Positions 1-64,000 of a stretch of 64,000 nt of DNA are shown here, piece after piece. The DNA comes from Hyalella azteca (lineage: Eukaryota > Arthropoda > Malacostraca > Amphipoda > Hyalellidae). Within the stretch, counting starts at the first letter, position 1, and each line of letters begins with the position of its first letter. The notes beneath the pieces are model-generated. The model was not told where the DNA came from and did not search any database. It was given only the letters and a program-made list of their open reading frames with translations. The stretch is from contig NW_025944196.1 in the NCBI RefSeq assembly GCF_000764305.2, positions 1-64,000 on the forward strand, read 5' to 3'. The translations under genes and the position numbers were made by a program.

Positions 1-1198
1 GCAATCGACAATTCTTCGCCTCTGGCCTCTGTCATTAATTAATGGTGTGGCCTACTGGAGGCGTAAAGACAACATGGAAGAGCAAGAAAGCTTTAGCTAT
101 ATGTTAATAACCAAGAGAACAGCATATGCCACTCTGCACTATTTGAAGGAACGCCTCAAAAGGAATGATACGACGGTGACTTTTGGCCCACTCATGGGAC
201 GCCTGTCGGAGACCACCACTGCCGTGCTTCGAATGGACTATCATGATACCTTCCCTGAAGAGAACTATGCATTCTGAAACCTAACCCCGGATGTTGAGCT
301 AAAAGTGACGGTCTGGTGGTGCACGGCAGGATGCATGCAGTTCCACGGGCGACCTGCATGGGCTGGTTGGTCGCAGTCCGTTGTCCGCAAGTTACAGTTA
401 GAGCTAAAGTCAGGGTATGAAGTGATGATTCGATGCAACGTTTAGGGGTGCATAACCATTACTCTCTGAGCTATTCGCTTCAGAATGTGGTGGCGTAAAG
501 CTCCTAATATTTAAAGCAAGATGATGTTACGGGCTGGTTACCGACGGATGTCTTAATCCGCGGCTGATTGGTGGTCATCCGGAAATATGCGAGGCGTTCC
601 TTTCATGGCTGATTGGTGCACAAATTTAGTGGTGCACGGCTGCGTACCCATATGAATGCACTGTTCAGATAAATATTTCAATCGACACCAGACGGAATGC
701 CCTTCCTGCCGCTCAGATTTACACTCGCTGGCTGAGAAGCACGGTCATGGAGTTCGCCTCTCCTTGAACCGGCCTCTTAAGCCAAGTGTAGCGTCTCCTG
801 GGCAGAAGCCTGAGCGGTACCCGTACTTTTTTAGGGGCGCAATATTATACCGTTGCATTTTATTAGGAGATTTCTGTGAAAAACATTGTGCAATTTTTCA
901 ACATGACCTCTTGACGTTCGATTTCATTATGCAAAAGAGAATATTGCGCAATAATAGCGAGCGTCGATGGGCACTTTATCCTCGTTATTTTTCCCGGGAC
1001 ATTTTTTGTTTCGAATAAACTTTCTGAGACGAAGGAGTAGTGCAAGCGATACGTGAAAGTAGTTTCTTCATGAAGTTTCATGTTAGCCAAGAAATTGGCA
1101 GCCAGATATTAGTGCAAAAATGTTTGCTATTAGCGAAATGCAATGCTGCAGATGATGCACCTAAATAGCTTCAGTAGCTTCAACTCTGTAATATAATT
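1..1198. other. No recognisable gene
   Basis: The longest open frames here (76 codons from base 47, 120 codons from base 656) resemble no family I know. They lack a signal peptide, splice context or repeated motif that would support them. The stretch is somewhat richer in G and C than the rest of the window, for example around bases 280-620. I see no RNA gene. Confidence 0.4.
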
Positions 1199-1333
1199 AC
1201 AATTTATTGCGAAGGATGATTGAGTGAGGACTTTTGGTTGAAGTGATTTATTAAAAATTTTCGGCAATAAATAATTAAAATACCATTTTAATCACCCGTG
1301 GCATAATTTGACACAGTAGAGTCGGTAGTCTTT

Positions 1334-1961
1334 TTAGTGTCCTTTACCCTTTCCTTTGCCTTTTCCTTTACCCTTGCCAGGCGCAGGGAAAGGTTCTGGT
1401 TCTGCGATGGCGCCAACAGCCATCATCATCACCACCAAGGCAATCAGGCTCAGGTTCTGTAGAGACAAAATTCAAATGAAAAGCATATGTCAAATTATAA
1501 ATTTTTCTTTAACCGTAACAGAATTTAGAGGCGAACATGACTCTGCATTAGATGCCATTTATGATTCGTGTGAGCACGTAACTCAGACGAAACATGTCCG
1601 CTTCGGCTCAGGGTTCGAAAGGCTGGTTGCCTTTGTTTATGCAACTTGCTAGCTCGGTATGACTCGGCTCGGCCAACCCTTCTCATACTCTCAGGCGACC
1701 ATAAGGAGATTTTGACCAGAAACTGACTCCGATCGAGTGGCCAAGCAGACCCCGAATAACTTATTTGCGCCGAGTGCATCGACTTTTAGGCCGATGCCTA
1801 GGCGATCCCCGAATTTTGTTAGGGAGAATACGAGATTTCGAGGCAACGGAACACAGTTCAATACTCAAAATTTAATGTACAAATTACATACTTCGATATC
1901 GTCAGGAGTCTCAAGTATAGACTCTCGGCCTCAAGTATAGACTTACGAAGAAGGAGGCCAT
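1334..1961 (-). CDS. Secreted (GK)6GH peptide precursor, copy A (2 exons)
   Basis: Exon 1 is 1947-1961 (M-A-S-F-F). It is followed by a GTAAGT donor, a 490-bp phase-0 intron and an ACAG acceptor. Exon 2 is 1334-1456 and ends in TAA. The 45-residue product starts with a hydrophobic signal sequence (core LSLIALVVMMM, predicted cleavage after A-I-A). Four X-Pro dipeptides follow (EP-EP-FP-AP), then six Gly-Lys pairs and a terminal Gly-His. I chose this start because the 15-nt first exon, donor and TATA box recur in paralogues across the window. A TATATGAG box lies 69 bp upstream of the ATG. A TTTATT on the plus strand at 1247-1252 gives an AATAAA signal for the minus transcript. The sequence 3' of the stop (1199-1333) is nearly identical to that of copy D (12.88-13.02 kb), so A and D are direct duplicates. 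A secreted cationic peptide role is inferred; the function is unknown. Confidence 0.85.
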
Positions 1962-2022
1962 TGTTCAGGAGTCGCTGGATGCAGTTGCGTTCCGAGTGAT
2001 GGAGTCGGTCGCTGCACAGGCT

Positions 2023-2030
2023 CTCATATA
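2023..2030 (-). promoter_or_regulatory. TATA box of copy A
   Basis: On the minus strand this reads TATATGAG inside GGTCAGGGTATATGAG, 69 bp before the ATG. One unit of the 30-bp upstream repeat seen in copies D and H follows at about 2071-2092. Confidence 0.75.
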
Positions 2031-2070
2031 CCCTGACCGAGGCGCGGCGGCGAAGTCTATTGCGCAATAC

Positions 2071-2092
2071 CAGCACTTCAAAAGCGTGACAA
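2071..2092 (-). repeat. Single truncated unit of the 30-bp promoter-proximal repeat
   Basis: This carries the core CAGCACTTCAAAAGCGTGAC (plus-strand reading), which is repeated three times upstream of copy D and six times upstream of copy H. Here only one unit is present, about 40 bp upstream of the TATA box. Confidence 0.7.
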
Positions 2093-2275
2093 ACTCAATT
2101 TGAATATACTTATGTTATCCGAAAAAATCTATAAAATCCGCAAAATGTATGAAACACGATATCCGTTAAAGTAATTAGTGAAAAAATACAATAGTAATCC
2201 GGTAAATTATAAGTCCATTTATTCACCGTTCAAGTTTATTTTGTACCGAAGAAACATTTGAATTTTCTAGCGCTT

Positions 2276-2930
2276 TTACCACTTCTTGTGGCCCTTCTTG
2301 TGTCCCTTCTTCTTTCCCTTCTTATGTCCCTTCTTGTGTCCCTTCTTGTGTCCCTTCTTCCAGTGCTTGTGTCCACCCGGCACAGGGAAAGGCTCGGGTT
2401 CGGGTTCAGCGATGGTGCCGGTCACCAGCATCATCACCACCAGGGCAAGCACGCTCAGTTTCTGTAAGGCGGAGAAACATCGTGACTTTGTTCGGTGCTA
2501 AAGAAATATAAAAATGAATTTTCTCTTCTGAGTGAACTTCAAATTAAAAATATTATTGATATTTAATGCTGGGGATTTTCCTTTGGGTAAAACTTTTTTA
2601 TCTCACACATCTCGCCTTTTCTGCAATTTATCAGAACATAATCATTGTTCTTCAATCGAAACGAAGTTGAAGTTATTGTGCATTTCACGAAACTAACAAC
2701 TGACTCGTCGAAATTCTGAGGATATTTATAGGAAATTAAATCTTATTGTTGATAAATTTCCCTATAAATATATTTTTAAAATTATTAATAAGAAATTTTT
2801 GCCATGATGGAAGAAATGAAGCTAGTCTAGCTTCTTTAAAATAGCATAAATGTATGAAAATCTTGGACAGGCGATCTCGAATAGCTGCAGATGTACTGGA
2901 ATATTTAATGCTCACCAAGAAGGAAGCCAT
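2276..2930 (-). CDS. Secreted Lys/His/Gly repeat peptide precursor, copy B (2 exons)
   Basis: Exon 1 is 2916-2930 (M-A-S-F-L) with a GTGAGC donor. The 454-bp phase-0 intron ends in ACAG, and exon 2 is 2276-2461, ending in TAA. The product has 66 residues. The signal core is KLSVLALVVMMLVTGTIA, followed by five X-Pro dipeptides (EP-EP-EP-FP-VP). The mature part begins GGHKHW and continues as repeats of K-K-G-H with one K-K-G-K, ending in K-K-W. It is a divergent paralogue of the GK peptides: exon structure, signal and dipeptide propiece are retained, but the mature part is replaced by a strongly basic, histidine-bearing repeat. The alternating Lys-Lys and His suggests a pH-dependent charge or metal binding (inference). 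A TATATAAA box lies 75 bp upstream of the ATG. Confidence 0.85.
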
Positions 2931-2997
2931 GTTGCAGTAACGTCTTCCACCGAGGGCGTGAATTTGAAAGATGATCTCGATAGCGTTCAGCTGCTCA

Positions 2998-3005
2998 TTT
3001 ATATA
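2998..3005 (-). promoter_or_regulatory. TATA box of copy B
   Basis: TATATAAA on the minus strand, 75 bp before the ATG. The spacing is slightly longer than the 67-69 bp of the core copies. Confidence 0.7.
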
Positions 3006-3061
3006 CTGCTCTTCGCGGACCTCTTACCTCAGCCTCCACGCTCCTCAGCTCTTGAAACCTG

Positions 3062-3298
3062 ACGTGTTCCATTGTCGTATTTCTGAGGTCGTCGTGGAGC
3101 AATGAAGCCTGACCACTACAATGATGCACCGACGTCCATGTTATTCTTGCATCATCGGTAGGCAGTGCTACTCCTTGACAATTCTAAATCAGCGTCCAAT
3201 AACTCAGTCGCTATCTAGAATACTCTTAATTATTGTAATATTTTTATCAAAATTATAACGGCCCCAATAATACTCTCGTTACAGCGTTGCATGTGACA
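3062..3298. other. Upstream region of copy B; nothing further recognised
   Basis: This is unique-looking sequence between the promoter of copy B and the repeat block that starts near 3299. I recognise no coding or RNA feature. Confidence 0.4.
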
Positions 3299-3390
3299 GA
3301 ATGAAATTTCGAGTCGTTGGGTTCAATTCAGTGATTCGCAGTTGCACCTCATTGAGTCCGGATTTTGTGATCGACAGTGAAAATCACGAT
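3299..3390 (+). repeat. Dispersed repeat copy, also at 6283-6370
   Basis: About 85 bp starting AATGAAATTTCGAGTCGTTG recurs almost unchanged at 6282-6366, with the same orientation. The second copy lies between the two halves of the 5.7-7.0 kb tandem duplication. Confidence 0.75.
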
Positions 3391-3573
3391 ATAGAAAGTT
3401 AAGGTAAGTGTTACGAGGGAGAAGTTGTCATTGAGACAAGAGTTGAACCAACATTTAAGTTCATTTGTGGGCTGCATCTCAAACTAGAAGTACGACCTAA
3501 ATAGTGTTGCAAATTAATTATGATAGTGAAACAATAAGTCAACTGCTGCAGCCAACTCTATGTATGTAACACT

Positions 3574-3856
3574 CCAGGAATTTAAAAGCAAAGACAATAC
3601 CACATAAATTCACCATATCTTACAAAGCGAAAACGTTTCGGAGTCCAGCTCCATCGTCAGTTCATAAGACAAAATTCTGTTCAGAAGAAGTTCAGTCCTA
3701 GAAACACAAATACAATCAATTTGTGTTTGTATGACTGAACTTCTTCTGAACATAATTTTGTGTTATGAACTGACGATGGAGCTGGACTCCGAAACGTTTT
3801 CTTTTTTAAAGATATGGTGAATTTTTGTGGTATTGTCTTTGCATTTAAATTCCTGG
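3574..3856. repeat. 283-bp near-perfect palindrome (fold-back element)
   Basis: The left arm (from CCAGGAATTTAAA) and the right arm (ending TTTAAATTCCTGG) are inverted copies, with the centre near 3715 and only a few mismatches or short indels. Each arm carries the motif CTGACGA, then GGAG...CTCC, then GAAAC (3635-3660 minus, 3770-3795 plus). This resembles a hammerhead ribozyme core as found in Penelope-like elements. Diverged relatives are at about 5350-5440 and at 55.1-55.2 kb. The likely origin is two Penelope-like terminal repeats joined head to head. Confidence 0.75.
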
Positions 3857-5110
3857 TTAACTTGCGATTCAAGCAAACAAGTGTTTTTAATACTTTAACA
3901 CTCCAATTTCGTTATTTTAGTTTTGCTTGCAACACCTTGCACCAACAAGTAAAATTCCCTACAAAGAATATAATTTCAACTTTGAATGCCGGAAACTAGA
4001 ACAATTTTCTAGCTGCTATTAGTTTTAAAAGCCTAATTATTCTGATAAGATTCTAAAATAATTAATCATATAAAAAAACTCCCTTAGAAGCCAAAAATTA
4101 ATTTATGAATTAAAATATGGTATTATTAATTTATAATAACTGGATTTGACGCAAAGCGAAAGACTTACAATGTTCGGTTTTGTAATGTATGATGGATTGG
4201 CCAAATGATTTCCAACATTAAATTTATCTTACCTGAGCTGATTATGAAAATTCGTATAAAACATTGTTGCAAATAGGCTCGTAAAGTGCATCAACGTTCA
4301 GCTTCATTTTATTTTGTCATGTCAAAGCATAAATATTGATGCTATATAGGTTGTGAAAGTTACGAAGTATTTTAATTCCCCAGGTCATAGTAAAATCTAA
4401 ATAACGTTTGTGTTTTATAAAAGTTATCCTTCGACGATGCAAAACAATTATACTTAGAATAGTCGGTAAATTTGATCCGTACAACTTACTGTGACCACTT
4501 CTTAATTATTTGCTCTGCTATGGACGCGCCAAACAAACAAAACAAAGCCAACCCCTACAATACATTATTGAGCCATTGTCTCCTTAGCCAAAAGGGAAAT
4601 CTGTTACTGATAAATCTTTATTAGCGATTGAAAATTATTCAGAGGCAAATGAGACAATTACCGAAATGAAACTGATGCCGAATGTTACAGAGATTGAGAT
4701 TAAGACTAAGACCTCTGGAACAAATAAATGAAGAAAAATAAATAGCTAGCAAGGAATTGAGTTCACCAAGGATTTCGCAGCAATAATTGGTTATTTGTTA
4801 AATCTAACCCCTGAAATGCTTCTAAAATATGTACCTCCAAAATATAAACACACAAATATACATATTACATAACTTATAAGACCTATCATTACATGCATTC
4901 ACTTACTTCTTTTGACGTAAAGTGCACACCGTCCACATACGCGATACCTAACTATAGCCAGGTTCAATAATTTTAGGTAAGCATTAGATTTATATAGGTA
5001 ATTAGGTAGGCATTAGATTTATACAGGTAATTAGGTACGCATTAGACTCATTTATATCCAATTGTAATCTAAAATTTCGTTTATACTCACACGTAACGAT
5101 CGATCGAGGC
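3857..5110. other. No recognisable gene
   Basis: This is AT-rich sequence. A short repeated phrase (GGTAATTAGGTA followed by GCATTAGA) occurs three times at about 4976-5046. I see no coding region that I can support. Confidence 0.4.
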
Positions 5111-5114
5111 CTAC

Positions 5115-5129
5115 CAAGAAGGATGCCAT
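5115..5129 (-). pseudogene. Possible orphan first exon of the peptide family
   Basis: On the minus strand the sequence reads ATG GCA TCC TTC TTG (M-A-S-F-L), followed by GTAGGC as a possible donor. It matches 19 of 20 bases across the start region of copy B's first exon. I find no signal-peptide exon in the 1.1 kb downstream. It is either a relic of a deleted paralogue or a chance match. Confidence 0.35.
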
Positions 5130-5349
5130 GTTGATCGTGTACTAAGTGATGAGTTCATTGGTTGCCGAGACCACAACAGATTTAAACAAATGCTCTGCTT
5201 CGAGAATCTGTTGCCATTTTGAACAATCAAAATAATTTCAGCCTATCGAGTTAAAGTTATTGATTGTTTTATTGACTATTCAAATTGTATTATTGAACTT
5301 CCGCAAATATAGTCTTTCAATAATCACAGCACCCCGTAGTAGCAAAAAA

Positions 5350-5445
5350 ATATAAGCAAAGAAAACGCCAGCTAAATTCATTATATCTTCATAGAGAATG
5401 TTTTGAAGACCACTTCCATCATCAGTTCAGAAAAGTTTTTAGAAT
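5350..5445 (-). repeat. Diverged half of the fold-back or Penelope-type terminal repeat
   Basis: The segment AAATTCATTATATCTTCATAGAG...TTCCATCATCAGTTC parallels one arm of the 3574-3856 palindrome. The ribozyme-like core is degraded here. Confidence 0.5.
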
Positions 5446-5696
5446 TCATGTACTATCAACAGTGAAAATTTATTCATCCAGGAAAGAGATTAAAACCTAA
5501 GTAACGAGAAAAAGACGACGGAACATAGAAAATAATAATTTACCATTCCAAGAGGATATGAACTAAATGTGTTATTAATACATGGGTTCCGCGCAGGGTT
5601 TGAACAATAAAACAGAGAAGACCGTAGCCGGGCCGGAATGAAAGCCCTAGTACGAAAAAGTAACCAATTTTGAGATTATGGGAAAACACTCTGGTT

Positions 5697-6282
5697 AACA
5701 TTTGGCAGATATTTCAGAAAGCTGATTCAATTGATATTGAATTCCCTGGATATTGTTTCATGATCTAAGTAGGGTAATAGACAATAAATAGTTTTCTTAT
5801 TATTAACGTCAATAAGAATCAGAATATCTATTGGTCAATTTTCACTAAACACCTGTTTAGTGAATATTGACCAATAGATATTCTGAATCTTACTGACCTT
5901 GTACAAGGCGCTGTGAAAGCCTATTTATTTGGCAAATATTACAAATTAATTCGAATTCAGAAGGCAGATTGTGCAAGATGCAAAAAATTCTACAACCGTG
6001 GGTATTAAAGTTTGACGACAAGTAAATACAAAAGGAAATGAACAAAAGCTTAAGAGTTCATCCCCAAGACGGTAAAAATCAATGTCGGATTACGATACAC
6101 GGAGGTCTGTATATAAAGATGCGAAGGTTTGACTAAGTTACTTTACATTCGTGAAGCCATCTACTATTGTTGGCTTCCATTTATAAAGTAAAGTTTTGAA
6201 AAGATCGATTTTGACCTTGGCTTTTTTATAGTTTTTTCATTGGCGATCTCGTGACTCAATTAAACTAATGATATAAATATAT
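5697..6282 (+). repeat. Tandem duplication, unit 1
   Basis: This begins ACATTTGGCAGATATTTCAG and ends ACTAATGATATAAATATA. It is repeated at 6368-7025 with a shift of about 670 bp. It includes the palindrome at 5821-5884. I see no coding content. Confidence 0.75.
5821..5884. repeat. 64-bp palindrome
   Basis: The arms read AGAATATCTATTGGTCAAT and its inverse, around a centre of AAACACCTGTTT. There are very few mismatches. In the second tandem unit the central part has been amplified into a 30-bp array (6531-6646). Confidence 0.8.
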
Positions 6283-6530
6283 AATGAAATTTCGAGTCGT
6301 TGGGTTCAATTCAGTGATTAGCAGTTGCACTTCATTGAGTCCGGATTTTGTGATAGACAGCGACAGTGAACATTTGGCAGATATTTCAGAAAGCTGATCA
6401 ATTGATATTCTTCAAACCATTCTTCAATTCCCTGGATATTGTTTCGTGATCTAATTAGGATAAGGTACAATAGATAGTTTTCTTATTATTAACGTTAATA
6501 AGATTCAGAATATCTACTGGTCAATATTCA

Positions 6531-6646
6531 CGAAACACCTGTTTAGTGAATATTGGCCCCCGAAACACCTGTTTAGTGAATATTGACCCCCGAAACACCT
6601 GTTTAGTAAATATTGACCCCCGAAACACCTGTTTAGTGAATATTGG
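6531..6646 (+). repeat. 30-bp tandem repeat, about 4 copies
   Basis: The unit is CGAAACACCTGTTTAGTGAA plus TATTGRCCCC. Units start at 6531, 6561, 6591 and 6621, and the last is partial. It derives from half of the 64-bp palindrome. Confidence 0.85.
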
Positions 6647-6819
6647 CATATATTACAAATTAATTCGAATTCAGAAAGCATATTGTGCAAGCTGCAAAAA
6701 ATTCTACAACCGTGGGTATTAAAGTTTTACGACCAGTACATTCAAAAGGAAAAGAACAAAAGCTAATGAGTTCATCCCCAAGGCGGTAAAAATTAATGTC
6801 GAATTTCAATACACGGAGG

Positions 6820-6822
<3 letters not shown>

Positions 6823-6851
<29 letters not shown>
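6823..6851. repeat. TA dinucleotide microsatellite
   Basis: A run of alternating T and A of about 28 bp inside tandem unit 2. It is absent from unit 1. Confidence 0.9.
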
Positions 6852-6853
<2 letters not shown>

Positions 6854-7025
6854 TGCGACGGTTTGACTAAGTTACTTTACAATCGAGAAACCATCAACTA
6901 TTATTGGCTACCATTTATAAAATTAATTTTTCGATAAGATTACCTTGACCTTGGCGTTTTCTTAGTTTTTTTTTATTTTCATTGGCGATCTCGTGACTCA
7001 ATTAAACTAATGATATAAATATATC

Positions 7026-8290
7026 ATTATAAACGTAACTTGATCCGACCGTCATAAATGACCATATGCATTTACGTTAGATCCTACATCTCTATTGTAT
7101 TTATTTATTACTATTATAATTTTGGATTAATGTCTTGTTTTCTTGCTGTCTTTAAAATCTCAGTCTATTTTGATAGTTGAAAAACTACATAAAGTCTAGT
7201 CAGCTTCAAACACGAGATATACGGTTTTCAAACACGAGATTCATACGGTATGCCAAACGAATTCATAAATGCTGTTCGTGGAACATCGACGAAAAAATGA
7301 GAAATTTTTAAAGTTTTCCTATATTTTGAATACTTGGACTCCAGTCAAATCGGCCACTAAAATTTTTTCTGCTTTTTAATTATTTTGCAGTGAAATGCTA
7401 CAGGCTCGTGGTGATGTGGAAAAACAAACTAAAATACAAATATTTTACTTTTTATTTCATAAGAAGATGACCATGTAATTATTCACCGTAACGCACATTC
7501 GAAAAAATTAATCGAGACGAATTAAGAGTTTTAGCTTAACGCAGTAACATGATCGTCACCGTACGTGATAAGAATCAAACATTAGAACTGATTTTTTTTA
7601 TCGAAAATACTAAGTTACTGACGTCTAGTTTGCTGATCAATTTGACTTCTGAACTTAAAAATTTTGTTCATTTCAAGTTTAAGAAGTTAACAAACCAATG
7701 TTAATCCAATGTTCGAATGGGTATACAATTAACCTACTTGCACAATCTGTTAAAAAAAAGAATTATTGACGTTATCAGTATTTCGATTGTCTTGGCAAGC
7801 TCATATGTTATAATGGAGCGTACAAACCATAGTTTATTTTTAATTAAAAAAGTTCACAAGCAGTGGATTTAGAACCTGGTTCACAATCTCCATGATGCTT
7901 TATCGTAAATAGTTCAGTGATAAATAGAAAGACCGCAGCTTCTCCAGGCACCTCAATTCTATTATAAATATTCTGCGTCATTATACAGGATGCATCAACA
8001 AAATTTATCCACTGAGATAATTTGTTCAAAACATAAAATTGTCTGAAAATATACAGAAATTTCCTTGTGAGAAGCATTTTGATATTCTTAATTCTTACGT
8101 ACCAATACAACAAATACATATTCTCATAAACTTCACAATAAAAATCATCGGTTGGTATTGCAATACAGACTCGTGTTGCGAAATGTTTCAAGCGCAGCCA
8201 CTGAGTTGCCATTGAATGCAGCGGCTCAGCTACAAATTTTTCTGTACGTTGCCCCGCGTATCTGAAGGCCGCCGGAGTGCAGGACTTCAC
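7026..8290. other. No recognisable gene
   Basis: There is a 149-codon open frame on the minus strand (7844-8293), but its product resembles nothing I know. It also runs antisense into the promoter of copy C, so I do not call it a gene. The rest is AT-rich with no feature I can support. Confidence 0.35.
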
Positions 8291-8291
8291 C

Positions 8292-8299
8292 ATAAAAAG
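8292..8299 (+). promoter_or_regulatory. TATA box of copy C
   Basis: The box is ATAAAAAG within CCATAAAAAGCGTG, 67 bp before the ATG. The spacing matches the other copies although the box sequence differs from their TATATGAG. Confidence 0.65.
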
Positions 8300-8358
8300 C
8301 GTGCGCCTGCGGACTCAGACATCACTCGAACGACGTCGCTCCGAGTAACTCCTGCACA

Positions 8359-8729
8359 ATGGCCTCCATTTTCGTGAGTCTATAACTTATTTTTTAAGGC
8401 AAAAGTGATCGAATGATATATTTTATAATTAAGTTCATTCTTTTTCTACACATCTTATTGATCACTGAGAAACATGTCTGTTTATTAAACATAATGTAAA
8501 TTATGTCATACTTCAAATGCCTCATTATATCTAACTTTTATGTAAAGAGGTAATGTTTTATGTATATTGTTTTAAATATCTATTCTAACATTTTCCACAG
8601 AACCTGAGCCTGATTGCCCTGGTGGTGATGATGATGGCGGCTGGCGCCATTGCTGATCCTAATCCCGAACCTTTCCCTGCTCCTGGTAAGGGAAAAGGCA
8701 AAGGGAAAGGAAAGGGCAAAGGCCATTGA
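8359..8729 (+). CDS. Secreted (GK)6GH peptide precursor, copy C (2 exons)
   Basis: Exon 1 is 8359-8373 (M-A-S-I-F) with a GTGAGT donor. The phase-0 intron is 227 bp, with an acceptor CCACAG. Exon 2 is 8601-8729, ending in TGA. The 47-residue product has a signal core LSLIALVVMMMAAGAIA, five X-Pro dipeptides (DP-NP-EP-FP-AP), six Gly-Lys pairs and a terminal Gly-His. Relative to copies A and H it carries an extra dipeptide and starts with Asp, a feature shared with copy I at 47.5 kb. An AATAAA lies at about 8870. It stands alone: the nearest paralogues are more than 4 kb away. Function is unknown; a processed cationic peptide is inferred. Confidence 0.88.
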
Positions 8730-8869
8730 TGAATATCCTACGCGGTCTAAAATTTGCAAAACATTGTTTTCAGCGTCCATCCATTCCATAAGCCATATGA
8801 TATATAATATGGCTCTGTTGGCGGGTATACAACACTTATTTATTAAGTGACGTTATAACCTGGATCTGA

Positions 8870-8875
8870 AATAAA
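8870..8875 (+). terminator. Polyadenylation signal of copy C
   Basis: AATAAA about 140 bp after the stop, with a second AATAAA about 20 bp further on. Confidence 0.55.
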
Positions 8876-8899
8876 ATTCTTGATGCATCAATAAACGGC

Positions 8900-11800
8900 A
8901 ATTTGACATTAATTTCAACCGCAATTATTGCTGAAATTATTAGAGATTGATTTCTAAATAATTGTAAAGTTAAAATTGCCATCAAATACAAAATAGCAGT
9001 TTATTTCATGTACTTCACGAAAAATTTCTACGAGAATTTCCGTAACTCGCACTAGTATAGTTGGGGATATTATCAAGATAACGGGGAAAAACATCGTGGG
9101 CATCTCGCTTGCGATTTACTTATTTATAAAAAATTCTTCTCGGCTTTTTGCTATTGACAATAATTTCATGGAAAGCTATAATCAGCATTATTTCTTCTCA
9201 TTGTTTGATAAATTAAAGATAATATTCAAATTCATGATTTGTTACTTAATAAAATTTGCATAAGTTGAGTTAATGGCACCGCATGACGATGCTGGTGCAG
9301 GGGGATTAATGATGGCCTTGCAGTGTGAATATTTCATTTTCCCCGAGCCCTTGAAAACTGAAGAGGGCAAGTGAAATAACGCTAAAATGTGGCTGGCATC
9401 ACAACTATGTTTTTTATGTGCATAAAATTTCTATGATAATTTTTATAAGGCTTGCAGCATGTCAAAGTAACATCTTTTACAGTAGAAGAACACTCTGACG
9501 AAAGCAGATAAAATATTTAATTTTCTACCTATCTCTCGCAAATACTTCTCGAACTTACTTCTGTGTTTCCTTCCAAAATTGTGATAGGCGAATTATATTC
9601 GAAGACGAACTGCATTTAAATTCTCTATCAACTAACAACATCAATGACTTACAATTTTATAAGCTTAAGAGTAAAATATTTGAACATTACTTCATTATGA
9701 TACGGCGCAGCGCCGACGAAGGTTTTATAGCGCCAGAGTTGAACGAACCGTAGAACAAAATTCTGAAGGCACTAATGCCTGTGAGAAATTCGTCAATCCT
9801 CACCGTCAATTTGGTTGTTTACTTTATTAAGATGAGGTGCGTCACTGACTGAAGTAATTAATGGCGCCCCCAATAAACTGTCTCCAGGCTGCATTATATG
9901 CTGTTAATAGAAACTTGAGAAAAATCCAGCGAAAATCGAGGAAAATATTTTTTCGAATTTCGATATTTTCTCAACGGCATATCATGGAAAAAGTCTGGGG
10001 ATGATTTTTCATCTAAATAAGTTTTCCTTTGAGATGCACGGAAGACGATTTATTTTACCTTTAATTTTGGCCTTAAACTTTTAGCATGTCGATGGTCTGG
10101 ATGGTTGTACATTTTCTTTAGGTTTCTTTATTAGTTCCACTTTTATTCATTAGATCCGTTATCCAGATTTCATTTGGAGAAAAAGTACCTATAGATTCGA
10201 AGGCAGGGCTTTATTTTTTACATAAAAGGGAGGCACGTTATAGGGACCTCACTGAAAATCAAATCTTTTGTGGTTCCCTTTACCATATTAAATCATTCTA
10301 ATACCAATTAAGTTGCATAATCCGAAGGTCCAGGTTATATAGGACCTGATTTCAGCAGCTTCATTCAACCGTCTGTCACTGTATTGATAGCCGGTGCTTA
10401 AAGGACCTAGTACTTGAGTGAGTGCGCAGGTAAGGTTTATAAATAACAACATAAAAGGTTTGCGAATAGTTTGACAATAATTGCATATGAGTTTTGTCCG
10501 CTTTTCAATTTTATGTGATTTGTTCATTTACTAAACTTCTTTGATGACCCAAACTTATTTACTACCTGTTAACTGTCCGCTGGAATTATTGCCGTTGCAC
10601 TCGAGGCTAGCCAAGACTACTTCAATACGAGCTATTCAACTGCAGCATTATAGTTTTACCGGTTCTCGTGAATTATTTTTCATTCATTTAATTTATATAA
10701 ATTATTATTTTATTTCCATTTTTGATTAGCTTAATCCCAAATCCCTATTTAATTGTGAATATTTCATTAAAAGGTGGCATGGCTAAATTAGTATTCTTTT
10801 AAGACATTTGTCTTTATTGTTTTTGCTTGATTGTCACTCAACTGAACTTATGAATATGCTGCCTGCCTATTCATTTTTATGAAGGCTACTATTTAAGGAA
10901 TTCAACCTGTACTAACATATGTAATTATTAGGTTTATTATTTTCTTCTACAGTTACTGCCTGCCCCTCTCATGCTTCTTATCTTATTCCTTAATTTACCC
11001 CGTTAATTTCACCTGAATTTATTCATTAACAACCACTTAGCTTATTCCTTAATTTCGATCTCAATTCATTCCTGAACTTATTCCTCAGTTTCACTTTAAT
11101 CTATTCAATAATTTTATATTATCAATTCACATCTCTTAATATGTCATTAAACCCCATTTTGCTGTAAACCAGACCACATGTATTTCAGTATACTAGTGAT
11201 TATATACTAGCTGCTATCTTATCTCCCTTTATTGAAACGAATTTCAATTTGGTTACTTAGACACAAAGTGAGTTTTTCTGACCCACCCGCTTTCACGACA
11301 CAGCGGTAACATTATTATGAGAAGGAGACCCTCATGATTCAGTTAATTAAAGCATCAATTAAGAGGAAAGTGCAGATTTAGATTACTGGGACCAGCCGCT
11401 TGACGCTCGGTCAACCTGAGATCGCCGTTCACTGAAGGCCTACTGTTCAAGTATTTATCGTATCTATTTCTCCACTTGTGACTGACCCTTTCAACCATTT
11501 AGAGATAAATGAAATCCACCTTCATCCAGTTGCAAACTTTGTGACAGCCTCAAAATACAGCCTGACATACCAACCTTATTGCTGGTATGTAATTATCGCT
11601 CTGGTATGTCACCAGCATTATTGCTAGTATGTAAGTTCTGAAGACCAATTGGCCCCATCAAACCAATCAGAACGTAGAAACAGGTAAACACACTAGAGCG
11701 TACAATACAGACAAGCAATGTCTATATTACACTGCAATGGCTCATAAGGTTGCACTGTGCGTACAATATGTCAAATTACAATTTGAGAAAGAATAAACAA

Positions 11801-12070
11801 TAAAAAAATAGATATAAGTAACAGCGGTGAATATTAATCGCTTTTGATCAGGCAGGACCAAACTATAATTGTTGTGTTTGTCGGACTGATGTATTGGATT
11901 TGTGTACGCATGTTTTAATTGTTTTGCCGTTGATTACTTCATTTTACGTTCGTTGTTTATTTCATTTTATTCAATTTTATTGAATAAAAATTTTTATTTT
12001 ATTCATTTATTGTTTTTTGAGAGCCATTGAGGCATTCTTTCATGTATTGGTTCATCAGATGGAATGGTGC
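8900..12070. other. No recognisable gene
   Basis: This is three kilobases of AT-rich sequence. Open frames stay below 80 codons and show no family motif. A short phrase around GCTGGTATGT recurs three or four times at 11.56-11.64 kb. Nothing else can be supported. Confidence 0.4.
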
Positions 12071-12236
12071 TTTTTAGCGCATTTTCTCATTTATGGAAAA
12101 AATGCCCTATTGTGCTCGTCATGTCCGTCCGATCGTCCGTCCGTCCGTCAGTCTGACTGTCCGTGACTTCACGTTGTCGACGAAAAAATGCGCTCTCTGT
12201 CACTCACTGCAGTGGGTACTGAGTTATATTTTTTTC
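12071..12236 (-). mobile_element. MITE-like element, copy 1
   Basis: This short non-coding element is bounded by TTTTTAGCGCATTTT and by ACTGAGTTATATTTTT. The inner inverted motifs are GCGCATTTT and AAAATGCGC. The centre is a degenerate run of GTCC/GTCT units. Five more copies occur in this window in both orientations. Confidence 0.7.
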
Positions 12237-12880
12237 CAGCATATTAGCTAAAGCAGTAGTGAAAAAGCATTAGTTTGCAGGTTTGTCTTCATTTTCAGCA
12301 TTGCGATGGTGTAAGTCAAGTGTGAACTTACTGTTTACTAGAATCTAGAACGTGAATCTAACAATAATGAGTTTTCGCGCGGATATTGTTTAACAATTAT
12401 TTGCTTATAATTATTTCTTGTATTTTAGGTGATTTAATTGGCTGAGGATTTAACGTTTCCGTCATTATTGTGGCTTCTAAATCCCTTCGTCCAACTACCA
12501 TACTGCCTTTGGCTACGCGTCATGAACGAGTGCATACGTCTCACAAACTGCATAAGTGCAAAAAGAAAGCTGCTCAAAAGTGCTATATAATAAAATCTTC
12601 TATTTATTGCTGCAAGTACATTTCTCATTATGTAGATGGTTTTGTTTATTTTTTGACAGTTTATTCTATTTCCACGGAAACAATAATGTGCCTCAATAAA
12701 ATTAATTTCATACCAAGTAAAGACATTTTGCTGCTAAATATTTTGGTTTTCTTCCAATCGATTTGTCGTACGTTAAAAAGATTCCTCATAAATCAAATAC
12801 TGAATACGTAGAATAGAATGAGGAACGTTGGTTCTCATCTTGTTTATTTAATGACAGAAATTAGTTTCTCTAGTTCGCAA
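12237..12880. other. No recognisable gene
   Basis: Two overlapping open frames on opposite strands (12434-12811) show no recognisable domain. I treat the region as intergenic. Confidence 0.4.
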
Positions 12881-12885
12881 CACAT

Positions 12886-13015
12886 TTATTGCGAAGGATG
12901 ATTGAGTGAGGACTTTTGGTTGAAGTGATTTATTAAAAATTTTCGGCAATAAATAATTAAAATACCATTTTAATCACCAGTGGCATAATTTGACGCAGAA
13001 GAGTCGGTAGTTTCT
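12886..13015 (-). repeat. 3' flank shared by copies A and D
   Basis: The sequence beginning TTTATTGCGAAGGATGATTG is nearly identical to 1199-1333, downstream of copy A. This shows that A and D arose by direct duplication of a unit larger than the gene. Confidence 0.85.
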
Positions 13016-13354
13016 TTAGTGTCCTTTACCCTATCCTTTGCCTTTTCCCTTACCCTTGCCAGGGGCAGGGAAAGGTTCTGGTTCTGCGATGGCGCCAACA
13101 GCCATCATCATCACCACCAAGGCAATCAGGCTAAGGTTCTGTAGATATTAAATACAAATGACGAGCATATATTCTAAAGTTTCAACATTTTTTTCGCAAA
13201 ATATGAGATTACCGCCAAAGAAAGGAAATTAACTTTATAATTTAATGTAATAATTGTATGCTCTGCATTATTAAGAGTGTCTATAAGCATGATATGTGAT
13301 AGCTGTAGATATGACTCTCAGTCCCAGGTATAGACTTACGAAGAAGGAGGCCAT
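13016..13354 (-). CDS. GK peptide precursor, copy D, with premature stop (2 exons)
   Basis: Exon 1 is 13340-13354 (M-A-S-F-F) with a GTAAGT donor. The intron is 201 bp with an ACAG acceptor, and exon 2 starts at 13138. The signal core and four X-Pro dipeptides (EP-EP-FP-AP) match copy A. After four Gly-Lys pairs and a Gly, an in-frame TAG at 13031-13033 replaces the Lys codon AAG of copy A. The ancestral TAA at 13016-13018 is still in frame behind it. The predicted product therefore loses two Gly-Lys pairs and the terminal Gly-His, giving 40 residues instead of 45. The promoter and splice sites are intact. It could be a functional shorter peptide or an early pseudogene. It is the inverted-duplication partner of copy H at 41 kb. 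Confidence 0.8.
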
Positions 13355-13415
13355 TGTTCAGGAGTCGCTGGATGCAGTTGCGTTCCGAGTGATGGAGTTT
13401 GTCGCTGCACAGGCC

Positions 13416-13423
13416 CTCATATA
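13416..13423 (-). promoter_or_regulatory. TATA box of copy D
   Basis: TATATGAG on the minus strand, 69 bp before the ATG, in the same CAGGGTATATGAGGGC context as copy H. Confidence 0.75.
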
Positions 13424-13463
13424 CCCTGACCGAGGCGCGGCGGCGAAGTCTATTGCGCAATGC

Positions 13464-13565
13464 CAGCACTTCAAAAGCGTGACGACTTTTTGCCAAACTT
13501 TTTGCCAGCACTTCAAAAGCGTGACGACTTTTTGCCAGCACTTCAAAAGCGTGACGAGTTTTTGT
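13464..13565 (-). repeat. 30-bp promoter-proximal tandem repeat, 3 copies plus a partial
   Basis: The plus-strand unit is CAGCACTTCAAAAGCGTGAC followed by GACTTTTTGC. Full units start near 13464, 13506 and 13536, with a 12-bp partial between the first two. The array begins about 40 bp upstream of the TATA box of copy D. Copy H has six units at the same place and copy A has one. Confidence 0.9.
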
Positions 13566-13994
13566 TGTACCTGAAGTCAAATGAATGCGTTGCTCACGCC
13601 TTATTCAAATCGCATGCTGATGGCGATAAGGCTAGCATGAATTCGAGAATTCACCATATGACGAACAATTTGGCCACCTTTCATATCACCAATAATTAGA
13701 TATCCAAAAATTCAGGTCATTCCATTCAGTCAACAAATATCTCGATAATATGAGTAAGGATACATAAATTATGTGAAATGAATGCAAGGACGACCTGCTT
13801 GTCCTCAGATCAAGGTATACGTAAACATAAGGTGGTACAAATTGTACACCTATAGTTCGCCCTGACGATTAAGCCGAGATTTTATGGAAAAAATGTAGTG
13901 AATATCATCAATAAAATCAACAAAACTATCAGTCTTAGGTTATGATAAAGTTGGTGATACGAGGAGCATTTCTACCCTTAAAAACTGATAAAAA

Positions 13995-14070
13995 CTGATG
14001 GAAAAGAATCGGCGACAGGCCACATCAGGCCTACACTTCAGAGCCGACATCACTATGTTATGTTATGTTA
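13995..14070 (+). mobile_element. LINE 3' tail fragment with (TATGT)n
   Basis: GAATCGGCGACAGGCC...GAGCCGACATCACTATG followed by TTATGTTATGTTA. It matches the 3' untranslated end of the LINE whose reverse transcriptase lies at 24.3-25.5 kb. Only the 3' end is present. Confidence 0.65.
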
Positions 14071-14840
14071 AGTTAACAACAAATGCGCAATTCATCAATA
14101 GTACGTAATGAAAATTAATTTAAAACTTCGTTGACATCGTCAAAACTTGATTTTAAAAAGTTACCAACGAAATGAATCGTTTCCAATTTGCCTCTAACTT
14201 ACTAAGCTTGCAGAGCAAAACAGCCATCAGTTTTGATATTATTTAATACTTAAATACTAGTAATTCTTTTCCTGCAACATATTTTCAAACATCAATTTGA
14301 TATAAAGTGATCGAATACAATCCAGTCAAGTGATGGGATTACTTATTTGGATATATAATGCACAAACTTATGAATTACCTAAGTAGAAGAATAATAATGT
14401 AATGAATAGTATTATAACCAGATGCAGTTGTTCTTCTTAATTCGTAAACTTGAAAGGACTCGTTATATATTGTGAACAAACAGGTCTTTGATATTTCAGA
14501 CATAACAAACTTTGGAAAATTTATGTATTCAGAAATTTTGACAGCTGTAGTATTTAGTTTTTAACTCCTGAAACTTTGGTTGGATGCGGGTGTGTTGGAG
14601 GATCAATAAAAACAATGTTAATTCATGCTTCGCAGCGAATTCTATACAAACAGATTTCGGAAGGTCATCTATAGGTGGTCCAATGATATTCTCCAAATAT
14701 GAAGCCAATAAAATGTGTATTTTTAGGATTCTTAGCGTTAGCACCTCATGAGTAACATGCAGACAAGAACTGCGAGAAAAGTTCGATAATTGTAATACTT
14801 CTGTGAAGTACATGATTGTAAATAACAACTATTAAGGAAC
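14070..14840. other. No recognisable gene
   Basis: A 99-codon minus-strand frame at 14529-14828 has no recognisable features. I see nothing else. Confidence 0.4.
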
Positions 14841-15099
14841 ATACGCGAGTTCGAGGTAGCTTGGCGCCATATTCACGAACTGAGGACTAGAAACGACAAG
14901 GGCACACTAGATAGTATGCATAGTATAGTATTCTTCCAATTTCACTTAGTTACAAGAAATTTTTTTACAAGAATGTCAGGTAGGTAAATGTTAGGTAACA
15001 ATTAGAATGCCATCGCTGCCAAGTCAGTGTGAGGTCATTCATGCTATATTGAGTGTCTGCCTTCAAGGCCCGTCAGGCGCTGTACCAACTTCTGCTGCG

Positions 15100-15107
15100 T
15101 ATATGAA
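15100..15107 (+). promoter_or_regulatory. TATA box of gene G1
   Basis: TATATGAA in the context GCGTATATGAAGGACGATG, 68 bp before the ATG. The spacing is the same as in the GK family. Confidence 0.75.
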
Positions 15108-15167
15108 GGACGATGTAGTGATTGATTGCTTCACACGCTCACGAACTATCTTACTAAAGACAATATA

Positions 15168-15669
15168 ATGCCTTCGTTCTTAGTAAGTGGTCTCGTATAA
15201 ATAAATGAAAAATACAGTCTAGCTCTACACATGCTAAAAAGCTGATATATTTGTTGTCTTTCTTCTCGCTCCAAACGGTATTACATATAAGCTTACGACA
15301 GATCTTTTAAATTTCATGTCACTGCTCGGTTTGAGAGGATCCCAGAAATTCTAGCACGTATGGTGGGGTCGAATAATTAGGAATAATATTATGAGTAACT
15401 TTCAGAAAAACTCAGTTCATCAAACTGTTCATTTGAATTAACAAAAGCCAAATAATAACAAATAATAAACTGTACAATTTCAGAAATTCAGATTGATCGC
15501 CCTTGTGATGCTACCTGCCGACGCTCCTGCTGATGCGGAACCAAAATTTTCCTCCGTGCTCGGCATGAGCAAGGATGAAGCTGGAGGAGAAGGAAGAGAG
15601 AAGAGTGATGTGGAGAATGAAGACATCATAATCTGCAAGCAAACCAGAATATTCAAGAAGAGATCTTAG
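15168..15669 (+). CDS. Secreted charged peptide precursor G1 (2 exons)
   Basis: Exon 1 is 15168-15182 (M-P-S-F-L) with a GTAAGT donor. The phase-0 intron is 301 bp with a TTTCAG acceptor. Exon 2 is 15484-15669, ending in TAG. The 66-residue product has a short hydrophobic part (KFRLIALVML), an Ala/Pro/Asp dipeptide-like stretch (PADAPADAEP), an acidic glycine-containing middle and a basic end containing one cysteine (ICKQTRIFKKRS). The exon structure and the TATA spacing tie it to the GK family, but the mature part is unrelated. The mirrored copy G2 at 38.8 kb is intact and of the same length, and it differs mainly in charged residues. The 34-bp minisatellite starts 195 bp after the stop. With one cysteine, disulfide-linked dimerisation is possible (inference). 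Confidence 0.8.
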
Positions 15670-15863
15670 AATATTTTTTTTCTGAATGGCAATTTAAAAG
15701 TTTAAAGGGACACCGAAAACACCGAAATTGGAATTTGATCGTGAATGCACAGTGGTTGAATTTTATCATTGAAGGAAATGACGTGAACATATTAAAATAA
15801 CTGTATGAGTCTCGACGCTGCTAGCCTCCCGAGGTTGTCATTACTTTAGGTATAGGTACTTTA

Positions 15864-16611
15864 GTACGTTAATTTCATTTACGCTATGAATGCCTGAGTA
15901 CGCTAATTTCATGTACGCTACCAATGCCTGAGTACGCTAATTTCATGTACGCTACCAATGCCTGAGTACGCTAATTTCATGTACGCTACCAATGCCTGAG
16001 TACGCTAATTTCATGTACGCTACCAATGCCTGAGTACGCTAATTTCATGTACGCTACCAATGCCTGAGTACGCTAATTTCATGTACGCTACCAATGCCTG
16101 AGTACGCTAATTTCATGTACGCTACCAATGCCTGAGTACGCTAATTTCATGTACGCTACCAATGCCTGAGTACGCTAATTTCATGTACGCTACCAATGCC
16201 TGAGTACGCTAATTTCATGTACGCTACCAATGCCTGAGTACGCTAATTTCATGTACGCTACCAATGCCTGAGTACGCTAATTTCATGTACGCTACCAATG
16301 CCTGAGTACGCTAATTTCATGTACGCTACCAATGCCTGAGTACGCTAATTTCATGTACGCTACCAATGCCTGAGTACGCTAATTTCATGTACGCTACCAA
16401 TGCCTGAGTACGCTAATTTCATGTACGCTACCAATGCCTGAGTACGCTAATTTCATGTACGCTACCAATGCCTGAGTACGCTAATTTCATGTACGCTACC
16501 AATGCCTGAGTACGCTAATTTCATGTACGCTACCAATGCCTGAGTACGCTAATTTCATGTACGCTACCAATGCCTGAGTACGCTAATTTCATGTACGCTA
16601 CCAATGCCTGA
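15864..16611 (+). repeat. 34-bp minisatellite, exactly 22 copies
   Basis: The unit is GTACGCTAATTTCATGTACG followed by CTACCAATGCCTGA. The array is 748 bp. All units but the first are essentially identical. The inverted arm has only 4 copies (38508-38643), and 22.09-22.15 kb has about 2, so the array expanded recently. It is non-coding. Confidence 0.95.
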
Positions 16612-17225
16612 GAACCACGCGGCGATGTAGCGATAACAGACCACAGTTTGCTGCGACCTTGTCAGAGAGTTCGTGGCCACCCTTGTGGTTGTGGCCGCTC
16701 GATCAAAATCGCTCTTCGTTAATATAAGAACAATCTTTTTTGTATTATTCTAGTCTTAAGAGCGAACAACAGAAAACATACGATGACCTAGGGCTCGTTG
16801 TTTGTGCTCAACAGAGCTGAGGCTTCACCGGAGGCCTGTTCGGCTTTCGTATCAAGGCGATCGGCCTAGTCTCAAGGTAAAGGAAAACTACGAATGTCAG
16901 TACTTCTTAATTGTAAAACTTAAATACAGAGCAAGAAAAATTAATCTTGTAGACGGCGATACCCACAAAATAAAGAAATTTGTCAACGGACAACTATCAT
17001 ATACATCGTAAAGGTCTCGGGAGGAAAGACGGCTTGACCATGGGGCTTGTCAGCTGTCGTTCAAGTCGGCGCGATTAAGACAGTGGCCAACTGCTCAGCG
17101 CCTGCGCAGGCTAAGCTTACAATTTGAAGATGAACTTGCTTGTTCACACCAATTTCGGGATACCAATACCCTTACACTCGTCATCTTTAGTGCCTTGCCA
17201 TCATCACTATAGATTTATTCTGTAG
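16612..17225 (+). repeat. Duplicated block B, copy 1
   Basis: This starts AGAACCACGCGGCGATG at the end of the minisatellite and is repeated with about 10% difference at 22147-22744, also directly after a minisatellite remnant. A 69-codon open frame at 16802-17011 is not preserved in the second copy, so I do not call it coding. Confidence 0.8.
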
Positions 17226-17720
17226 CAGACAGAATACGGTGATATCAATGTTAATAATTATACTTTTTGAAATTTCGTCCAAATGTATTCCTTACGCGCA
17301 AAAAAATTATTATTTGGACAGAAATGACACAAGCTTGAGCGAAATTTGAACTTGATTTGAATTTCAATAAATTGAAGAATAAAATAGTGGCAGGACACAA
17401 ACATCCTTACCAAATTAACGTCAAAAAAATATTCCCAACGTCAGAGCGGTCATTCGGACATAGATCAATGCAAGAAACTTTTAAGAGATATTTAGGATTC
17501 TTGTTCGTTGATCAAATTATTTTTGTTTATTTTGTAGTAACAATGAGTAGGGCAATGTTTTAATGATAATATAGTGATCTTCAATGCATTCGTTTGTAAG
17601 GAAATAATATGTTCACCACTAAAGCTCATGGGTATTCACTTTAAAATAAATAGAAGAGATTTTTTATGGTACAAAAGATTCTTCAACAATAATACACAAC
17701 GACTAAATTTTGATGTTATT
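17226..17720. other. Unique insert between duplicated blocks
   Basis: This stretch is replaced by a mariner fragment in the second copy of the region. It contains a 68-codon open frame (17357-17563) with basic composition and no recognisable domain. Confidence 0.35.
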
Positions 17721-17727
17721 TTGACGG

Positions 17728-18560
17728 CACAATTGGACAAGTCAGCATTCCTTACTCATCTAAAAGGATTCAAAATTACGCCGAAGAGACCAGTAACCAG
17801 GCAGGCATAGGTTTCTTACGCCGATTTAGTGCCCAATACGCAAGTAAAGTATAGAGTTATTTGCTGTATCCAAATAGAATTTCAGGAACTTCGTGTCTTT
17901 GTATCCTTAGTCCGGTATTCTAAAATGGCTGTATCAGGACGGTGAGAGCGAGCAAGCATTACAAGCATTAGAACCTCAATGAGCATTGGGAACTCAATGT
18001 ACTTACAGCGTCGGTTAAACGTCACATTTTATATAATTATACTAACCGGCAATAGAATATTCAGTTCTTATCTTTTATCATTGAAACAATACTAGATTAA
18101 CTATAAAGAATACAATAAACTCTAAATTTCCAATCTATTATTACAATATACACTGCAGTGTCACCCAGCTTCAACAAGTACCAAGGGTAATCAAAATTAC
18201 GAAATGAGACCGGTGGGAGAAAATTAGAACAGATTTCGTGTTTATGGAAAATCGGAACACGGCATCATAATTATTAATCAAAAGCCTTGAGATTAAAAGC
18301 AACACTTATTGCGACAATTTAAAATATTAACTTAATCGTCGCAGAAAAAGTCCAACAGCACACGAAGTAAAATAGTTTGTGATGATACGTTGTTTTGAAG
18401 GGGAAATGTCAAGTAAATGATTGAACATTTACTATCGGCCAATGTTGTGCTCGCAAGGGAAGAAAGTATTGCGCTTGTCAAAGCGTAGAAAAGCTATGCT
18501 ATAGGTCATTAATTGTTCTACTTGTTTTCCCTGGCGTTTCGGACGTAGCAGCCTCAGTCG
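17728..18560 (+). repeat. Duplicated block C, copy 1
   Basis: From ACAATTGGACAAGTCAGCA onwards, this block is repeated at 23235-24075 in the same order and orientation with scattered substitutions. I see no coding content. Confidence 0.8.
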
Positions 18561-18699
18561 GGAGCGCAGCCGTGGACCAAAAATTTAACTAGTAAACAAG
18601 CCCCAGCGCCAACGCCTACCCTCATAATGCAAAAACTATACTCAGCCTCACACCCAAGAAGCTCTAGGTAACTGAGTCATCTCACCACACCAACTTTAG

Positions 18700-19018
18700 C
18701 ATCCCAACTTTAGCACCCCTCAGTCCACGCTGAAGAACAATTTTAGTATTCTGCCGTCCTCAGCCCGGCTCGTATGTTGTCTTCCTAGCCGAACTCCCTG
18801 GTGCAGTGCAACATAACTACCGCGTACATACCCTCAGTAGGGCCTGCTGATGCAGGCAGGCTGTTGTTGCTAGCTACTTGCCAATGGTAGTGGTATGGAG
18901 GCAGACGATCAGGGGTTGTGCCCAGGAACATGTTGTTGTTCAATCGCATCTTGAAGGCCCCTATATATTGTAGGCTTCACTCACAGCTTCATCAGCAACA
19001 TTCGAGCATCGGCGGGTA
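18700..19018 (+). repeat. Duplicated block D, 5' part, copy 1
   Basis: The stretch around CAGTCCACGCTGAAGAACAA and CTGCTGATGCAGGCAGGCTG recurs at 24.07-24.30 kb. There a LINE fragment interrupts the block before it resumes at 25.5 kb. Confidence 0.7.
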
Positions 19019-19198
19019 GTCTCATGTGGGCCGTCATACAAGAAGAAGTCTTAAGTCTCATGTGGGCCGTCATACGCGAAGAAGTCTCAAGTCTCATGTG
19101 GGCCGTCATACAAGAAGAAGTCTTAAGTCTCATGTGGGCCGTCATACGCGAAGAAGTCTCAAGTCTCATGTGGGCCGTCATACGAGAAAAAGTCTCAA
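19019..19198 (+). repeat. 36-bp tandem repeat, 5 copies
   Basis: The unit is GTCTCATGTGGGCCGTCATA followed by CRMGAAGAAGTCTYAA. Units start at 19019, 19055, 19091, 19127 and 19163. The paralogous sites at 25.53 and 38.43 kb have a single unit. Because 36 is a multiple of 3, long open frames appear on both strands; I consider these accidental. Confidence 0.9.
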
Positions 19199-19199
19199 G

Positions 19200-19660
19200 A
19201 TAAAACCACAGGTTTTCGATCAAGCGATACCAATTAACAAGTTCCTTCCATTGATCACTTTCTCCGATTTACAAATCATGAACTCATCTTTTCTTGACTT
19301 TGTTTGTATTTGCACAATATTTATACGCAAAATTTGTAAAATATGGAATTTTAATGTTGCAACGTGAACTCTAACGGAACTTATTCCGCAATATTTTCAT
19401 TTACTGAAATAGCATAATTCAAAATGCGCGTAAATTTGTGTTTGATAAAACACATCGACGCGGCCGCTATATGAAAGCGTTTCGATGCTCATCTCCATGA
19501 TGGAGTTTTGCCACAGATGGTTTTATATGAAAATGTCCCTGTTGTTCAGAGTGGTTTCTGTGCTATTCAACCTTTAATTGTACATGATATTGAAAAAACC
19601 ATGAGGTATTTATCATCTAAATATGAGTAGTTTAAGGGGAAAATTACCCATACTTTAATA
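19200..19660 (+). repeat. Duplicated block D, 3' part, copy 1
   Basis: This is repeated directly at 25.57-26.10 kb and inverted at 37.97-38.44 kb. It is AT-rich and I see no gene. Confidence 0.75.
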
Positions 19661-19724
19661 ACCATGTTGTCTTGAACCTGATTATAAGTTCAGGGAATAG
19701 TTCTCAAAGGCAAGGTGGCCCAGT

Positions 19725-19800
19725 GATGGGCAGGGTGGCCGAGTGGTTAAAGTTCAGAGTACCAAGATTGACGCACTGGAGAGGCGGGGGTTCAAATACA
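19725..19800 (+). pseudogene. Degenerate tRNA-Ser/Leu-like sequence or SINE head
   Basis: GGTGGCCGAGTGGTTAA matches the internal A box and D-arm of class II tRNAs, and GGGGGTTCAAATAC matches a B box about 50 bp later. I cannot fold a convincing anticodon or acceptor stem, so it is probably a pseudogene or a tRNA-derived SINE head. It directly abuts the duplicated block at 19796. Confidence 0.4.
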
Positions 19801-20767
19801 ATCAGAATTCAGTTCACAAATAATGTGCTGCAGATTTAATTAGAATGTTTCAAAGAAAAGTGTTGACTGATGTTAGGGAACTATGAAAAATAATTACTGG
19901 AAAAAGAAGCATTTTAAAATATTTTTTAAGCAGTCGATTTTCTCTGTTATAAAATTGTTGATTCTATCTCACCCTTAACTTGTCCGTAACAATATTTGTT
20001 GCTCTTTTATTTAAGCTCTAGAGCGACAAATAATATGGTTAGGACATAAGGATTATTTCACGACGTACAAGCACAATCTTACCTACAGCTCCAGAATATT
20101 ACCTATAGAATTCTCCATAGAGCAGAAAATTAATCGTAACTTAGGGTCCTGTTGCCAAGTTGTGGCATCCAATACCCTTCTTTTCTATGCAGAGTGGGTC
20201 GTAGAGAGAATTTACGGCGGAAACAAATCTTTTTTAGTGAAGGGTCTGTGTGAGAAGATCTACCTTGGTGATCAATTCGTCCTTTGCGAGGTCCCAAGCC
20301 TAAAAGGTCTGAGGGGAACATCATCCTTTATGATCAATAATTCGTCCCATGCGATGTCCCAAGCCTGTTCGCAGAATGGTATTCTCCTTAAGGTCAGCTT
20401 CAAGAGAGTCTGAAAATTTGGGAAAGGCTTTCATCACTTCTTGGGAGTTCGATGCAATTTTATTCAAGCTGATGTTAAACCTCTCAAGTATGGATCTTGC
20501 ACCTTCAAGCGTTTTTATATATTTTTATGGAGTACGAGCACTTCCCATGCAGGCCATTATCGACGTAGAAATTATTTTCTATGAAAGCCTTGGACAGACG
20601 CGTCTGATCGGATTCGTGATGTCTCGCTGCGTATATAGTGTAGTCCGTATTGCGCTATTGTTGGACCGGGTTAATTGCCAAATAGATGCACAAGCCCCGA
20701 TATTGGACAAATTACCAGTGAAGTGCATTATTCTTAAACCAATAGAAGCGAAAGTAATCTTTATCTC

Positions 20768-21046
20768 TTATACAGGCAGGTAGAATTTGTAGAACATGTG
20801 TTCAATATCTGCAGAAAAACCGAATTCGCAGTCTCTAAATCTCAGCAGCCCGCCTATACGCCGGTTATTTTCATCTGGACCCTTGGGCATTGATTGATTC
20901 AGACTGGCACCATGATACTGCACCGAGCTGTCAAACACGAGACGCACATTGTTTTTCTTCGGATGTTTGACGGGAAACACGGGCAGCCACCAAGCATTGC
21001 CCCCTGGGGGTTGTCGCTCTTCGTCAGTAATTAACTGGCTCAACAT
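20768..21046 (-). pseudogene. BEL/Pao-type reverse transcriptase fragment
   Basis: The minus-strand frame carries WWLPVFPVKHPKKNNVRLVF, then DSSVQYHGASLN, then GPDENNRRIGGLLRFR and SADIEHMF. This is the order of the BEL/Pao reverse-transcriptase N-terminal motifs (LP-x-HPVxHPKK, VFD, SLN, GPD, GxLLRFR, ADIExMF). The catalytic YVDD region, protease, RNase H and integrase are not seen. It is a short relic. The copy at about 30.77-31.03 kb is frameshifted. Confidence 0.8.
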
Positions 21047-21559
21047 GGCCGGCCCCGAGAGGCCGGCTCATGCTCTCCAGGCACTGGAGATTTCCAATCC
21101 TGGAGATCCAGGATTTATAGGTTGCGCTTCATCCTCATCAAAGTATTGACCGTAATAGAAAGACTGCGTCTTTATTATTCGGGAATCACGGGTCGGACGA
21201 CTTGAATAGCAGAAGCATCGTCAGGTTACCGTAGTCGCTCATGTACGTCGACGCTGATATTATTTCCTTGAATTTGCAATCATTGCGAGATTTTATTAGT
21301 TCCATGAAATAAGAGAAAACTCTCACTCACTTTTACGAGAGAGAGAGAGCAACACAGCTAGCGAGTGTCGTGCCTTACCGTCCGCGTTTTGTTATGTGCA
21401 GGTGTTGGATCCGTTCCGCATGCGGTGCGACGCTGGAACCCCACGTACACGAGCGCGCTGGTACACATGTCGCTGTAGCTCTACCGCCTTGATTACAAAA
21501 GCCATCTTCTCGACTTCCAGATCATTGACTTAGAAAATGCCGCTGCTATTGAAATGAAT

Positions 21560-21800
21560 ATAACTCAGTACTCACGGCAGTGAGTGACAGAGAGCGCATT
21601 TTCTCGTGCATAAATCAGTTTTCATTGCGATTAGTACAGTGCATTAGAGCTAGAGATGTCGTATCTTTGATACAGGCATGCCCGCTTCTTAAAATCGACG
21701 AAAACGTGAAGTAACGGACGGACAAACGGACAGACAGACAGACGGACATGGCGAGCACAATAGTGCATTTTTTCTATAAAGAGAAAATACGCTAAAAAGC
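21560..21800 (+). mobile_element. MITE-like element, copy 2 (with internal insert)
   Basis: This runs from TATAACTCAGTACTCAC to AAATACGCTAAAAAGCG. It has about 80 extra bp between the outer CATTTTCTCG and the inner GACGAAAACGTGAAGT. The central GGAC/AGAC run is present. Confidence 0.7.
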
Positions 21801-22085
21801 GTAAGCCTGTTATAACATTTGATTTGTTAATAATTCAAGCGAGAGGCTGAACAATTAACAGTATGTCCGCGGGATGATTGCAAGCTCTGAATATGAGAGG
21901 TGTTCAGATGATTTATGAGAGGGCAATGCTTACTTCATTATTTTTACACTTCTGTTTGGCCGATTAATTAGCATGAAATAGAGAAAATTTACCTGTTTAT
22001 CATGTTACAAATATGGATTTACTATTTCCATAAGGTTTCCGATAAATGCGCTTGTATACTGTAAAAATATAATGGGTTCAGCTAC

Positions 22086-22147
22086 AATTTCATGTACGCT
22101 ACCAATGCCTGAGTACGCTAATTTCATGTACGCTGCCGATGCCTGAG
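22086..22147 (+). repeat. 34-bp minisatellite remnant, about 1.8 copies
   Basis: The same unit as the 22-copy array at 15.9-16.6 kb, directly followed by block B as in that array. Confidence 0.85.
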
Positions 22148-22744
22148 AACCACAGCGGCGATGCAGCGATATCAGACTACCGTTTGCTTCGAGCTTGTCA
22201 GAGTTTGTGGTGGCAGCTGACGATTAAATGGAGATCAGATCATCGTTAATATAATAACAATCTTCCTATAATATTCTAGTCTTAAGAGCGAAAAAAAAAT
22301 CCTAAGACCTTGGGCCCGTTCTTTGTGCTCAACAGAGCTGATGCTTCACCGTAGGCATCTTCGGCTTTCGTTTCTAGGCTTGGCCTAATCTCAAGGTAAA
22401 GGAAAACGACGAATGTCAGTACTTCTTAATTGAAAACTTAAATGCAGAGCAAGAAAAATCAATCTTGTAGACGGCAATATCCACAAAAACTATCACCCAA
22501 ATCGTAAAGGTCTCAGGAGGGAAGGAAGGTCTTAGGTCTTAACTTTTTTTGAAAGCATATGCCCTGGCTTGTCAGCTATCGTTCAAGTCAGCGCGATTAA
22601 GACATGTGAGGCCAACTGCCTGGGCGCCTGCACAGGCCAAGCTTACAATTTGAAGTTGGACTTGCTCGATCATATGGCGCACGCACTAGCGGGATACAAA
22701 TACCCACACACTCGTCATCTTTAGTGCTTTCCCATCATCACTAT
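22147..22744 (+). repeat. Duplicated block B, copy 2
   Basis: This parallels 16612-17225 with substitutions and indels. It ends at CATCACTATAGAT, where the mariner fragment begins. Confidence 0.8.
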
Positions 22745-22745
22745 A

Positions 22746-23232
22746 GATAAACGCCCCTGGTCGTTCCAGCAGGACTTTGCATCATCCCATGGGGCCAAAT
22801 TGACTCAGGAGTGGCTGTCCGAGAATGTTCCCCACTTCATTACCAAAGATGAATGGCCCCCATCGTCACCCGATCTGAATCCTCTGGATTTTGGGATCTG
22901 GTCATACCTTGAGAGCAAGGTCTCGACCGTTCACCGTAGCAGTTTGGACGCCCTAGAGGTTAAACTGCTGAAGGAGCGGGCCAAAATCCCGCAGAGTGTC
23001 ATTCGTGACTCGTGTAAGGCTTTCTCTAAGCGTCTACAACTCGTTATTGATGTAGATGGTGGACATATTGAATGAAATTGTGGGAATTGTATCTCTGAAT
23101 CTCTGACTACATAAAAACATTTTCAAACATTCACAATTGTGTTTCATTTCATAGTTCTAGCCACTCAAAGTTGTAATGCTAAATATTGATGACCCCGTAT
23201 AAAGAGTGTCCAAATTTTGCTGTTTTCCGCAG
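22746..23232 (+). mobile_element. Mariner-type transposase fragment (DD37D spacing)
   Basis: From about 22755 the plus frame reads W-S-F-Q-Q-D-F-A-S-S-H-G-A-K and continues to WPPSSPDLNPLDFGIW, ending in a stop at 23075. These are the second and third catalytic aspartates of a Tc1/mariner DDE transposase. I count 37 residues between them (QQD to NPLD), the DD37D spacing of maT-like mariners. The DNA-binding domain, the first aspartate and the 5' end are missing. The fragment replaces unique sequence found at 17.23-17.72 kb in the paralogous region. Confidence 0.85.
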
Positions 23233-23234
23233 GT

Positions 23235-24075
23235 ACAATTGGACAAGGCAGCATTCCTTACTCGTCTTAACTTTAAAGGATTCAAAATTACGTCGAAGAG
23301 ACCAGTAACCAGGCAGACATAAGTTTCTTACGCCGATTTATTAATCAATACGCAAATAAAGTATTGAGTTATTTGCTGTATCCAAATTGAATTTCTGAAA
23401 CTTTGTTTGTTCAAATCCGTGGTCTGGCATATTAAATGGCTGCATCAGGACGATGAGAGCGAGCGAGCATGGTTTAGTACAAGCAGTAGAAACTCAATGA
23501 GCATTGGAAACTCAATGTACTTACAACGTCGGTTAAACGTCGCATATTATATAATTATCGTAACCGACGACAGAACATTCAATTTTTATCTTCTATCATT
23601 GAAACATTACTCGCTTGGCGATAAAGAATACAATAAACTCTTAATTTCCAATCTATTATTACAATATACACTGCAGTATCACCCAGCTTCAACAAGTAGC
23701 GAGGGAAATAAAAATTACGATATGAAACCGGTGTGAGAAAATTAGAACAGAACTCGTGTTCTGGGAAAAATGGGAGCACGGCATCATAATTATTAATCAA
23801 AAGCCTTGAGATTATAAGCAACACTTATTGAGACAGTATAAAATATTTACTTAATCGTCACAGAAAAGTTCAATTGCACACGAAGTAAAATAATTTGTGA
23901 TGATATGTTGCTTTGATGCCGAAAATGTCAGGTAAAAGAATGAACATTTTCTTTCAGCCAATGTTGTGCTCGCAGAAGGCAGAAAGTATTGCGTTTATCA
24001 AAGCGTAGAAAAGCTATGTTACAGGTCATTAATTGTTCTACTTGTTTTCCTCGGCGTTTCGGACGTCGCAGCCTC
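23235..24075 (+). repeat. Duplicated block C, copy 2
   Basis: This matches 17728-18560. Open frames on either strand are short and not conserved between the two copies. Confidence 0.8.
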
Positions 24076-24300
24076 AGTCCACGATGAAAAGCCATTTTAG
24101 TATTCTGCCGTCCTCAGCCCCGGCTCGTATGTTGTCTTCCCAGCCGAACTCCCTGGGACAGTGCAACATAACTACCGCGTAGATACCCTCAGATGGGCCT
24201 GCTGATGCAGGCTGTTGTTGCTTGCTTCGTGTCGATGATGGCGGTATGAGGGCAGACGATCAGGGGTTGTGCCCAGGAACATGTACAATCGCATCTTAAA
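24076..24300 (+). repeat. Duplicated block D, 5' part, copy 2
   Basis: This corresponds to 18.7-18.96 kb and is cut off at about 24300 by the LINE fragment. Confidence 0.7.
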
Positions 24301-25505
24301 TAGAATAGAAATATCGGCACTAAAGAAATAAACCCATGGCCTGTTGCCGATTCATGAACTTTTCGTGACTTGATTCACATTAAGGGATTCGGCCTTTGGA
24401 ACCCGATCTCTCCATATAGCTGACGATTGATTGAGATAGCTGCTGGACTTATTGCCTGGTCCGTAATTTGCTGGGTATTTTAAGACTGAACATATGCTCC
24501 TTCATAGCTTCGTCAAGTCTGTTCTTGAAGGCGTTCATTCTCGGAGCGTCAACGATGCTATCAGAAGGGCTGTCCCACATGTCGGTGACTCGAAGCGAGA
24601 AGAAATGTTGTCGCATGGATGTGTTACAATGCAGTTTTTTAGTTTATACCCGTTGCCCCTGGTTTTGGTTCCTGTTTAAAATTCTAGTAATCCTTCTGGG
24701 ACCTTGTATAAGCCATGAGTATGCTTATATGTTTCAATAAGGTCCCCACGCAGACGTCGATAACTGCATGAGGCTTGGAAGCTTCATAATATTTAATCTT
24801 TCCTCATAGGACTTGCCATTTCAAGCCCGGAATTATCCGTGTTGCACGTCTTTGAACACTCTCTACTAAATTTCTGTCCTTTTCAAGTTTCGGTGATCAC
24901 ACGACGTTTCCAACTCTAGGTTTGGGCGCACGACAGCAACAAATAACTGCTACATCGCTTCTGCATCTAGGAATTCGAAAGAGCGTCTGATCAGCCCAAG
25001 TCGTTTATTGGCTTTATTAACTTGACCTTCAATATGCTTAGAAAATTTCAACTCATTGTCGATATTAACTCCTAAATCTTTTTCCATTGTCGACTTCGAC
25101 ATCATCCCTCTGTCGTTGCAACCGTGTCTTCTCATACTGTAATCTTGCTGTTCATTATTCTTGCCAAGGGGGATAACTTTACACTTGTCAGCGTTAAAAC
25201 GCAGCTGCCACTTATCAGCCCAGTCAACCAGCCTGTCAAGATCACCTTGCAACTGTACTTTTTGCGACGTATTCTTCACTGTATTATAAATTTTTGTGTC
25301 GTCAGCATACATCGAGCAAACGCTAGACACAGCTTCTGGCAGATCGTTTATAAAAGCAACGAATAAAACGCTTCCTTGTGGCACGCCGCTGCGCACTGAA
25401 GCCCAGTCTGAAACGGACCCATTAGTACTGACAGGTTGTCGTCTCCCTACTAGAAAATCTCTGATCCATTTGAGTCTTGATAGGTTGTACTCTTCACTCA
25501 CAGCT
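24300..25505 (-). mobile_element. CR1/L2-like LINE fragment with reverse transcriptase
   Basis: On the minus strand a frame from about 25505 to 24950 shows LKWIRDFLVGRRQPV, SGVPQGSVL, INDLPEAV, the catalytic YADD, and later DLGVNIDNELKFSKHI. These are reverse-transcriptase motifs of a jockey/CR1/L2-type non-LTR element. The expected segment between GSVL and F-IND is shortened by a deletion. Beyond 24950 the frame is broken, but the C-terminal motif RQHFFSLRVTDMW can still be read, then a 3' untranslated tail ending at a TTCTATTCTATT run. The element is 5'-truncated and inserted into block D. It is not capable of autonomous movement. Confidence 0.85.
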
Positions 25506-26100
25506 TCATCAGCACAACATTCGAGCATCGGCGGTAGTCTCATGTGGGCCGTCTTACGAGAAGAAGTCTCAAGATAAAACCACAGGTTTTCGATCAAGCG
25601 ATACCAATTAACAAGTTCTTTCCACTTGCTCCGATTTACAAATCATGAACTCATCTTCTTTTGAATTCGTTTAAATTCGCACAATATATATAAGAAAAAT
25701 TCGTAAGATATGAAAATTTAATGTTTCAACGTAAACTCTAACGGAACTTATCCCGCAATATGTTCATTTATTGAAAAAAGCATCATTAAAAATGCACGTG
25801 AATTTGTGATTGAAAAAACATTTCGACACGGCCGCTATATGAAAGCGTCTCGATGCTCATCTCTATGATGGAGTTTAGCCCCAAATTATTTTATATGAAA
25901 ATAACCCTGATGTTCAGAGTAGTTTCTGATCTACTTATCAAGCTTGCTACAACAACAACAAAAACAACTGATCTACTTAATCTTTAATTGTACGTGATAT
26001 TACAGAGAAATCATGACTTTTTTATAATCTAAATAACAGTTGTTTAAGGAGAAAATTAACCATGTTTTCATAGCCACGTAGTCATGAACCTGATCATAAG
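25506..26100 (+). repeat. Duplicated block D, 3' part, copy 2
   Basis: This resumes block D after the LINE, with one 36-bp unit at about 25535. It is mirrored at 37.95-38.49 kb. Confidence 0.75.
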
Positions 26101-28500
26101 TTAAGGGAAGAGATTAGGCATACCAGAACGTAATCGTATAGATGTGCACGGAAAAGAGTTTACATGAAACAACTGAAAGCCCCAAGCCCTTCTGGAAACT
26201 AATTGAGTTTCACTTCAGGACCTGCGACAAAAAATATAAAGAACAACATAGCAGGACATACATAAAGCGGAAATATAATACATGTAGACAAAGAACTTGG
26301 AATAATAAAATTTTTCACATCATTTATAGTTAATTTCGCTCACTCAACACGGACATGATTAACGCGAAATTACCAAGGTCAAAATACTAACGTACCTACA
26401 TGGTTGAATCGCGAGACGCAATAACAGGTAAAAGCATTCCTATACCAGGTCACAGTATTAGAAATTTAATTTATAGAGATTTTGAAAATTAAAATGTTAA
26501 AAATTAGATTTAAATTTCTATCTTTCTTAGAGTAAAGAAAGAGTTTACGTCGCTCTCTACCTTTGATTTAGTAGAGAAGAGACGAGCATTGTCAGACGCT
26601 GGTTTTGTCAACGAGTCTTATTCGCCTTAAATTTCCTCTCATTCATCAACCTCATTCATTTGCATGTCTTTCACCTGATTGGCCCAGTTTATTCGAATTA
26701 AGATCTCAAGTTTCTACACCGCAACTATTACTAATTCCAATTAACCGCATGCATTAATTTATACTCTCACTGGGCTAATCCTTCTCACCAACTTAACTCG
26801 GCGCATTACTTGGCTTCAGCCTCTTAAGTGGATTTTGAATTTAAGGTAATTATGTTCTCATTTGACTATTGAATTATTTACAATAATATCTCGATTATTT
26901 CGCGAGTTAGTTTTTTATTTACTTCAGAACAAGCAGGGTGTGACGGGGCATAGCTCACGTGCGATTCACGTATACGCCGACTACGCTACAGCTACCTATA
27001 TTACATTATATTGAAGACGAAAGCAAGACCAAAACCTTGTACACACCGTCAAGAAATAAATTTGACTGCAAATTTGATCCGTAAATGTCATTTGAATAAA
27101 AGCTGGAGAAATTTCTGCTGAGCTACAGTTGTTTTATAAGCAATACCAACAACAGCAGTGGTCACTTGATACCTAAATGAAAAATTGCAAGTATCTTAAG
27201 ACATTTCCTTACAGTGCGCTCACATTTACGACTAAATTAAGAAGAGGTATTACTAACGACCCAGTACACCTATATTACCTTCGTTAAAATATTCTGATTT
27301 TTTTCGTCACAAAATATGTTCAACTAAATCAAAAGGCAATTAAACAACTCTCAACGAGAAGGATTTCTCCAAATTTATTGCCGCACAAAAGAGTTAGCAA
27401 CTTGTACGCTGAGTTAAAATATAACCACTGTTTGTTAGATTAGCAGGTAATTTTTTGTTGATACTTCTTTCACCACACCCACAATGAACCGGTTTTAAAG
27501 CAATATGAATATTATCGCAAACATATTAAAATAGTGCGGAGTGAAAGTTTCAATGATTTTGTCGCTTCATTGTCGTTAAATCGAAGTATTGTTAGCAGTT
27601 ATGCGCGTGGACCGAGCGCCGTGCGCGCCAGTCACAGAGACACGGCAATCGTCGCCTTGTTGCTTAGCGAGCTGCGGCTTGCGACACAGCAGTGCGCGGT
27701 CTCAACGGTGCGCATATACGCGCGTCGCGTCAGCGCCCAACACTCGAGATGTTAAACAATGAGAAAAATATGCTACGTTTGATACGAAGAGTAAATGGAA
27801 AACTGCATTATACATACTTAGCTTCTATATATGCATTTTTTAACGCAAACGCGAAAAAAAATAAAGTTACAAGATCATGCGTTATGGTTAATGAGAGAAA
27901 AATATGCTGCGTTTGATACGGATAGTAAATGTAAAACCGCATTATACATACTTAGACTCTATGTGCAGTTTTTCACGCAAACGCGAAAAAACATTAATTA
28001 AGTTGCAGGATAAGGCGTTATGGTTTATAAGAGAAAAATATGAACACGGCAATCAGGGCAAAGTAAAGGTGCATAGAATTAAAATGCATAGTCTTAAAAT
28101 GCAAAGTCTAAAGCCATCAAACACGACAAAAATAATAAGCCAGTCCCATCAAACGAAAATTTACAGTTTACGCATTGCCACTGCAGTGGCATGCCCCAGA
28201 ATTCTCGTTTAGTTGAACATGACGCGTATTTTCGACCGATATACTGTAAATAGTAGCGGAATTAAAATTCAAAACTCCATAACATCCTTCTTAAACACTC
28301 GCTGTATATCGAACGGCAGATTAGAAAATGCATTACTTTTTAACTTCAAACAGTTCATTACAGCTGGCAGCGCCTTCACGGTCTTAGACAAACTCTTACA
28401 TGGCGGATGAACCTCACATGTCTGAGGGAGGCTCGCAACAACATCTTGAAGTACTCACTACGCATTGCTTCTATGGTTCTAGTCCTATTGTAACACGTAC
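26100..28500 (+). repeat. Inverted-duplication block, left copy
   Basis: This is mirrored at 36.09-37.95 kb on the other strand. Segment 26455-27155 is absent from the right arm (insertion here or deletion there). It contains tandem units of about 130 bp at 27.76-28.03 kb. Open frames here differ between arms, so I call none. Confidence 0.8.
27760..28040 (+). repeat. About 130-bp tandem repeat, 2 copies plus partial
   Basis: The unit starts GAGAAAAATATGCTACGTTTG and contains ACGCAAACGCGAAAAAA. The right arm (36.54-36.95 kb) has at least three units. Confidence 0.75.
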
Positions 28501-29000
28501 CCAGAAAAAATAAATCATTCCCACCATACAGCCAGCTTTGCGTGCGATAAGCAAACATGCAGCTTCCAGTTCAACACTCAATGATTCTTTTAGACGTCCG
28601 ATATCATCTCCTGTAAAAAATGTCATGTCTATATTACCTTAGAGAAGACAAACGAAAAGAAAATTATGGATGTCCCGAACAGACCAAGGAAAAGGGCGAC
28701 ACTATTCTAACACTACTTCGAGCTTTCGATGATGCCGCTAGGTTAAACTAATATTTTTTTCTGAGTCTCTGCCTGTATTATACATTACCTACCTATCATT
28801 ACCATTACCGCATTCTGAGACTTCCAAGCGTTCTTGACGTGACTATCTCATTCGTTTTGTTCTCATATTTTTAAACACCTAGTAATATAGTGTCACAATT
28901 TGTTATCTTATTTTGATAAACGGTTGACAAGTTGCTATGTACAAAGGATTTTAACTCCGTCCTCAGCGCGTTGTCTCGAGCAGATTTAGACGAGATTTTA
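28500..29000. other. No recognisable gene
   Basis: This is left-arm sequence with no counterpart in the right arm. The mirror position in the right arm is marked by an ambiguous base at 36073. I see no gene. Confidence 0.4.
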
Positions 29001-29008
29001 CTTTGCGG

Positions 29009-29104
29009 TAGTTTTGCCCTCCACGGTGCCGTGTCTCTAGTAGTTTTGCCCTCCATGTTGCCGTGTCTCTAGTAGTTTTGCCCTCCACGGTGCCGTGGCT
29101 CTAG
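29009..29104 (+). repeat. 32-bp promoter-proximal tandem repeat, 3 copies
   Basis: The unit is TAGTTTTGCCCTCCACGGTG followed by CCGTGTCTCTAG. Units start at 29009, 29041 and 29073. The array ends 85 bp upstream of the TATA box of copy E and is unrelated in sequence to the 30-bp array of copies D and H. Confidence 0.9.
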
Positions 29105-29188
29105 CTTCAACAGCGCCTGCGTCAGGTTGAGCTCAGGCAGTGAAGGTTGGCTGCGCTTTATAATCCAGCCCCAGCGTCGCCGCCAGGG

Positions 29189-29196
29189 TATATAAG
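29189..29196 (+). promoter_or_regulatory. TATA box of copy E
   Basis: TATATAAG in the context CAGGGTATATAAGAGGC, 68 bp before the ATG. A CATCACTTG initiator-like motif follows at about +30. Confidence 0.8.
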
Positions 29197-29256
29197 AGGC
29201 AGCGCAGCGACCTACTCCATCACTTGACTGCTACCGCTCACAGTGACTACATCATA

Positions 29257-29599
29257 ATGGCCTCCTTCTTCGTAAGTACCCGGACTCCGCGGCACTACTG
29301 AATCTTATGAAGAATATTAGTTATGTCATATCAATGCTGAATATTATCAAATACAACGAAATATTGTCGCAAATACCTGTGTTTTGATGCAATGTTATTA
29401 ATTTACAATATTAAAAATATATTTTGTGAATTATTACATATTCTAAAGGGACAGATATAAATCATAATTTGTCCTTCTAATTCTTCAGAACCTGAGTCTG
29501 ATTGCACTCGCCGTAATGATGATGGCTGCTGGCGCTATTGCTGAACCAAAACCATTCCCAGAGCCTGGCAAGGGCAAAGGAAAAGGCAAAGGACACTAA
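29257..29599 (+). CDS. Secreted (GK)4GH peptide precursor, copy E (2 exons)
   Basis: Exon 1 is 29257-29271 (M-A-S-F-F) with a GTAAGT donor. The phase-0 intron is 217 bp with a TTCTTCAG acceptor. Exon 2 is 29489-29599, ending in TAA. The 41-residue product has a signal core LSLIALAVMMMAAGAIA, four X-Pro dipeptides (EP-KP-FP-EP), four Gly-Lys pairs and a terminal Gly-His. It is the shortest intact family member by repeat count. An AATAAA is present at 29681-29686. Its inverted-duplication partner is copy F, which has five Gly-Lys pairs and lacks its first exon in this assembly. Confidence 0.88.
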
Positions 29600-29680
29600 A
29601 TAAAAGGACGGCAGCATTGGCTCGAACTTCTGCGATGGAAACTATAATCACAGATTAATTTTAGAAAATCTGAATCAATG

Positions 29681-29686
29681 AATAAA
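29681..29686 (+). terminator. Polyadenylation signal of copy E
   Basis: AATAAA 82 bp after the stop codon, followed within 30 bp by a T-rich run. Confidence 0.65.
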
Positions 29687-30769
29687 ACGTACAATGAGAG
29701 GCTTTTTTTTTTCCAAAACTTGAATCGCCCGCATTTAAAGACAAAACAATACCGTCAACTTTTTAGGTATTGCAATACAATCAGAATTCAGTTCACAAAT
29801 AATGTGCTGCAGATTTAATTAGAATGTTTCAAAGAAAAGTGTTGACTGATGTTAGGGAACTATGAAAAATAATTACTGGAAAAAGAAGCATTTTAAAATA
29901 TTTTTTAAGCAGTCGATTTTCTCTGTTATAAAATTGTTGATTCTATCTCACCCTTAACTTGTCCGTAACAATATTTGTTGCTCTTTTATTTAAGCTCTAG
30001 AGCGACAAATAATATGGTTAGGACATAAGGATTATTTCACGACGTACAAGCACAATCTTACCTACAGCTCCAGAATATTACCTATAGAATTCTCCATAGA
30101 GCAGAAAATTAATCGTAACTTAGGGTCCTGTTGCCAAGTTGTGGCATCCAATACCCTTCTTTTCTATGCAGAGTGGGTCGTAGAGAGAATTTACGGCGGA
30201 AACAAATCTTTTTTAGTGAAGGGTCTGTGTGAGAAGATCTACCTTGGTGATCAATTCGTCCTTTGCGAGGTCCCAAGCCTAAAAGGTCTGAGGGGAACAT
30301 CATCCTTTATGATCAATTCGTCCCATGCGATGTCCCAAGCCTGTTCGCAGAATGGTATTCTCCTTAAGGTCAGCTTCAAGAGAGTCTGAAAATTTGGGAA
30401 AGGCTTTCATCACTTCTTGGGAGTTCGATGCAATTTTATTCAAGCTGATGTTAAACCTTTCAAGTATGGATCTTGCACCTTCAAGCGTTTTTATATATTT
30501 TTATGGAGTACGAGCACTTCGCATGCAGGCCATTATCGATGTAGAAATTATTTTCGATTAAAGCCTTGTAGTGACAGGACAGACGCGCCTAATCGGATTC
30601 ATGGTGTCGCGCTGCGTCGTGTGGTCCGTATTGCGCTATTGTTGTACTGGGTTTATTGCCAAATAGATGCACACGTCCCGATATTGAACAAATTACCCGT
30701 GAAGTGCATTGTTCTTAAACCAAAAGAAGCGAAGGTAATCTTTATCTCTTATACAGGCAGGTAGAATTT

Positions 30770-31030
30770 TTAGAGCATGTGTTCAATATCTGCAGAAAAA
30801 CCGAATTCACAGTTTATAAATCTCAGCAGCCCGCCTATATACGCCGGTTATTTTATTTGGACCATTGAGCAATGATTGATTCAGACTGGCACCATGATAC
30901 TGCACCAAGCTGTCAAACACGAGACGCACCTTGCTTTTCTTTGGATGTTTGACGGGAAACGCGGGCAGCCACCAAGCATTTCCCCCTGGGGGTTGTCGCT
31001 CTTCGTCAGGAACTGGCTCAACATGGCCGG
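30770..31030 (-). pseudogene. BEL/Pao reverse transcriptase remnant, frameshifted
   Basis: The minus strand still shows WWLPAFPVKHPKK and VQYHGASLNQS, but the frame is lost after the GP motif. It is the paralogue of the fragment at 20.77-21.05 kb. Confidence 0.7.
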
Positions 31031-31533
31031 CCTAAAGACTTTTGCTCATGCTCTCCAGGCACTGGAGATTTCCAATCCTGGAGATCCAGGATTTCTAGGT
31101 TGCGCTTCATCCTCATCAAAGTATTGACCGTAATTTGAAAGACTGCGATTTTATTATTCGGGAATCACGAGTTGGGCGATTTGAATTGCACAAGCATCGT
31201 CAGGTTACCGTGGTCGCTCATGGACGTCAACGCTGATATCATTTCCTTAAATTTGCAATCATTGCGGGATTTTATTAGTTCCATGAAAAAAGAGAAAACT
31301 CTCTCTCAGTTTTACGAGAGAGAGAGAGCAACATAGGAAGCGAGTGTCGTGCGTTATCGTCCGCGTTTTGTTATGTGCAGGAGATGGATCCGTTCCGAGT
31401 GCGATGCGACGCAGGAACCCCATCATGGGCGCGCTGGTGCACATGTCGCTGCAGCTCTACCGCCTTGATTACAAGAGCCACCTTCTCGACTTCCAGATCA
31501 TTGACACAGTAAATGCCGCTGCTATTGAAAAGA

Positions 31534-31765
31534 ATATAACTCAGTACTCACGGCAGTGAGTGACAGAGAGCGCATTTTCTTGTGCATAAATCAGTTTTCA
31601 TTGCGATTAGTACAGTGCATTAGAGCTAGAGATGTCGTATCTTTGATACAGGAATGCCCGCTTCTTAAAATTGACGAAAATGTGAAGTCACGGAAGGACA
31701 GACAGACGGACATGGCGAGCACAATAGTGCATTTTTTCTATAAAGAGAAAATGCGCTAAAAAGCG
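31534..31765 (+). mobile_element. MITE-like element, copy 3
   Basis: The same structure and internal insert as copy 2, as expected from duplication of the block. The central GGAC/AGAC run is shorter here. Confidence 0.7.
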
Positions 31766-32051
31766 TAAGCCTGTTATAACATTTGATTTATTAATAATTC
31801 AAGCGTGAAGCTGAACAATTAACAGTATGTAAGCGCGGGATGATTGCTAGCTCTGAATATGAGAGGAGTTCAGATGATTTATGAGAGGGCAATGCTTACT
31901 TCATTATTTTTAGACTTCTGTTTGGCCGATTAATTAGCATGAACTAGAGAAAATTTACCTGTTTATCATGTTACAATTATGGATTTACTATTTCCGTAAG
32001 GTTTCCGATAAATGCGCTTGTATACTGTAAAAATATAATGGGTTCAGCTAC

Positions 32052-32875
32052 GTAACTTGGCTCGAGTAAAAAGCTAATTCAGTTCATGAGTATTTTGGTC
32101 CTGTTGGCTGGTCAGCAGAAAAAATGATCTATTTACTGTATATGAGCTTTTAACATATTGACTGTTGGTATTTCGAAACTGGTAAATTGACCAGGTTTAA
32201 GGTCACCATAGACCAAACAAGTAGTCACAGTGAACAATATTATTACATCTTGATTGTTTAATTGTACGCTTTATTGATGACGGCGGAAACAACGTAAGCG
32301 AGACGCGAGGCTATCACGTCATGGAGTTCTTCGAGACGCGCCTGCCGCCCACCTCTCCTACGGCCCCCAAACTGCACTGAATATCTTTGCCGAGCTGCAT
32401 CATATTCTGAGCCCTCAGCCTGATTACTTGAAATTGTTTGCCTTTATGTGTTGCATATATCTGAAAAACGCTTGGATAAACCCACGAACAAACCAATTGC
32501 ATTGCCGTCCTGAGAATTACGGCAATGATTTCCTGCAATTAGAAATGTATTTAGCAATGGAATTTGCGTGCCAATTTTGTGTTCGAGTATTCGTTAAAAC
32601 TGTATTCGTGTTGACTTCTTAGGTGGAGATATAGCTTACCAACTGTAGCAACTCCACTGCTCATGGCACCCTTGTTGCTCTAAATTCTACAACATCAGCT
32701 AATAGCGACTGGTTTTAGATTTTAATTGCGTCTGCCAACCTTGGGAAATCGTCTGCTTAACGTCAATTTTCTATTTATTCTGTTTCGATGCCGTTTGATA
32801 TGAAACTGAATCTCTCAAATGATTACTACTTTGGTTTATCACGGCTCCGAATATTACCGTCGCTTTGCTTTATTA
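32052..32875. other. No recognisable gene; axis region of the inverted duplication
   Basis: The axis of the inverted duplication falls near 32.7 kb. I find no coding region. Short frames at 32.3-32.6 kb overlap on opposite strands and show no motif. Confidence 0.4.
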
Positions 32876-33036
32876 TTTTTAGCGCATTTTTTTCATTGAA
32901 GGAAAAAAGGCGCCATTGTGCTCGTCATGTCCGTCCGTCTGTCTGTCTGTCCATCTGTCCGTCCGTGACCACGTTTTCGTCGACGAGGAAATGCGCTCTC
33001 TGTCACTCACTGCAGTGAGTACTGAGTTATATTTTT
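32876..33036 (-). mobile_element. MITE-like element, copy 4
   Basis: TTTTTAGCGCATTTTTTTC to ACTGAGTTATATTTTT, with a central GTCC/GTCT run. Same orientation as copy 1. Confidence 0.75.
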
Positions 33037-33494
33037 GTGTTTTCTGCCACTGCTTTCTTAAGGAAGTTCAAGGCGTACAGTTTTACCGTTCTACTCGTAA
33101 CGTGACGAGAGACGCGTGTGATCTGACTCGGTGAGTGCCAGTCTAACGCCGCGTCACACGCGATGGTTAGGCCACTACACCACAATTAATATGGCCTGAT
33201 TTTATCGGGATTGTTGAAATTATCTTTTTAATCGGTAACTTTTGTCAACTGTAAATTATATATTGTTGTAATAGGTCCACAGCACGTTCGAGCAGCTCAC
33301 TTACTGGGCGTGTTGAAATAAATCTATTGCGATATACCTCATGTGTACATAGGAGAAACTTGACATCTAGAGGAGAATAAAAATGGTGCATTACAATTAT
33401 TTAGGACTTGTACACCGTGTTCATGGCTGTCACTCGTCACGATTGAGTGAATGATTTTTGTTGAGCGCCCGCACCTTGCTGGCAATGTTCGACT

Positions 33495-34100
33495 GTTTAA
33501 TGGATAATGAGTGAACGTTTCTGAATGCGTTGAGTGAACGTTCCCGAACGTTTTGAGTGAACGGTCCCGAACGCATTGAGTGAACGTTTTTGAACGTTTG
33601 AGTGAACATTTCTGAACATTTTGAGTGAACGGTCTCGAACACATTAAGTGAATGTTTTTGAACGTCTTGAGTGAACGTTTCCGAACTTTTTGAGTAACGT
33701 TTCCGAACGCTTTGAGTGAACGGTCCCGAACGCATTTAGTGAACGTTTTTGAACGTTTTAAGTGAACGTTTCCGGACCTTTTGAGTAACGTTTCCGAACG
33801 CTTTGAGTGAACGGTCCCGAACGCATTGAGTGAACGTTCTTGAACGTTTTGAGTGAACGTTTCCGAACATTTTGAGTAACGTTTCCGAACGCTTTGAGTG
33901 AACGGTCCCGAACGCATTAAGTGAACATTTTTGAACGTCTTGAGTGAACGTTTCCGAACATTTTGAGTAACGTTTCCGAACGCTTTAAGTGAACGGTCCA
34001 AAACGCATTGAGTGAACGTTTTTGAACGTTTTGAGCGAACGTTTCCGAACATTTTGAGTAACGTTTCTGAATGTTTTGAGTGAACGTTCCCTAACTCTGG
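33495..34100 (+). repeat. 22-23 bp minisatellite organised in a 91-bp higher-order repeat
   Basis: Monomers of the type GAGTGAACGTTTCCGAACAT(TTT) alternate in a fixed series of four (23+23+23+22 bp). The shortened monomer GAGTAACGTTTCC starts at 33692, 33783, 33874, 33965 and 34056, always 91 bp apart. A 265-codon open frame on the minus strand (33339-34136) results from the repeat. It has repeat-driven composition, and I do not regard it as a gene. Confidence 0.92.
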
Positions 34101-34136
34101 GAGGCTGCCCTTGTAACCCTGAGCCAAAGCAGACAT

Positions 34137-35890
34137 AGAGAAGAAGCTTTACATGCTCCCCGAGTCCTAGGCGGCTCTAATGCATGAGTCGTGCACGCCT
34201 ATAAATTTTGTAAGGGAAGCAGGATGATTTGATGCGTCTATATCTAAAGGAATAATGCGCTTACAGGATCTAACAGATCATTTCTATATGTGCGTGAAGG
34301 TAAAAAAACTTCAATGTAGGCGGAATCATTGCGTGACAAATTTGTAGATAGAAGTGACCGAAGAGCATCGTGTTTGCATGGAGGAGAAAACCAAATTAAT
34401 GTTAAAGATGAAGAGCTGGAGTGAGTTCTCTGCAGAGTAGCGATCCGTGAATTGTGATCTTGACATGATTCGCATTCGTTAATGTTTAGGTCTTTGTTAA
34501 TTTGTGATTACCAAATATTCTACTGATTCACTTAAGAAATGGAAGGAAATTAGCGTATGAAGTTGTGAAAGAGAAAATGTTTTACTCAATACGTTCCATT
34601 GAAGACTATATTAAAGATTCATCTTTCAGACGTCAGCTCAAATCGCTATTTCACGTTCATTAAGATAATAAAGGTTATCACTTGGTGAGGGCATAATGTT
34701 TAAGGTTAGGGGCGCTGTACATTGATTCATTAGACATTGGATGTTTGTAATTTCTCATTTCGTTCTCAAGTCTTCTTTGACGGTACTCCGTTAAGGTTAG
34801 CATCGTTATAAGTCATAGTTCCATGATACCTTTTCGTAATCTGGTGTTTATCAGTCGTGTTTATTTTGTAAAATTATATCCGTGTCGATTAGGCGGTGTT
34901 TGATGGTGAATGTTGTTATTTGCATAAGTTCTTTTTTTATGTTTTACTTCTGTACCTTATACGGCTTTTTTAGTTTGATTATCATCACAAGTCAAAAATT
35001 TTACTTTATTTGTGCACCACAAAAGGGCCCGAAGCTTTTACATATCATGTTGAAAATTTCACTTGAAAGTTGTGAAGAGGATGTTCTGGGCTCAAGAGAA
35101 TGCACCGCTTTTATTTGGTATGTGAAGTCTCATATTCCATTATGGTTATTAACCCATAACTTTTAGTCATCCTTCCATCCAATAGTTTAATGGTTTGGCG
35201 TACGAACCCTGATTTAAATTGTGGGGGCACAAAAGGCTAGTTTTTATGGATATTTGCGGGGACGGGACTGAAGGTGAAATCTTTTACAGCAAAGGATAAC
35301 TCACTTCTGCTCATATCCGTCTCTCTCTGTCTTTCTTACTTCATCACTTTGAACTACGAACCCAACTTCTCGCCAGTATACTCATGATGATTAACAATTT
35401 TATTTTATACTAATCGTGCTAATCTGTCGCAGTGATACACGCGACTAATGCTATCAAAGAGTATATCAGCCTAAATATTCAAAGATAAAGTGAAACTGGA
35501 TCTCATCAAGGTTACAAAAAATAACTGGCAATATTTTGGTAGAGACCGAATTGATATGTAACAGAAAAATAAAATAATGTTTCTCATGAATGATTTGAGA
35601 ACTTTTTTACGAGCAATTTTAATCTACTTATTCCAGAAACTACAGTGCACACTTGGCAATGAAATATTGTAATGAAACCTGCAACTATCGATGTGTGTTA
35701 AGGATACTAATTTTATGGAGCGCCTAAAAGTGAAGGGCTTTTTATAATAGGTTAGTAATGGTGATTCCAGTTTTTTTTTTAAAAAGACAAAATCTTTTAG
35801 TGAATTTTTTATTCGTTTATTTAAATTATTCAGATAGTATCCCGTGCTTTCAGTTTCCGTCGCAAAATTTCGAGCCAATGCTGCCGTCCT
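34137..35890. other. No recognisable gene
   Basis: This is AT-rich unique sequence. The longest frame (34882-35166, plus, 94 codons) is hydrophobic but has no recognisable family and no supporting splice or promoter signal. Confidence 0.4.
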
Positions 35891-35895
35891 TTTAT

Positions 35896-36012
35896 TTAGT
35901 GTCCTTTGCCTTTTCCTTTGCCTTTGCCCTTGCCAGGCTCTGGGAATGGTTTTGGTTCAGCAATAGCGCCAGCAGCCATCATCATTACGACGAGTGCAAT
36001 CAGACTCAGGTT
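35896..36012 (-). pseudogene. GK peptide copy F: second exon only, (GK)5GH
   Basis: This minus-strand exon begins after a TTCTTCAG acceptor. It encodes the signal core LSLIALVVMMMAAGAIA, dipeptides EP-KP-FP-EP, five Gly-Lys pairs and Gly-His, ending in TAA at 35896-35898. It is intact in frame. No first exon or TATA box is found upstream. Instead, about 50 bp of intron lead to an ambiguous base (36073), after which the sequence jumps to the mirror of 28.5 kb. About 950 bp, which in the left arm contain intron, exon 1 and promoter, are missing. This is either a real deletion, making it a pseudogene, or an assembly collapse. Confidence 0.7.
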
Positions 36013-36072
36013 CTGAAGAATTAGAAGGTCAAATTATGATTTATTTTTGTCTCTATAGAATATGTAACAATC

Positions 36073-36073
36073 N
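36073..36073. other. Ambiguous base at a likely deletion or assembly junction
   Basis: The single N lies where the right arm jumps from the intron of copy F to the mirror of 28.5 kb. Confidence 0.8.
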
Positions 36074-36089
36074 GATTATTTTCTTGTGC

Positions 36090-37950
36090 GTGTTACAATA
36101 GGACTAGAAATATTGAAGCTATGTGTAGTGAGTACTTAAATAATTAAAATGTTGTTGCGAGCCTCCCTCAGACATGAGAGGTTCATCCTCCGTGTACGAG
36201 TTTGTCTCCTACCCTGAAGGCTCTGCCAGCTGTAATGAACTGTCTCAAGTTAAAAAGTAATGTATATTATAATCTGCCGTTCGCCATACATCGAGGGTAA
36301 CTTATACTCTAATAAAGATATGGTGGAGTTTTGAATTTTAACTCTTTTACTATTTATATCGGTTGAAAAAACGCGCAATGTTCCACGAGAATTCTGGGGG
36401 CTGTGCCACTGCAGTGGCAATGCGTAAGCTGCAACTTTTCGTTTGATGTGACTGGCCTGTTATTTTTATCGAGTTTGATGACTTCATAGATATTTTAAGA
36501 CTATGCATTTTTAATTTCCCCTGATTGTCGAGTCCATATTTTTCTCTTTTTAGCCATAACGCATGATCCTGCGACTTAATTTTTTTTCGCATTTGCGTTG
36601 AAATCTGCAAATTGAGACTAAGTATGTATAATGCGGTTTTCCATTTACTATCCGTATCAAATGCAGCATATTTTTCTCTTATTAAACATAACGCATGATC
36701 TTGCAACTTTATTTTTTTCGCGTTTGCGTTAAAAATGCATATAGAAGCCAAGTATGCATAATGCGGTTTTCCATTTACTCTCCGTATCCAATGCAGCATA
36801 TTTTTCTCTTATAAACCATAACGCCTTATCCTGCAACTTAATTAATGTTTTTTTCGCGTTTGCGTTAAAAACTGCAAATAGAAGCTAAGTATGTATAATG
36901 CGGTTTTCCATTTAATCTCAGTATCCAATGCAGCATATTTTTCTCATTGTTTAACTTCTGGAGTGTAGGCGCTGACGCGACGCGCGTATATGCGCACCGT
37001 TGAGACCGCGCACTGCTGTGTCGCAAGCCGCAGCTCGCTAAGCAACAAGGCGACGATTGCCGTGTAGCTGTGACAGGCGCGCATGACGCTCGGTCCACGC
37101 GCATAACTGCTAACAATACTTCGATTTTACGACAATGAAGTAATGAAGTAATAAAACCATTGAAAATTTCACACAGCACAATTTCAATATGTTTGCGATA
37201 ATATTCATATTGCTTTAAAACCGGTTCATTGCGGGTGTGGTAAAATAAGTATCAACAAAAATTTACCTGCTAATCGAACAAACAGTGTTCATATTTTAAC
37301 TCAGCGTACAAGTTACTAACAACTATTTTATGCGGTAATAAATTTGGAGAAATCCTTCTCGCTGAGAGTTGTTTAATTGTCTCTTGATTTAACTGAACAT
37401 ATTATGTGACTGAAAATAAAACTCAGAACATTTTAACCAAGGCAATTTACGTATAGTATAGGGTCGTTAGGAATAACTGTTCTTTAGTCGTAAAGGTGAG
37501 CGCACTTTAAGGGAATATCTTAGGATACTTGCAATTTTTCAATTGGGTATCAATTAATCGACCACTACTGTGACCTGGCATATACAGTTAGGTTAATGCC
37601 CTTACCTGTTGCATCTCGCGATTCAACCATGTAGGTACGTTAATACTGTGACCTTGGTAATTTCGCGTTAATCATTCCGCGTTAAGTCAGCCAAATGAAC
37701 TATAAATGAAATGGAAAGTGTTATTTCTCCAAGTTCTTTGTGTACTAGTATTATATTTCCGCTTTATTTATGTCCTGCTATGTTGTTCTTTATATTTTTT
37801 GTCGCAGGTCCTGAAGTGAAACTCAATTAGTTTCCAGAAGGGCTTGGGGCTTTCAGTTGTTTCATGTAAACTCTTTTCCGTGCACATCTATACGATTACG
37901 TTCTGGTATGCCTAATCTCTTCCCTTAACTTATGATCAGGTTCATGACTA
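36090..37950 (-). repeat. Inverted-duplication block, right copy
   Basis: This mirrors 26.1-28.5 kb. It includes at least three units of about 130 bp (36.54-36.95 kb). Open frames at 36350-36799 and 36865-37179 (minus) are not conserved in the left arm. Confidence 0.8.
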
Positions 37951-38507
37951 CGTGGCTATGAAAACATGGTTAATTATTTACTTAAACAACTGCTATTTAG
38001 ATGCTAAAAAAGTCATGATTTTCTCAATATCACGTACAATTAAATATTAAGTAGATCAGAAACTGCTCTGAACATCAGGGTTATTTTCATATAAAATAAT
38101 TTGGGGCTAAACTCCATCGTAGAGATGAGCATCGAAACGCTTTCATATAGCGGCCGTGTCGATGTGTTTTATCAAACACAAATTTGCGTGCATTTTCAAT
38201 TATGCTATTTCAGTAAATGAAAATATTGCGGAATAAGTTCCATTAGAGTTCACGTTGCAACATTGAAATTTCATATTTTACAAATTGTTCGTATGAATAT
38301 TGTGCGAATACAAACAAAGTCAGGAAAAGATGAGTTAATGACCTGTAAATCGGAGAAAGTGATCAGTGAAATGAACTTGTTAATTGGTATCGCTTGATCG
38401 AAAACCTGTGGTTTATCTTGAGACTTCTTCTCGTATGACGGCCTAAACGAGACTACCCGCCGATGCTCAAATGTTGTGCCGATGAAGCTGTGAGTGATGT
38501 AGCCTAC
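37950..38507 (-). repeat. Duplicated block D, right-arm copy
   Basis: This mirrors 25.5-26.1 kb and 19.0-19.65 kb. It has a single unit of the 36-bp repeat and no LINE insertion. It therefore looks closer to the ancestral state. Confidence 0.75.
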
Positions 38508-38643
38508 TCAGGCATTGGTAGCGTACATGAAATTAGCGTACTCAGGCATTGGTAGCGTACATGAAATTAGCGTACTCAGGCATTGGTAGCGTACATGAAA
38601 TTAGCGTACTCAGGCATTCATAGCGTAAATGAAATTAACGTAC
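38508..38643 (-). repeat. 34-bp minisatellite, 4 copies (right arm)
   Basis: This is the inverted counterpart of the 22-copy array. The outermost unit carries the same substitutions as the first unit of the left array, so the two arrays share an end. Confidence 0.95.
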
Positions 38644-38836
38644 TAAAGTACCTATACCTAAAGTAATGACAACCTCGGGAGGCTAGCAGCGTCGAGACTC
38701 ATACAGTTATTTTAATATGTTCACGTCATTTCCTTCAATGATAAAATTCAACCACTGTGCATTCACGATCAAATTCCAATTTCGGTGTTTTCGGTGTCCC
38801 TTTTAACTTTTAAATTGCCGTTCAGAAGAAAATATT

Positions 38837-39338
38837 CTAAGATCTCTTCTTGAATGTTCTGGTTTGCGTGCAGATTTTGATTTCTTCAGTCTCTGCATCA
38901 CTCTTCTCTCTTCCTTCTCCTCCAGCTTCTTCCTCGCTCATGCCGAGCTCTGAGGAAAATTTTGGTTCCGCATCAGCAGGAGCGCCGGCAGGTAGCATCA
39001 CAAGGACAATCAAGCTGAATTTCTGAAATTGTACAGTTTATTTTTTGCTATTAATTGGCTTGTGTTAATTCAACTGAATAGTTTATTCACTGAGTTTTCC
39101 TGAATATTACTCTTAATTTTATTTCTTAATTATTCAGACTCACGATACATGTTAGAATTTTGCAGATCCTCCAAACCGAGCAGTGACATAAAATTTAAAA
39201 GATCTATCGTTAGCTTATATGTACAGTAGTACCGTTTGGAGCGAGAAAAAACAACAAATATGTCAGTTTTTTCATGATAAAAGCTAGACTGTATTTTTAA
39301 TTTCTATATTTGCTACCACTTACTAAGATCGAAGGCAT
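38837..39338 (-). CDS. Secreted charged peptide precursor G2 (2 exons)
   Basis: Exon 1 is 39324-39338 (M-P-S-I-L) with a GTAAGT donor. The phase-0 intron is 301 bp with a TTTCAG acceptor. Exon 2 is 38837-39022, ending in TAG. The length (66 residues) and intron length match G1 exactly. The signal part is KFSLIVLVMLPAGAPADAEP. The acidic middle has more Glu than in G1, and the basic end reads ICTQTRTFKKRS with the single cysteine kept. Substitutions are frequent, yet the frame, splice sites and TATA box are all preserved. This suggests that both copies are under selection (inference). Confidence 0.8.
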
Positions 39339-39398
39339 TATGTTGTCTATAGTAAGATAGTTCGTGAGCGTGTGAAGCAATCAGTCACTACATCGGCC

Positions 39399-39406
39399 TT
39401 CATATA
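39399..39406 (-). promoter_or_regulatory. TATA box of gene G2
   Basis: TATATGAA on the minus strand in the context GCGTATATGAAGGCCGATG, 68 bp before the ATG as in G1. Confidence 0.75.
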
Positions 39407-39685
39407 CGCAGCAGAAGTTGGTACAGCGCCTGACAGGCCTTGAAGGCAGACACTCAATATAGCATGAATGACCTCACGCTGACTTGGCAGCGATGGCATT
39501 CTAATTGTTACTGAACACTTACCTCTCTGACTTTCTTGTGGACAAGTTTCTTGTAACTAATTGAAATGGGAAGAATATAATATGAAGAATATATGAAGGT
39601 ATTCATCCAGAATGCATTTGCCTTCTTTCGTCCGCAATTCGTGAAAATGAGGCCAACTTTGAACTCGGGTTTGCTCCTTATTCGT

Positions 39686-40400
39686 CGTTATTTGCGGTTT
39701 TACATTTTATGGAATCAAATTTGCTTATGATTAAACTGCGAGATATTTTCAGCCGTATACTGTATTTTTATTACACTGGATCACTTACAACTGCAGACCA
39801 CGTGCTACTTCTAGTTAATTAAGGTGCTTGCCGTGAATTCGTTTCATTTTCTTCTGCCTTAATTTGCACTCATATCTTTGAAGTCGAAATTTTGAACATT
39901 TTCTAATTACCAAAATTTGAAGATAGTAAAGTCTAGGATTTTTGAGCTAATTTTTATTTATATTAAAAAATTATTCCATGTATAAATACGATAAATAAAT
40001 GCAATTATTCTATCTATTAAACAAATTTTCTTTCACTTATTCTATTATTTCATTCAATGCATCGGTTATTTAAATAAATAGTCACATCAGTTCTCTGCAT
40101 TTCTTTGTATTTGATCATTTCCGCTCGACTTTATAGAGAAAATATGTTATATGAAAATATGTGTCAATAAATTTTCAATATTTCTCAATAAAATGTCTCA
40201 ATAAATTTCAATATTGTTCTGCAGGCACACTGAAAATATTTGGTTTTAATGGTAAATTTGTGAAATAATTTTTGGAAATATCAACAGAATTTCAAGTAAA
40301 TTTTTAATATTTTTAACACTGTGTTCGTGGGTTTTTGATACTACTCCTGTGTTCAAAGGGGAAATACTATATACTATATTAATTCTACTCAGGTGTTCCT
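39686..40400. other. No recognisable gene
   Basis: AT-rich sequence between G2 and copy H. Related to the left arm only in part. I see no coding feature. Confidence 0.4.
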
Positions 40401-40760
40401 AACAGTATCATCTTCTTAAGAACCTGAGGTAGATGGTCAATAGTTATGATATTTCTATCATTAATTGATTAAAAAAAATCTCTCTAGATTACCAGGCGAG
40501 CTAAGTGTAAAATTGTACGAACTGTTGTTTCTATTTACCTTTGAGACAAACGAGTCGTCCTTGCATTCGTTTCACGTAATTCACGTATCCTTACTTTATA
40601 AGGTATGTTTCTAATATTGTTTTCTGAGTTAATATTTCTCATGTGACACATTCTTGAAATCTTTTAGATTCATTCGTGATAGTCTCAACGAATTCCTCAG
40701 GTAAATCCGATGAAAATGTAACCAACGCACACATAACATTCATATACGACATCAGGTAAA

Positions 40761-40940
40761 ACAAAAAGTCGTCACGCTTTTGAAGTGCTGGCAAAAAGTC
40801 GTCACGCTTTTGAAGTGCTGGCAAAAAGTCGTCACGCTTTTGAAGTGCTGGCAAAAAGTAGTCACGCTTTTGAAGTGCTGGCAAAAAGTCGTCACGCTTT
40901 TGAAGTGCTGGCAAAAAGTTGTCACGCTTTTGAAGTGCTG
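40761..40940 (+). repeat. 30-bp promoter-proximal tandem repeat, exactly 6 copies
   Basis: The unit is ACAAAAAGTCGTCACGCTTT followed by TGAAGTGCTG (later units begin GCAAAAAGT). It is 180 bp, with one or two substitutions in all. It ends 40 bp upstream of the TATA box of copy H. Long open frames on both strands across it come from the 30-bp period and are not genes. Confidence 0.95.
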
Positions 40941-40980
40941 GTATTGCGCAATAGACTTCGCCGCCGCGCCTCGGTCAGGG

Positions 40981-40988
40981 TATATGAG
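40981..40988 (+). promoter_or_regulatory. TATA box of copy H
   Basis: TATATGAG in CGGTCAGGGTATATGAGGGC, 69 bp before the ATG. CATCACTCG, a possible initiator, lies about 31 bp downstream. Confidence 0.8.
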
Positions 40989-41049
40989 GGCCTGTGCAGC
41001 GACCGACTCCATCACTCGGAACGCAACAGCTCCCAGCGACTCCTGAACA

Positions 41050-41371
41050 ATGGCCTCCTTCTTCGTAAGTCTATACTTGGGACCGAGAGCCACACCTATA
41101 CAGCTATCACATATTATGAGTATAGACACGCTTAATAATGTAGAGCATACAATTATTACATTAAAGTATAAAATTAATTTCCTTTCTGTGGCGGTAATAT
41201 CGTATTTTATGAAAAATGCTAAAATGTAAGCATATTTAATATCTACAGAACCTGAGCCTGATTGCCTTGGTGGTGATGATGATGGCTGCTGGCGCCATTG
41301 CCGAACCAGAACCTTTCCCTGCACCTGGCAAGGGTAAAGGAAAAGGCAAAGGGAAGGGTAAAGGACACTAA
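41050..41371 (+). CDS. Secreted (GK)6GH peptide precursor, copy H (2 exons)
   Basis: Exon 1 is 41050-41064 (M-A-S-F-F) with a GTAAGT donor. The phase-0 intron is 184 bp with an ACAG acceptor. Exon 2 is 41249-41371, ending in TAA. The 45-residue product has a signal core LSLIALVVMMMAAGAIA, dipeptides EP-EP-FP-AP, six Gly-Lys pairs and a terminal Gly-His. It is the mirror partner of copy D, but here the Lys codon that is a stop in D is intact. It has the largest upstream 30-bp array of any copy. It is the cleanest family member in the window: intact promoter, splice sites and reading frame. Confidence 0.9.
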
Positions 41372-42355
41372 GGACATTCTCGACGTCAAAAATACCGCGG
41401 GTGATTAAAATGGTGATTTCAGCTATTTATTGACCAGAATTTTTATTAAATCTTATAATACAAATGTCTCCACTCATTCATCCAATGTGCAGTACATATG
41501 CTGACTACTAAAGAAAAACTCGTTGGACTAATCTCTATCATCAAAGAAACAAAACGAGTGAATGAGTTCTTTATTATATGCTTCCTGTATTTGATTCTTG
41601 GAAAATTTGCTGCTCGAACGACAGATCACTATAATGCAAGCAACCAAGAATTACCAAAAGAATATCATCTCCTATGCACGGAATAAATTTTGTACAGCCA
41701 AATTTTTCTATTATGTGGAAACGGGAGAAAGTTCCACGATTTACACATCATAATGAATGGACTTGTGGTACTATCAATATCCAAACAATATCTTCGATAT
41801 TTCACGCACTACTTTTCCTTGCATGAAACGTTAGGATAGTTGTAATTTTGCAGCTGGACAATGCACGCTGGTATCAACACTGATGACTAAATCAAAGTTG
41901 AAATTCCAATAGACAATACAACCGGCTACAAATACATTGAATTATCAGAAGAATAACCACAACGGCAATATTCGTGCACGTTCCCAGCAATAGTTTCTAC
42001 GTTTAATTACTACACTGAAGTCACATCGTCGTAATGCGAACAATAACAATAACTTTCACCATTAACCAATGGTCATTCACTACTCTTTCTTTTTAACGCG
42101 AAACGAAGCAGTGATTAAACGTTAAATCGAGCAATTATGCCCCTACAAACTTAAGCAAGCACAACAATGAGGGTCCAGCCTCACCAAACGAAATTATTGA
42201 ACATCGCAATATCTTAGAATAATGCAAACAATCTAAAGTCTCTTTTATCCATGTACGAGCAGTCTGCATCTCCAGACTCATACCCTTCAACTATTTAGGA
42301 ACTACAAAAATCTCAAAAAAAGTTCCGACAAACCCTCAAAATGTTTCTTACACCT
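41372..42355. other. No recognisable gene
   Basis: I see no motif-bearing frame. A 62-codon frame at 41498-41686 is unsupported. Confidence 0.4.
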
Positions 42356-42359
42356 TACA

Positions 42360-42690
42360 TAGTGATGTCGGCGCTGATGAGTAAGCCTGATGTGGCCTGT
42401 CGCCGATTCTTGAACTTTTTGTGCCTTGTTCACAGAAGATCTAAAATTGTGTCATTTGACTGGATATCTTTTAATGACACGATAGTTTGAAGTAGCTACT
42501 AGACTTCCACCGGGTTCGCTATTGTTCAAGGCATTTCAAGTCTGAGCATATATTTTTCCATAGCTTCATCTATTCTGTTCTTGAACGCGTTTATACTTGG
42601 AGCGCCAACGATGTCATCGGGGAGGCTGTTCCACATGTTGGTGATTCTAAGCGAGAAGAAATGTTGTCGCGTGGATAAGTTGCAGCCAAG
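42360..42690 (-). mobile_element. LINE 3' end fragment
   Basis: On the minus strand RQHFFSLRITNMWNSLPDDI and INAFKNRIDEAMEKYM, then a stop and the conserved 3' tail (GAATCGGCGACAGGCC ... GCCGACATCACTATG). The same family as the element at 24.3-25.5 kb; only the last part is present. Confidence 0.8.
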
Positions 42691-42699
42691 TCCAACACA

Positions 42700-45600
42700 A
42701 ATGGTTAACCTACAGACCAGATTCGCCACCAGACAAACCGGAGAAGTTTCTAGGCAAGATACAAAATCGTAGATTATAACCATTGTACAAGTAACGTGAC
42801 AGCACACAGCTGGTAGTGAAAGACAAGGGAACCCAGAACGTATATAGGCAACAGAATGTGAGATTTGGAAGACTATGACTGATGGCGTTTAAAAAGATAC
42901 AGACGCGTCGTGTTACCATCCTGTATATATATTTCCGTAGGCACAATGAGGTCCGGAAGATGAGGACGTCATAGCGAGCGGTGCGTGATACTGGAAGTAA
43001 TTTTCTATTTTCATGCCTATCTTTATAAATTTTCTCTGTCAGCAATAAAGATATTTGTTGCAACCTGGAAACAACGGCAATAATCTGTCAAATGCTCAAC
43101 ACAACCTAGCATTGGTGCGAGCTGAGGGTATGCTAGCTACATATGAGCATAAAGTTGTGAAGGCGATGTTTGTGTACACAGCTGTCCTGCATTTTTCTTG
43201 ATCAAGGTACGACGATGCTATTGACGAATTGAAAAGCTTATGTCTTTACGGCTAGTGAGATCTATCCGAATAATGGGAGATTGCTGTCTAGTTGGCAGCC
43301 ATCCGTCTGATTACCTATAGCTGCCTATAGCACGTTGGATTCATGCGCTTCCAAGGGGTTGGGTTCTTTAATGGGGTTGGGGCGTCTAATTTGTCTGCTT
43401 AGATACTTGGTATGGGAAAAAGCTAACCAAACTATCGGCTTCGGTGTATGATTAATATATTTTCAATTTGACTTTACTTCTCCTGAACTATGTATACAGA
43501 ACACGATTGTACATTTGTCGCATCTCCTATTCTGAACGTACAGCGATAAATTTTATTAGCTGTATTTTTCGAAATATGTGTTTCTCACGTCATTGACAAA
43601 TGTATTCCTGATATTTTAATAAATCAATGTGCTGTGCTTTCCATGAATTTATTATCTGATATGCGTTAATATCCAACTCCTTTTCCATATCTGCTTTAAT
43701 CCATTAATTATTGCAGTACAACAAGTTTCCGCTATTGCACGACGCATACGAATGAAGCTTGGAAATTAGTTTTGCAATTATCTTTGAGAAAACAAATTAA
43801 GTGACAGCGTGAGTAACGGCAGAATTGTTGAGCGCAGACTTCAAAAGTATTTATGGAATCGCAGTGTTTTTGAGCCATAGGCTGGCCCAGCTAGTGGGGT
43901 GTCGGGATTCAGGGTAAAATTGTTCTCAATTGTCGCTATTGCAGGCAATTAAACTTAACGCTAAAAATTTAAATAATCAAATCGAACAGCAGCAGTATTG
44001 TGCTTGAGGTTCTGCTGTAGTACATTATCTCAGAGTCAAATACCTACAAGAATTTATCTAACTAAAAAAGAGCCATTGTAAATATAGAGATGTTGAGTGC
44101 ATTCATTTGATTATTGCGCCTCCTGAATGAAGAGATTGCGATAAAAAATACCCCCGCGTCAATGGGCTATCTGGGAATGCAACTCATTTTATTTTTGCTA
44201 AGGGAATTGACGTCTTATAAATTTTTACAGTCGTGGATTCAAAGATATCAACCTCGTTACTAATTTATTTACTTATCCATTTGCTAAATTTTCCGTTGAT
44301 ATTTTTCAACTAATTTTTTTTTCGTCGTAAGATTTATTTTCGAAGTCGAAGCTCCTGCTTGCGATTCAATTTGTCAGAAACGTTGGCAACTGCAAAAATT
44401 TGGCTACCTCAACTCATATTTTTATCGTAAGGTCGGCCATTAAACATTAGTAGGATAACAATCGGACTTTCATTGTAGCTATACATGGTTTGAAGCATTT
44501 AGTTTTCATGAATATAACCCTATCTGCCTATTGTATTGTTTTTCAGGGATGGCTGCAGCGTCGTTGCTAGAGTTGAAAAAGTATTTTTAAATTACCTTGT
44601 TAAAATGAACAAGGTAATTTTCTTCGTTGTGTGCTGCTGATACAAGAAGAGTTTGGAATGATTCATAGAACAATTCATTTATATTTACTCGGAGAAGTAT
44701 CATTCTAAGTTTTTTGAACAAAAAATCGCAACGGATGTTAAAACTTTCCCTCAGATTCTCCCTAGATTTTCAATCCATTTACTTCAAATGAAATTAGATA
44801 CTTTGATAAGCATTCGAAATTTATTCAGCTAAAATAGATGCAACCGATTTTTTTCACTTTCAAATTAATATTCTACTCGCATTGAATTTTAAGTACGAAG
44901 CTAAGAACCTCCTAAAATTATCCAAGTGCGTAGTCTCTCCGTCACCCAGGAGTTGACACGGCCGGGTTACCGCCGGCAGTTGCGCAACGCTATCGTCGCA
45001 TGGTTGAATAATTAATTATTACATAGTATTAATTCAACCATGCTATCGTCGTACATGCGTGCAGGTGTCTATTTGTGCTCTCTGCTCGGTAACAAACGCG
45101 CGTATTTTGTGTTGTACGGCAGCGTCCAAAAAATGTAAAGTTTGATTGCCGAAACATGACATGAAATAGACCAGCAGATCGAAACCCATGCTAGGTGACC
45201 AATTACTTTTACTTCCTCCATGTTTATTCATTGATTTTATTATATTAATGAAAGAGAAGGAGTAACCGGTGAAAACTTCGAGGATATTAGGAATTAGCAC
45301 GATGCTATCTGCTGGACTGATTCGTAAAATTTATCGGCATAGAAACGATTCTTAATATAAAACGTTACATCAGATTAAGATCATTTATAATAGATAGATT
45401 AAGATCATTTATAATAGATATAAATATTTTTGAAATGTGTCAGAGGCAGTCGTAAAACTAATAATCGAGAAATATTATTAATTTCATTTCATATATTATA
45501 TTAATTGCCAAATGGAGCCTGAACTGAACTGAATGTATGGAACTGTAAATGTATGGAGCAAGGTTGTGGTTATTGCAAGGTCGTCGAAGTAAATTTTATT

Positions 45601-47300
45601 TAGAAAGCTTTTCATTTCTTCATTTGAGTGCAGTGTTCATAACCGATCAATCAAACTAAACATGAAATATCATAGTTATGACATCAAACCGATCAATCAT
45701 AACTAAAATTATGTCTCACGCGTTCGAAGAACCCTAATAGTATTTATTTGTTTATTTTGGTAGAAATTTTGCAAAATTAGTAAATTATACAATAGCATTC
45801 AATGCTGCTTAATAGATAGAAGAATTGCAATAAAAATTTCGGCGTGAAAATAGTTCATTCTGCATTATTTCACTTACAACACTAACTAACTTAGACATAG
45901 TTTGAATCTATGTATGTGCGAATGAAAAATGTGTGACAAGAATGTTAAAGAGTGCTACAGGAATTGTCCTTTACATGCTTTGCTCATGTCCTTGAAAAAT
46001 GAAAAATATAATTCACAAATATTTCAAATCCGTGAACAAGTAGTTTTTTCCATACATTGCATACAGAAAAGATCGTGTCTCAAATATTTACTGCAAAACC
46101 TGACCTTCTCTTTAATGACATGAAGTGACTTGAAGGTGCAGTATAATTTTCTATACCTAACCTTTACCAGTACCATACATCATAAGTAGCAAGGCATTTG
46201 ACAGTAAACAGAAAGACTGCAGAATTTTAACCTATAATTACATCTTTTCGTTTCCCTTAGAAATAACTGTCGAATACCGTACTGTTTGAAGCGGTAACAA
46301 AAAAATAGATAATTTTTACAACATTTGAACACTAATCAACAAGTCACACGTTAGGTCGTCATAACATCTGGATTCATGCCTGAAAATGTACGATAACAAT
46401 CCAACCTTCGATTAGTCCTTATCTAACCCGAAAAGGACAGGAACAAGAAGCATCACAAATTTAATTCCTTGATGCGCAGTGAGGACATTGGATTATTTTG
46501 TATGATTCCATCGTAGATTTTTAAGCAAGTTCCGACACAATTTTAGACTTCCAGTTCACCATCCACAAAATCCCATTTCAAACCCTTATTAATGTGAATT
46601 GTACGATAATGGCTTATAATTAAGGGCAGTGAAAACATCCTAAAATTCTAAAGAATCTGATGAGTATTGAAGCATGAGCAGATCATATTTATTTACCATA
46701 AAATTCGACCAAAAATGCTTAAAAATTTTTTTTTAATCTGAAATAGGACTTGCAACATAACTTGGGACGAAGAACGTGATGGGTGTTTAGAGAAAAAATA
46801 AGTTTGGCTCATACATAAGCCGCCACCTGGTACAAATTTGAAACAAAACTATCGAAAATGTACTTAATTTAATGTGTTCAAATTTTCTGGTGTTCTATGC
46901 ACATTACTGAATATAATGACTGATGTTTAAACGTCTATTTTAAAAATACAATTGCCATCACAATGTCACAAAAAGTATTATAAATGAAAAATTTGTCTTC
47001 GGAAATTCCATTATGTTGATGAATTATCTTCTTTAAATTTCTACTGTCTGGACAGAACTTAACCCAGAATAGTTCAACGAGTAAAAAAATGATTGATTAA
47101 TAATAAACAGATGAGAACTAATTATAGTGCAATAATTTATTCTAATGCAAATATTACCGCCGTTAACACTGTGCTTCGTACAAATTCATAAATAAAAATT
47201 TCTTTCCCTACTGCACATAAATTTATTGCGACTGAGTACGACTCGCCAGTAGTATTTCTATAGCACCAACGCCTCCACTTGGTAACAGGAGCGCAGCTAT
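42700..47300. other. No recognisable gene
   Basis: This is mostly AT-rich sequence. Small structures seen: a hairpin at about 44593-44622 (AATTACCTTGTT and its inverse), an inverted-repeat insertion at 44999-45041, and a 23-bp direct repeat at about 45373-45420. No frame shows a recognisable domain. Confidence 0.4.
44989..45051. repeat. Short inverted-repeat insertion flanked by 10-bp direct repeats
   Basis: GCTATCGTCG occurs at 44989-44998 and at 45042-45051. Between them is a 43-bp segment with the terminal inverted repeats ATGGTTGAAT and ATTCAACCAT. This looks like a tiny insertion with a target duplication. Confidence 0.6.
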
Positions 47301-47459
47301 TGACCGTGAAAATGGAAGCGGCAGCAGCAGGCCACACACGTGATTGAAAAAGCTTCGTCTACGTAAGACAATTGAGCTATACAACGACTACGTCTGATTT
47401 TTGGGGCGTAGGCGCTGTTGCTCAAGATAACAATGATCTTTGTCACGTCTGCGTCAGGG

Positions 47460-47467
47460 TATATGAG
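47460..47467 (+). promoter_or_regulatory. TATA box of copy I
   Basis: TATATGAG in GCGTCAGGGTATATGAGGAG, 68 bp before the ATG. GTCACGTC lies about 20 bp upstream and resembles the GTCACGC of the 30-bp array. Confidence 0.8.
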
Positions 47468-47527
47468 GAGTTGCGAATGAACCAACCGCATCAATCGGAC
47501 ACAAGCGTTCCTACTAACTACTACACA

Positions 47528-48403
47528 ATGGCATCTCTCTTCGTAAGTGAGAGTAAATTATTTGGAAATGTGACAAAATCAGGATAGAACAGCTATAGAA
47601 GTGCACCATATAATTATTTACATAATTTCTATAATAATGAGTAGATGAAATACTTTATTGACCGCCAATCAAATAGCATTGAAACTAATTAAGTACGTTC
47701 AATTTTATGCTATAGACCCATGTCTTCATATTCATCGTTAAGAGGACTGAATAATGACATATAAGCTACAGCTTTTCCTTGGAACTCATGCGAGTTCATT
47801 GCAGCTTAAATCCAATCTACATCTCACACAACCCACAAATTCAGATACAATTGCGCTCTAGTTTTCTCATTCAAATTTTCCTATGAAATGAAACTTGAAA
47901 CCTTCCAGCACTGCACTTGCTGGGCATGCTCGTAAATTGAGAATGGAGCAGGCCTTTTCGAATCTATGTTTATTAGTCTTAGATTGAACACAAATTTGAC
48001 TTTGACTTTGTTTCAAATCTCGGCCCGTATTTTGGTCAGGGGTTTGGTAAAAAATTTCATGTATCTGGGCAGCATGGACTGTTATTAGAAGCCACGAAAT
48101 CTGAATGTAAAATATAAAACAAATCCATATTCAGGCCTCATGATTCCATGTTCTGAAAAGCATATAAGAGAGTTGGTAGCTCAGTGTCAAAAATTGGAAG
48201 CAATTCAAAACCAATCACTCAATCATGATATGAAATGACATTGTTAATTAACAAATCTATCGCTTTTTCCTCAGAATTTGAGCGTTTTCGCTATGGTGGT
48301 GGTGATGATGGTGGTTGGTGCCATCGCTGACCCTAATCCTCAACCTTTCCCTGAACCCGGTAAGGGCAAAGGCAAGGGCAAAGGGAAGGGCAAAGGACAC
48401 TGA
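47528..48403 (+). CDS. Secreted (GK)6GH peptide precursor, copy I (2 exons)
   Basis: Exon 1 is 47528-47542 (M-A-S-L-F) with a GTAAGT donor. The phase-0 intron is 732 bp, the longest in the family, with a TTTTTCCTCAG acceptor. Exon 2 is 48275-48403, ending in TGA. The 47-residue product has a divergent signal core (LSVFAMVVVMMVVGAIA), five X-Pro dipeptides (DP-NP-QP-FP-EP), six Gly-Lys pairs and a terminal Gly-His. The signal has drifted by several conservative changes, while the dipeptide register and GK tail are perfectly kept. It lies outside the inverted duplication and groups with copy C by its Asp start and TGA stop. Confidence 0.88.
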
Positions 48404-51400
48404 AGAACATTATTTCTAACACCTGGAAATCAATGAAATCGACTTGATCAGATATTTAGTTATTCATCGAGAAAAATATCAAATAAATAATAACATCAAA
48501 ATTTGTTTCAATCCAATTCATCAAAGTAGGGAAATCCCGAGTCAAGTCCCGAATGTTGCCAGTTAGCAGCGTGATTGAGTGTCACTCTGGGCCTTCACAA
48601 TCTTTCCCTTACTGCGACTGATGATTGAGATTATAGTAGAGTGATCGAAAAATCAAAGTCCCGACTGACGACGCTGCCGAATAGACTTAAGAGTTTTATA
48701 ACAAATTTAATAAAATATCTTGCAATAACTTGATGTTGCATGACTTTGTTGTGCTATTTTGTTAAACTTGACTATGATCAGAATTGATCTATTATCGGTG
48801 TTAAGGTTACTAAAGTTGCACAGCAAGACGATCGGAGCGAAGGTTCATATTATGAAATTGCAGAGATTTCTGCATGTTGTTGGGCACTTCTATTTAAATA
48901 CCCACAAGCTGATTACAAATATGATTCTAAACAATCTTATGACATTTATTCTTCAATTTTTATTCTCCAAGTAGGCTTGATGTTAGGATCACAAGAAATT
49001 TATCAATGGGTTGGTCATATTTTCATGTGTTTCCATTTGGAAATCTCGGTGGAACTTTCCCTTCAAGAAATCAAAATCCGGTTTAACGCTGGCAGATTCG
49101 GGCTGCGTGTAGTGCTTATCAATGCAAACTACGTGGAAGAGTGCGCATTTTATCAGAATATACTAAAAAAATGGTCGCTTTTCGTGAATAATTATTGTCA
49201 GACTAGCAACTCAATTCTGATCGATGGATTTTTAATGAAATTATAAAAAGTGTAGTTTCGTACTTTTAAACGTACCCTATAACAAGTTGGTATAAGTTCG
49301 AATTCATTTTATATTTTAATAAATCTCTGGTTAGCAATAAACAACACTGGCGATATTTGAAGCGATAGTAAAAAATTAACCACTAATCAAATATACTTTG
49401 GGTTACATTGAAATAAGAATCGTGGAATAGATATTCCCAGATACTCTTGTAAACGAGTAGTACAGCAGTAGATGTTAAGGTATGAGAACTATAGAGCAGC
49501 TGTAAAAATGTCTTACTTTATAAATGTCTCTTTCAAGAGATAACCATTTAAAGTAGCCGGTATGACATAGCGTTTGCTGCTTTAGTAGTGGAGAAAGGCT
49601 GGCAACTATTAACAAAGAATTAGTTAACAAAGAATTAATATGTTAATGTTTTGGACAGCAAACAACACCCTATTAATTACACTGGAAAAAATCAGAAGAA
49701 AACTAAGGACCGTCATGCAAGTGAACTGACCAGTAATGACTTAAATTATTTGCCAATGATTCCTGCCAAAAAGGGTTTCGAGTATTTTCACCAACTATTT
49801 GCTTTAAGAATTGAATACAAGTTTGTCTTGAAAGAGTATTGAATATAAAAAATGGCTTGAATTGTTACTCACAGTCTTTCAGAGCAATATAATGTTTGCA
49901 TCTTGCAATCATGATCTTTAAGCTGGTGACGAAGTTCAAAAAGTGTTGCTGATCCTGCAATGTATGAATTTTGCCTTGTATAATAAAGGGGAAATTTTGA
50001 AAATTGCGACACTTTAAAAGTCTATCATACTTCTTGACACCCAGAAAAATATCGGTAGCTGATATTTATTTTGCTATTGAGACATTCATCTTCCAATTAA
50101 TATGAACTACTGCGAGATTTCCTCAAGCTCACGTGCAAACGCAAGCTATATTCTGGGAGTTGCCTGTCAGAGCCACACTAGGACGGCCAATCGTCGAATA
50201 ACAATTAATCTTAGAACCTAGCTTTACTACCCGAAGCCGAACCTCAAATTCTGTTAGCTAGAAATAATGAATTTTAACGATGTCACGGAAGTCATATTCG
50301 ATCCGCGGCCTTGTGGTGCTAGGTTAGTTTCATGCAAATAGAAAGGAGAACCAAGCTGATAGGTTGCATTACGTCGTGTGCCAGATACTGTTCGAGCGCT
50401 TTTAAGATACCGTATTGAAGTTATTCTTCCAGGAACGTTTTATGACAGCAAAGAAAAAGTAGAAAACGCCGTCTCACTTGCCACCTTCAGTCAGGAGGAC
50501 CAAGGAGCCATCAGAAGGAGGCTTGAGGAATAAAGGTTGCTATAGGCTTTGTATCTTCATCATCTTCTTCATGGTACAGTGGATATGCGAGCAGAACAAT
50601 CCTTTCTTAGGTTGTGCATGCAAACTGCAGCACTTGATAAAAATCTCGGTAAAAAATAGCTGCTAATATATTAAGTTATGTATCAAACTGTGCTGCAAAA
50701 GGTTCATTTTAAAATTTAAATATTGCTGCAAAATTTACAAAAACGTGCAACATGCCCTAACATTCATAATTTTACAAAATAGTTTGAAATTATTAGGACT
50801 TCTTCGAAATAGTTTGAAATTATTAGGATTTAATAAAATATTCTGTTTTGCCTACTGAACAAGATTTAAGTATTTTATTTCAAATCCGACACCTAGACAT
50901 TTAAAACAATTTTTTCTACATGCCTGTAGCACGAAAATATTCCAGAATTATTTCTTAAAAATTTCGAAACAGTTTATTTAGCTCATTTTGCTCAAATATT
51001 TACTGTAGGAACAAAAAATTTAATACTAATTACTGGACTCAGTTTTGTCCGGTATTAAGTACCAATGATCTGGAAAATTACCCAATTTAGTCTGGTTCAT
51101 GACCAACTTACTATAAATACAAGTCCTAATCAGTAATTATATACAGCATTCATGAAATTTTGTACATTTTATGCTGAGACTGGCCCAATATTATGATTAT
51201 CGTCAACAAATGTCTTCATGAGTTAGTCTGTGTTAAAAATGACAAGATTGATTTCCAATTTTAACTTTAATGTACAGCTGTAGGTGATGATTTTAATTAA
51301 AACAACATTGCCGTGATAACTTAATGTCAACAAATGTATAATGTTTTTGCTTATTGCAAGCTAAGGGTCAACCCTTACTCGGTATGCATCCTTGTTCACG

Positions 51401-52900
51401 CNCTTGATTGTTGCAATATTCGCACAATTAAGACTTAATGACCCTGGACAAATCAGTACACGCGGTGTGAGGGCAACAGAGCAGTCCGAGTGTTTGTGCT
51501 GGAACGTTGCTGGAGGCGTTGGGTGATACAACTTCAGCACTTATTACTTCTCGTCGGCCGTCTGTGACCGGTGGAACGCACCTCTCGACCTCCACTATTT
51601 GTCTTGTGCCAATATTGACGGCTTCTTTCGCCGTAATTTTTTAAACATATGCTGTCACGAATAAATAGACTGTGACAAAAAGTTATGTAATTTCATTTCA
51701 TTACTTGAAAAAGACTATTAATGTAATGTTTAGACATTTTATTTGTGAACAAATGAATGAAATTTTAATGCGTAAGTTAAACAAGTAATTTCACTTGCTT
51801 ATGTTCCATTTAAACCAAAAAATTCGCCAAAAATAGTGAATTATTAAAAGCTTTCTGAAATTTTAAAGCTGAAAAAGTCTGTTTAAAGCCGAGATAATCA
51901 TTTAGAAAAATTAAAAACATGCTCGTCTTAGCAAAACATGATAGGGTGGTACAATTTACCAGGAGCATCTCATATCAATTCCCCTCTCGAGAGTACCTTA
52001 CAATTAATGAGAGTTAGGGTTTATAATTATGTATTATGAGCGGGGGAGCACTTTTTGCCTGTATAATTACTTCTACATTTAAAGTCATATAGTTCCTCAC
52101 GACCGCATGGAATACTTCAATACTCATATCAACTATACAGTTTTGCAGACAATAAATACAAAGTTCTTGCGACGTGAATTGAAATAAACGCAACTAAAAT
52201 TATCTTAACCCACGGAATAGAATAAAAATATCTTAACCGGAATCGAATTCGAAACTGGTTCGATCTTGAAAATTTTCTGTGAAATTCAAGTAAAGTTTTT
52301 ACGTGGCCAAGTTCGGCCAATCTGTCATTGGGCGAGATTATTTAGTTTAATCATCAGAAACATTTAACGAAAATTAATAACAATGTCCAGTAACATTTTG
52401 CTCTAGGCGAGTGCGTTTAGAAATGAAGGAACGTATGGTTGAGTGACGTATGCAATTTAAATATACCGTACAAGTTATTCAGTTTCAAGTTAACAGTAAT
52501 TGTTTTCGTATGGATTGAAGGTACGGAGTCTTTAAAAGTTTCTGTATTCTATTTGGGGACTTCGTTTGAGGACATTGCTAAGCCTGGCGTTCCTCGAGAA
52601 TTAAAATGTAAAAAATATGAAATTTAATGTAAATAATTTATTATTATATTCTTTTATATCACTAGGAGATACATTATTTCTTGAGGCAATTCAACAACGG
52701 TTGAAATTTCCTCAGAGAATCCTTGGTAGTGACGCGTTCAGCTGGAGTATGAGACGAAACTCGATCCTTCTTAATCTGGTTCTGTGGAAAAACAGAAACG
52801 GCTTAGAATTTCGATTAATGAAAATACTTTACTTATATTCATTTATTTTTATCTTTCTGAAGACATTTATCGGCACATGGATTTTGTTTGCGTTCACTTC
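48404..52900. other. No recognisable gene
   Basis: Two neighbouring plus-strand frames at 48759-48974 and 48977-49246 are the longest. They show no family motif, signal peptide or splice context. A second ambiguous base is at 51402. A phrase of about 25 bp (AATAGTTTGAAATTATTAGGA) is tandemly repeated near 50.78 kb. Confidence 0.4.
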
Positions 52901-52969
52901 TTTGACATGATAAGTTACAATTGAAAAGATAATATCATGTATAGTTGACGATACATAAGTACACATCAA

Positions 52970-53075
52970 GAATACCACAATGCGAACACGTTTTCCTCCG
53001 ATCATGAACAATGATCTTGAGCTATTGGTCTCAGAAGATATCTCTTTAGATCCCACCAACATTGATGAATAAGTC
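52970..53075 (+). repeat. Repeat shared with 55.34-55.46 kb
   Basis: The sequence around CCTCCGATCATGAACAATGA and TCCCACCAACATTGATGAAT is about 90% identical to 55376-55455. In this copy it directly abuts the 3' end of the Gly/His gene at 53083. Confidence 0.8.
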
Positions 53076-53082
53076 TCTTACT

Positions 53083-53680
53083 TCAGTAGCCGTGGTCGCC
53101 ATGTCCTTTTCCGAAACCGCCTTTGTCATGACCTCCATGTCCATGGACATTGCTGAACCCGCCGTGGCCTTTCCCATGCCCTCCGTGTCCACTATGTCCA
53201 CCAAATCCACCATGTCCTCCTTTTCCACTAAATCCCCCGTGTCCACCGTGGTGCCCGTGTCCTCCGTGGTGCCCGTGTTCACCGTGGTGCCCGTGTCCAC
53301 CGTGATGCCCATGTCCTCCGTGATGCCCGTGTCCATCGTCGTCGTTGTCGTATCCACCAGGATTGGCCACGGCCGGAGCTACTAAGGCCAGAGCCAGCAG
53401 GCACAGCAAAATGATGATCTGTCGGCAGATTATTCTCCTTAATTCCAAAGAACGATTCATAGTAAACATTCTAAGATAACTCAAATATACCAGTTCCTCC
53501 TAATTATTGCATTATTGTAAAGCAGGGAGTAACATTGTTGCAATCATGACAGTTTAAAGTTCAATACAACTAATTCATCGTGCTAACAGTTTGCTAGAGC
53601 AAAATATACAGAAAATAAATCCAAAGTGACTCTCAAACAATAATTATAGAAAAATCTTTATCCACCTTAAATGAAGCCAT
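53083..53680 (-). CDS. Secreted Gly/His-rich peptide precursor J (2 exons)
   Basis: Exon 1 is 53666-53680 (M-A-S-F-K) with a GTGGAT donor. The phase-0 intron is 247 bp with a CCGACAG acceptor. Exon 2 is 53083-53418, ending in TGA. The 116-residue product has a strong signal core (IIILLCLLALALVAPAVA), one X-Pro dipeptide (NP), an acidic link (YDNDDD) and then repeats of GHGHHGG. It ends in Gly/Phe/Lys/His-rich sequence. The histidine density suggests zinc or copper binding; glycine-rich antimicrobial or structural roles are alternatives (inference). The longer open frame reaching 53484 is read-through of the intron. The 15-nt first exon and phase-0 junction link it to the GK family. TATAAAAG is at 53761-53768. 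Confidence 0.82.
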
Positions 53681-53760
53681 CGTCGCAATTTGATCCGCAG
53701 ATCGGTGGTGTGAGGTGGACAGGGATGGAGAGACTGCGGGATTGAGTCTCAGGTTGTCCG

Positions 53761-53768
53761 CTTTTATA
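53761..53768 (-). promoter_or_regulatory. TATA box of gene J
   Basis: TATAAAAG on the minus strand, 88 bp before the ATG. Confidence 0.7.
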
Positions 53769-54002
53769 CAAGCGTTACGTCATAACAATGGTCTCATTGT
53801 AGACGCTTATTTAATGAGGTCACGCTAGAGCCTGTGATTATATTCGCTTTCATGTAATTGCAGTCCATTTTTTTGGCGTCAAAACTTGTGTCCATTTATT
53901 TCACTCACCAATGGTAGCAGTTCATTTTTCGATATTTTTTTAAATGAAACTTATAGTTAATAGAAACCAACGCATTGACAGCAAGGTGAGCGAAACTTAA
54001 AA

Positions 54003-54163
54003 AAATATTACTCAGTACTTACTGCAGTGAGTGAAAGCTAGCGCATTTTCTCGTCGACAAAAACGTGAAGTCATGGACGGACAGACAGACGGACGGACAG
54101 ACAAACGGACATGACCAGCACAATAGCGCATTTTTTACATAAATGGAAAAATGCGCTAAAAAC
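54003..54163 (+). mobile_element. MITE-like element, copy 5
   Basis: AATATTACTCAGTACTTAC to AAAAATGCGCTAAAAAC, with a central run of GGACAGAC units. Confidence 0.75.
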
Positions 54164-54426
54164 AGTAGCGGTCACCTATTTCATCGTAGAATACATCAAG
54201 TGCTTGCCCCGGTAAACGTGTATGCAGTCATTGTAATACCTGTTCCACTGCCAACTGTGCACAAATCGCTCCTCCATTTAGACAAAATGAATGTTCATAA
54301 AGTTCGTGCTGCATAAAACGTTAGGTACCAAGATTAGATTAATTCATTTTTCTATATTTTTTTAAATGAAACTTATCGTTAATAGAAACCAACGCATTGA
54401 CAGCAAGGTGAGCGAAACTTAAAAAA

Positions 54427-54585
54427 AATATTACTCAGTACTTGCTGCAGTGAGTAAAAGCTAGCGCATTTTCTCGTCGACAAAAACGTGAAGTCACGGA
54501 CGGACAGACAGACGGACGGACAGACAAACGGACATGACCAGCACAATAGCGCATTTTTTCCATAAATGAGAAAATGCGCTAAAAA
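54427..54585 (+). mobile_element. MITE-like element, copy 6
   Basis: The near-identical neighbour of copy 5 in the second tandem unit. Confidence 0.75.
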
Positions 54586-55076
54586 CAGTAGCAGTAACCT
54601 ATTTCATCGTAGTTCTACATCAAGTGCTCGCACGGGTAAACGTGTATACAGTCATTGTAATAACTGTTCCACTGCCAAATGTGCACAAATCGTTCCTCCA
54701 TTTGGACAAAATGAATGTTCATAAAGTTCGTGCTGCATAAAACGTTAGGTACCAAGATTAGATTAGATTAGACTAGTATCCTGCAAAAAAACATGTTTTG
54801 TTTAATCCAGCAAGTTCGTTTCTAAAAAATAACAAACGTGTTTCTCAATACCGTAGTTAATGAGAACTGAATCATTTAATGAACGCATCACGTTATGTTA
54901 GTAAATTTCACAAATAAATTGTTCACCATCTTGGCGAAATAGTAGCAATAGCCACGTCTCGCCCTGTGACTGACTTGTGTGTCATGAATGAAAGGTTCGT
55001 TGATATGCGTTGACTACATGACGAATGATTCAGTTGGACTGGTAAAAAATATTTCCATTGTATTTGTTTGTAGGAA

Positions 55077-55210
55077 ATGTCACTAGATTTCTTGAATTGC
55101 AAGTTTACTAAAAATCTGTGGAAACGAAGAAAATTCAGCACAAATTCACCCTATCTCCATTTAAAATATTTCGGAGCCCAGCTCCATCATCAGTTCGAAA
55201 AATCTAGAAA
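55077..55210 (-). mobile_element. Penelope-like terminal sequence with hammerhead-like core
   Basis: The minus strand reads CTGATGA, then TGGAG-CTGGG-CTCC, then GAAA (55168-55193), and AT-rich sequence as in the arms of the palindrome at 3.6-3.9 kb. It lies about 0.9 kb downstream, in sense, of the Penelope-like reverse-transcriptase fragment at 56.1-56.35 kb, as expected for the 3' terminal repeat of such an element. Confidence 0.55.
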
Positions 55211-55339
55211 AAAGCAACAATCAGAAATTAATTCAGTCAAAATTAGAACAAAATACAGAGTATGAGAGTAAAATCAAAATTAGGCAAATCCAATTTATTC
55301 ACAATTTCCAGTGGATTAATTGTTGCTATAGGTAACGAT

Positions 55340-55460
55340 ATGCAAGTAACTATCAAGAATACCATAATGCCATGTATTCCTCCGATCATGAACAATGATC
55401 TTGAGCTATTGGTCTCAGAAGATATTGCTTTAGGTCCCACCAACATTGATGAATAAAAGG
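55340..55460 (+). repeat. Repeat shared with 52.97-53.08 kb
   Basis: This is the second copy of the CCTCCGATCATGAACAATGA segment, lying within the Penelope-like region. It may be part of that element. Confidence 0.75.
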
Positions 55461-56079
55461 GAGCATTAAAACTAAGTTTCTTTTTGACAATACATATTGA
55501 TTCTAAAATACACAGATCAGAAGCACCAGAAATAGAAACCAAAACCTTAAAATCTCTATCGTACACTGGAACGTTGCACTTTTCAACGTGAGTGCGCACA
55601 GCCGGATGAGAGAGGCGCGATAGTAACGCGCCCTCCCTCTGTCCTACAACTCCTCCCTTTATGCTCTGCTACCCTAGAAAAAAAATTGTATGACGTCATC
55701 CCAAAGTACGCAGCTGCACACCGTGCACAACTATATTCATGAACTGGGGACGATTGCATTTGATAAGGCAGGATGCCATATTAACCTAAAGAAAGAACCT
55801 ATTTTAAAATTATTCACCTATAAAAGATCAAGATCAATACACAAATCTTATAGTTCTTTTGACATAGCTTTAGACACATGGCGATATTGTTCCTATTATC
55901 GAGATCTTGGAAAACCTCACTGCATCGCTTGGACATGAATTTCTTAATTTGGATAAACAAGAGGCTAGAAGAAAATCCAATAAGCAAGAAGATATTACGC
56001 AAAAATTAAAATTCAGTTTGCATTGCATTAAATGTAGAACAATTATGAAAGCCCCAGTGTAATAGTGTTTGAAGTCCAT

Positions 56080-56367
56080 TCAACTTGAATCGGAAAGAAC
56101 AAAGCCAAAAATGCTGGTGCTTAGGCCAGTGAAAGTCGATTTACGGAGAACAGAACTCTGAAAACGGCCCTTAAATTTAGCAATATTGCAGTCGTGAAAG
56201 GACAAACTATTGTTAGATTCGAGATCCATAATAAATTTCAGAGAATTATGTTTAAAGTTTGGGTACTTAAAGAAAAGTTCATCATGAGAATGATACATGA
56301 AATAAAAAAAGGTGTCATCGACGTATTTGTTAGAGTAACAAGGGGCAAAGGGACCACTGCGGGTCAT
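56080..56367 (-). pseudogene. Penelope-like reverse transcriptase fragment (YVDD)
   Basis: The frame carries NKYVDDTFFYF, then about 30 residues later LKFIMDLESNNSLSFHDCNI and SSVLRKSTFTGLS. This order (YVDD, F-x-x-E-x-E-x-x-x-L-x-F-x-D, Y/L-R-K-x-T-x-T) is that of the Penelope-like reverse-transcriptase palm and thumb. N-terminal motifs and the GIY-YIG nuclease are not seen in this frame. It is a truncated, inactive copy. Confidence 0.75.
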
Positions 56368-57059
56368 GGGCCCATATAGCGGGTTTCCCGCTATGTATGG
56401 CAGATATTGGTCCGTGCGCTATAACGCCAGTCGACAGTTTCACTGGGATGAAGTGTGCGGCTCTACGTTTTGCTAAGAGTTTGCGTTGTTAAGTTACTTG
56501 CAAATAACTGTTTTAGCCCATATTAAAGTTTTTTAATTGCATCTAAATAAAATTATTTTCAATTACTGTACATGAAGCTTTTGAAATTACTGTGAATTAA
56601 ATTTTGAAAGTAATATTTATAGGGATAATTTTGAGTTCAAGTTTAGACTACTAGCTTCTAAAATAAAATGTTGACCCGATATAAAGGAATGATACCTGGT
56701 GGGGCAACGGGCCCATGCGTGTCACGGGGCAAAGCGCACATATATGGTGGGCTCAATACCCCTATGTGAAGTCTTGTGTTATGCATCATTAAATTTGTCT
56801 CAATGAGCTTTTCAAAACTATGACTAGCATTTTGAATTACATATTACATCTTGATTTCATATTTTTTATTTGTCTCCTCGGGGCTGCAGTTTTATACCAG
56901 TTTCTAGTTATGCGTATTTATGACCCCTTATCGAGTTATTGGCCTTGCCGAAAATTGACTTCAGCCAACATCAATGAGCCAAAAGTTGACGAATTTTTAT
57001 GGTTTTGGCTAAAATCACGATTAGGTACGAATTCCCTGCACACAATATCTGGAGAAGTA

Positions 57060-57135
57060 TAGTATAGTATAGTATCTTCGGCATTGAAGAATAGGCCCGG
57101 ATAGGCCTGTCGCCGATTCTTGTACTTTTCTTGGC
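57060..57135 (-). mobile_element. LINE 3' tail with (CTATA)n
   Basis: On the minus strand GAATCGGCGACAGGCC, GCCGAAG, then ACTATACTATACTATAC. This is the conserved 3' end of the LINE family with a different pentanucleotide tail. Confidence 0.65.
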
Positions 57136-57459
57136 TAGACTGGCCTTTTGGTCAAATCTTTTCAACGGACGGTAGATTCAACGGTTGGACGAAAATGGAA
57201 CGAAGTTTTATCTGATTAAGCAAATATATTTTTTCTAGTCAAGGATACATTTTTTCACGTTAAAGATGATTTTTTTATGGCAAGGATATATTTTTTAAAT
57301 CAAGGATATATATTTTTTGTCGAGGAAATATTTTTCTTACGTCAGTGATAGATTTTTTAGGCCACGAATATATTTTGTTTGTGTTGTTTTGTCACGTTTA
57401 AATAAAAAACATGCAATAGGGGTAAAAGGATAAAGGGTGGGTGCCTTGCCTCAAGCCCA

Positions 57460-57495
57460 TGGGCCCATTGCCCCAGGGGTGGGGCAATGGGCCCA
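57460..57495. repeat. Perfect 16-bp stem hairpin
   Basis: TGGGCCCATTGCCCCA, a GGGG spacer, and TGGGGCAATGGGCCCA. The arms are exact inverse complements. Confidence 0.9.
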
Positions 57496-57819
57496 TTTTG
57501 ACAATTTTACAAAATAGTGTTTCATTAAAAATTGAATAACTCTATAGCGTGTAATTCACATCATACATTCTTCACTAGTTGTAACTTTAAAGTTTAAACA
57601 AAACCTAGAACTACCTCGTATCAATTAAAACTTCATCAAAAATTTAGTTTAAGAAAAGGGAGGGCCCGCTGCCCCATGTTACCCTATTTAACTTGCGAAA
57701 GCAATCAGCTGAAGTTTCCTCGATACTCAATTTTTTTGTCTTCCTGCTTCCGAGAAAGACGTGATAAGGTCAGATCTATTGTGAATAGTATAACATAGCA
57801 TCATGGTATAGCATTTTTT

Positions 57820-58345
57820 TATAGAATAGAATAGAATAGAAGTGTCTATCTATTGTGTATAGTATAACATAGCATCATGACATGGATGTGTTACAACGCT
57901 GTTTTTTTAGTTTATAGCCGTGGCCCCTGGTGTTGGTTCTTGTTTCAAATTCTAGTAATCCTTCTGGGACCTTGTCAGCATTATAGTATAGTACAGAATT
58001 TTTTTTGGAATATGTTCCAAGACAATAATATATCTTTCGATTTCTTCGATCAATATTTTTATCTGTCGTAGTTCAAGAGGCATAGCATGGCATATTGGCA
58101 TAGTGACGTCGGCGCTGAAGAGTAGGCCAGATGAGGCCTGTCGCCGATTCTTGTACTTTTCGTGACTTGTCCACAGGAGATCTAAAAACACGTCCTTTGT
58201 CCGGAACTTTTCCAAACTTACGATGGTTTGAAATAGCTACTAGACTTCCACCGGGTTCGATATGGTACTAGGCATTTCAAGTCTGAACATATATTTCTCC
58301 ATAGCTTTATCTAGTCTGTTCTTGAACTCGTTTGTACTCGGCTTA
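57820..58345 (-). mobile_element. LINE 3' fragments, rearranged
   Basis: Segment 57867-57970 matches 24.61-24.72 kb of the LINE. Segment 58095-58345 matches its C-terminal coding end and 3' tail. In sense order the tail comes before the more upstream part, so two insertions or a rearrangement are present. A short GAATA pentanucleotide run lies at about 57822-57840. Confidence 0.65.
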
Positions 58346-58349
58346 GTAA

Positions 58350-59430
58350 ATTAAGTATTACAAACAATGTTGTAAAACTTCTTCAATGCGTAAAATAGAA
58401 ATTGATTATTGGTGTACGATGACTGATATGGTGTACTAAGACTTCAATGCATCACAGATCGGTATGTGATGGTCAGATCAATACAAACGTGTGGCCTCCA
58501 ACTTCTCTACAAGTTACATACTGACTCTCGTCACCGAATAAACTGAAATTTTAATCATTACACCGAGACCAGTACGCTCGAAAAAACTTTTTAACAGGCT
58601 TTTTTTGTTTTTTTTTTCTTCGTAGACAGGTTGTTTGTGACAAAATAAAGATACTGTCGATAAATCACTATGCCACGATAAATGCGCGGAAACTGGATAA
58701 TCGTAATTGACATCGTCTTTGCACTTTGCATGCTAACATTGACTTAAATTTTTTCTCTGAGGAGACTTTGCGTCCCATTAACTTAAGTTCTATCCATACA
58801 TTCCCTATGTACTGAGGGAACAAATCTAGATGGACACACGTGGTGCACTAAATTATTTTTTAATTATTCTTAACTTGAACCATTCTTAAGCGCTCCAACA
58901 CTTTCAGAACGTTGTCAGTGTCTAATGGCATCCCTGTTAGCCTGTACAAATATATTTTTTTTAGTCTATGACTTTGACTTCATGGCTAAGATATTCGGAA
59001 TACAGGTTTTTCTGTCCCACATTAATGTTTCTTTTGAACCCTCAACAATGCTGAACAATGTTTTTTCGTAAACCATCGATGAGTAAAAGACATTAACATT
59101 TATCGTTTATATTCATTTATCCAACTCCATACACAAGTAGCTCAAACTTTAAAACTGACTCTCTAAAGCCCGGGTACAATACCCAACGCAACTGCCAACT
59201 GAACACAATTGCGATAACCCACTGATCAGTGTCAGTAGTTGAAACTTTAAGAAGATACTCATATTGTATCTGTGATCTCAAAAATTATTTATTCCAGTAT
59301 CATGATAAAAAGCTCAACCATGACACCAGTTTGTTTTAAGGTAGGAGTTAGGCTGAATTTGCACACTTGCTCGTTTCATTCCCTTAATAGCATGCGTAAT
59401 GAAATAACAAGAACACAATAACTCTTCGGC
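58350..59430. other. No recognisable gene
   Basis: AT-rich, with no frame above 60 codons that shows a motif. Confidence 0.4.
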
Positions 59431-59435
59431 CTCAC

Positions 59436-60198
59436 TTAGTGGCCATAGCCACCACCATGCCCGTGGCCAAATCCTCCTCCGAATCCTTTCCCAAATCCAC
59501 CCCCGCCGAATCCTCCTTTGAATCCGTGGCCTTTGCCGTATCCACCATTACCATGGCCAAAACCATGTCCGCTGTGGTGGCTAAAGCTGTGTCCGCCGTG
59601 GTGACCAAATCCACCAGGTACGGCCACTGCTATAGCGATGAAGGCCATCAGCAGCACCGCGAGGGTCAGAGGAATCTAAAGGAACCAATTTACAATTACA
59701 TTTATATAGTAACATTTATAGCATTTTTCTATAGTCTATAGTTATCGCTTTCTAACAACAGTGATCTAATTTTGTTTAGAATTTTTTAATTTATATGTGA
59801 AACAATGAGCGCATCTATGAGACTCATATTAATCGATATACAGAAAAATTCAGTTACAATCGTGAATTTTATCGCCGCATATTACCTCGCACTGTAAATT
59901 TTCTGGTAAATTTATTTCCAGCTCTGTTATCAGCTACAAATTATAATATTTGTACAACTGTACAATATTTATATTTGCATTAATTTAGTCAACATTGTGA
60001 TAATTCGGCCCTGAATTTAAAGGTTCCATTTCTTGAGCTTTTAAAAGTTTCATTTCTTGAGCCTTATTCTGAATGATTATTTAACAAGAGCATATTTCAA
60101 TTTCGCAAAGCGATTTTCGCACGTAAATTACACAGTATTAAAAAACTTTATACAATTTATGACTTTTAGAATGTATCTCTTACTTTAAATGACGCCAT
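59436..60198 (-). CDS. Secreted Gly/His/Phe-rich peptide precursor K (2 exons)
   Basis: Exon 1 is 60184-60198 (M-A-S-F-K) with a GTAAGA donor. The phase-0 intron is 508 bp with a CCTTTAG acceptor. Exon 2 is 59436-59675, ending in TAA. The 84-residue product has a signal core (IPLTLAVLLMAFIAIAVA), one X-Pro dipeptide (VP), then GGFGHHGGHSFSHHSGHG and Gly/Phe/Lys/His repeats ending GGGYGH. It is a paralogue of J by exon 1, signal plus single X-Pro, and composition, but it lacks J's acidic link. The terminal Gly-His parallels the GK family. Metal binding or a glycine-rich antimicrobial or cuticular role is inferred. TATAAAAAG lies 87 bp upstream of the ATG. Confidence 0.82.
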
Positions 60199-60276
60199 GA
60201 CAATGTGATGGAAGAGATGACTTGCATTCACTTCGACAGCTCTGAAATAAGTGTTTGTTCCATATCCCAAATGAAG

Positions 60277-60285
60277 CTTTTTATA
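60277..60285 (-). promoter_or_regulatory. TATA box of gene K
   Basis: TATAAAAAG on the minus strand, 87 bp before the ATG. Gene J has 88 bp. Confidence 0.75.
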
Positions 60286-60556
60286 CCAACCGTTGAATAA
60301 TTACTATACTTTTAACCTTGATAACCTTCGTCAGAATTTCCGAGCAAATGCCAGTAGGTCATGCACTATGACTGTGACTCTCAATGCAGGGACTTCAATG
60401 ACCATAAACAATGGGTGAAAGTTTTGCACCCGATTCAATTTCCTGGAGTACAGAACAATTGATTTTCAGAGGAAATCAAAAGAAAAATTGGATTTCAATG
60501 GCTCGGTCAATTAAATGAACTTTTAAATTTTAAATCATAGCCCAGAAACTTTTTCT

Positions 60557-60641
60557 CGTTGTGGATGCCGAGGATGTGGATTCAAGAAAATTATTGGTCA
60601 GACTCATCAGAAGAAACTTCATAACCTCGGCATCCACAACG
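60557..60641. repeat. 17-bp perfect stem with 51-nt loop
   Basis: CGTTGTGGATGCCGAGG at 60557-60573 and its exact inverse at 60625-60641. It lies just upstream of the Penelope-like fragment. Confidence 0.85.
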
Positions 60642-60929
60642 ATATTCATCCTGTCAACCCTGATGATGAAGTTTTCAACTTTCGTTCCTTCAGCTTAGAA
60701 CCCCGCGTTAAATTATTGCAGGTATTTGGCCTCGCTTTTCTTTTACCCGTTTTTAAGTTGAAATTTAATAAATTTCTGTTTCTTAGCCTCTGGCTTATTG
60801 TGACTCGCTCTTAGAATGAAAAATGTTTCTACTCCTAATCGTCCCGAATTTTTAGGCAACCTGCAAAGTTTAGCGTACTGCCATTTATATGATTTAAAGT
60901 CCTATGAAGTTGTCTGCTCTGTCTTTCAG

Positions 60930-61260
60930 CTTCGTGAAACGCTTTTAAAAGAAAAAAAGACACGAAAGACCTAGCCAAAAATAACGACCTGGTCAAATTC
61001 ACTCATCACCGATCATTCCAGATTTGCTGAAATTACAGATCAGATGTCTAGAACAGCTTTGAAAATCAAAGACGAAAGCATTAACTTCTTGCATAAACTT
61101 GAAGGTTCCTCTGCCTTTTAACCTGAAACTTGTACTAAACTTCATCCCTCTGGTTCATGCCCTGGTATTTTATATGGCTTACCTACAATTCACAAGTCTG
61201 AGTGTGCCTCGAAGTTTCAATTTCGACCAATTTTTGCCGCGCACAATACATTGCCGCGTA
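60930..61260 (+). pseudogene. Penelope-like reverse transcriptase fragment (N-terminal motifs)
   Basis: The plus strand reads INFLHKLEGSS, an in-frame stop, then KLHPSGSCPGILYGLPTIHK and FRPIFAA. The PG-x-LYGLPKIHK and RPI motifs are typical of Penelope-like reverse transcriptases. The catalytic YxDD region is absent. It is inactive and opposite in orientation to the fragment at 56.1 kb. Confidence 0.75.
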
Positions 61261-61269
61261 TAATAGTTT

Positions 61270-63050
61270 GACGCGTATGAATGCAGTAATATTGTATAAT
61301 GAGCATATCAGTAGGTGCAGTCAACACGCCGCGATCCAGAAACTCAACCACGTGTCGCGGTCACGTCACTGTACATCAAAGTAAGTCTCGAAGTTAGTTC
61401 CGCGATGAGAAATCATAAGAGTCTAGAAACGCTTGTCACGAATTCTGAAAACGTACCTACAGAGACGTTTGCTAGAGGAAGCGAAAGCTTTCCCAGTTAT
61501 TGTGTTATTATAATATAGCTAACACTACAAGCTTACTTTATTGATAATGTTTATGTTGTTGGGGAACGCATTGCAATGGTGTTTTGTTTGTTGTGTAATT
61601 TTATTTTGTTTTTAACTCAGGTCCGATGTGACCTTAACGAGAAATTCTATGTACTTTTCCATTGTTTTTTGATCCAACACGGAGGTATACGTGTAGCATT
61701 TGCTTTGCTTTAAGCGTGATAATTATATGTCGATTCAGTGGTGGTTTTATAGATGATCGTGAATTTTATTATTTATCAGTTTATTACTTATTTGTTGTGT
61801 TTTATATCTTGCTTTGTTAGGGTTAGGTTAATACAAGTTCTTAATTTGTGTTCCATTAATCTATTTCAGATAGGCTACGAACTTGAGACTTGATCACTGT
61901 TTTACTAGACAAGGGCTATAGGAAGACACACGGCTTATATTTTGACATTCGAATTTTATTAATTATTATAGTTTATTTATAAATTTTATTCGTCCTTAGG
62001 TTTTCTCCTATTTATTCATTGAATTTGCCTCAACAATCTAACAATATTATGTTCACTCTGCGATATCGATTTCATTGTAAAACCAACGACTTTTGAGATT
62101 TTTATTGCACTTTATTACTTCATTATTCTACTCATTAGTTTCTTTTTTTTTAATTAATGAAGATAAACTATATTAAATAATCAATTGCATTAACTGTAAA
62201 AGTAATGAATTAGTAAATTGAGATTAGTATCTTATTTCAGACTAAATCTCTAGAAGTAGAGTATCAAACTGTAAAATTATTGTAACAAATTGTAACAAAC
62301 TGTAAAATTATTGTAACAAAATGTAAAGTTATTGTAAATTGTAACAGTCAAGAGTAGATACGCCATTCAAAGCCTGGTAGATGTAGAATTGTAGATGCAG
62401 GGCAGATAGTTCAGCTCACAAGAAGTGCTGACGCTTGTGGAAATCAAAATCAGTTAGCTTCTTTGTATGAGGCAGATGGAGAAAGATTCAGGGGCTTTTA
62501 CTAATTCTTCGCGACGATACTCATTCTTTTTAGTTAGTTGACTTTTTTTTCTACGAGAATGTACTGTACACACAGCAACAATGCTTAGATAATTTTGTTG
62601 CGACATTTTGCATCAATATGTTAATAAGATGTAACATGTTCGCAAATTTCTGTTCAGTTTAAATTGAGAATGACGAAAATTATGTGATCATGATTAAAGT
62701 GTGATGATGAAATCAGAAGGAGAAGTCGATCAAAAAATGCAAATAGGAACATGTGATGACGAAAATCTAATTGTTATTAAATTGCGTAATGTTCGATCAT
62801 GTCGTTCGAGATTGCATTAGATAGACCAATGCATATTGAATATATGATTAATGAAGACTGATGATTTCATAATGCACTTACTTGAAAAATTTGGACTACG
62901 AAATGCATGCAGATTTCAATGATGATCAACAATATTTTGGTGACTTTGAGAAACCTAACGTCATGAACGATTCGCTAGCAGAACTTACTCCACGAACAGC
63001 AATGGAAGTGAATGAGTTTCTTTAATGAGACAACCGATTTGATTAATGAG
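61270..63050. other. No recognisable gene
   Basis: AT-rich. Tandem-like phrases of TTGTAACAAA/CTGTAAAATTA occur at 62.27-62.34 kb. I see no coding feature. Confidence 0.4.
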
Positions 63051-63109
63051 TAATGATCAATAATGCGGTTAAAGAAGTTCATACTGAATGAAACTTGCAA
63101 GCACGACAA

Positions 63110-63375
63110 AGTAGAGGTAGAGATATTATCGAGACAGATCTATGTCATTCGTTCAGTTCTCACGTCAGTTATGGAATCGTCAGTTATGGAAAGATCGGGT
63201 TCCAAAGGCGGATCCCTTGTGAATCAAGTCACGAAAAATTCAAGAATCGGCAACAGGTCATGGGCCTATTTCTTCAACGCCGACACTTCTATTCTATTCT
63301 ATTATATTCTATTCTATTCTATTCTATTCTATTCTATTCTATTCTATTCTATTCTATTCTATTCTATTCTATTGA
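63110..63375 (+). mobile_element. LINE 3' end with (TTCTA)n tail
   Basis: GGTTCCAAAGGCGGATCCCT, CACGAAAAATTCAAGAATCG, GCAACAGG and CGCCGACAC match the 3' untranslated end of the LINE at 24.3 kb. It is followed directly by about 17 TTCTA units (63290-63373). The microsatellite is the element's tail, so the open frames across it are not genes. Confidence 0.75.
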
Positions 63376-63705
63376 GATAATTATATTGCAAAGAACCGAG
63401 TTTAAATTTGATAACTTAGCTGTAACGTTTATAGTTGTTCATCTTTTTTTCAATTAATTCAACTGATGCTACAATATTTATGTAGTTATATGTTATGCTT
63501 TTTCTAAATATTTTCCAATCTTGTCTGTGAAACAATTACTATGTTTACGCCGATGTTGATATTTATGTACCTTAATATACCCACTATATCAAATGTCTTA
63601 TTTCACTTTTATTTAATTAATATATTGATGTCATTGGTGACCGGCACGCAAAATTTTTAGAACGGGTTTTGCGATGGCTATGGCAGTAACGCTGATTGAC
63701 GTTTC

Positions 63706-63940
63706 GCACTATACGATTTGGGTTTCATTTAAATATAAAAGATGTTATTCGTTTACTATTAAATTCCTACTTGATCAGTATTACAACGTAAATTAACAAA
63801 AACTGATTAATCAATTAAGTTTTTGCACTATACGATTTGGGTTTCATTTAAATTTAAAAGAACTTATTCGTTTACTATTAAATTCCCACTTGATCAGTAT
63901 TACAACGTATATTAACAAAAACTGATTAATCGTTCAAGTT
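63706..63940 (+). repeat. 119-bp tandem repeat, 2 copies
   Basis: Units start at 63706 and 63825 (GCACTATACGATTTGGGTTT) and end near CTGATTAATCRNTTAAGTT. There are few differences. A TATAAAAG occurs in the first unit, but no gene start follows within the window. Confidence 0.85.
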
Positions 63941-64000
63941 GCACTGCCTGTTCTTTGCTCTGCAGCCACTGTATGGAGTTCAGGCTGCCCAAACAATTAT

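Follow-up and report, generated by a model that had tools for sequence, protein, structure and literature searches.

What can be made of a locus in which a dozen small genes appear to share one beginning, while their predicted products end in tails as dissimilar as Gly-Lys repeats and Gly/His-rich stretches? In the window (the whole stretch of 64,000 nucleotides that was analyzed), a pattern scan for five-codon exons followed by GT yielded 12 candidates, of which 11 pair with a downstream phase-0 second exon. The sequence-only reading had claimed eleven loci in which a GT-AG intron of phase 0 follows a first coding exon of five codons, plus a twelfth consisting of the second exon alone, and both claims hold; the lone second exon, at 36012 on the minus strand, has a lone N beside it at 36073. 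The strict form of the pattern, defined post hoc, occurs 12 times in the window, as compared to a mean of 0.02 and a maximum of 1 in 100 second-order Markov sequences. A scan for second exons picked up 11 of the 12, that of GK7 among them; that of AB1 was read from the frames and placed at 15484. The introns of the eleven intact loci span 184-732 bp and begin with GTAAG in eight cases, GTGAG in two, and a weak GTGGA in GH1, where the putative intron also contains in-frame ATGs. The predicted splice would join five codons to a second exon that carries all the rest.

Architecture of the loci

Each of the 12 second exons opens with 18 leader codons that end in small-x-Ala, by the usual rule a likely signal-peptidase site, directly followed by one to five X-Pro dipeptides (e.g., EPEPFPAP|GKGK or NP|GGYD). 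The proposed conserved secretion cassette with different payloads is thus supported and strengthened, in that all second exons have in common both the 18 leader codons and the subsequent X-Pro step. When 158 hydrophobic phase-0 candidate exons were screened for this signature (small-x-small at the end of 18 codons and X-Pro right after it; a criterion set after the loci had been seen), 14 carried it, including those of all 12 loci; the other two form a paralogous pair just upstream of the AB exon 1. In all eight GK and KKGH copies, the pro-segments are pure X-Pro, and the length differences between copies amount to one complete dipeptide.

Among the seven GK copies, EPEPFPAP precedes (GK)6GH in GK1 (1334..1961, minus strand; exon 1 1947-1961, MASFF; intron 490 bp; exon 2 1334-1456) and in GK5 (41050..41371, plus; exon 1 41050-41064, MASFF; intron 184 bp; exon 2 41249-41371). 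The same tail follows DPNPEPFPAP in GK2 (8359..8729, plus; exon 1 8359-8373, MASIF; intron 227 bp; exon 2 8601-8729) and DPNPQPFPEP in GK6 (47528..48403, plus; exon 1 47528-47542, MASLF; intron 732 bp; exon 2 48275-48403). EPKPFPEP leads to (GK)4GH in GK4 (29257..29599, plus; exon 1 29257-29271, MASFF; intron 217 bp; exon 2 29489-29599) and to (GK)5GH in GK7 (35896..36012, minus; exon 2 only). In GK3 (13031..13354, minus; exon 1 13340-13354, MASFF; intron 201 bp; exon 2 13031-13138), EPEPFPAP is followed by GKGKGKGKG and then by an in-frame stop within the repeat. The opposite-strand reading of the GK repeat, in Pro-rich frames, was set aside, as no leader was seen there.

The second exon of KKGH (2276..2930, minus; exon 1 2916-2930, MASFL; intron 454 bp; exon 2 2276-2461) encodes the leader, EPEPEPFPVP and GGHKHW, and then KKGH-type repeats. 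An acidic/basic tail with a single Cys follows EP in both AB1 (15168..15669, plus; exon 1 15168-15182, MPSFL; intron 301 bp; exon 2 15484-15669) and AB2 (38837..39338, minus; exon 1 39324-39338, MPSIL; intron 301 bp; exon 2 38837-39022). In GH1 (53083..53680, minus; exon 1 53666-53680, MASFK; intron 247 bp; exon 2 53083-53418), NP precedes a Gly/His-rich tail, and in GH2 (59436..60198, minus; exon 1 60184-60198, MASFK; intron 508 bp; exon 2 59436-59675), VP precedes a Gly/His/Phe-rich one. A further exon-1-like MASFL followed by gtaggc (5115..5129, minus) is a probable relic: roughly 800 bases downstream contain no convincing second exon, and a hydrophobic frame at 4745 was rejected for that role as it lacks the small-x-Ala/X-Pro signature.

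Ten of the 11 loci have a TATA-like box 68 to 88 nt ahead of the ATG (-68 to -88), from which the first exon would be expected to measure at least some 50 nt; hence, the 15 nt originally given for this exon stand for its coding part but not for the exon as a whole. TATA-Inr spacing is found upstream of six of the 11 intact loci vs 3.5% of 2457 ATGs, although these six are not independent because the loci are related; GK2, AB1, AB2, GH1 and GH2 lack this pattern in its strict form. A simple scan for NF-kB-type sites found one, with 2.7 expected, that is, no enrichment and thus no sign of immune control.

Relations among the loci

Do all these genes belong together? The mature parts had been sorted into four unrelated types, a division that did not survive comparison, since GK and KKGH are 61% identical over 41 residues; three leader groups, namely GK with KKGH, AB, and GH, fit better. 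GH1 and GH2 are related to each other, and their link to GK would be one of architecture and of the shared MASF start. One has to consider two unrelated sets, with GK, KKGH and AB as one family and GH1/GH2 as a separate one whose MASF and early intron arose by chance or convergence. With the second exons of GK1 and GK6 as queries, tblastn did not pick up the GH leaders within an E limit of 0.05, the GH TATA-like boxes are at -87/-88 vs -68 to -75 in the other loci that have one, and the GH loci lie at one end of the window. Conversely, the equal leader length (5+18 codons), small-x-Ala and X-Pro are common to both sets, GG follows X-Pro in GH1, GH2 and KKGH, and tblastn of KKGH against the second exons of GH1 and GH2 gave E values of 0.001 and 0.003, which are, however, inflated because composition correction was off. 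We regard two separate origins as a substantial possibility, albeit the lesser one, and as compatible with the overall interpretation preferred below.

Part of the history of the cluster is directly visible. A broken inverted duplication has a left arm (12643..29700, plus) that carries GK3 (minus), AB1 (plus) and GK4 (plus), with extra DNA inserted, and a right arm (35794..41747, minus) that carries GK7 (minus), AB2 (minus) and GK5 (plus), colinear with the left arm in inverted order. Thus, the cluster has grown in part by inverted duplication of three genes. This arrangement also bears on the lone second exon. About 920 bp of the GK4 block, including exon 1, are absent from the GK7 block at position 36073, where the similarity of the two blocks breaks, and no ATG with GT at +15 was found in 36000-39000 on the minus strand. 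Since a single N (36073..36073) sits exactly at the break, the first exon of GK7 was probably lost in an assembly gap. A twelfth gene that truly has no first exon was set aside in view of the N, although a genuine deletion is possible.

Constraint on the repeats

The mature part had been expected to be fast-evolving and replaceable. Within the seven GK copies, the opposite is the case: in the first four GK units of three disjoint copy pairs, synonymous differences amount to 6/16 and nonsynonymous ones to 0/56 (p 5e-5), as compared to 11/45.8 and 8/146.2, respectively, in the leader of three disjoint pairs (p 0.0008), so that, of the parts tested, the GK repeat is under the strongest constraint. 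The GK codon test left out GK5 and KKGH and took the first four units unfiltered; the stop of GK3 lies beyond these units and hence outside the count. A third-position statistic (43 differences, all in third positions) was dropped as circular because the repeat units had been pre-filtered as coding GK.

Could we, nevertheless, be looking at a dying family, most copies being pseudogenes with relict coding potential? The stop in GK3, the orphan first exon at 5129 and the AB1/AB2 pair, for which no purifying selection was detected (Fisher p 1.0), would fit such decay. Given, however, that 10 of the 12 loci retain both exons and an uninterrupted payload, and that GK repeats differ only synonymously in the units compared, we consider it very improbable.

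Relatives and comparable systems

The initial suggestion that no described family has such products agrees with all searches. The 45-residue GK5 precursor, the only one compared with a set of 5.8 billion proteins, gave 114 word candidates and no match at E up to 1. Pfam, searched at E up to 0.01 with five precursors including GH1 and GH2, returned no family and so no cuticle domain; the bacterial and archaeal library NCBIfam gave matches for KKGH (5) and GH1 (1) only, all far below the cut-off; GH1, the sole member searched in the PDB, had no match there. Scans of viral contigs with two cluster alignments produced 39 and 91 pattern matches, none of them confirmed. In the literature, GKGKGKGK combined with 'insect' retrieved, by title, only trypanosome histone work, and the plain GK run was the single one among six distinctive strings to turn up, in work on HIV and polysialic acid (by title); no such family was among the matches listed for glycine-lysine peptides, glycine-rich antimicrobial peptides (AMPs) of termites and cockroaches, or Blattodea repeat peptides.

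By composition, we take the low-complexity Gly/His-rich tails of GH1 and GH2 to resemble tenecin 3, holotricin 3 and other Gly/His-rich AMPs of arthropods. The X-Pro step itself has precedents: as far as the available descriptions go, promelittin, procecropin, drosocin, diptericin, hymenoptaecin and the fly Mibins all have X-Pro directly between the signal peptide and the active peptide. According to PMC12882233, X-Pro pairs are potential substrates of dipeptidyl peptidase IV (DPP IV)-type enzymes in many insect AMPs, their removal is needed to activate cecropin and melittin, and 102 of 144 Mibins contain X-Pro, 13 of those with two or three in tandem. Compared by description, GK and KKGH differ from these precursors in having four to five perfect X-Pro pairs, and GK in a payload of pure Gly-Lys alternation. 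In the Armadillidins of terrestrial isopods, as here, the signal peptide marks the members while Gly-rich repeats vary, but the repeats are GGGX, often Arg-rich, no X-Pro segment appears in the available description, and a single sequence is given per transcriptome, one dataset excepted (PMC7017220). The abaecin/navitripenicin and hymenoptaecin genes of Nasonia share with the cluster a conserved phase-0 intron, N-terminal in the hymenoptaecins and, for abaecin/navitripenicin, proposed to mediate exon shuffling, but they encode other mature sequences, and a five-codon exon is not part of the available description (PMC2853521).

Possible functions

On balance, we lean slightly towards lineage-specific genes for small secreted peptides that share one cassette, are trimmed at X-Pro, and are likely to serve innate defence or glandular secretion; secretion, trimming and a role in defence are all predictions from sequence. 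The cassette would in most cases start with a TATA-type promoter; a first exon reaching codon 5, the phase-0 intron, 18 further leader codons, the signal-peptidase-type site, one to five X-Pro dipeptides and the payload would follow. After secretion, a DPP IV-like enzyme could strip the X-Pro pairs singly and halt at the first non-proline pair; depending on the locus, the product freed would be (GK)nGH, GGHKHW with the KKGH repeats, the acidic/basic peptide, or one of the Gly/His-rich peptides. The computed payload charge at pH 7 is +3.8 to +5.8 for the GK forms, (GK)6GH having +5.8, and +16.4 for KKGH, +3.7 for GH2, +0.8 for AB1, -1.0 for GH1 and -2.2 for AB2; GKGKGKGKGKGKGH has a computed average mass of about 1324. 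In an extended strand, Gly-Lys alternation would bring all the positive charges to the same side, an arrangement that might bind polyanions, e.g., bacterial envelopes, and the His-rich members may bind metals or gain charge at acid pH. Putative full trimming would leave a Gly-Gly-His start in KKGH only, among the 12 loci, and with it a candidate for the free N-terminal X-X-His of ATCUN metal-binding peptides. More tentatively, we can envisage a modular secretion cassette that was given unrelated low-complexity payloads within one locus, with X-Pro trimming as the common release switch that would unmask a Gly-Gly-His copper/nickel site in one member, and with (GK)nGH as a novel structural class among natural polycations. 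The immune-induced secreted fly peptides IbinA/B killed none of four bacteria, according to PMC12882233, so that peptides of such a kind need not be antimicrobial.

Two other functions should be weighed. Gly/His-rich composition is common in cuticle and adhesive proteins, and genes for cuticular proteins of insects often have a short first coding exon that divides the signal peptide; a literature search for such exons in those genes found nothing. The peptides might, hence, be Gly-, Lys- and His-rich structural or matrix components and not defence molecules, secreted by epidermis, silk or accessory glands and cross-linked or metal-hardened, as the tails of GH1 (42 Gly and 26 His in 91 residues) and GH2 (31 Gly and 11 His in 59) would suggest. 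However, the (GK)nGH tails of the stop-free copies comprise only 10-14 residues without Tyr, Gln or Cys for cross-linking, none of the five precursors scanned matched Pfam, and X-Pro segments are described from AMPs and venom peptides (PMC12882233), which makes a structural role unlikely. Still less probable are venom or exocrine peptides stored inactive as X-Pro precursors. Venom genes typically occur as clusters of several copies, and promelittin is trimmed stepwise by DPP4 during its activation (PMC8150751), but Gly-interrupted GK repeats would not be expected to form a melittin-type amphipathic helix, and the mature part shows no diversification within GK. The venom family once offered as an option gains no specific support.

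If the preferred secreted-peptide genes are expressed, they would provide simple natural polycations of alternating Gly-Lys, along with partners rich in His, all carrying their own release segment, and a single locus in which a secretion cassette has been copied and fitted with new payloads. Genes of 41-66 codons that are divided by an intron, as at the GK, KKGH and AB loci, may easily escape annotation; therefore, similar families may be undercounted.

The style of the genes and the types of transposon suggest that the window is probably from an arthropod genome. As for the rest of the window, tRNA and Rfam scans found none, ten further long ORFs matched no Pfam family, and a reverse transcriptase fragment, for which nothing was confirmed in viral contigs, has 209 protein matches; among the 120 listed, identity reaches 93% across some half of the fragment.

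A cluster of loci sharing one cassette

Both strands were searched for 5-codon exons of the form M-(A/P)-S-x-x with GT directly after. This gave 12 candidate first coding exons, and 11 of these pair with a downstream exon 2, in agreement with the two-exon structure proposed in the sequence-only reading. A scan for phase-0 acceptors with hydrophobic starts recovered 11 of the 12 second exons; that of AB1, at 15484, was located by reading the frames. Among the loci with a Gly-Lys repeat payload, (GK)nGH, exon 1 starts at 1961 (-) in GK1, 8359 (+) in GK2, 13354 (-) in GK3, 29257 (+) in GK4, 41050 (+) in GK5 and 47528 (+) in GK6; in the related KKGH locus, named for its repeats, it starts at 2930 (-), in the acidic/basic single-Cys loci at 15168 (+, AB1) and 39338 (-, AB2), and in the Gly/His-rich loci at 53680 (-, GH1) and 60198 (-, GH2). 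The introns of these 11 loci, judged from the coordinates, span 184-732 bp. The twelfth locus, GK7, does consist, as had been read, of an exon 2 alone (36012, -), and for the exon-1 candidate at 5129 (-) no convincing exon 2 was found in the ~800 bases read downstream.

In all 12 loci exon 2 starts 18 codons ahead of a small-x-Ala site, so that the leader, a putative secretion signal, is exactly 23 residues long in the 11 loci with an exon 1. Directly after this site, a candidate signal cleavage site set by residue rule, all 12 loci carry X-Pro: EPEPFPAP in GK1, GK3 and GK5, EPKPFPEP in GK4 and GK7, DPNPEPFPAP in GK2, DPNPQPFPEP in GK6, EPEPEPFPVP in KKGH, and a single pair in AB1 and AB2 (EP), GH1 (NP) and GH2 (VP). 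A strict pattern, defined post hoc once the loci were known, matches 12 times in the window, whereas 100 Markov sequences averaged 0.02 matches, with at most 1 in any of them. Small-x-small plus P at the corresponding positions, a criterion likewise picked after the loci had been seen, occurs in 14 of the 158 hydrophobic phase-0 candidate exons of the window, including all 12 loci; the remaining two, paralogous to each other, lie immediately upstream of AB exon 1.

Coding constraint

With the eight GK/KKGH copies compared in 28 pairs, which are not independent, the pooled leader values are pS 0.45 and pN 0.09; for the first four GK units, compared among the seven GK copies (21 pairs), they are pS 0.54 and pN 0. 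Three disjoint pairs (GK1/GK3, GK4/GK7 and GK2/GK6, with GK5 and KKGH left out and tree kinship not accounted for) give Sd 11/45.8 versus Nd 8/146.2 in the leader (p 0.0008) and 6/16 synonymous versus 0/56 nonsynonymous changes in the GK units (p 5e-5). Since change in these units is synonymous only, the GK payload appears to be held by selection on the protein. Beyond the units compared, the GK3 repeat contains an in-frame stop. Between AB1 and AB2 no constraint was found (3/43 synonymous versus 13/155 nonsynonymous changes, p 1.0).

Promoters and 3' ends

A strict promoter pattern (a TATA followed, 27-33 nt from its first base, by an Inr-like YCA, at most 120 bp upstream) precedes 6 of the 12 candidate exon 1s (6 of the 11 intact loci) versus 3.5% of 2457 ATGs; in the 120 bp searched it was not found upstream of GK2, AB1, AB2, GH1, GH2 or the orphan 5129 exon. 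A looser TATA-like box lies at -68 to -88 in 10 of the 11 intact loci, GK2 being the exception. AATAAA or ATTAAA occurs within 400 bp downstream in 12/12, which is weak evidence, the DNA being AT-rich.

Relatives, proposed processing and likely use

Five representative precursors had no match in Pfam, and NCBIfam gave none near the cut-off; a protein search with GK5, the sole member used as query, found nothing at E up to 1, two alignments against viral contigs gave no confirmed match, and a literature search did not find the distinctive strings, save plain GK runs in three papers on other subjects. Hence, while X-Pro-type secreted peptide precursors are a known kind, we call the payload and cassette undescribed, as far as a protein search on GK5 only allows.

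According to PMC12882233, X-Pro pairs that follow the signal site are potential substrates of DPP IV-type enzymes, similar dipeptides occur at the N-termini of cecropin, diptericin, drosocin, hymenoptaecin and venom peptides, and the activity of cecropin and melittin requires dipeptide removal; promelittin is described as trimmed stepwise by DPP4 (PMC8150751). The cluster precursors share with promelittin and procecropin the X-Pro pairs, here right after the candidate signal site. By analogy with cecropin and melittin, X-Pro trimming would free (GK)nGH and the other payloads, and in KKGH it would expose an N-terminal Gly-Gly-His of ATCUN type, potentially metal-binding; PMC11169826 names Gly-Gly-His as an ATCUN copper/nickel motif. 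Defence is the likeliest use of the peptides, but a weakly supported one, because a site scan showed no enrichment of NF-kB-type sites and the immune-induced secreted fly peptides IbinA/B are reported to have had no killing effect on any of four bacteria (PMC12882233).

Growth of the cluster

The right-arm blocks (41747-35794) follow those of the left arm (12643-29700) in inverted colinear order, with identity of roughly 66-93% by block, indicating an inverted segmental duplication that pairs GK3 with GK5, AB1 with AB2 and GK4 with GK7; GK1 is an additional close copy of GK3/GK5. Inverted, the GK7 block aligns with the GK4 block up to 36079/28508 (36075/28511 in a second alignment) and again from 36071/29430, so that ~920 bp of the GK4 block, including its exon 1 at 29257, have no counterpart. 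One of the two Ns in the window, at 36073, falls on this break, and the simplest reading of the absent GK7 exon 1 is an assembly gap, though the exon may truly have been deleted from the genome. The other single N, at 51402, possibly marks another hidden gap.

Additional DNA sits within the left arm, some of it repeated or transposon-like. A 2.3-kb direct repeat (19795-22085 and 29774-32051, 94% identity) contains a frame, 20771-21067 (-), that looks BEL/Pao-like by eye only and is without a Pfam match. At 22725-23072 (+) there is a weak DDE transposase match (PF13358, under the curated cut-off), and at 24953-25642 (-) a reverse transcriptase fragment (PF00078), whose metagenome relatives, with identity reaching 93% across roughly half of the fragment among the matches listed, may be host DNA in metagenomes. 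Tandem repeats comprise a 34-bp array near AB1 (15863-16612, ~22 copies) and AB2 (38500-38644, ~4 copies), a 30-bp repeat upstream of exon 1 in GK3 (13497-13564, ~2.3 copies) and GK5 (40762-40941, ~6 copies) and, between the arms, an array of 23/91-bp units at 33508-34095 with ~6.5 copies of the 91-bp unit.
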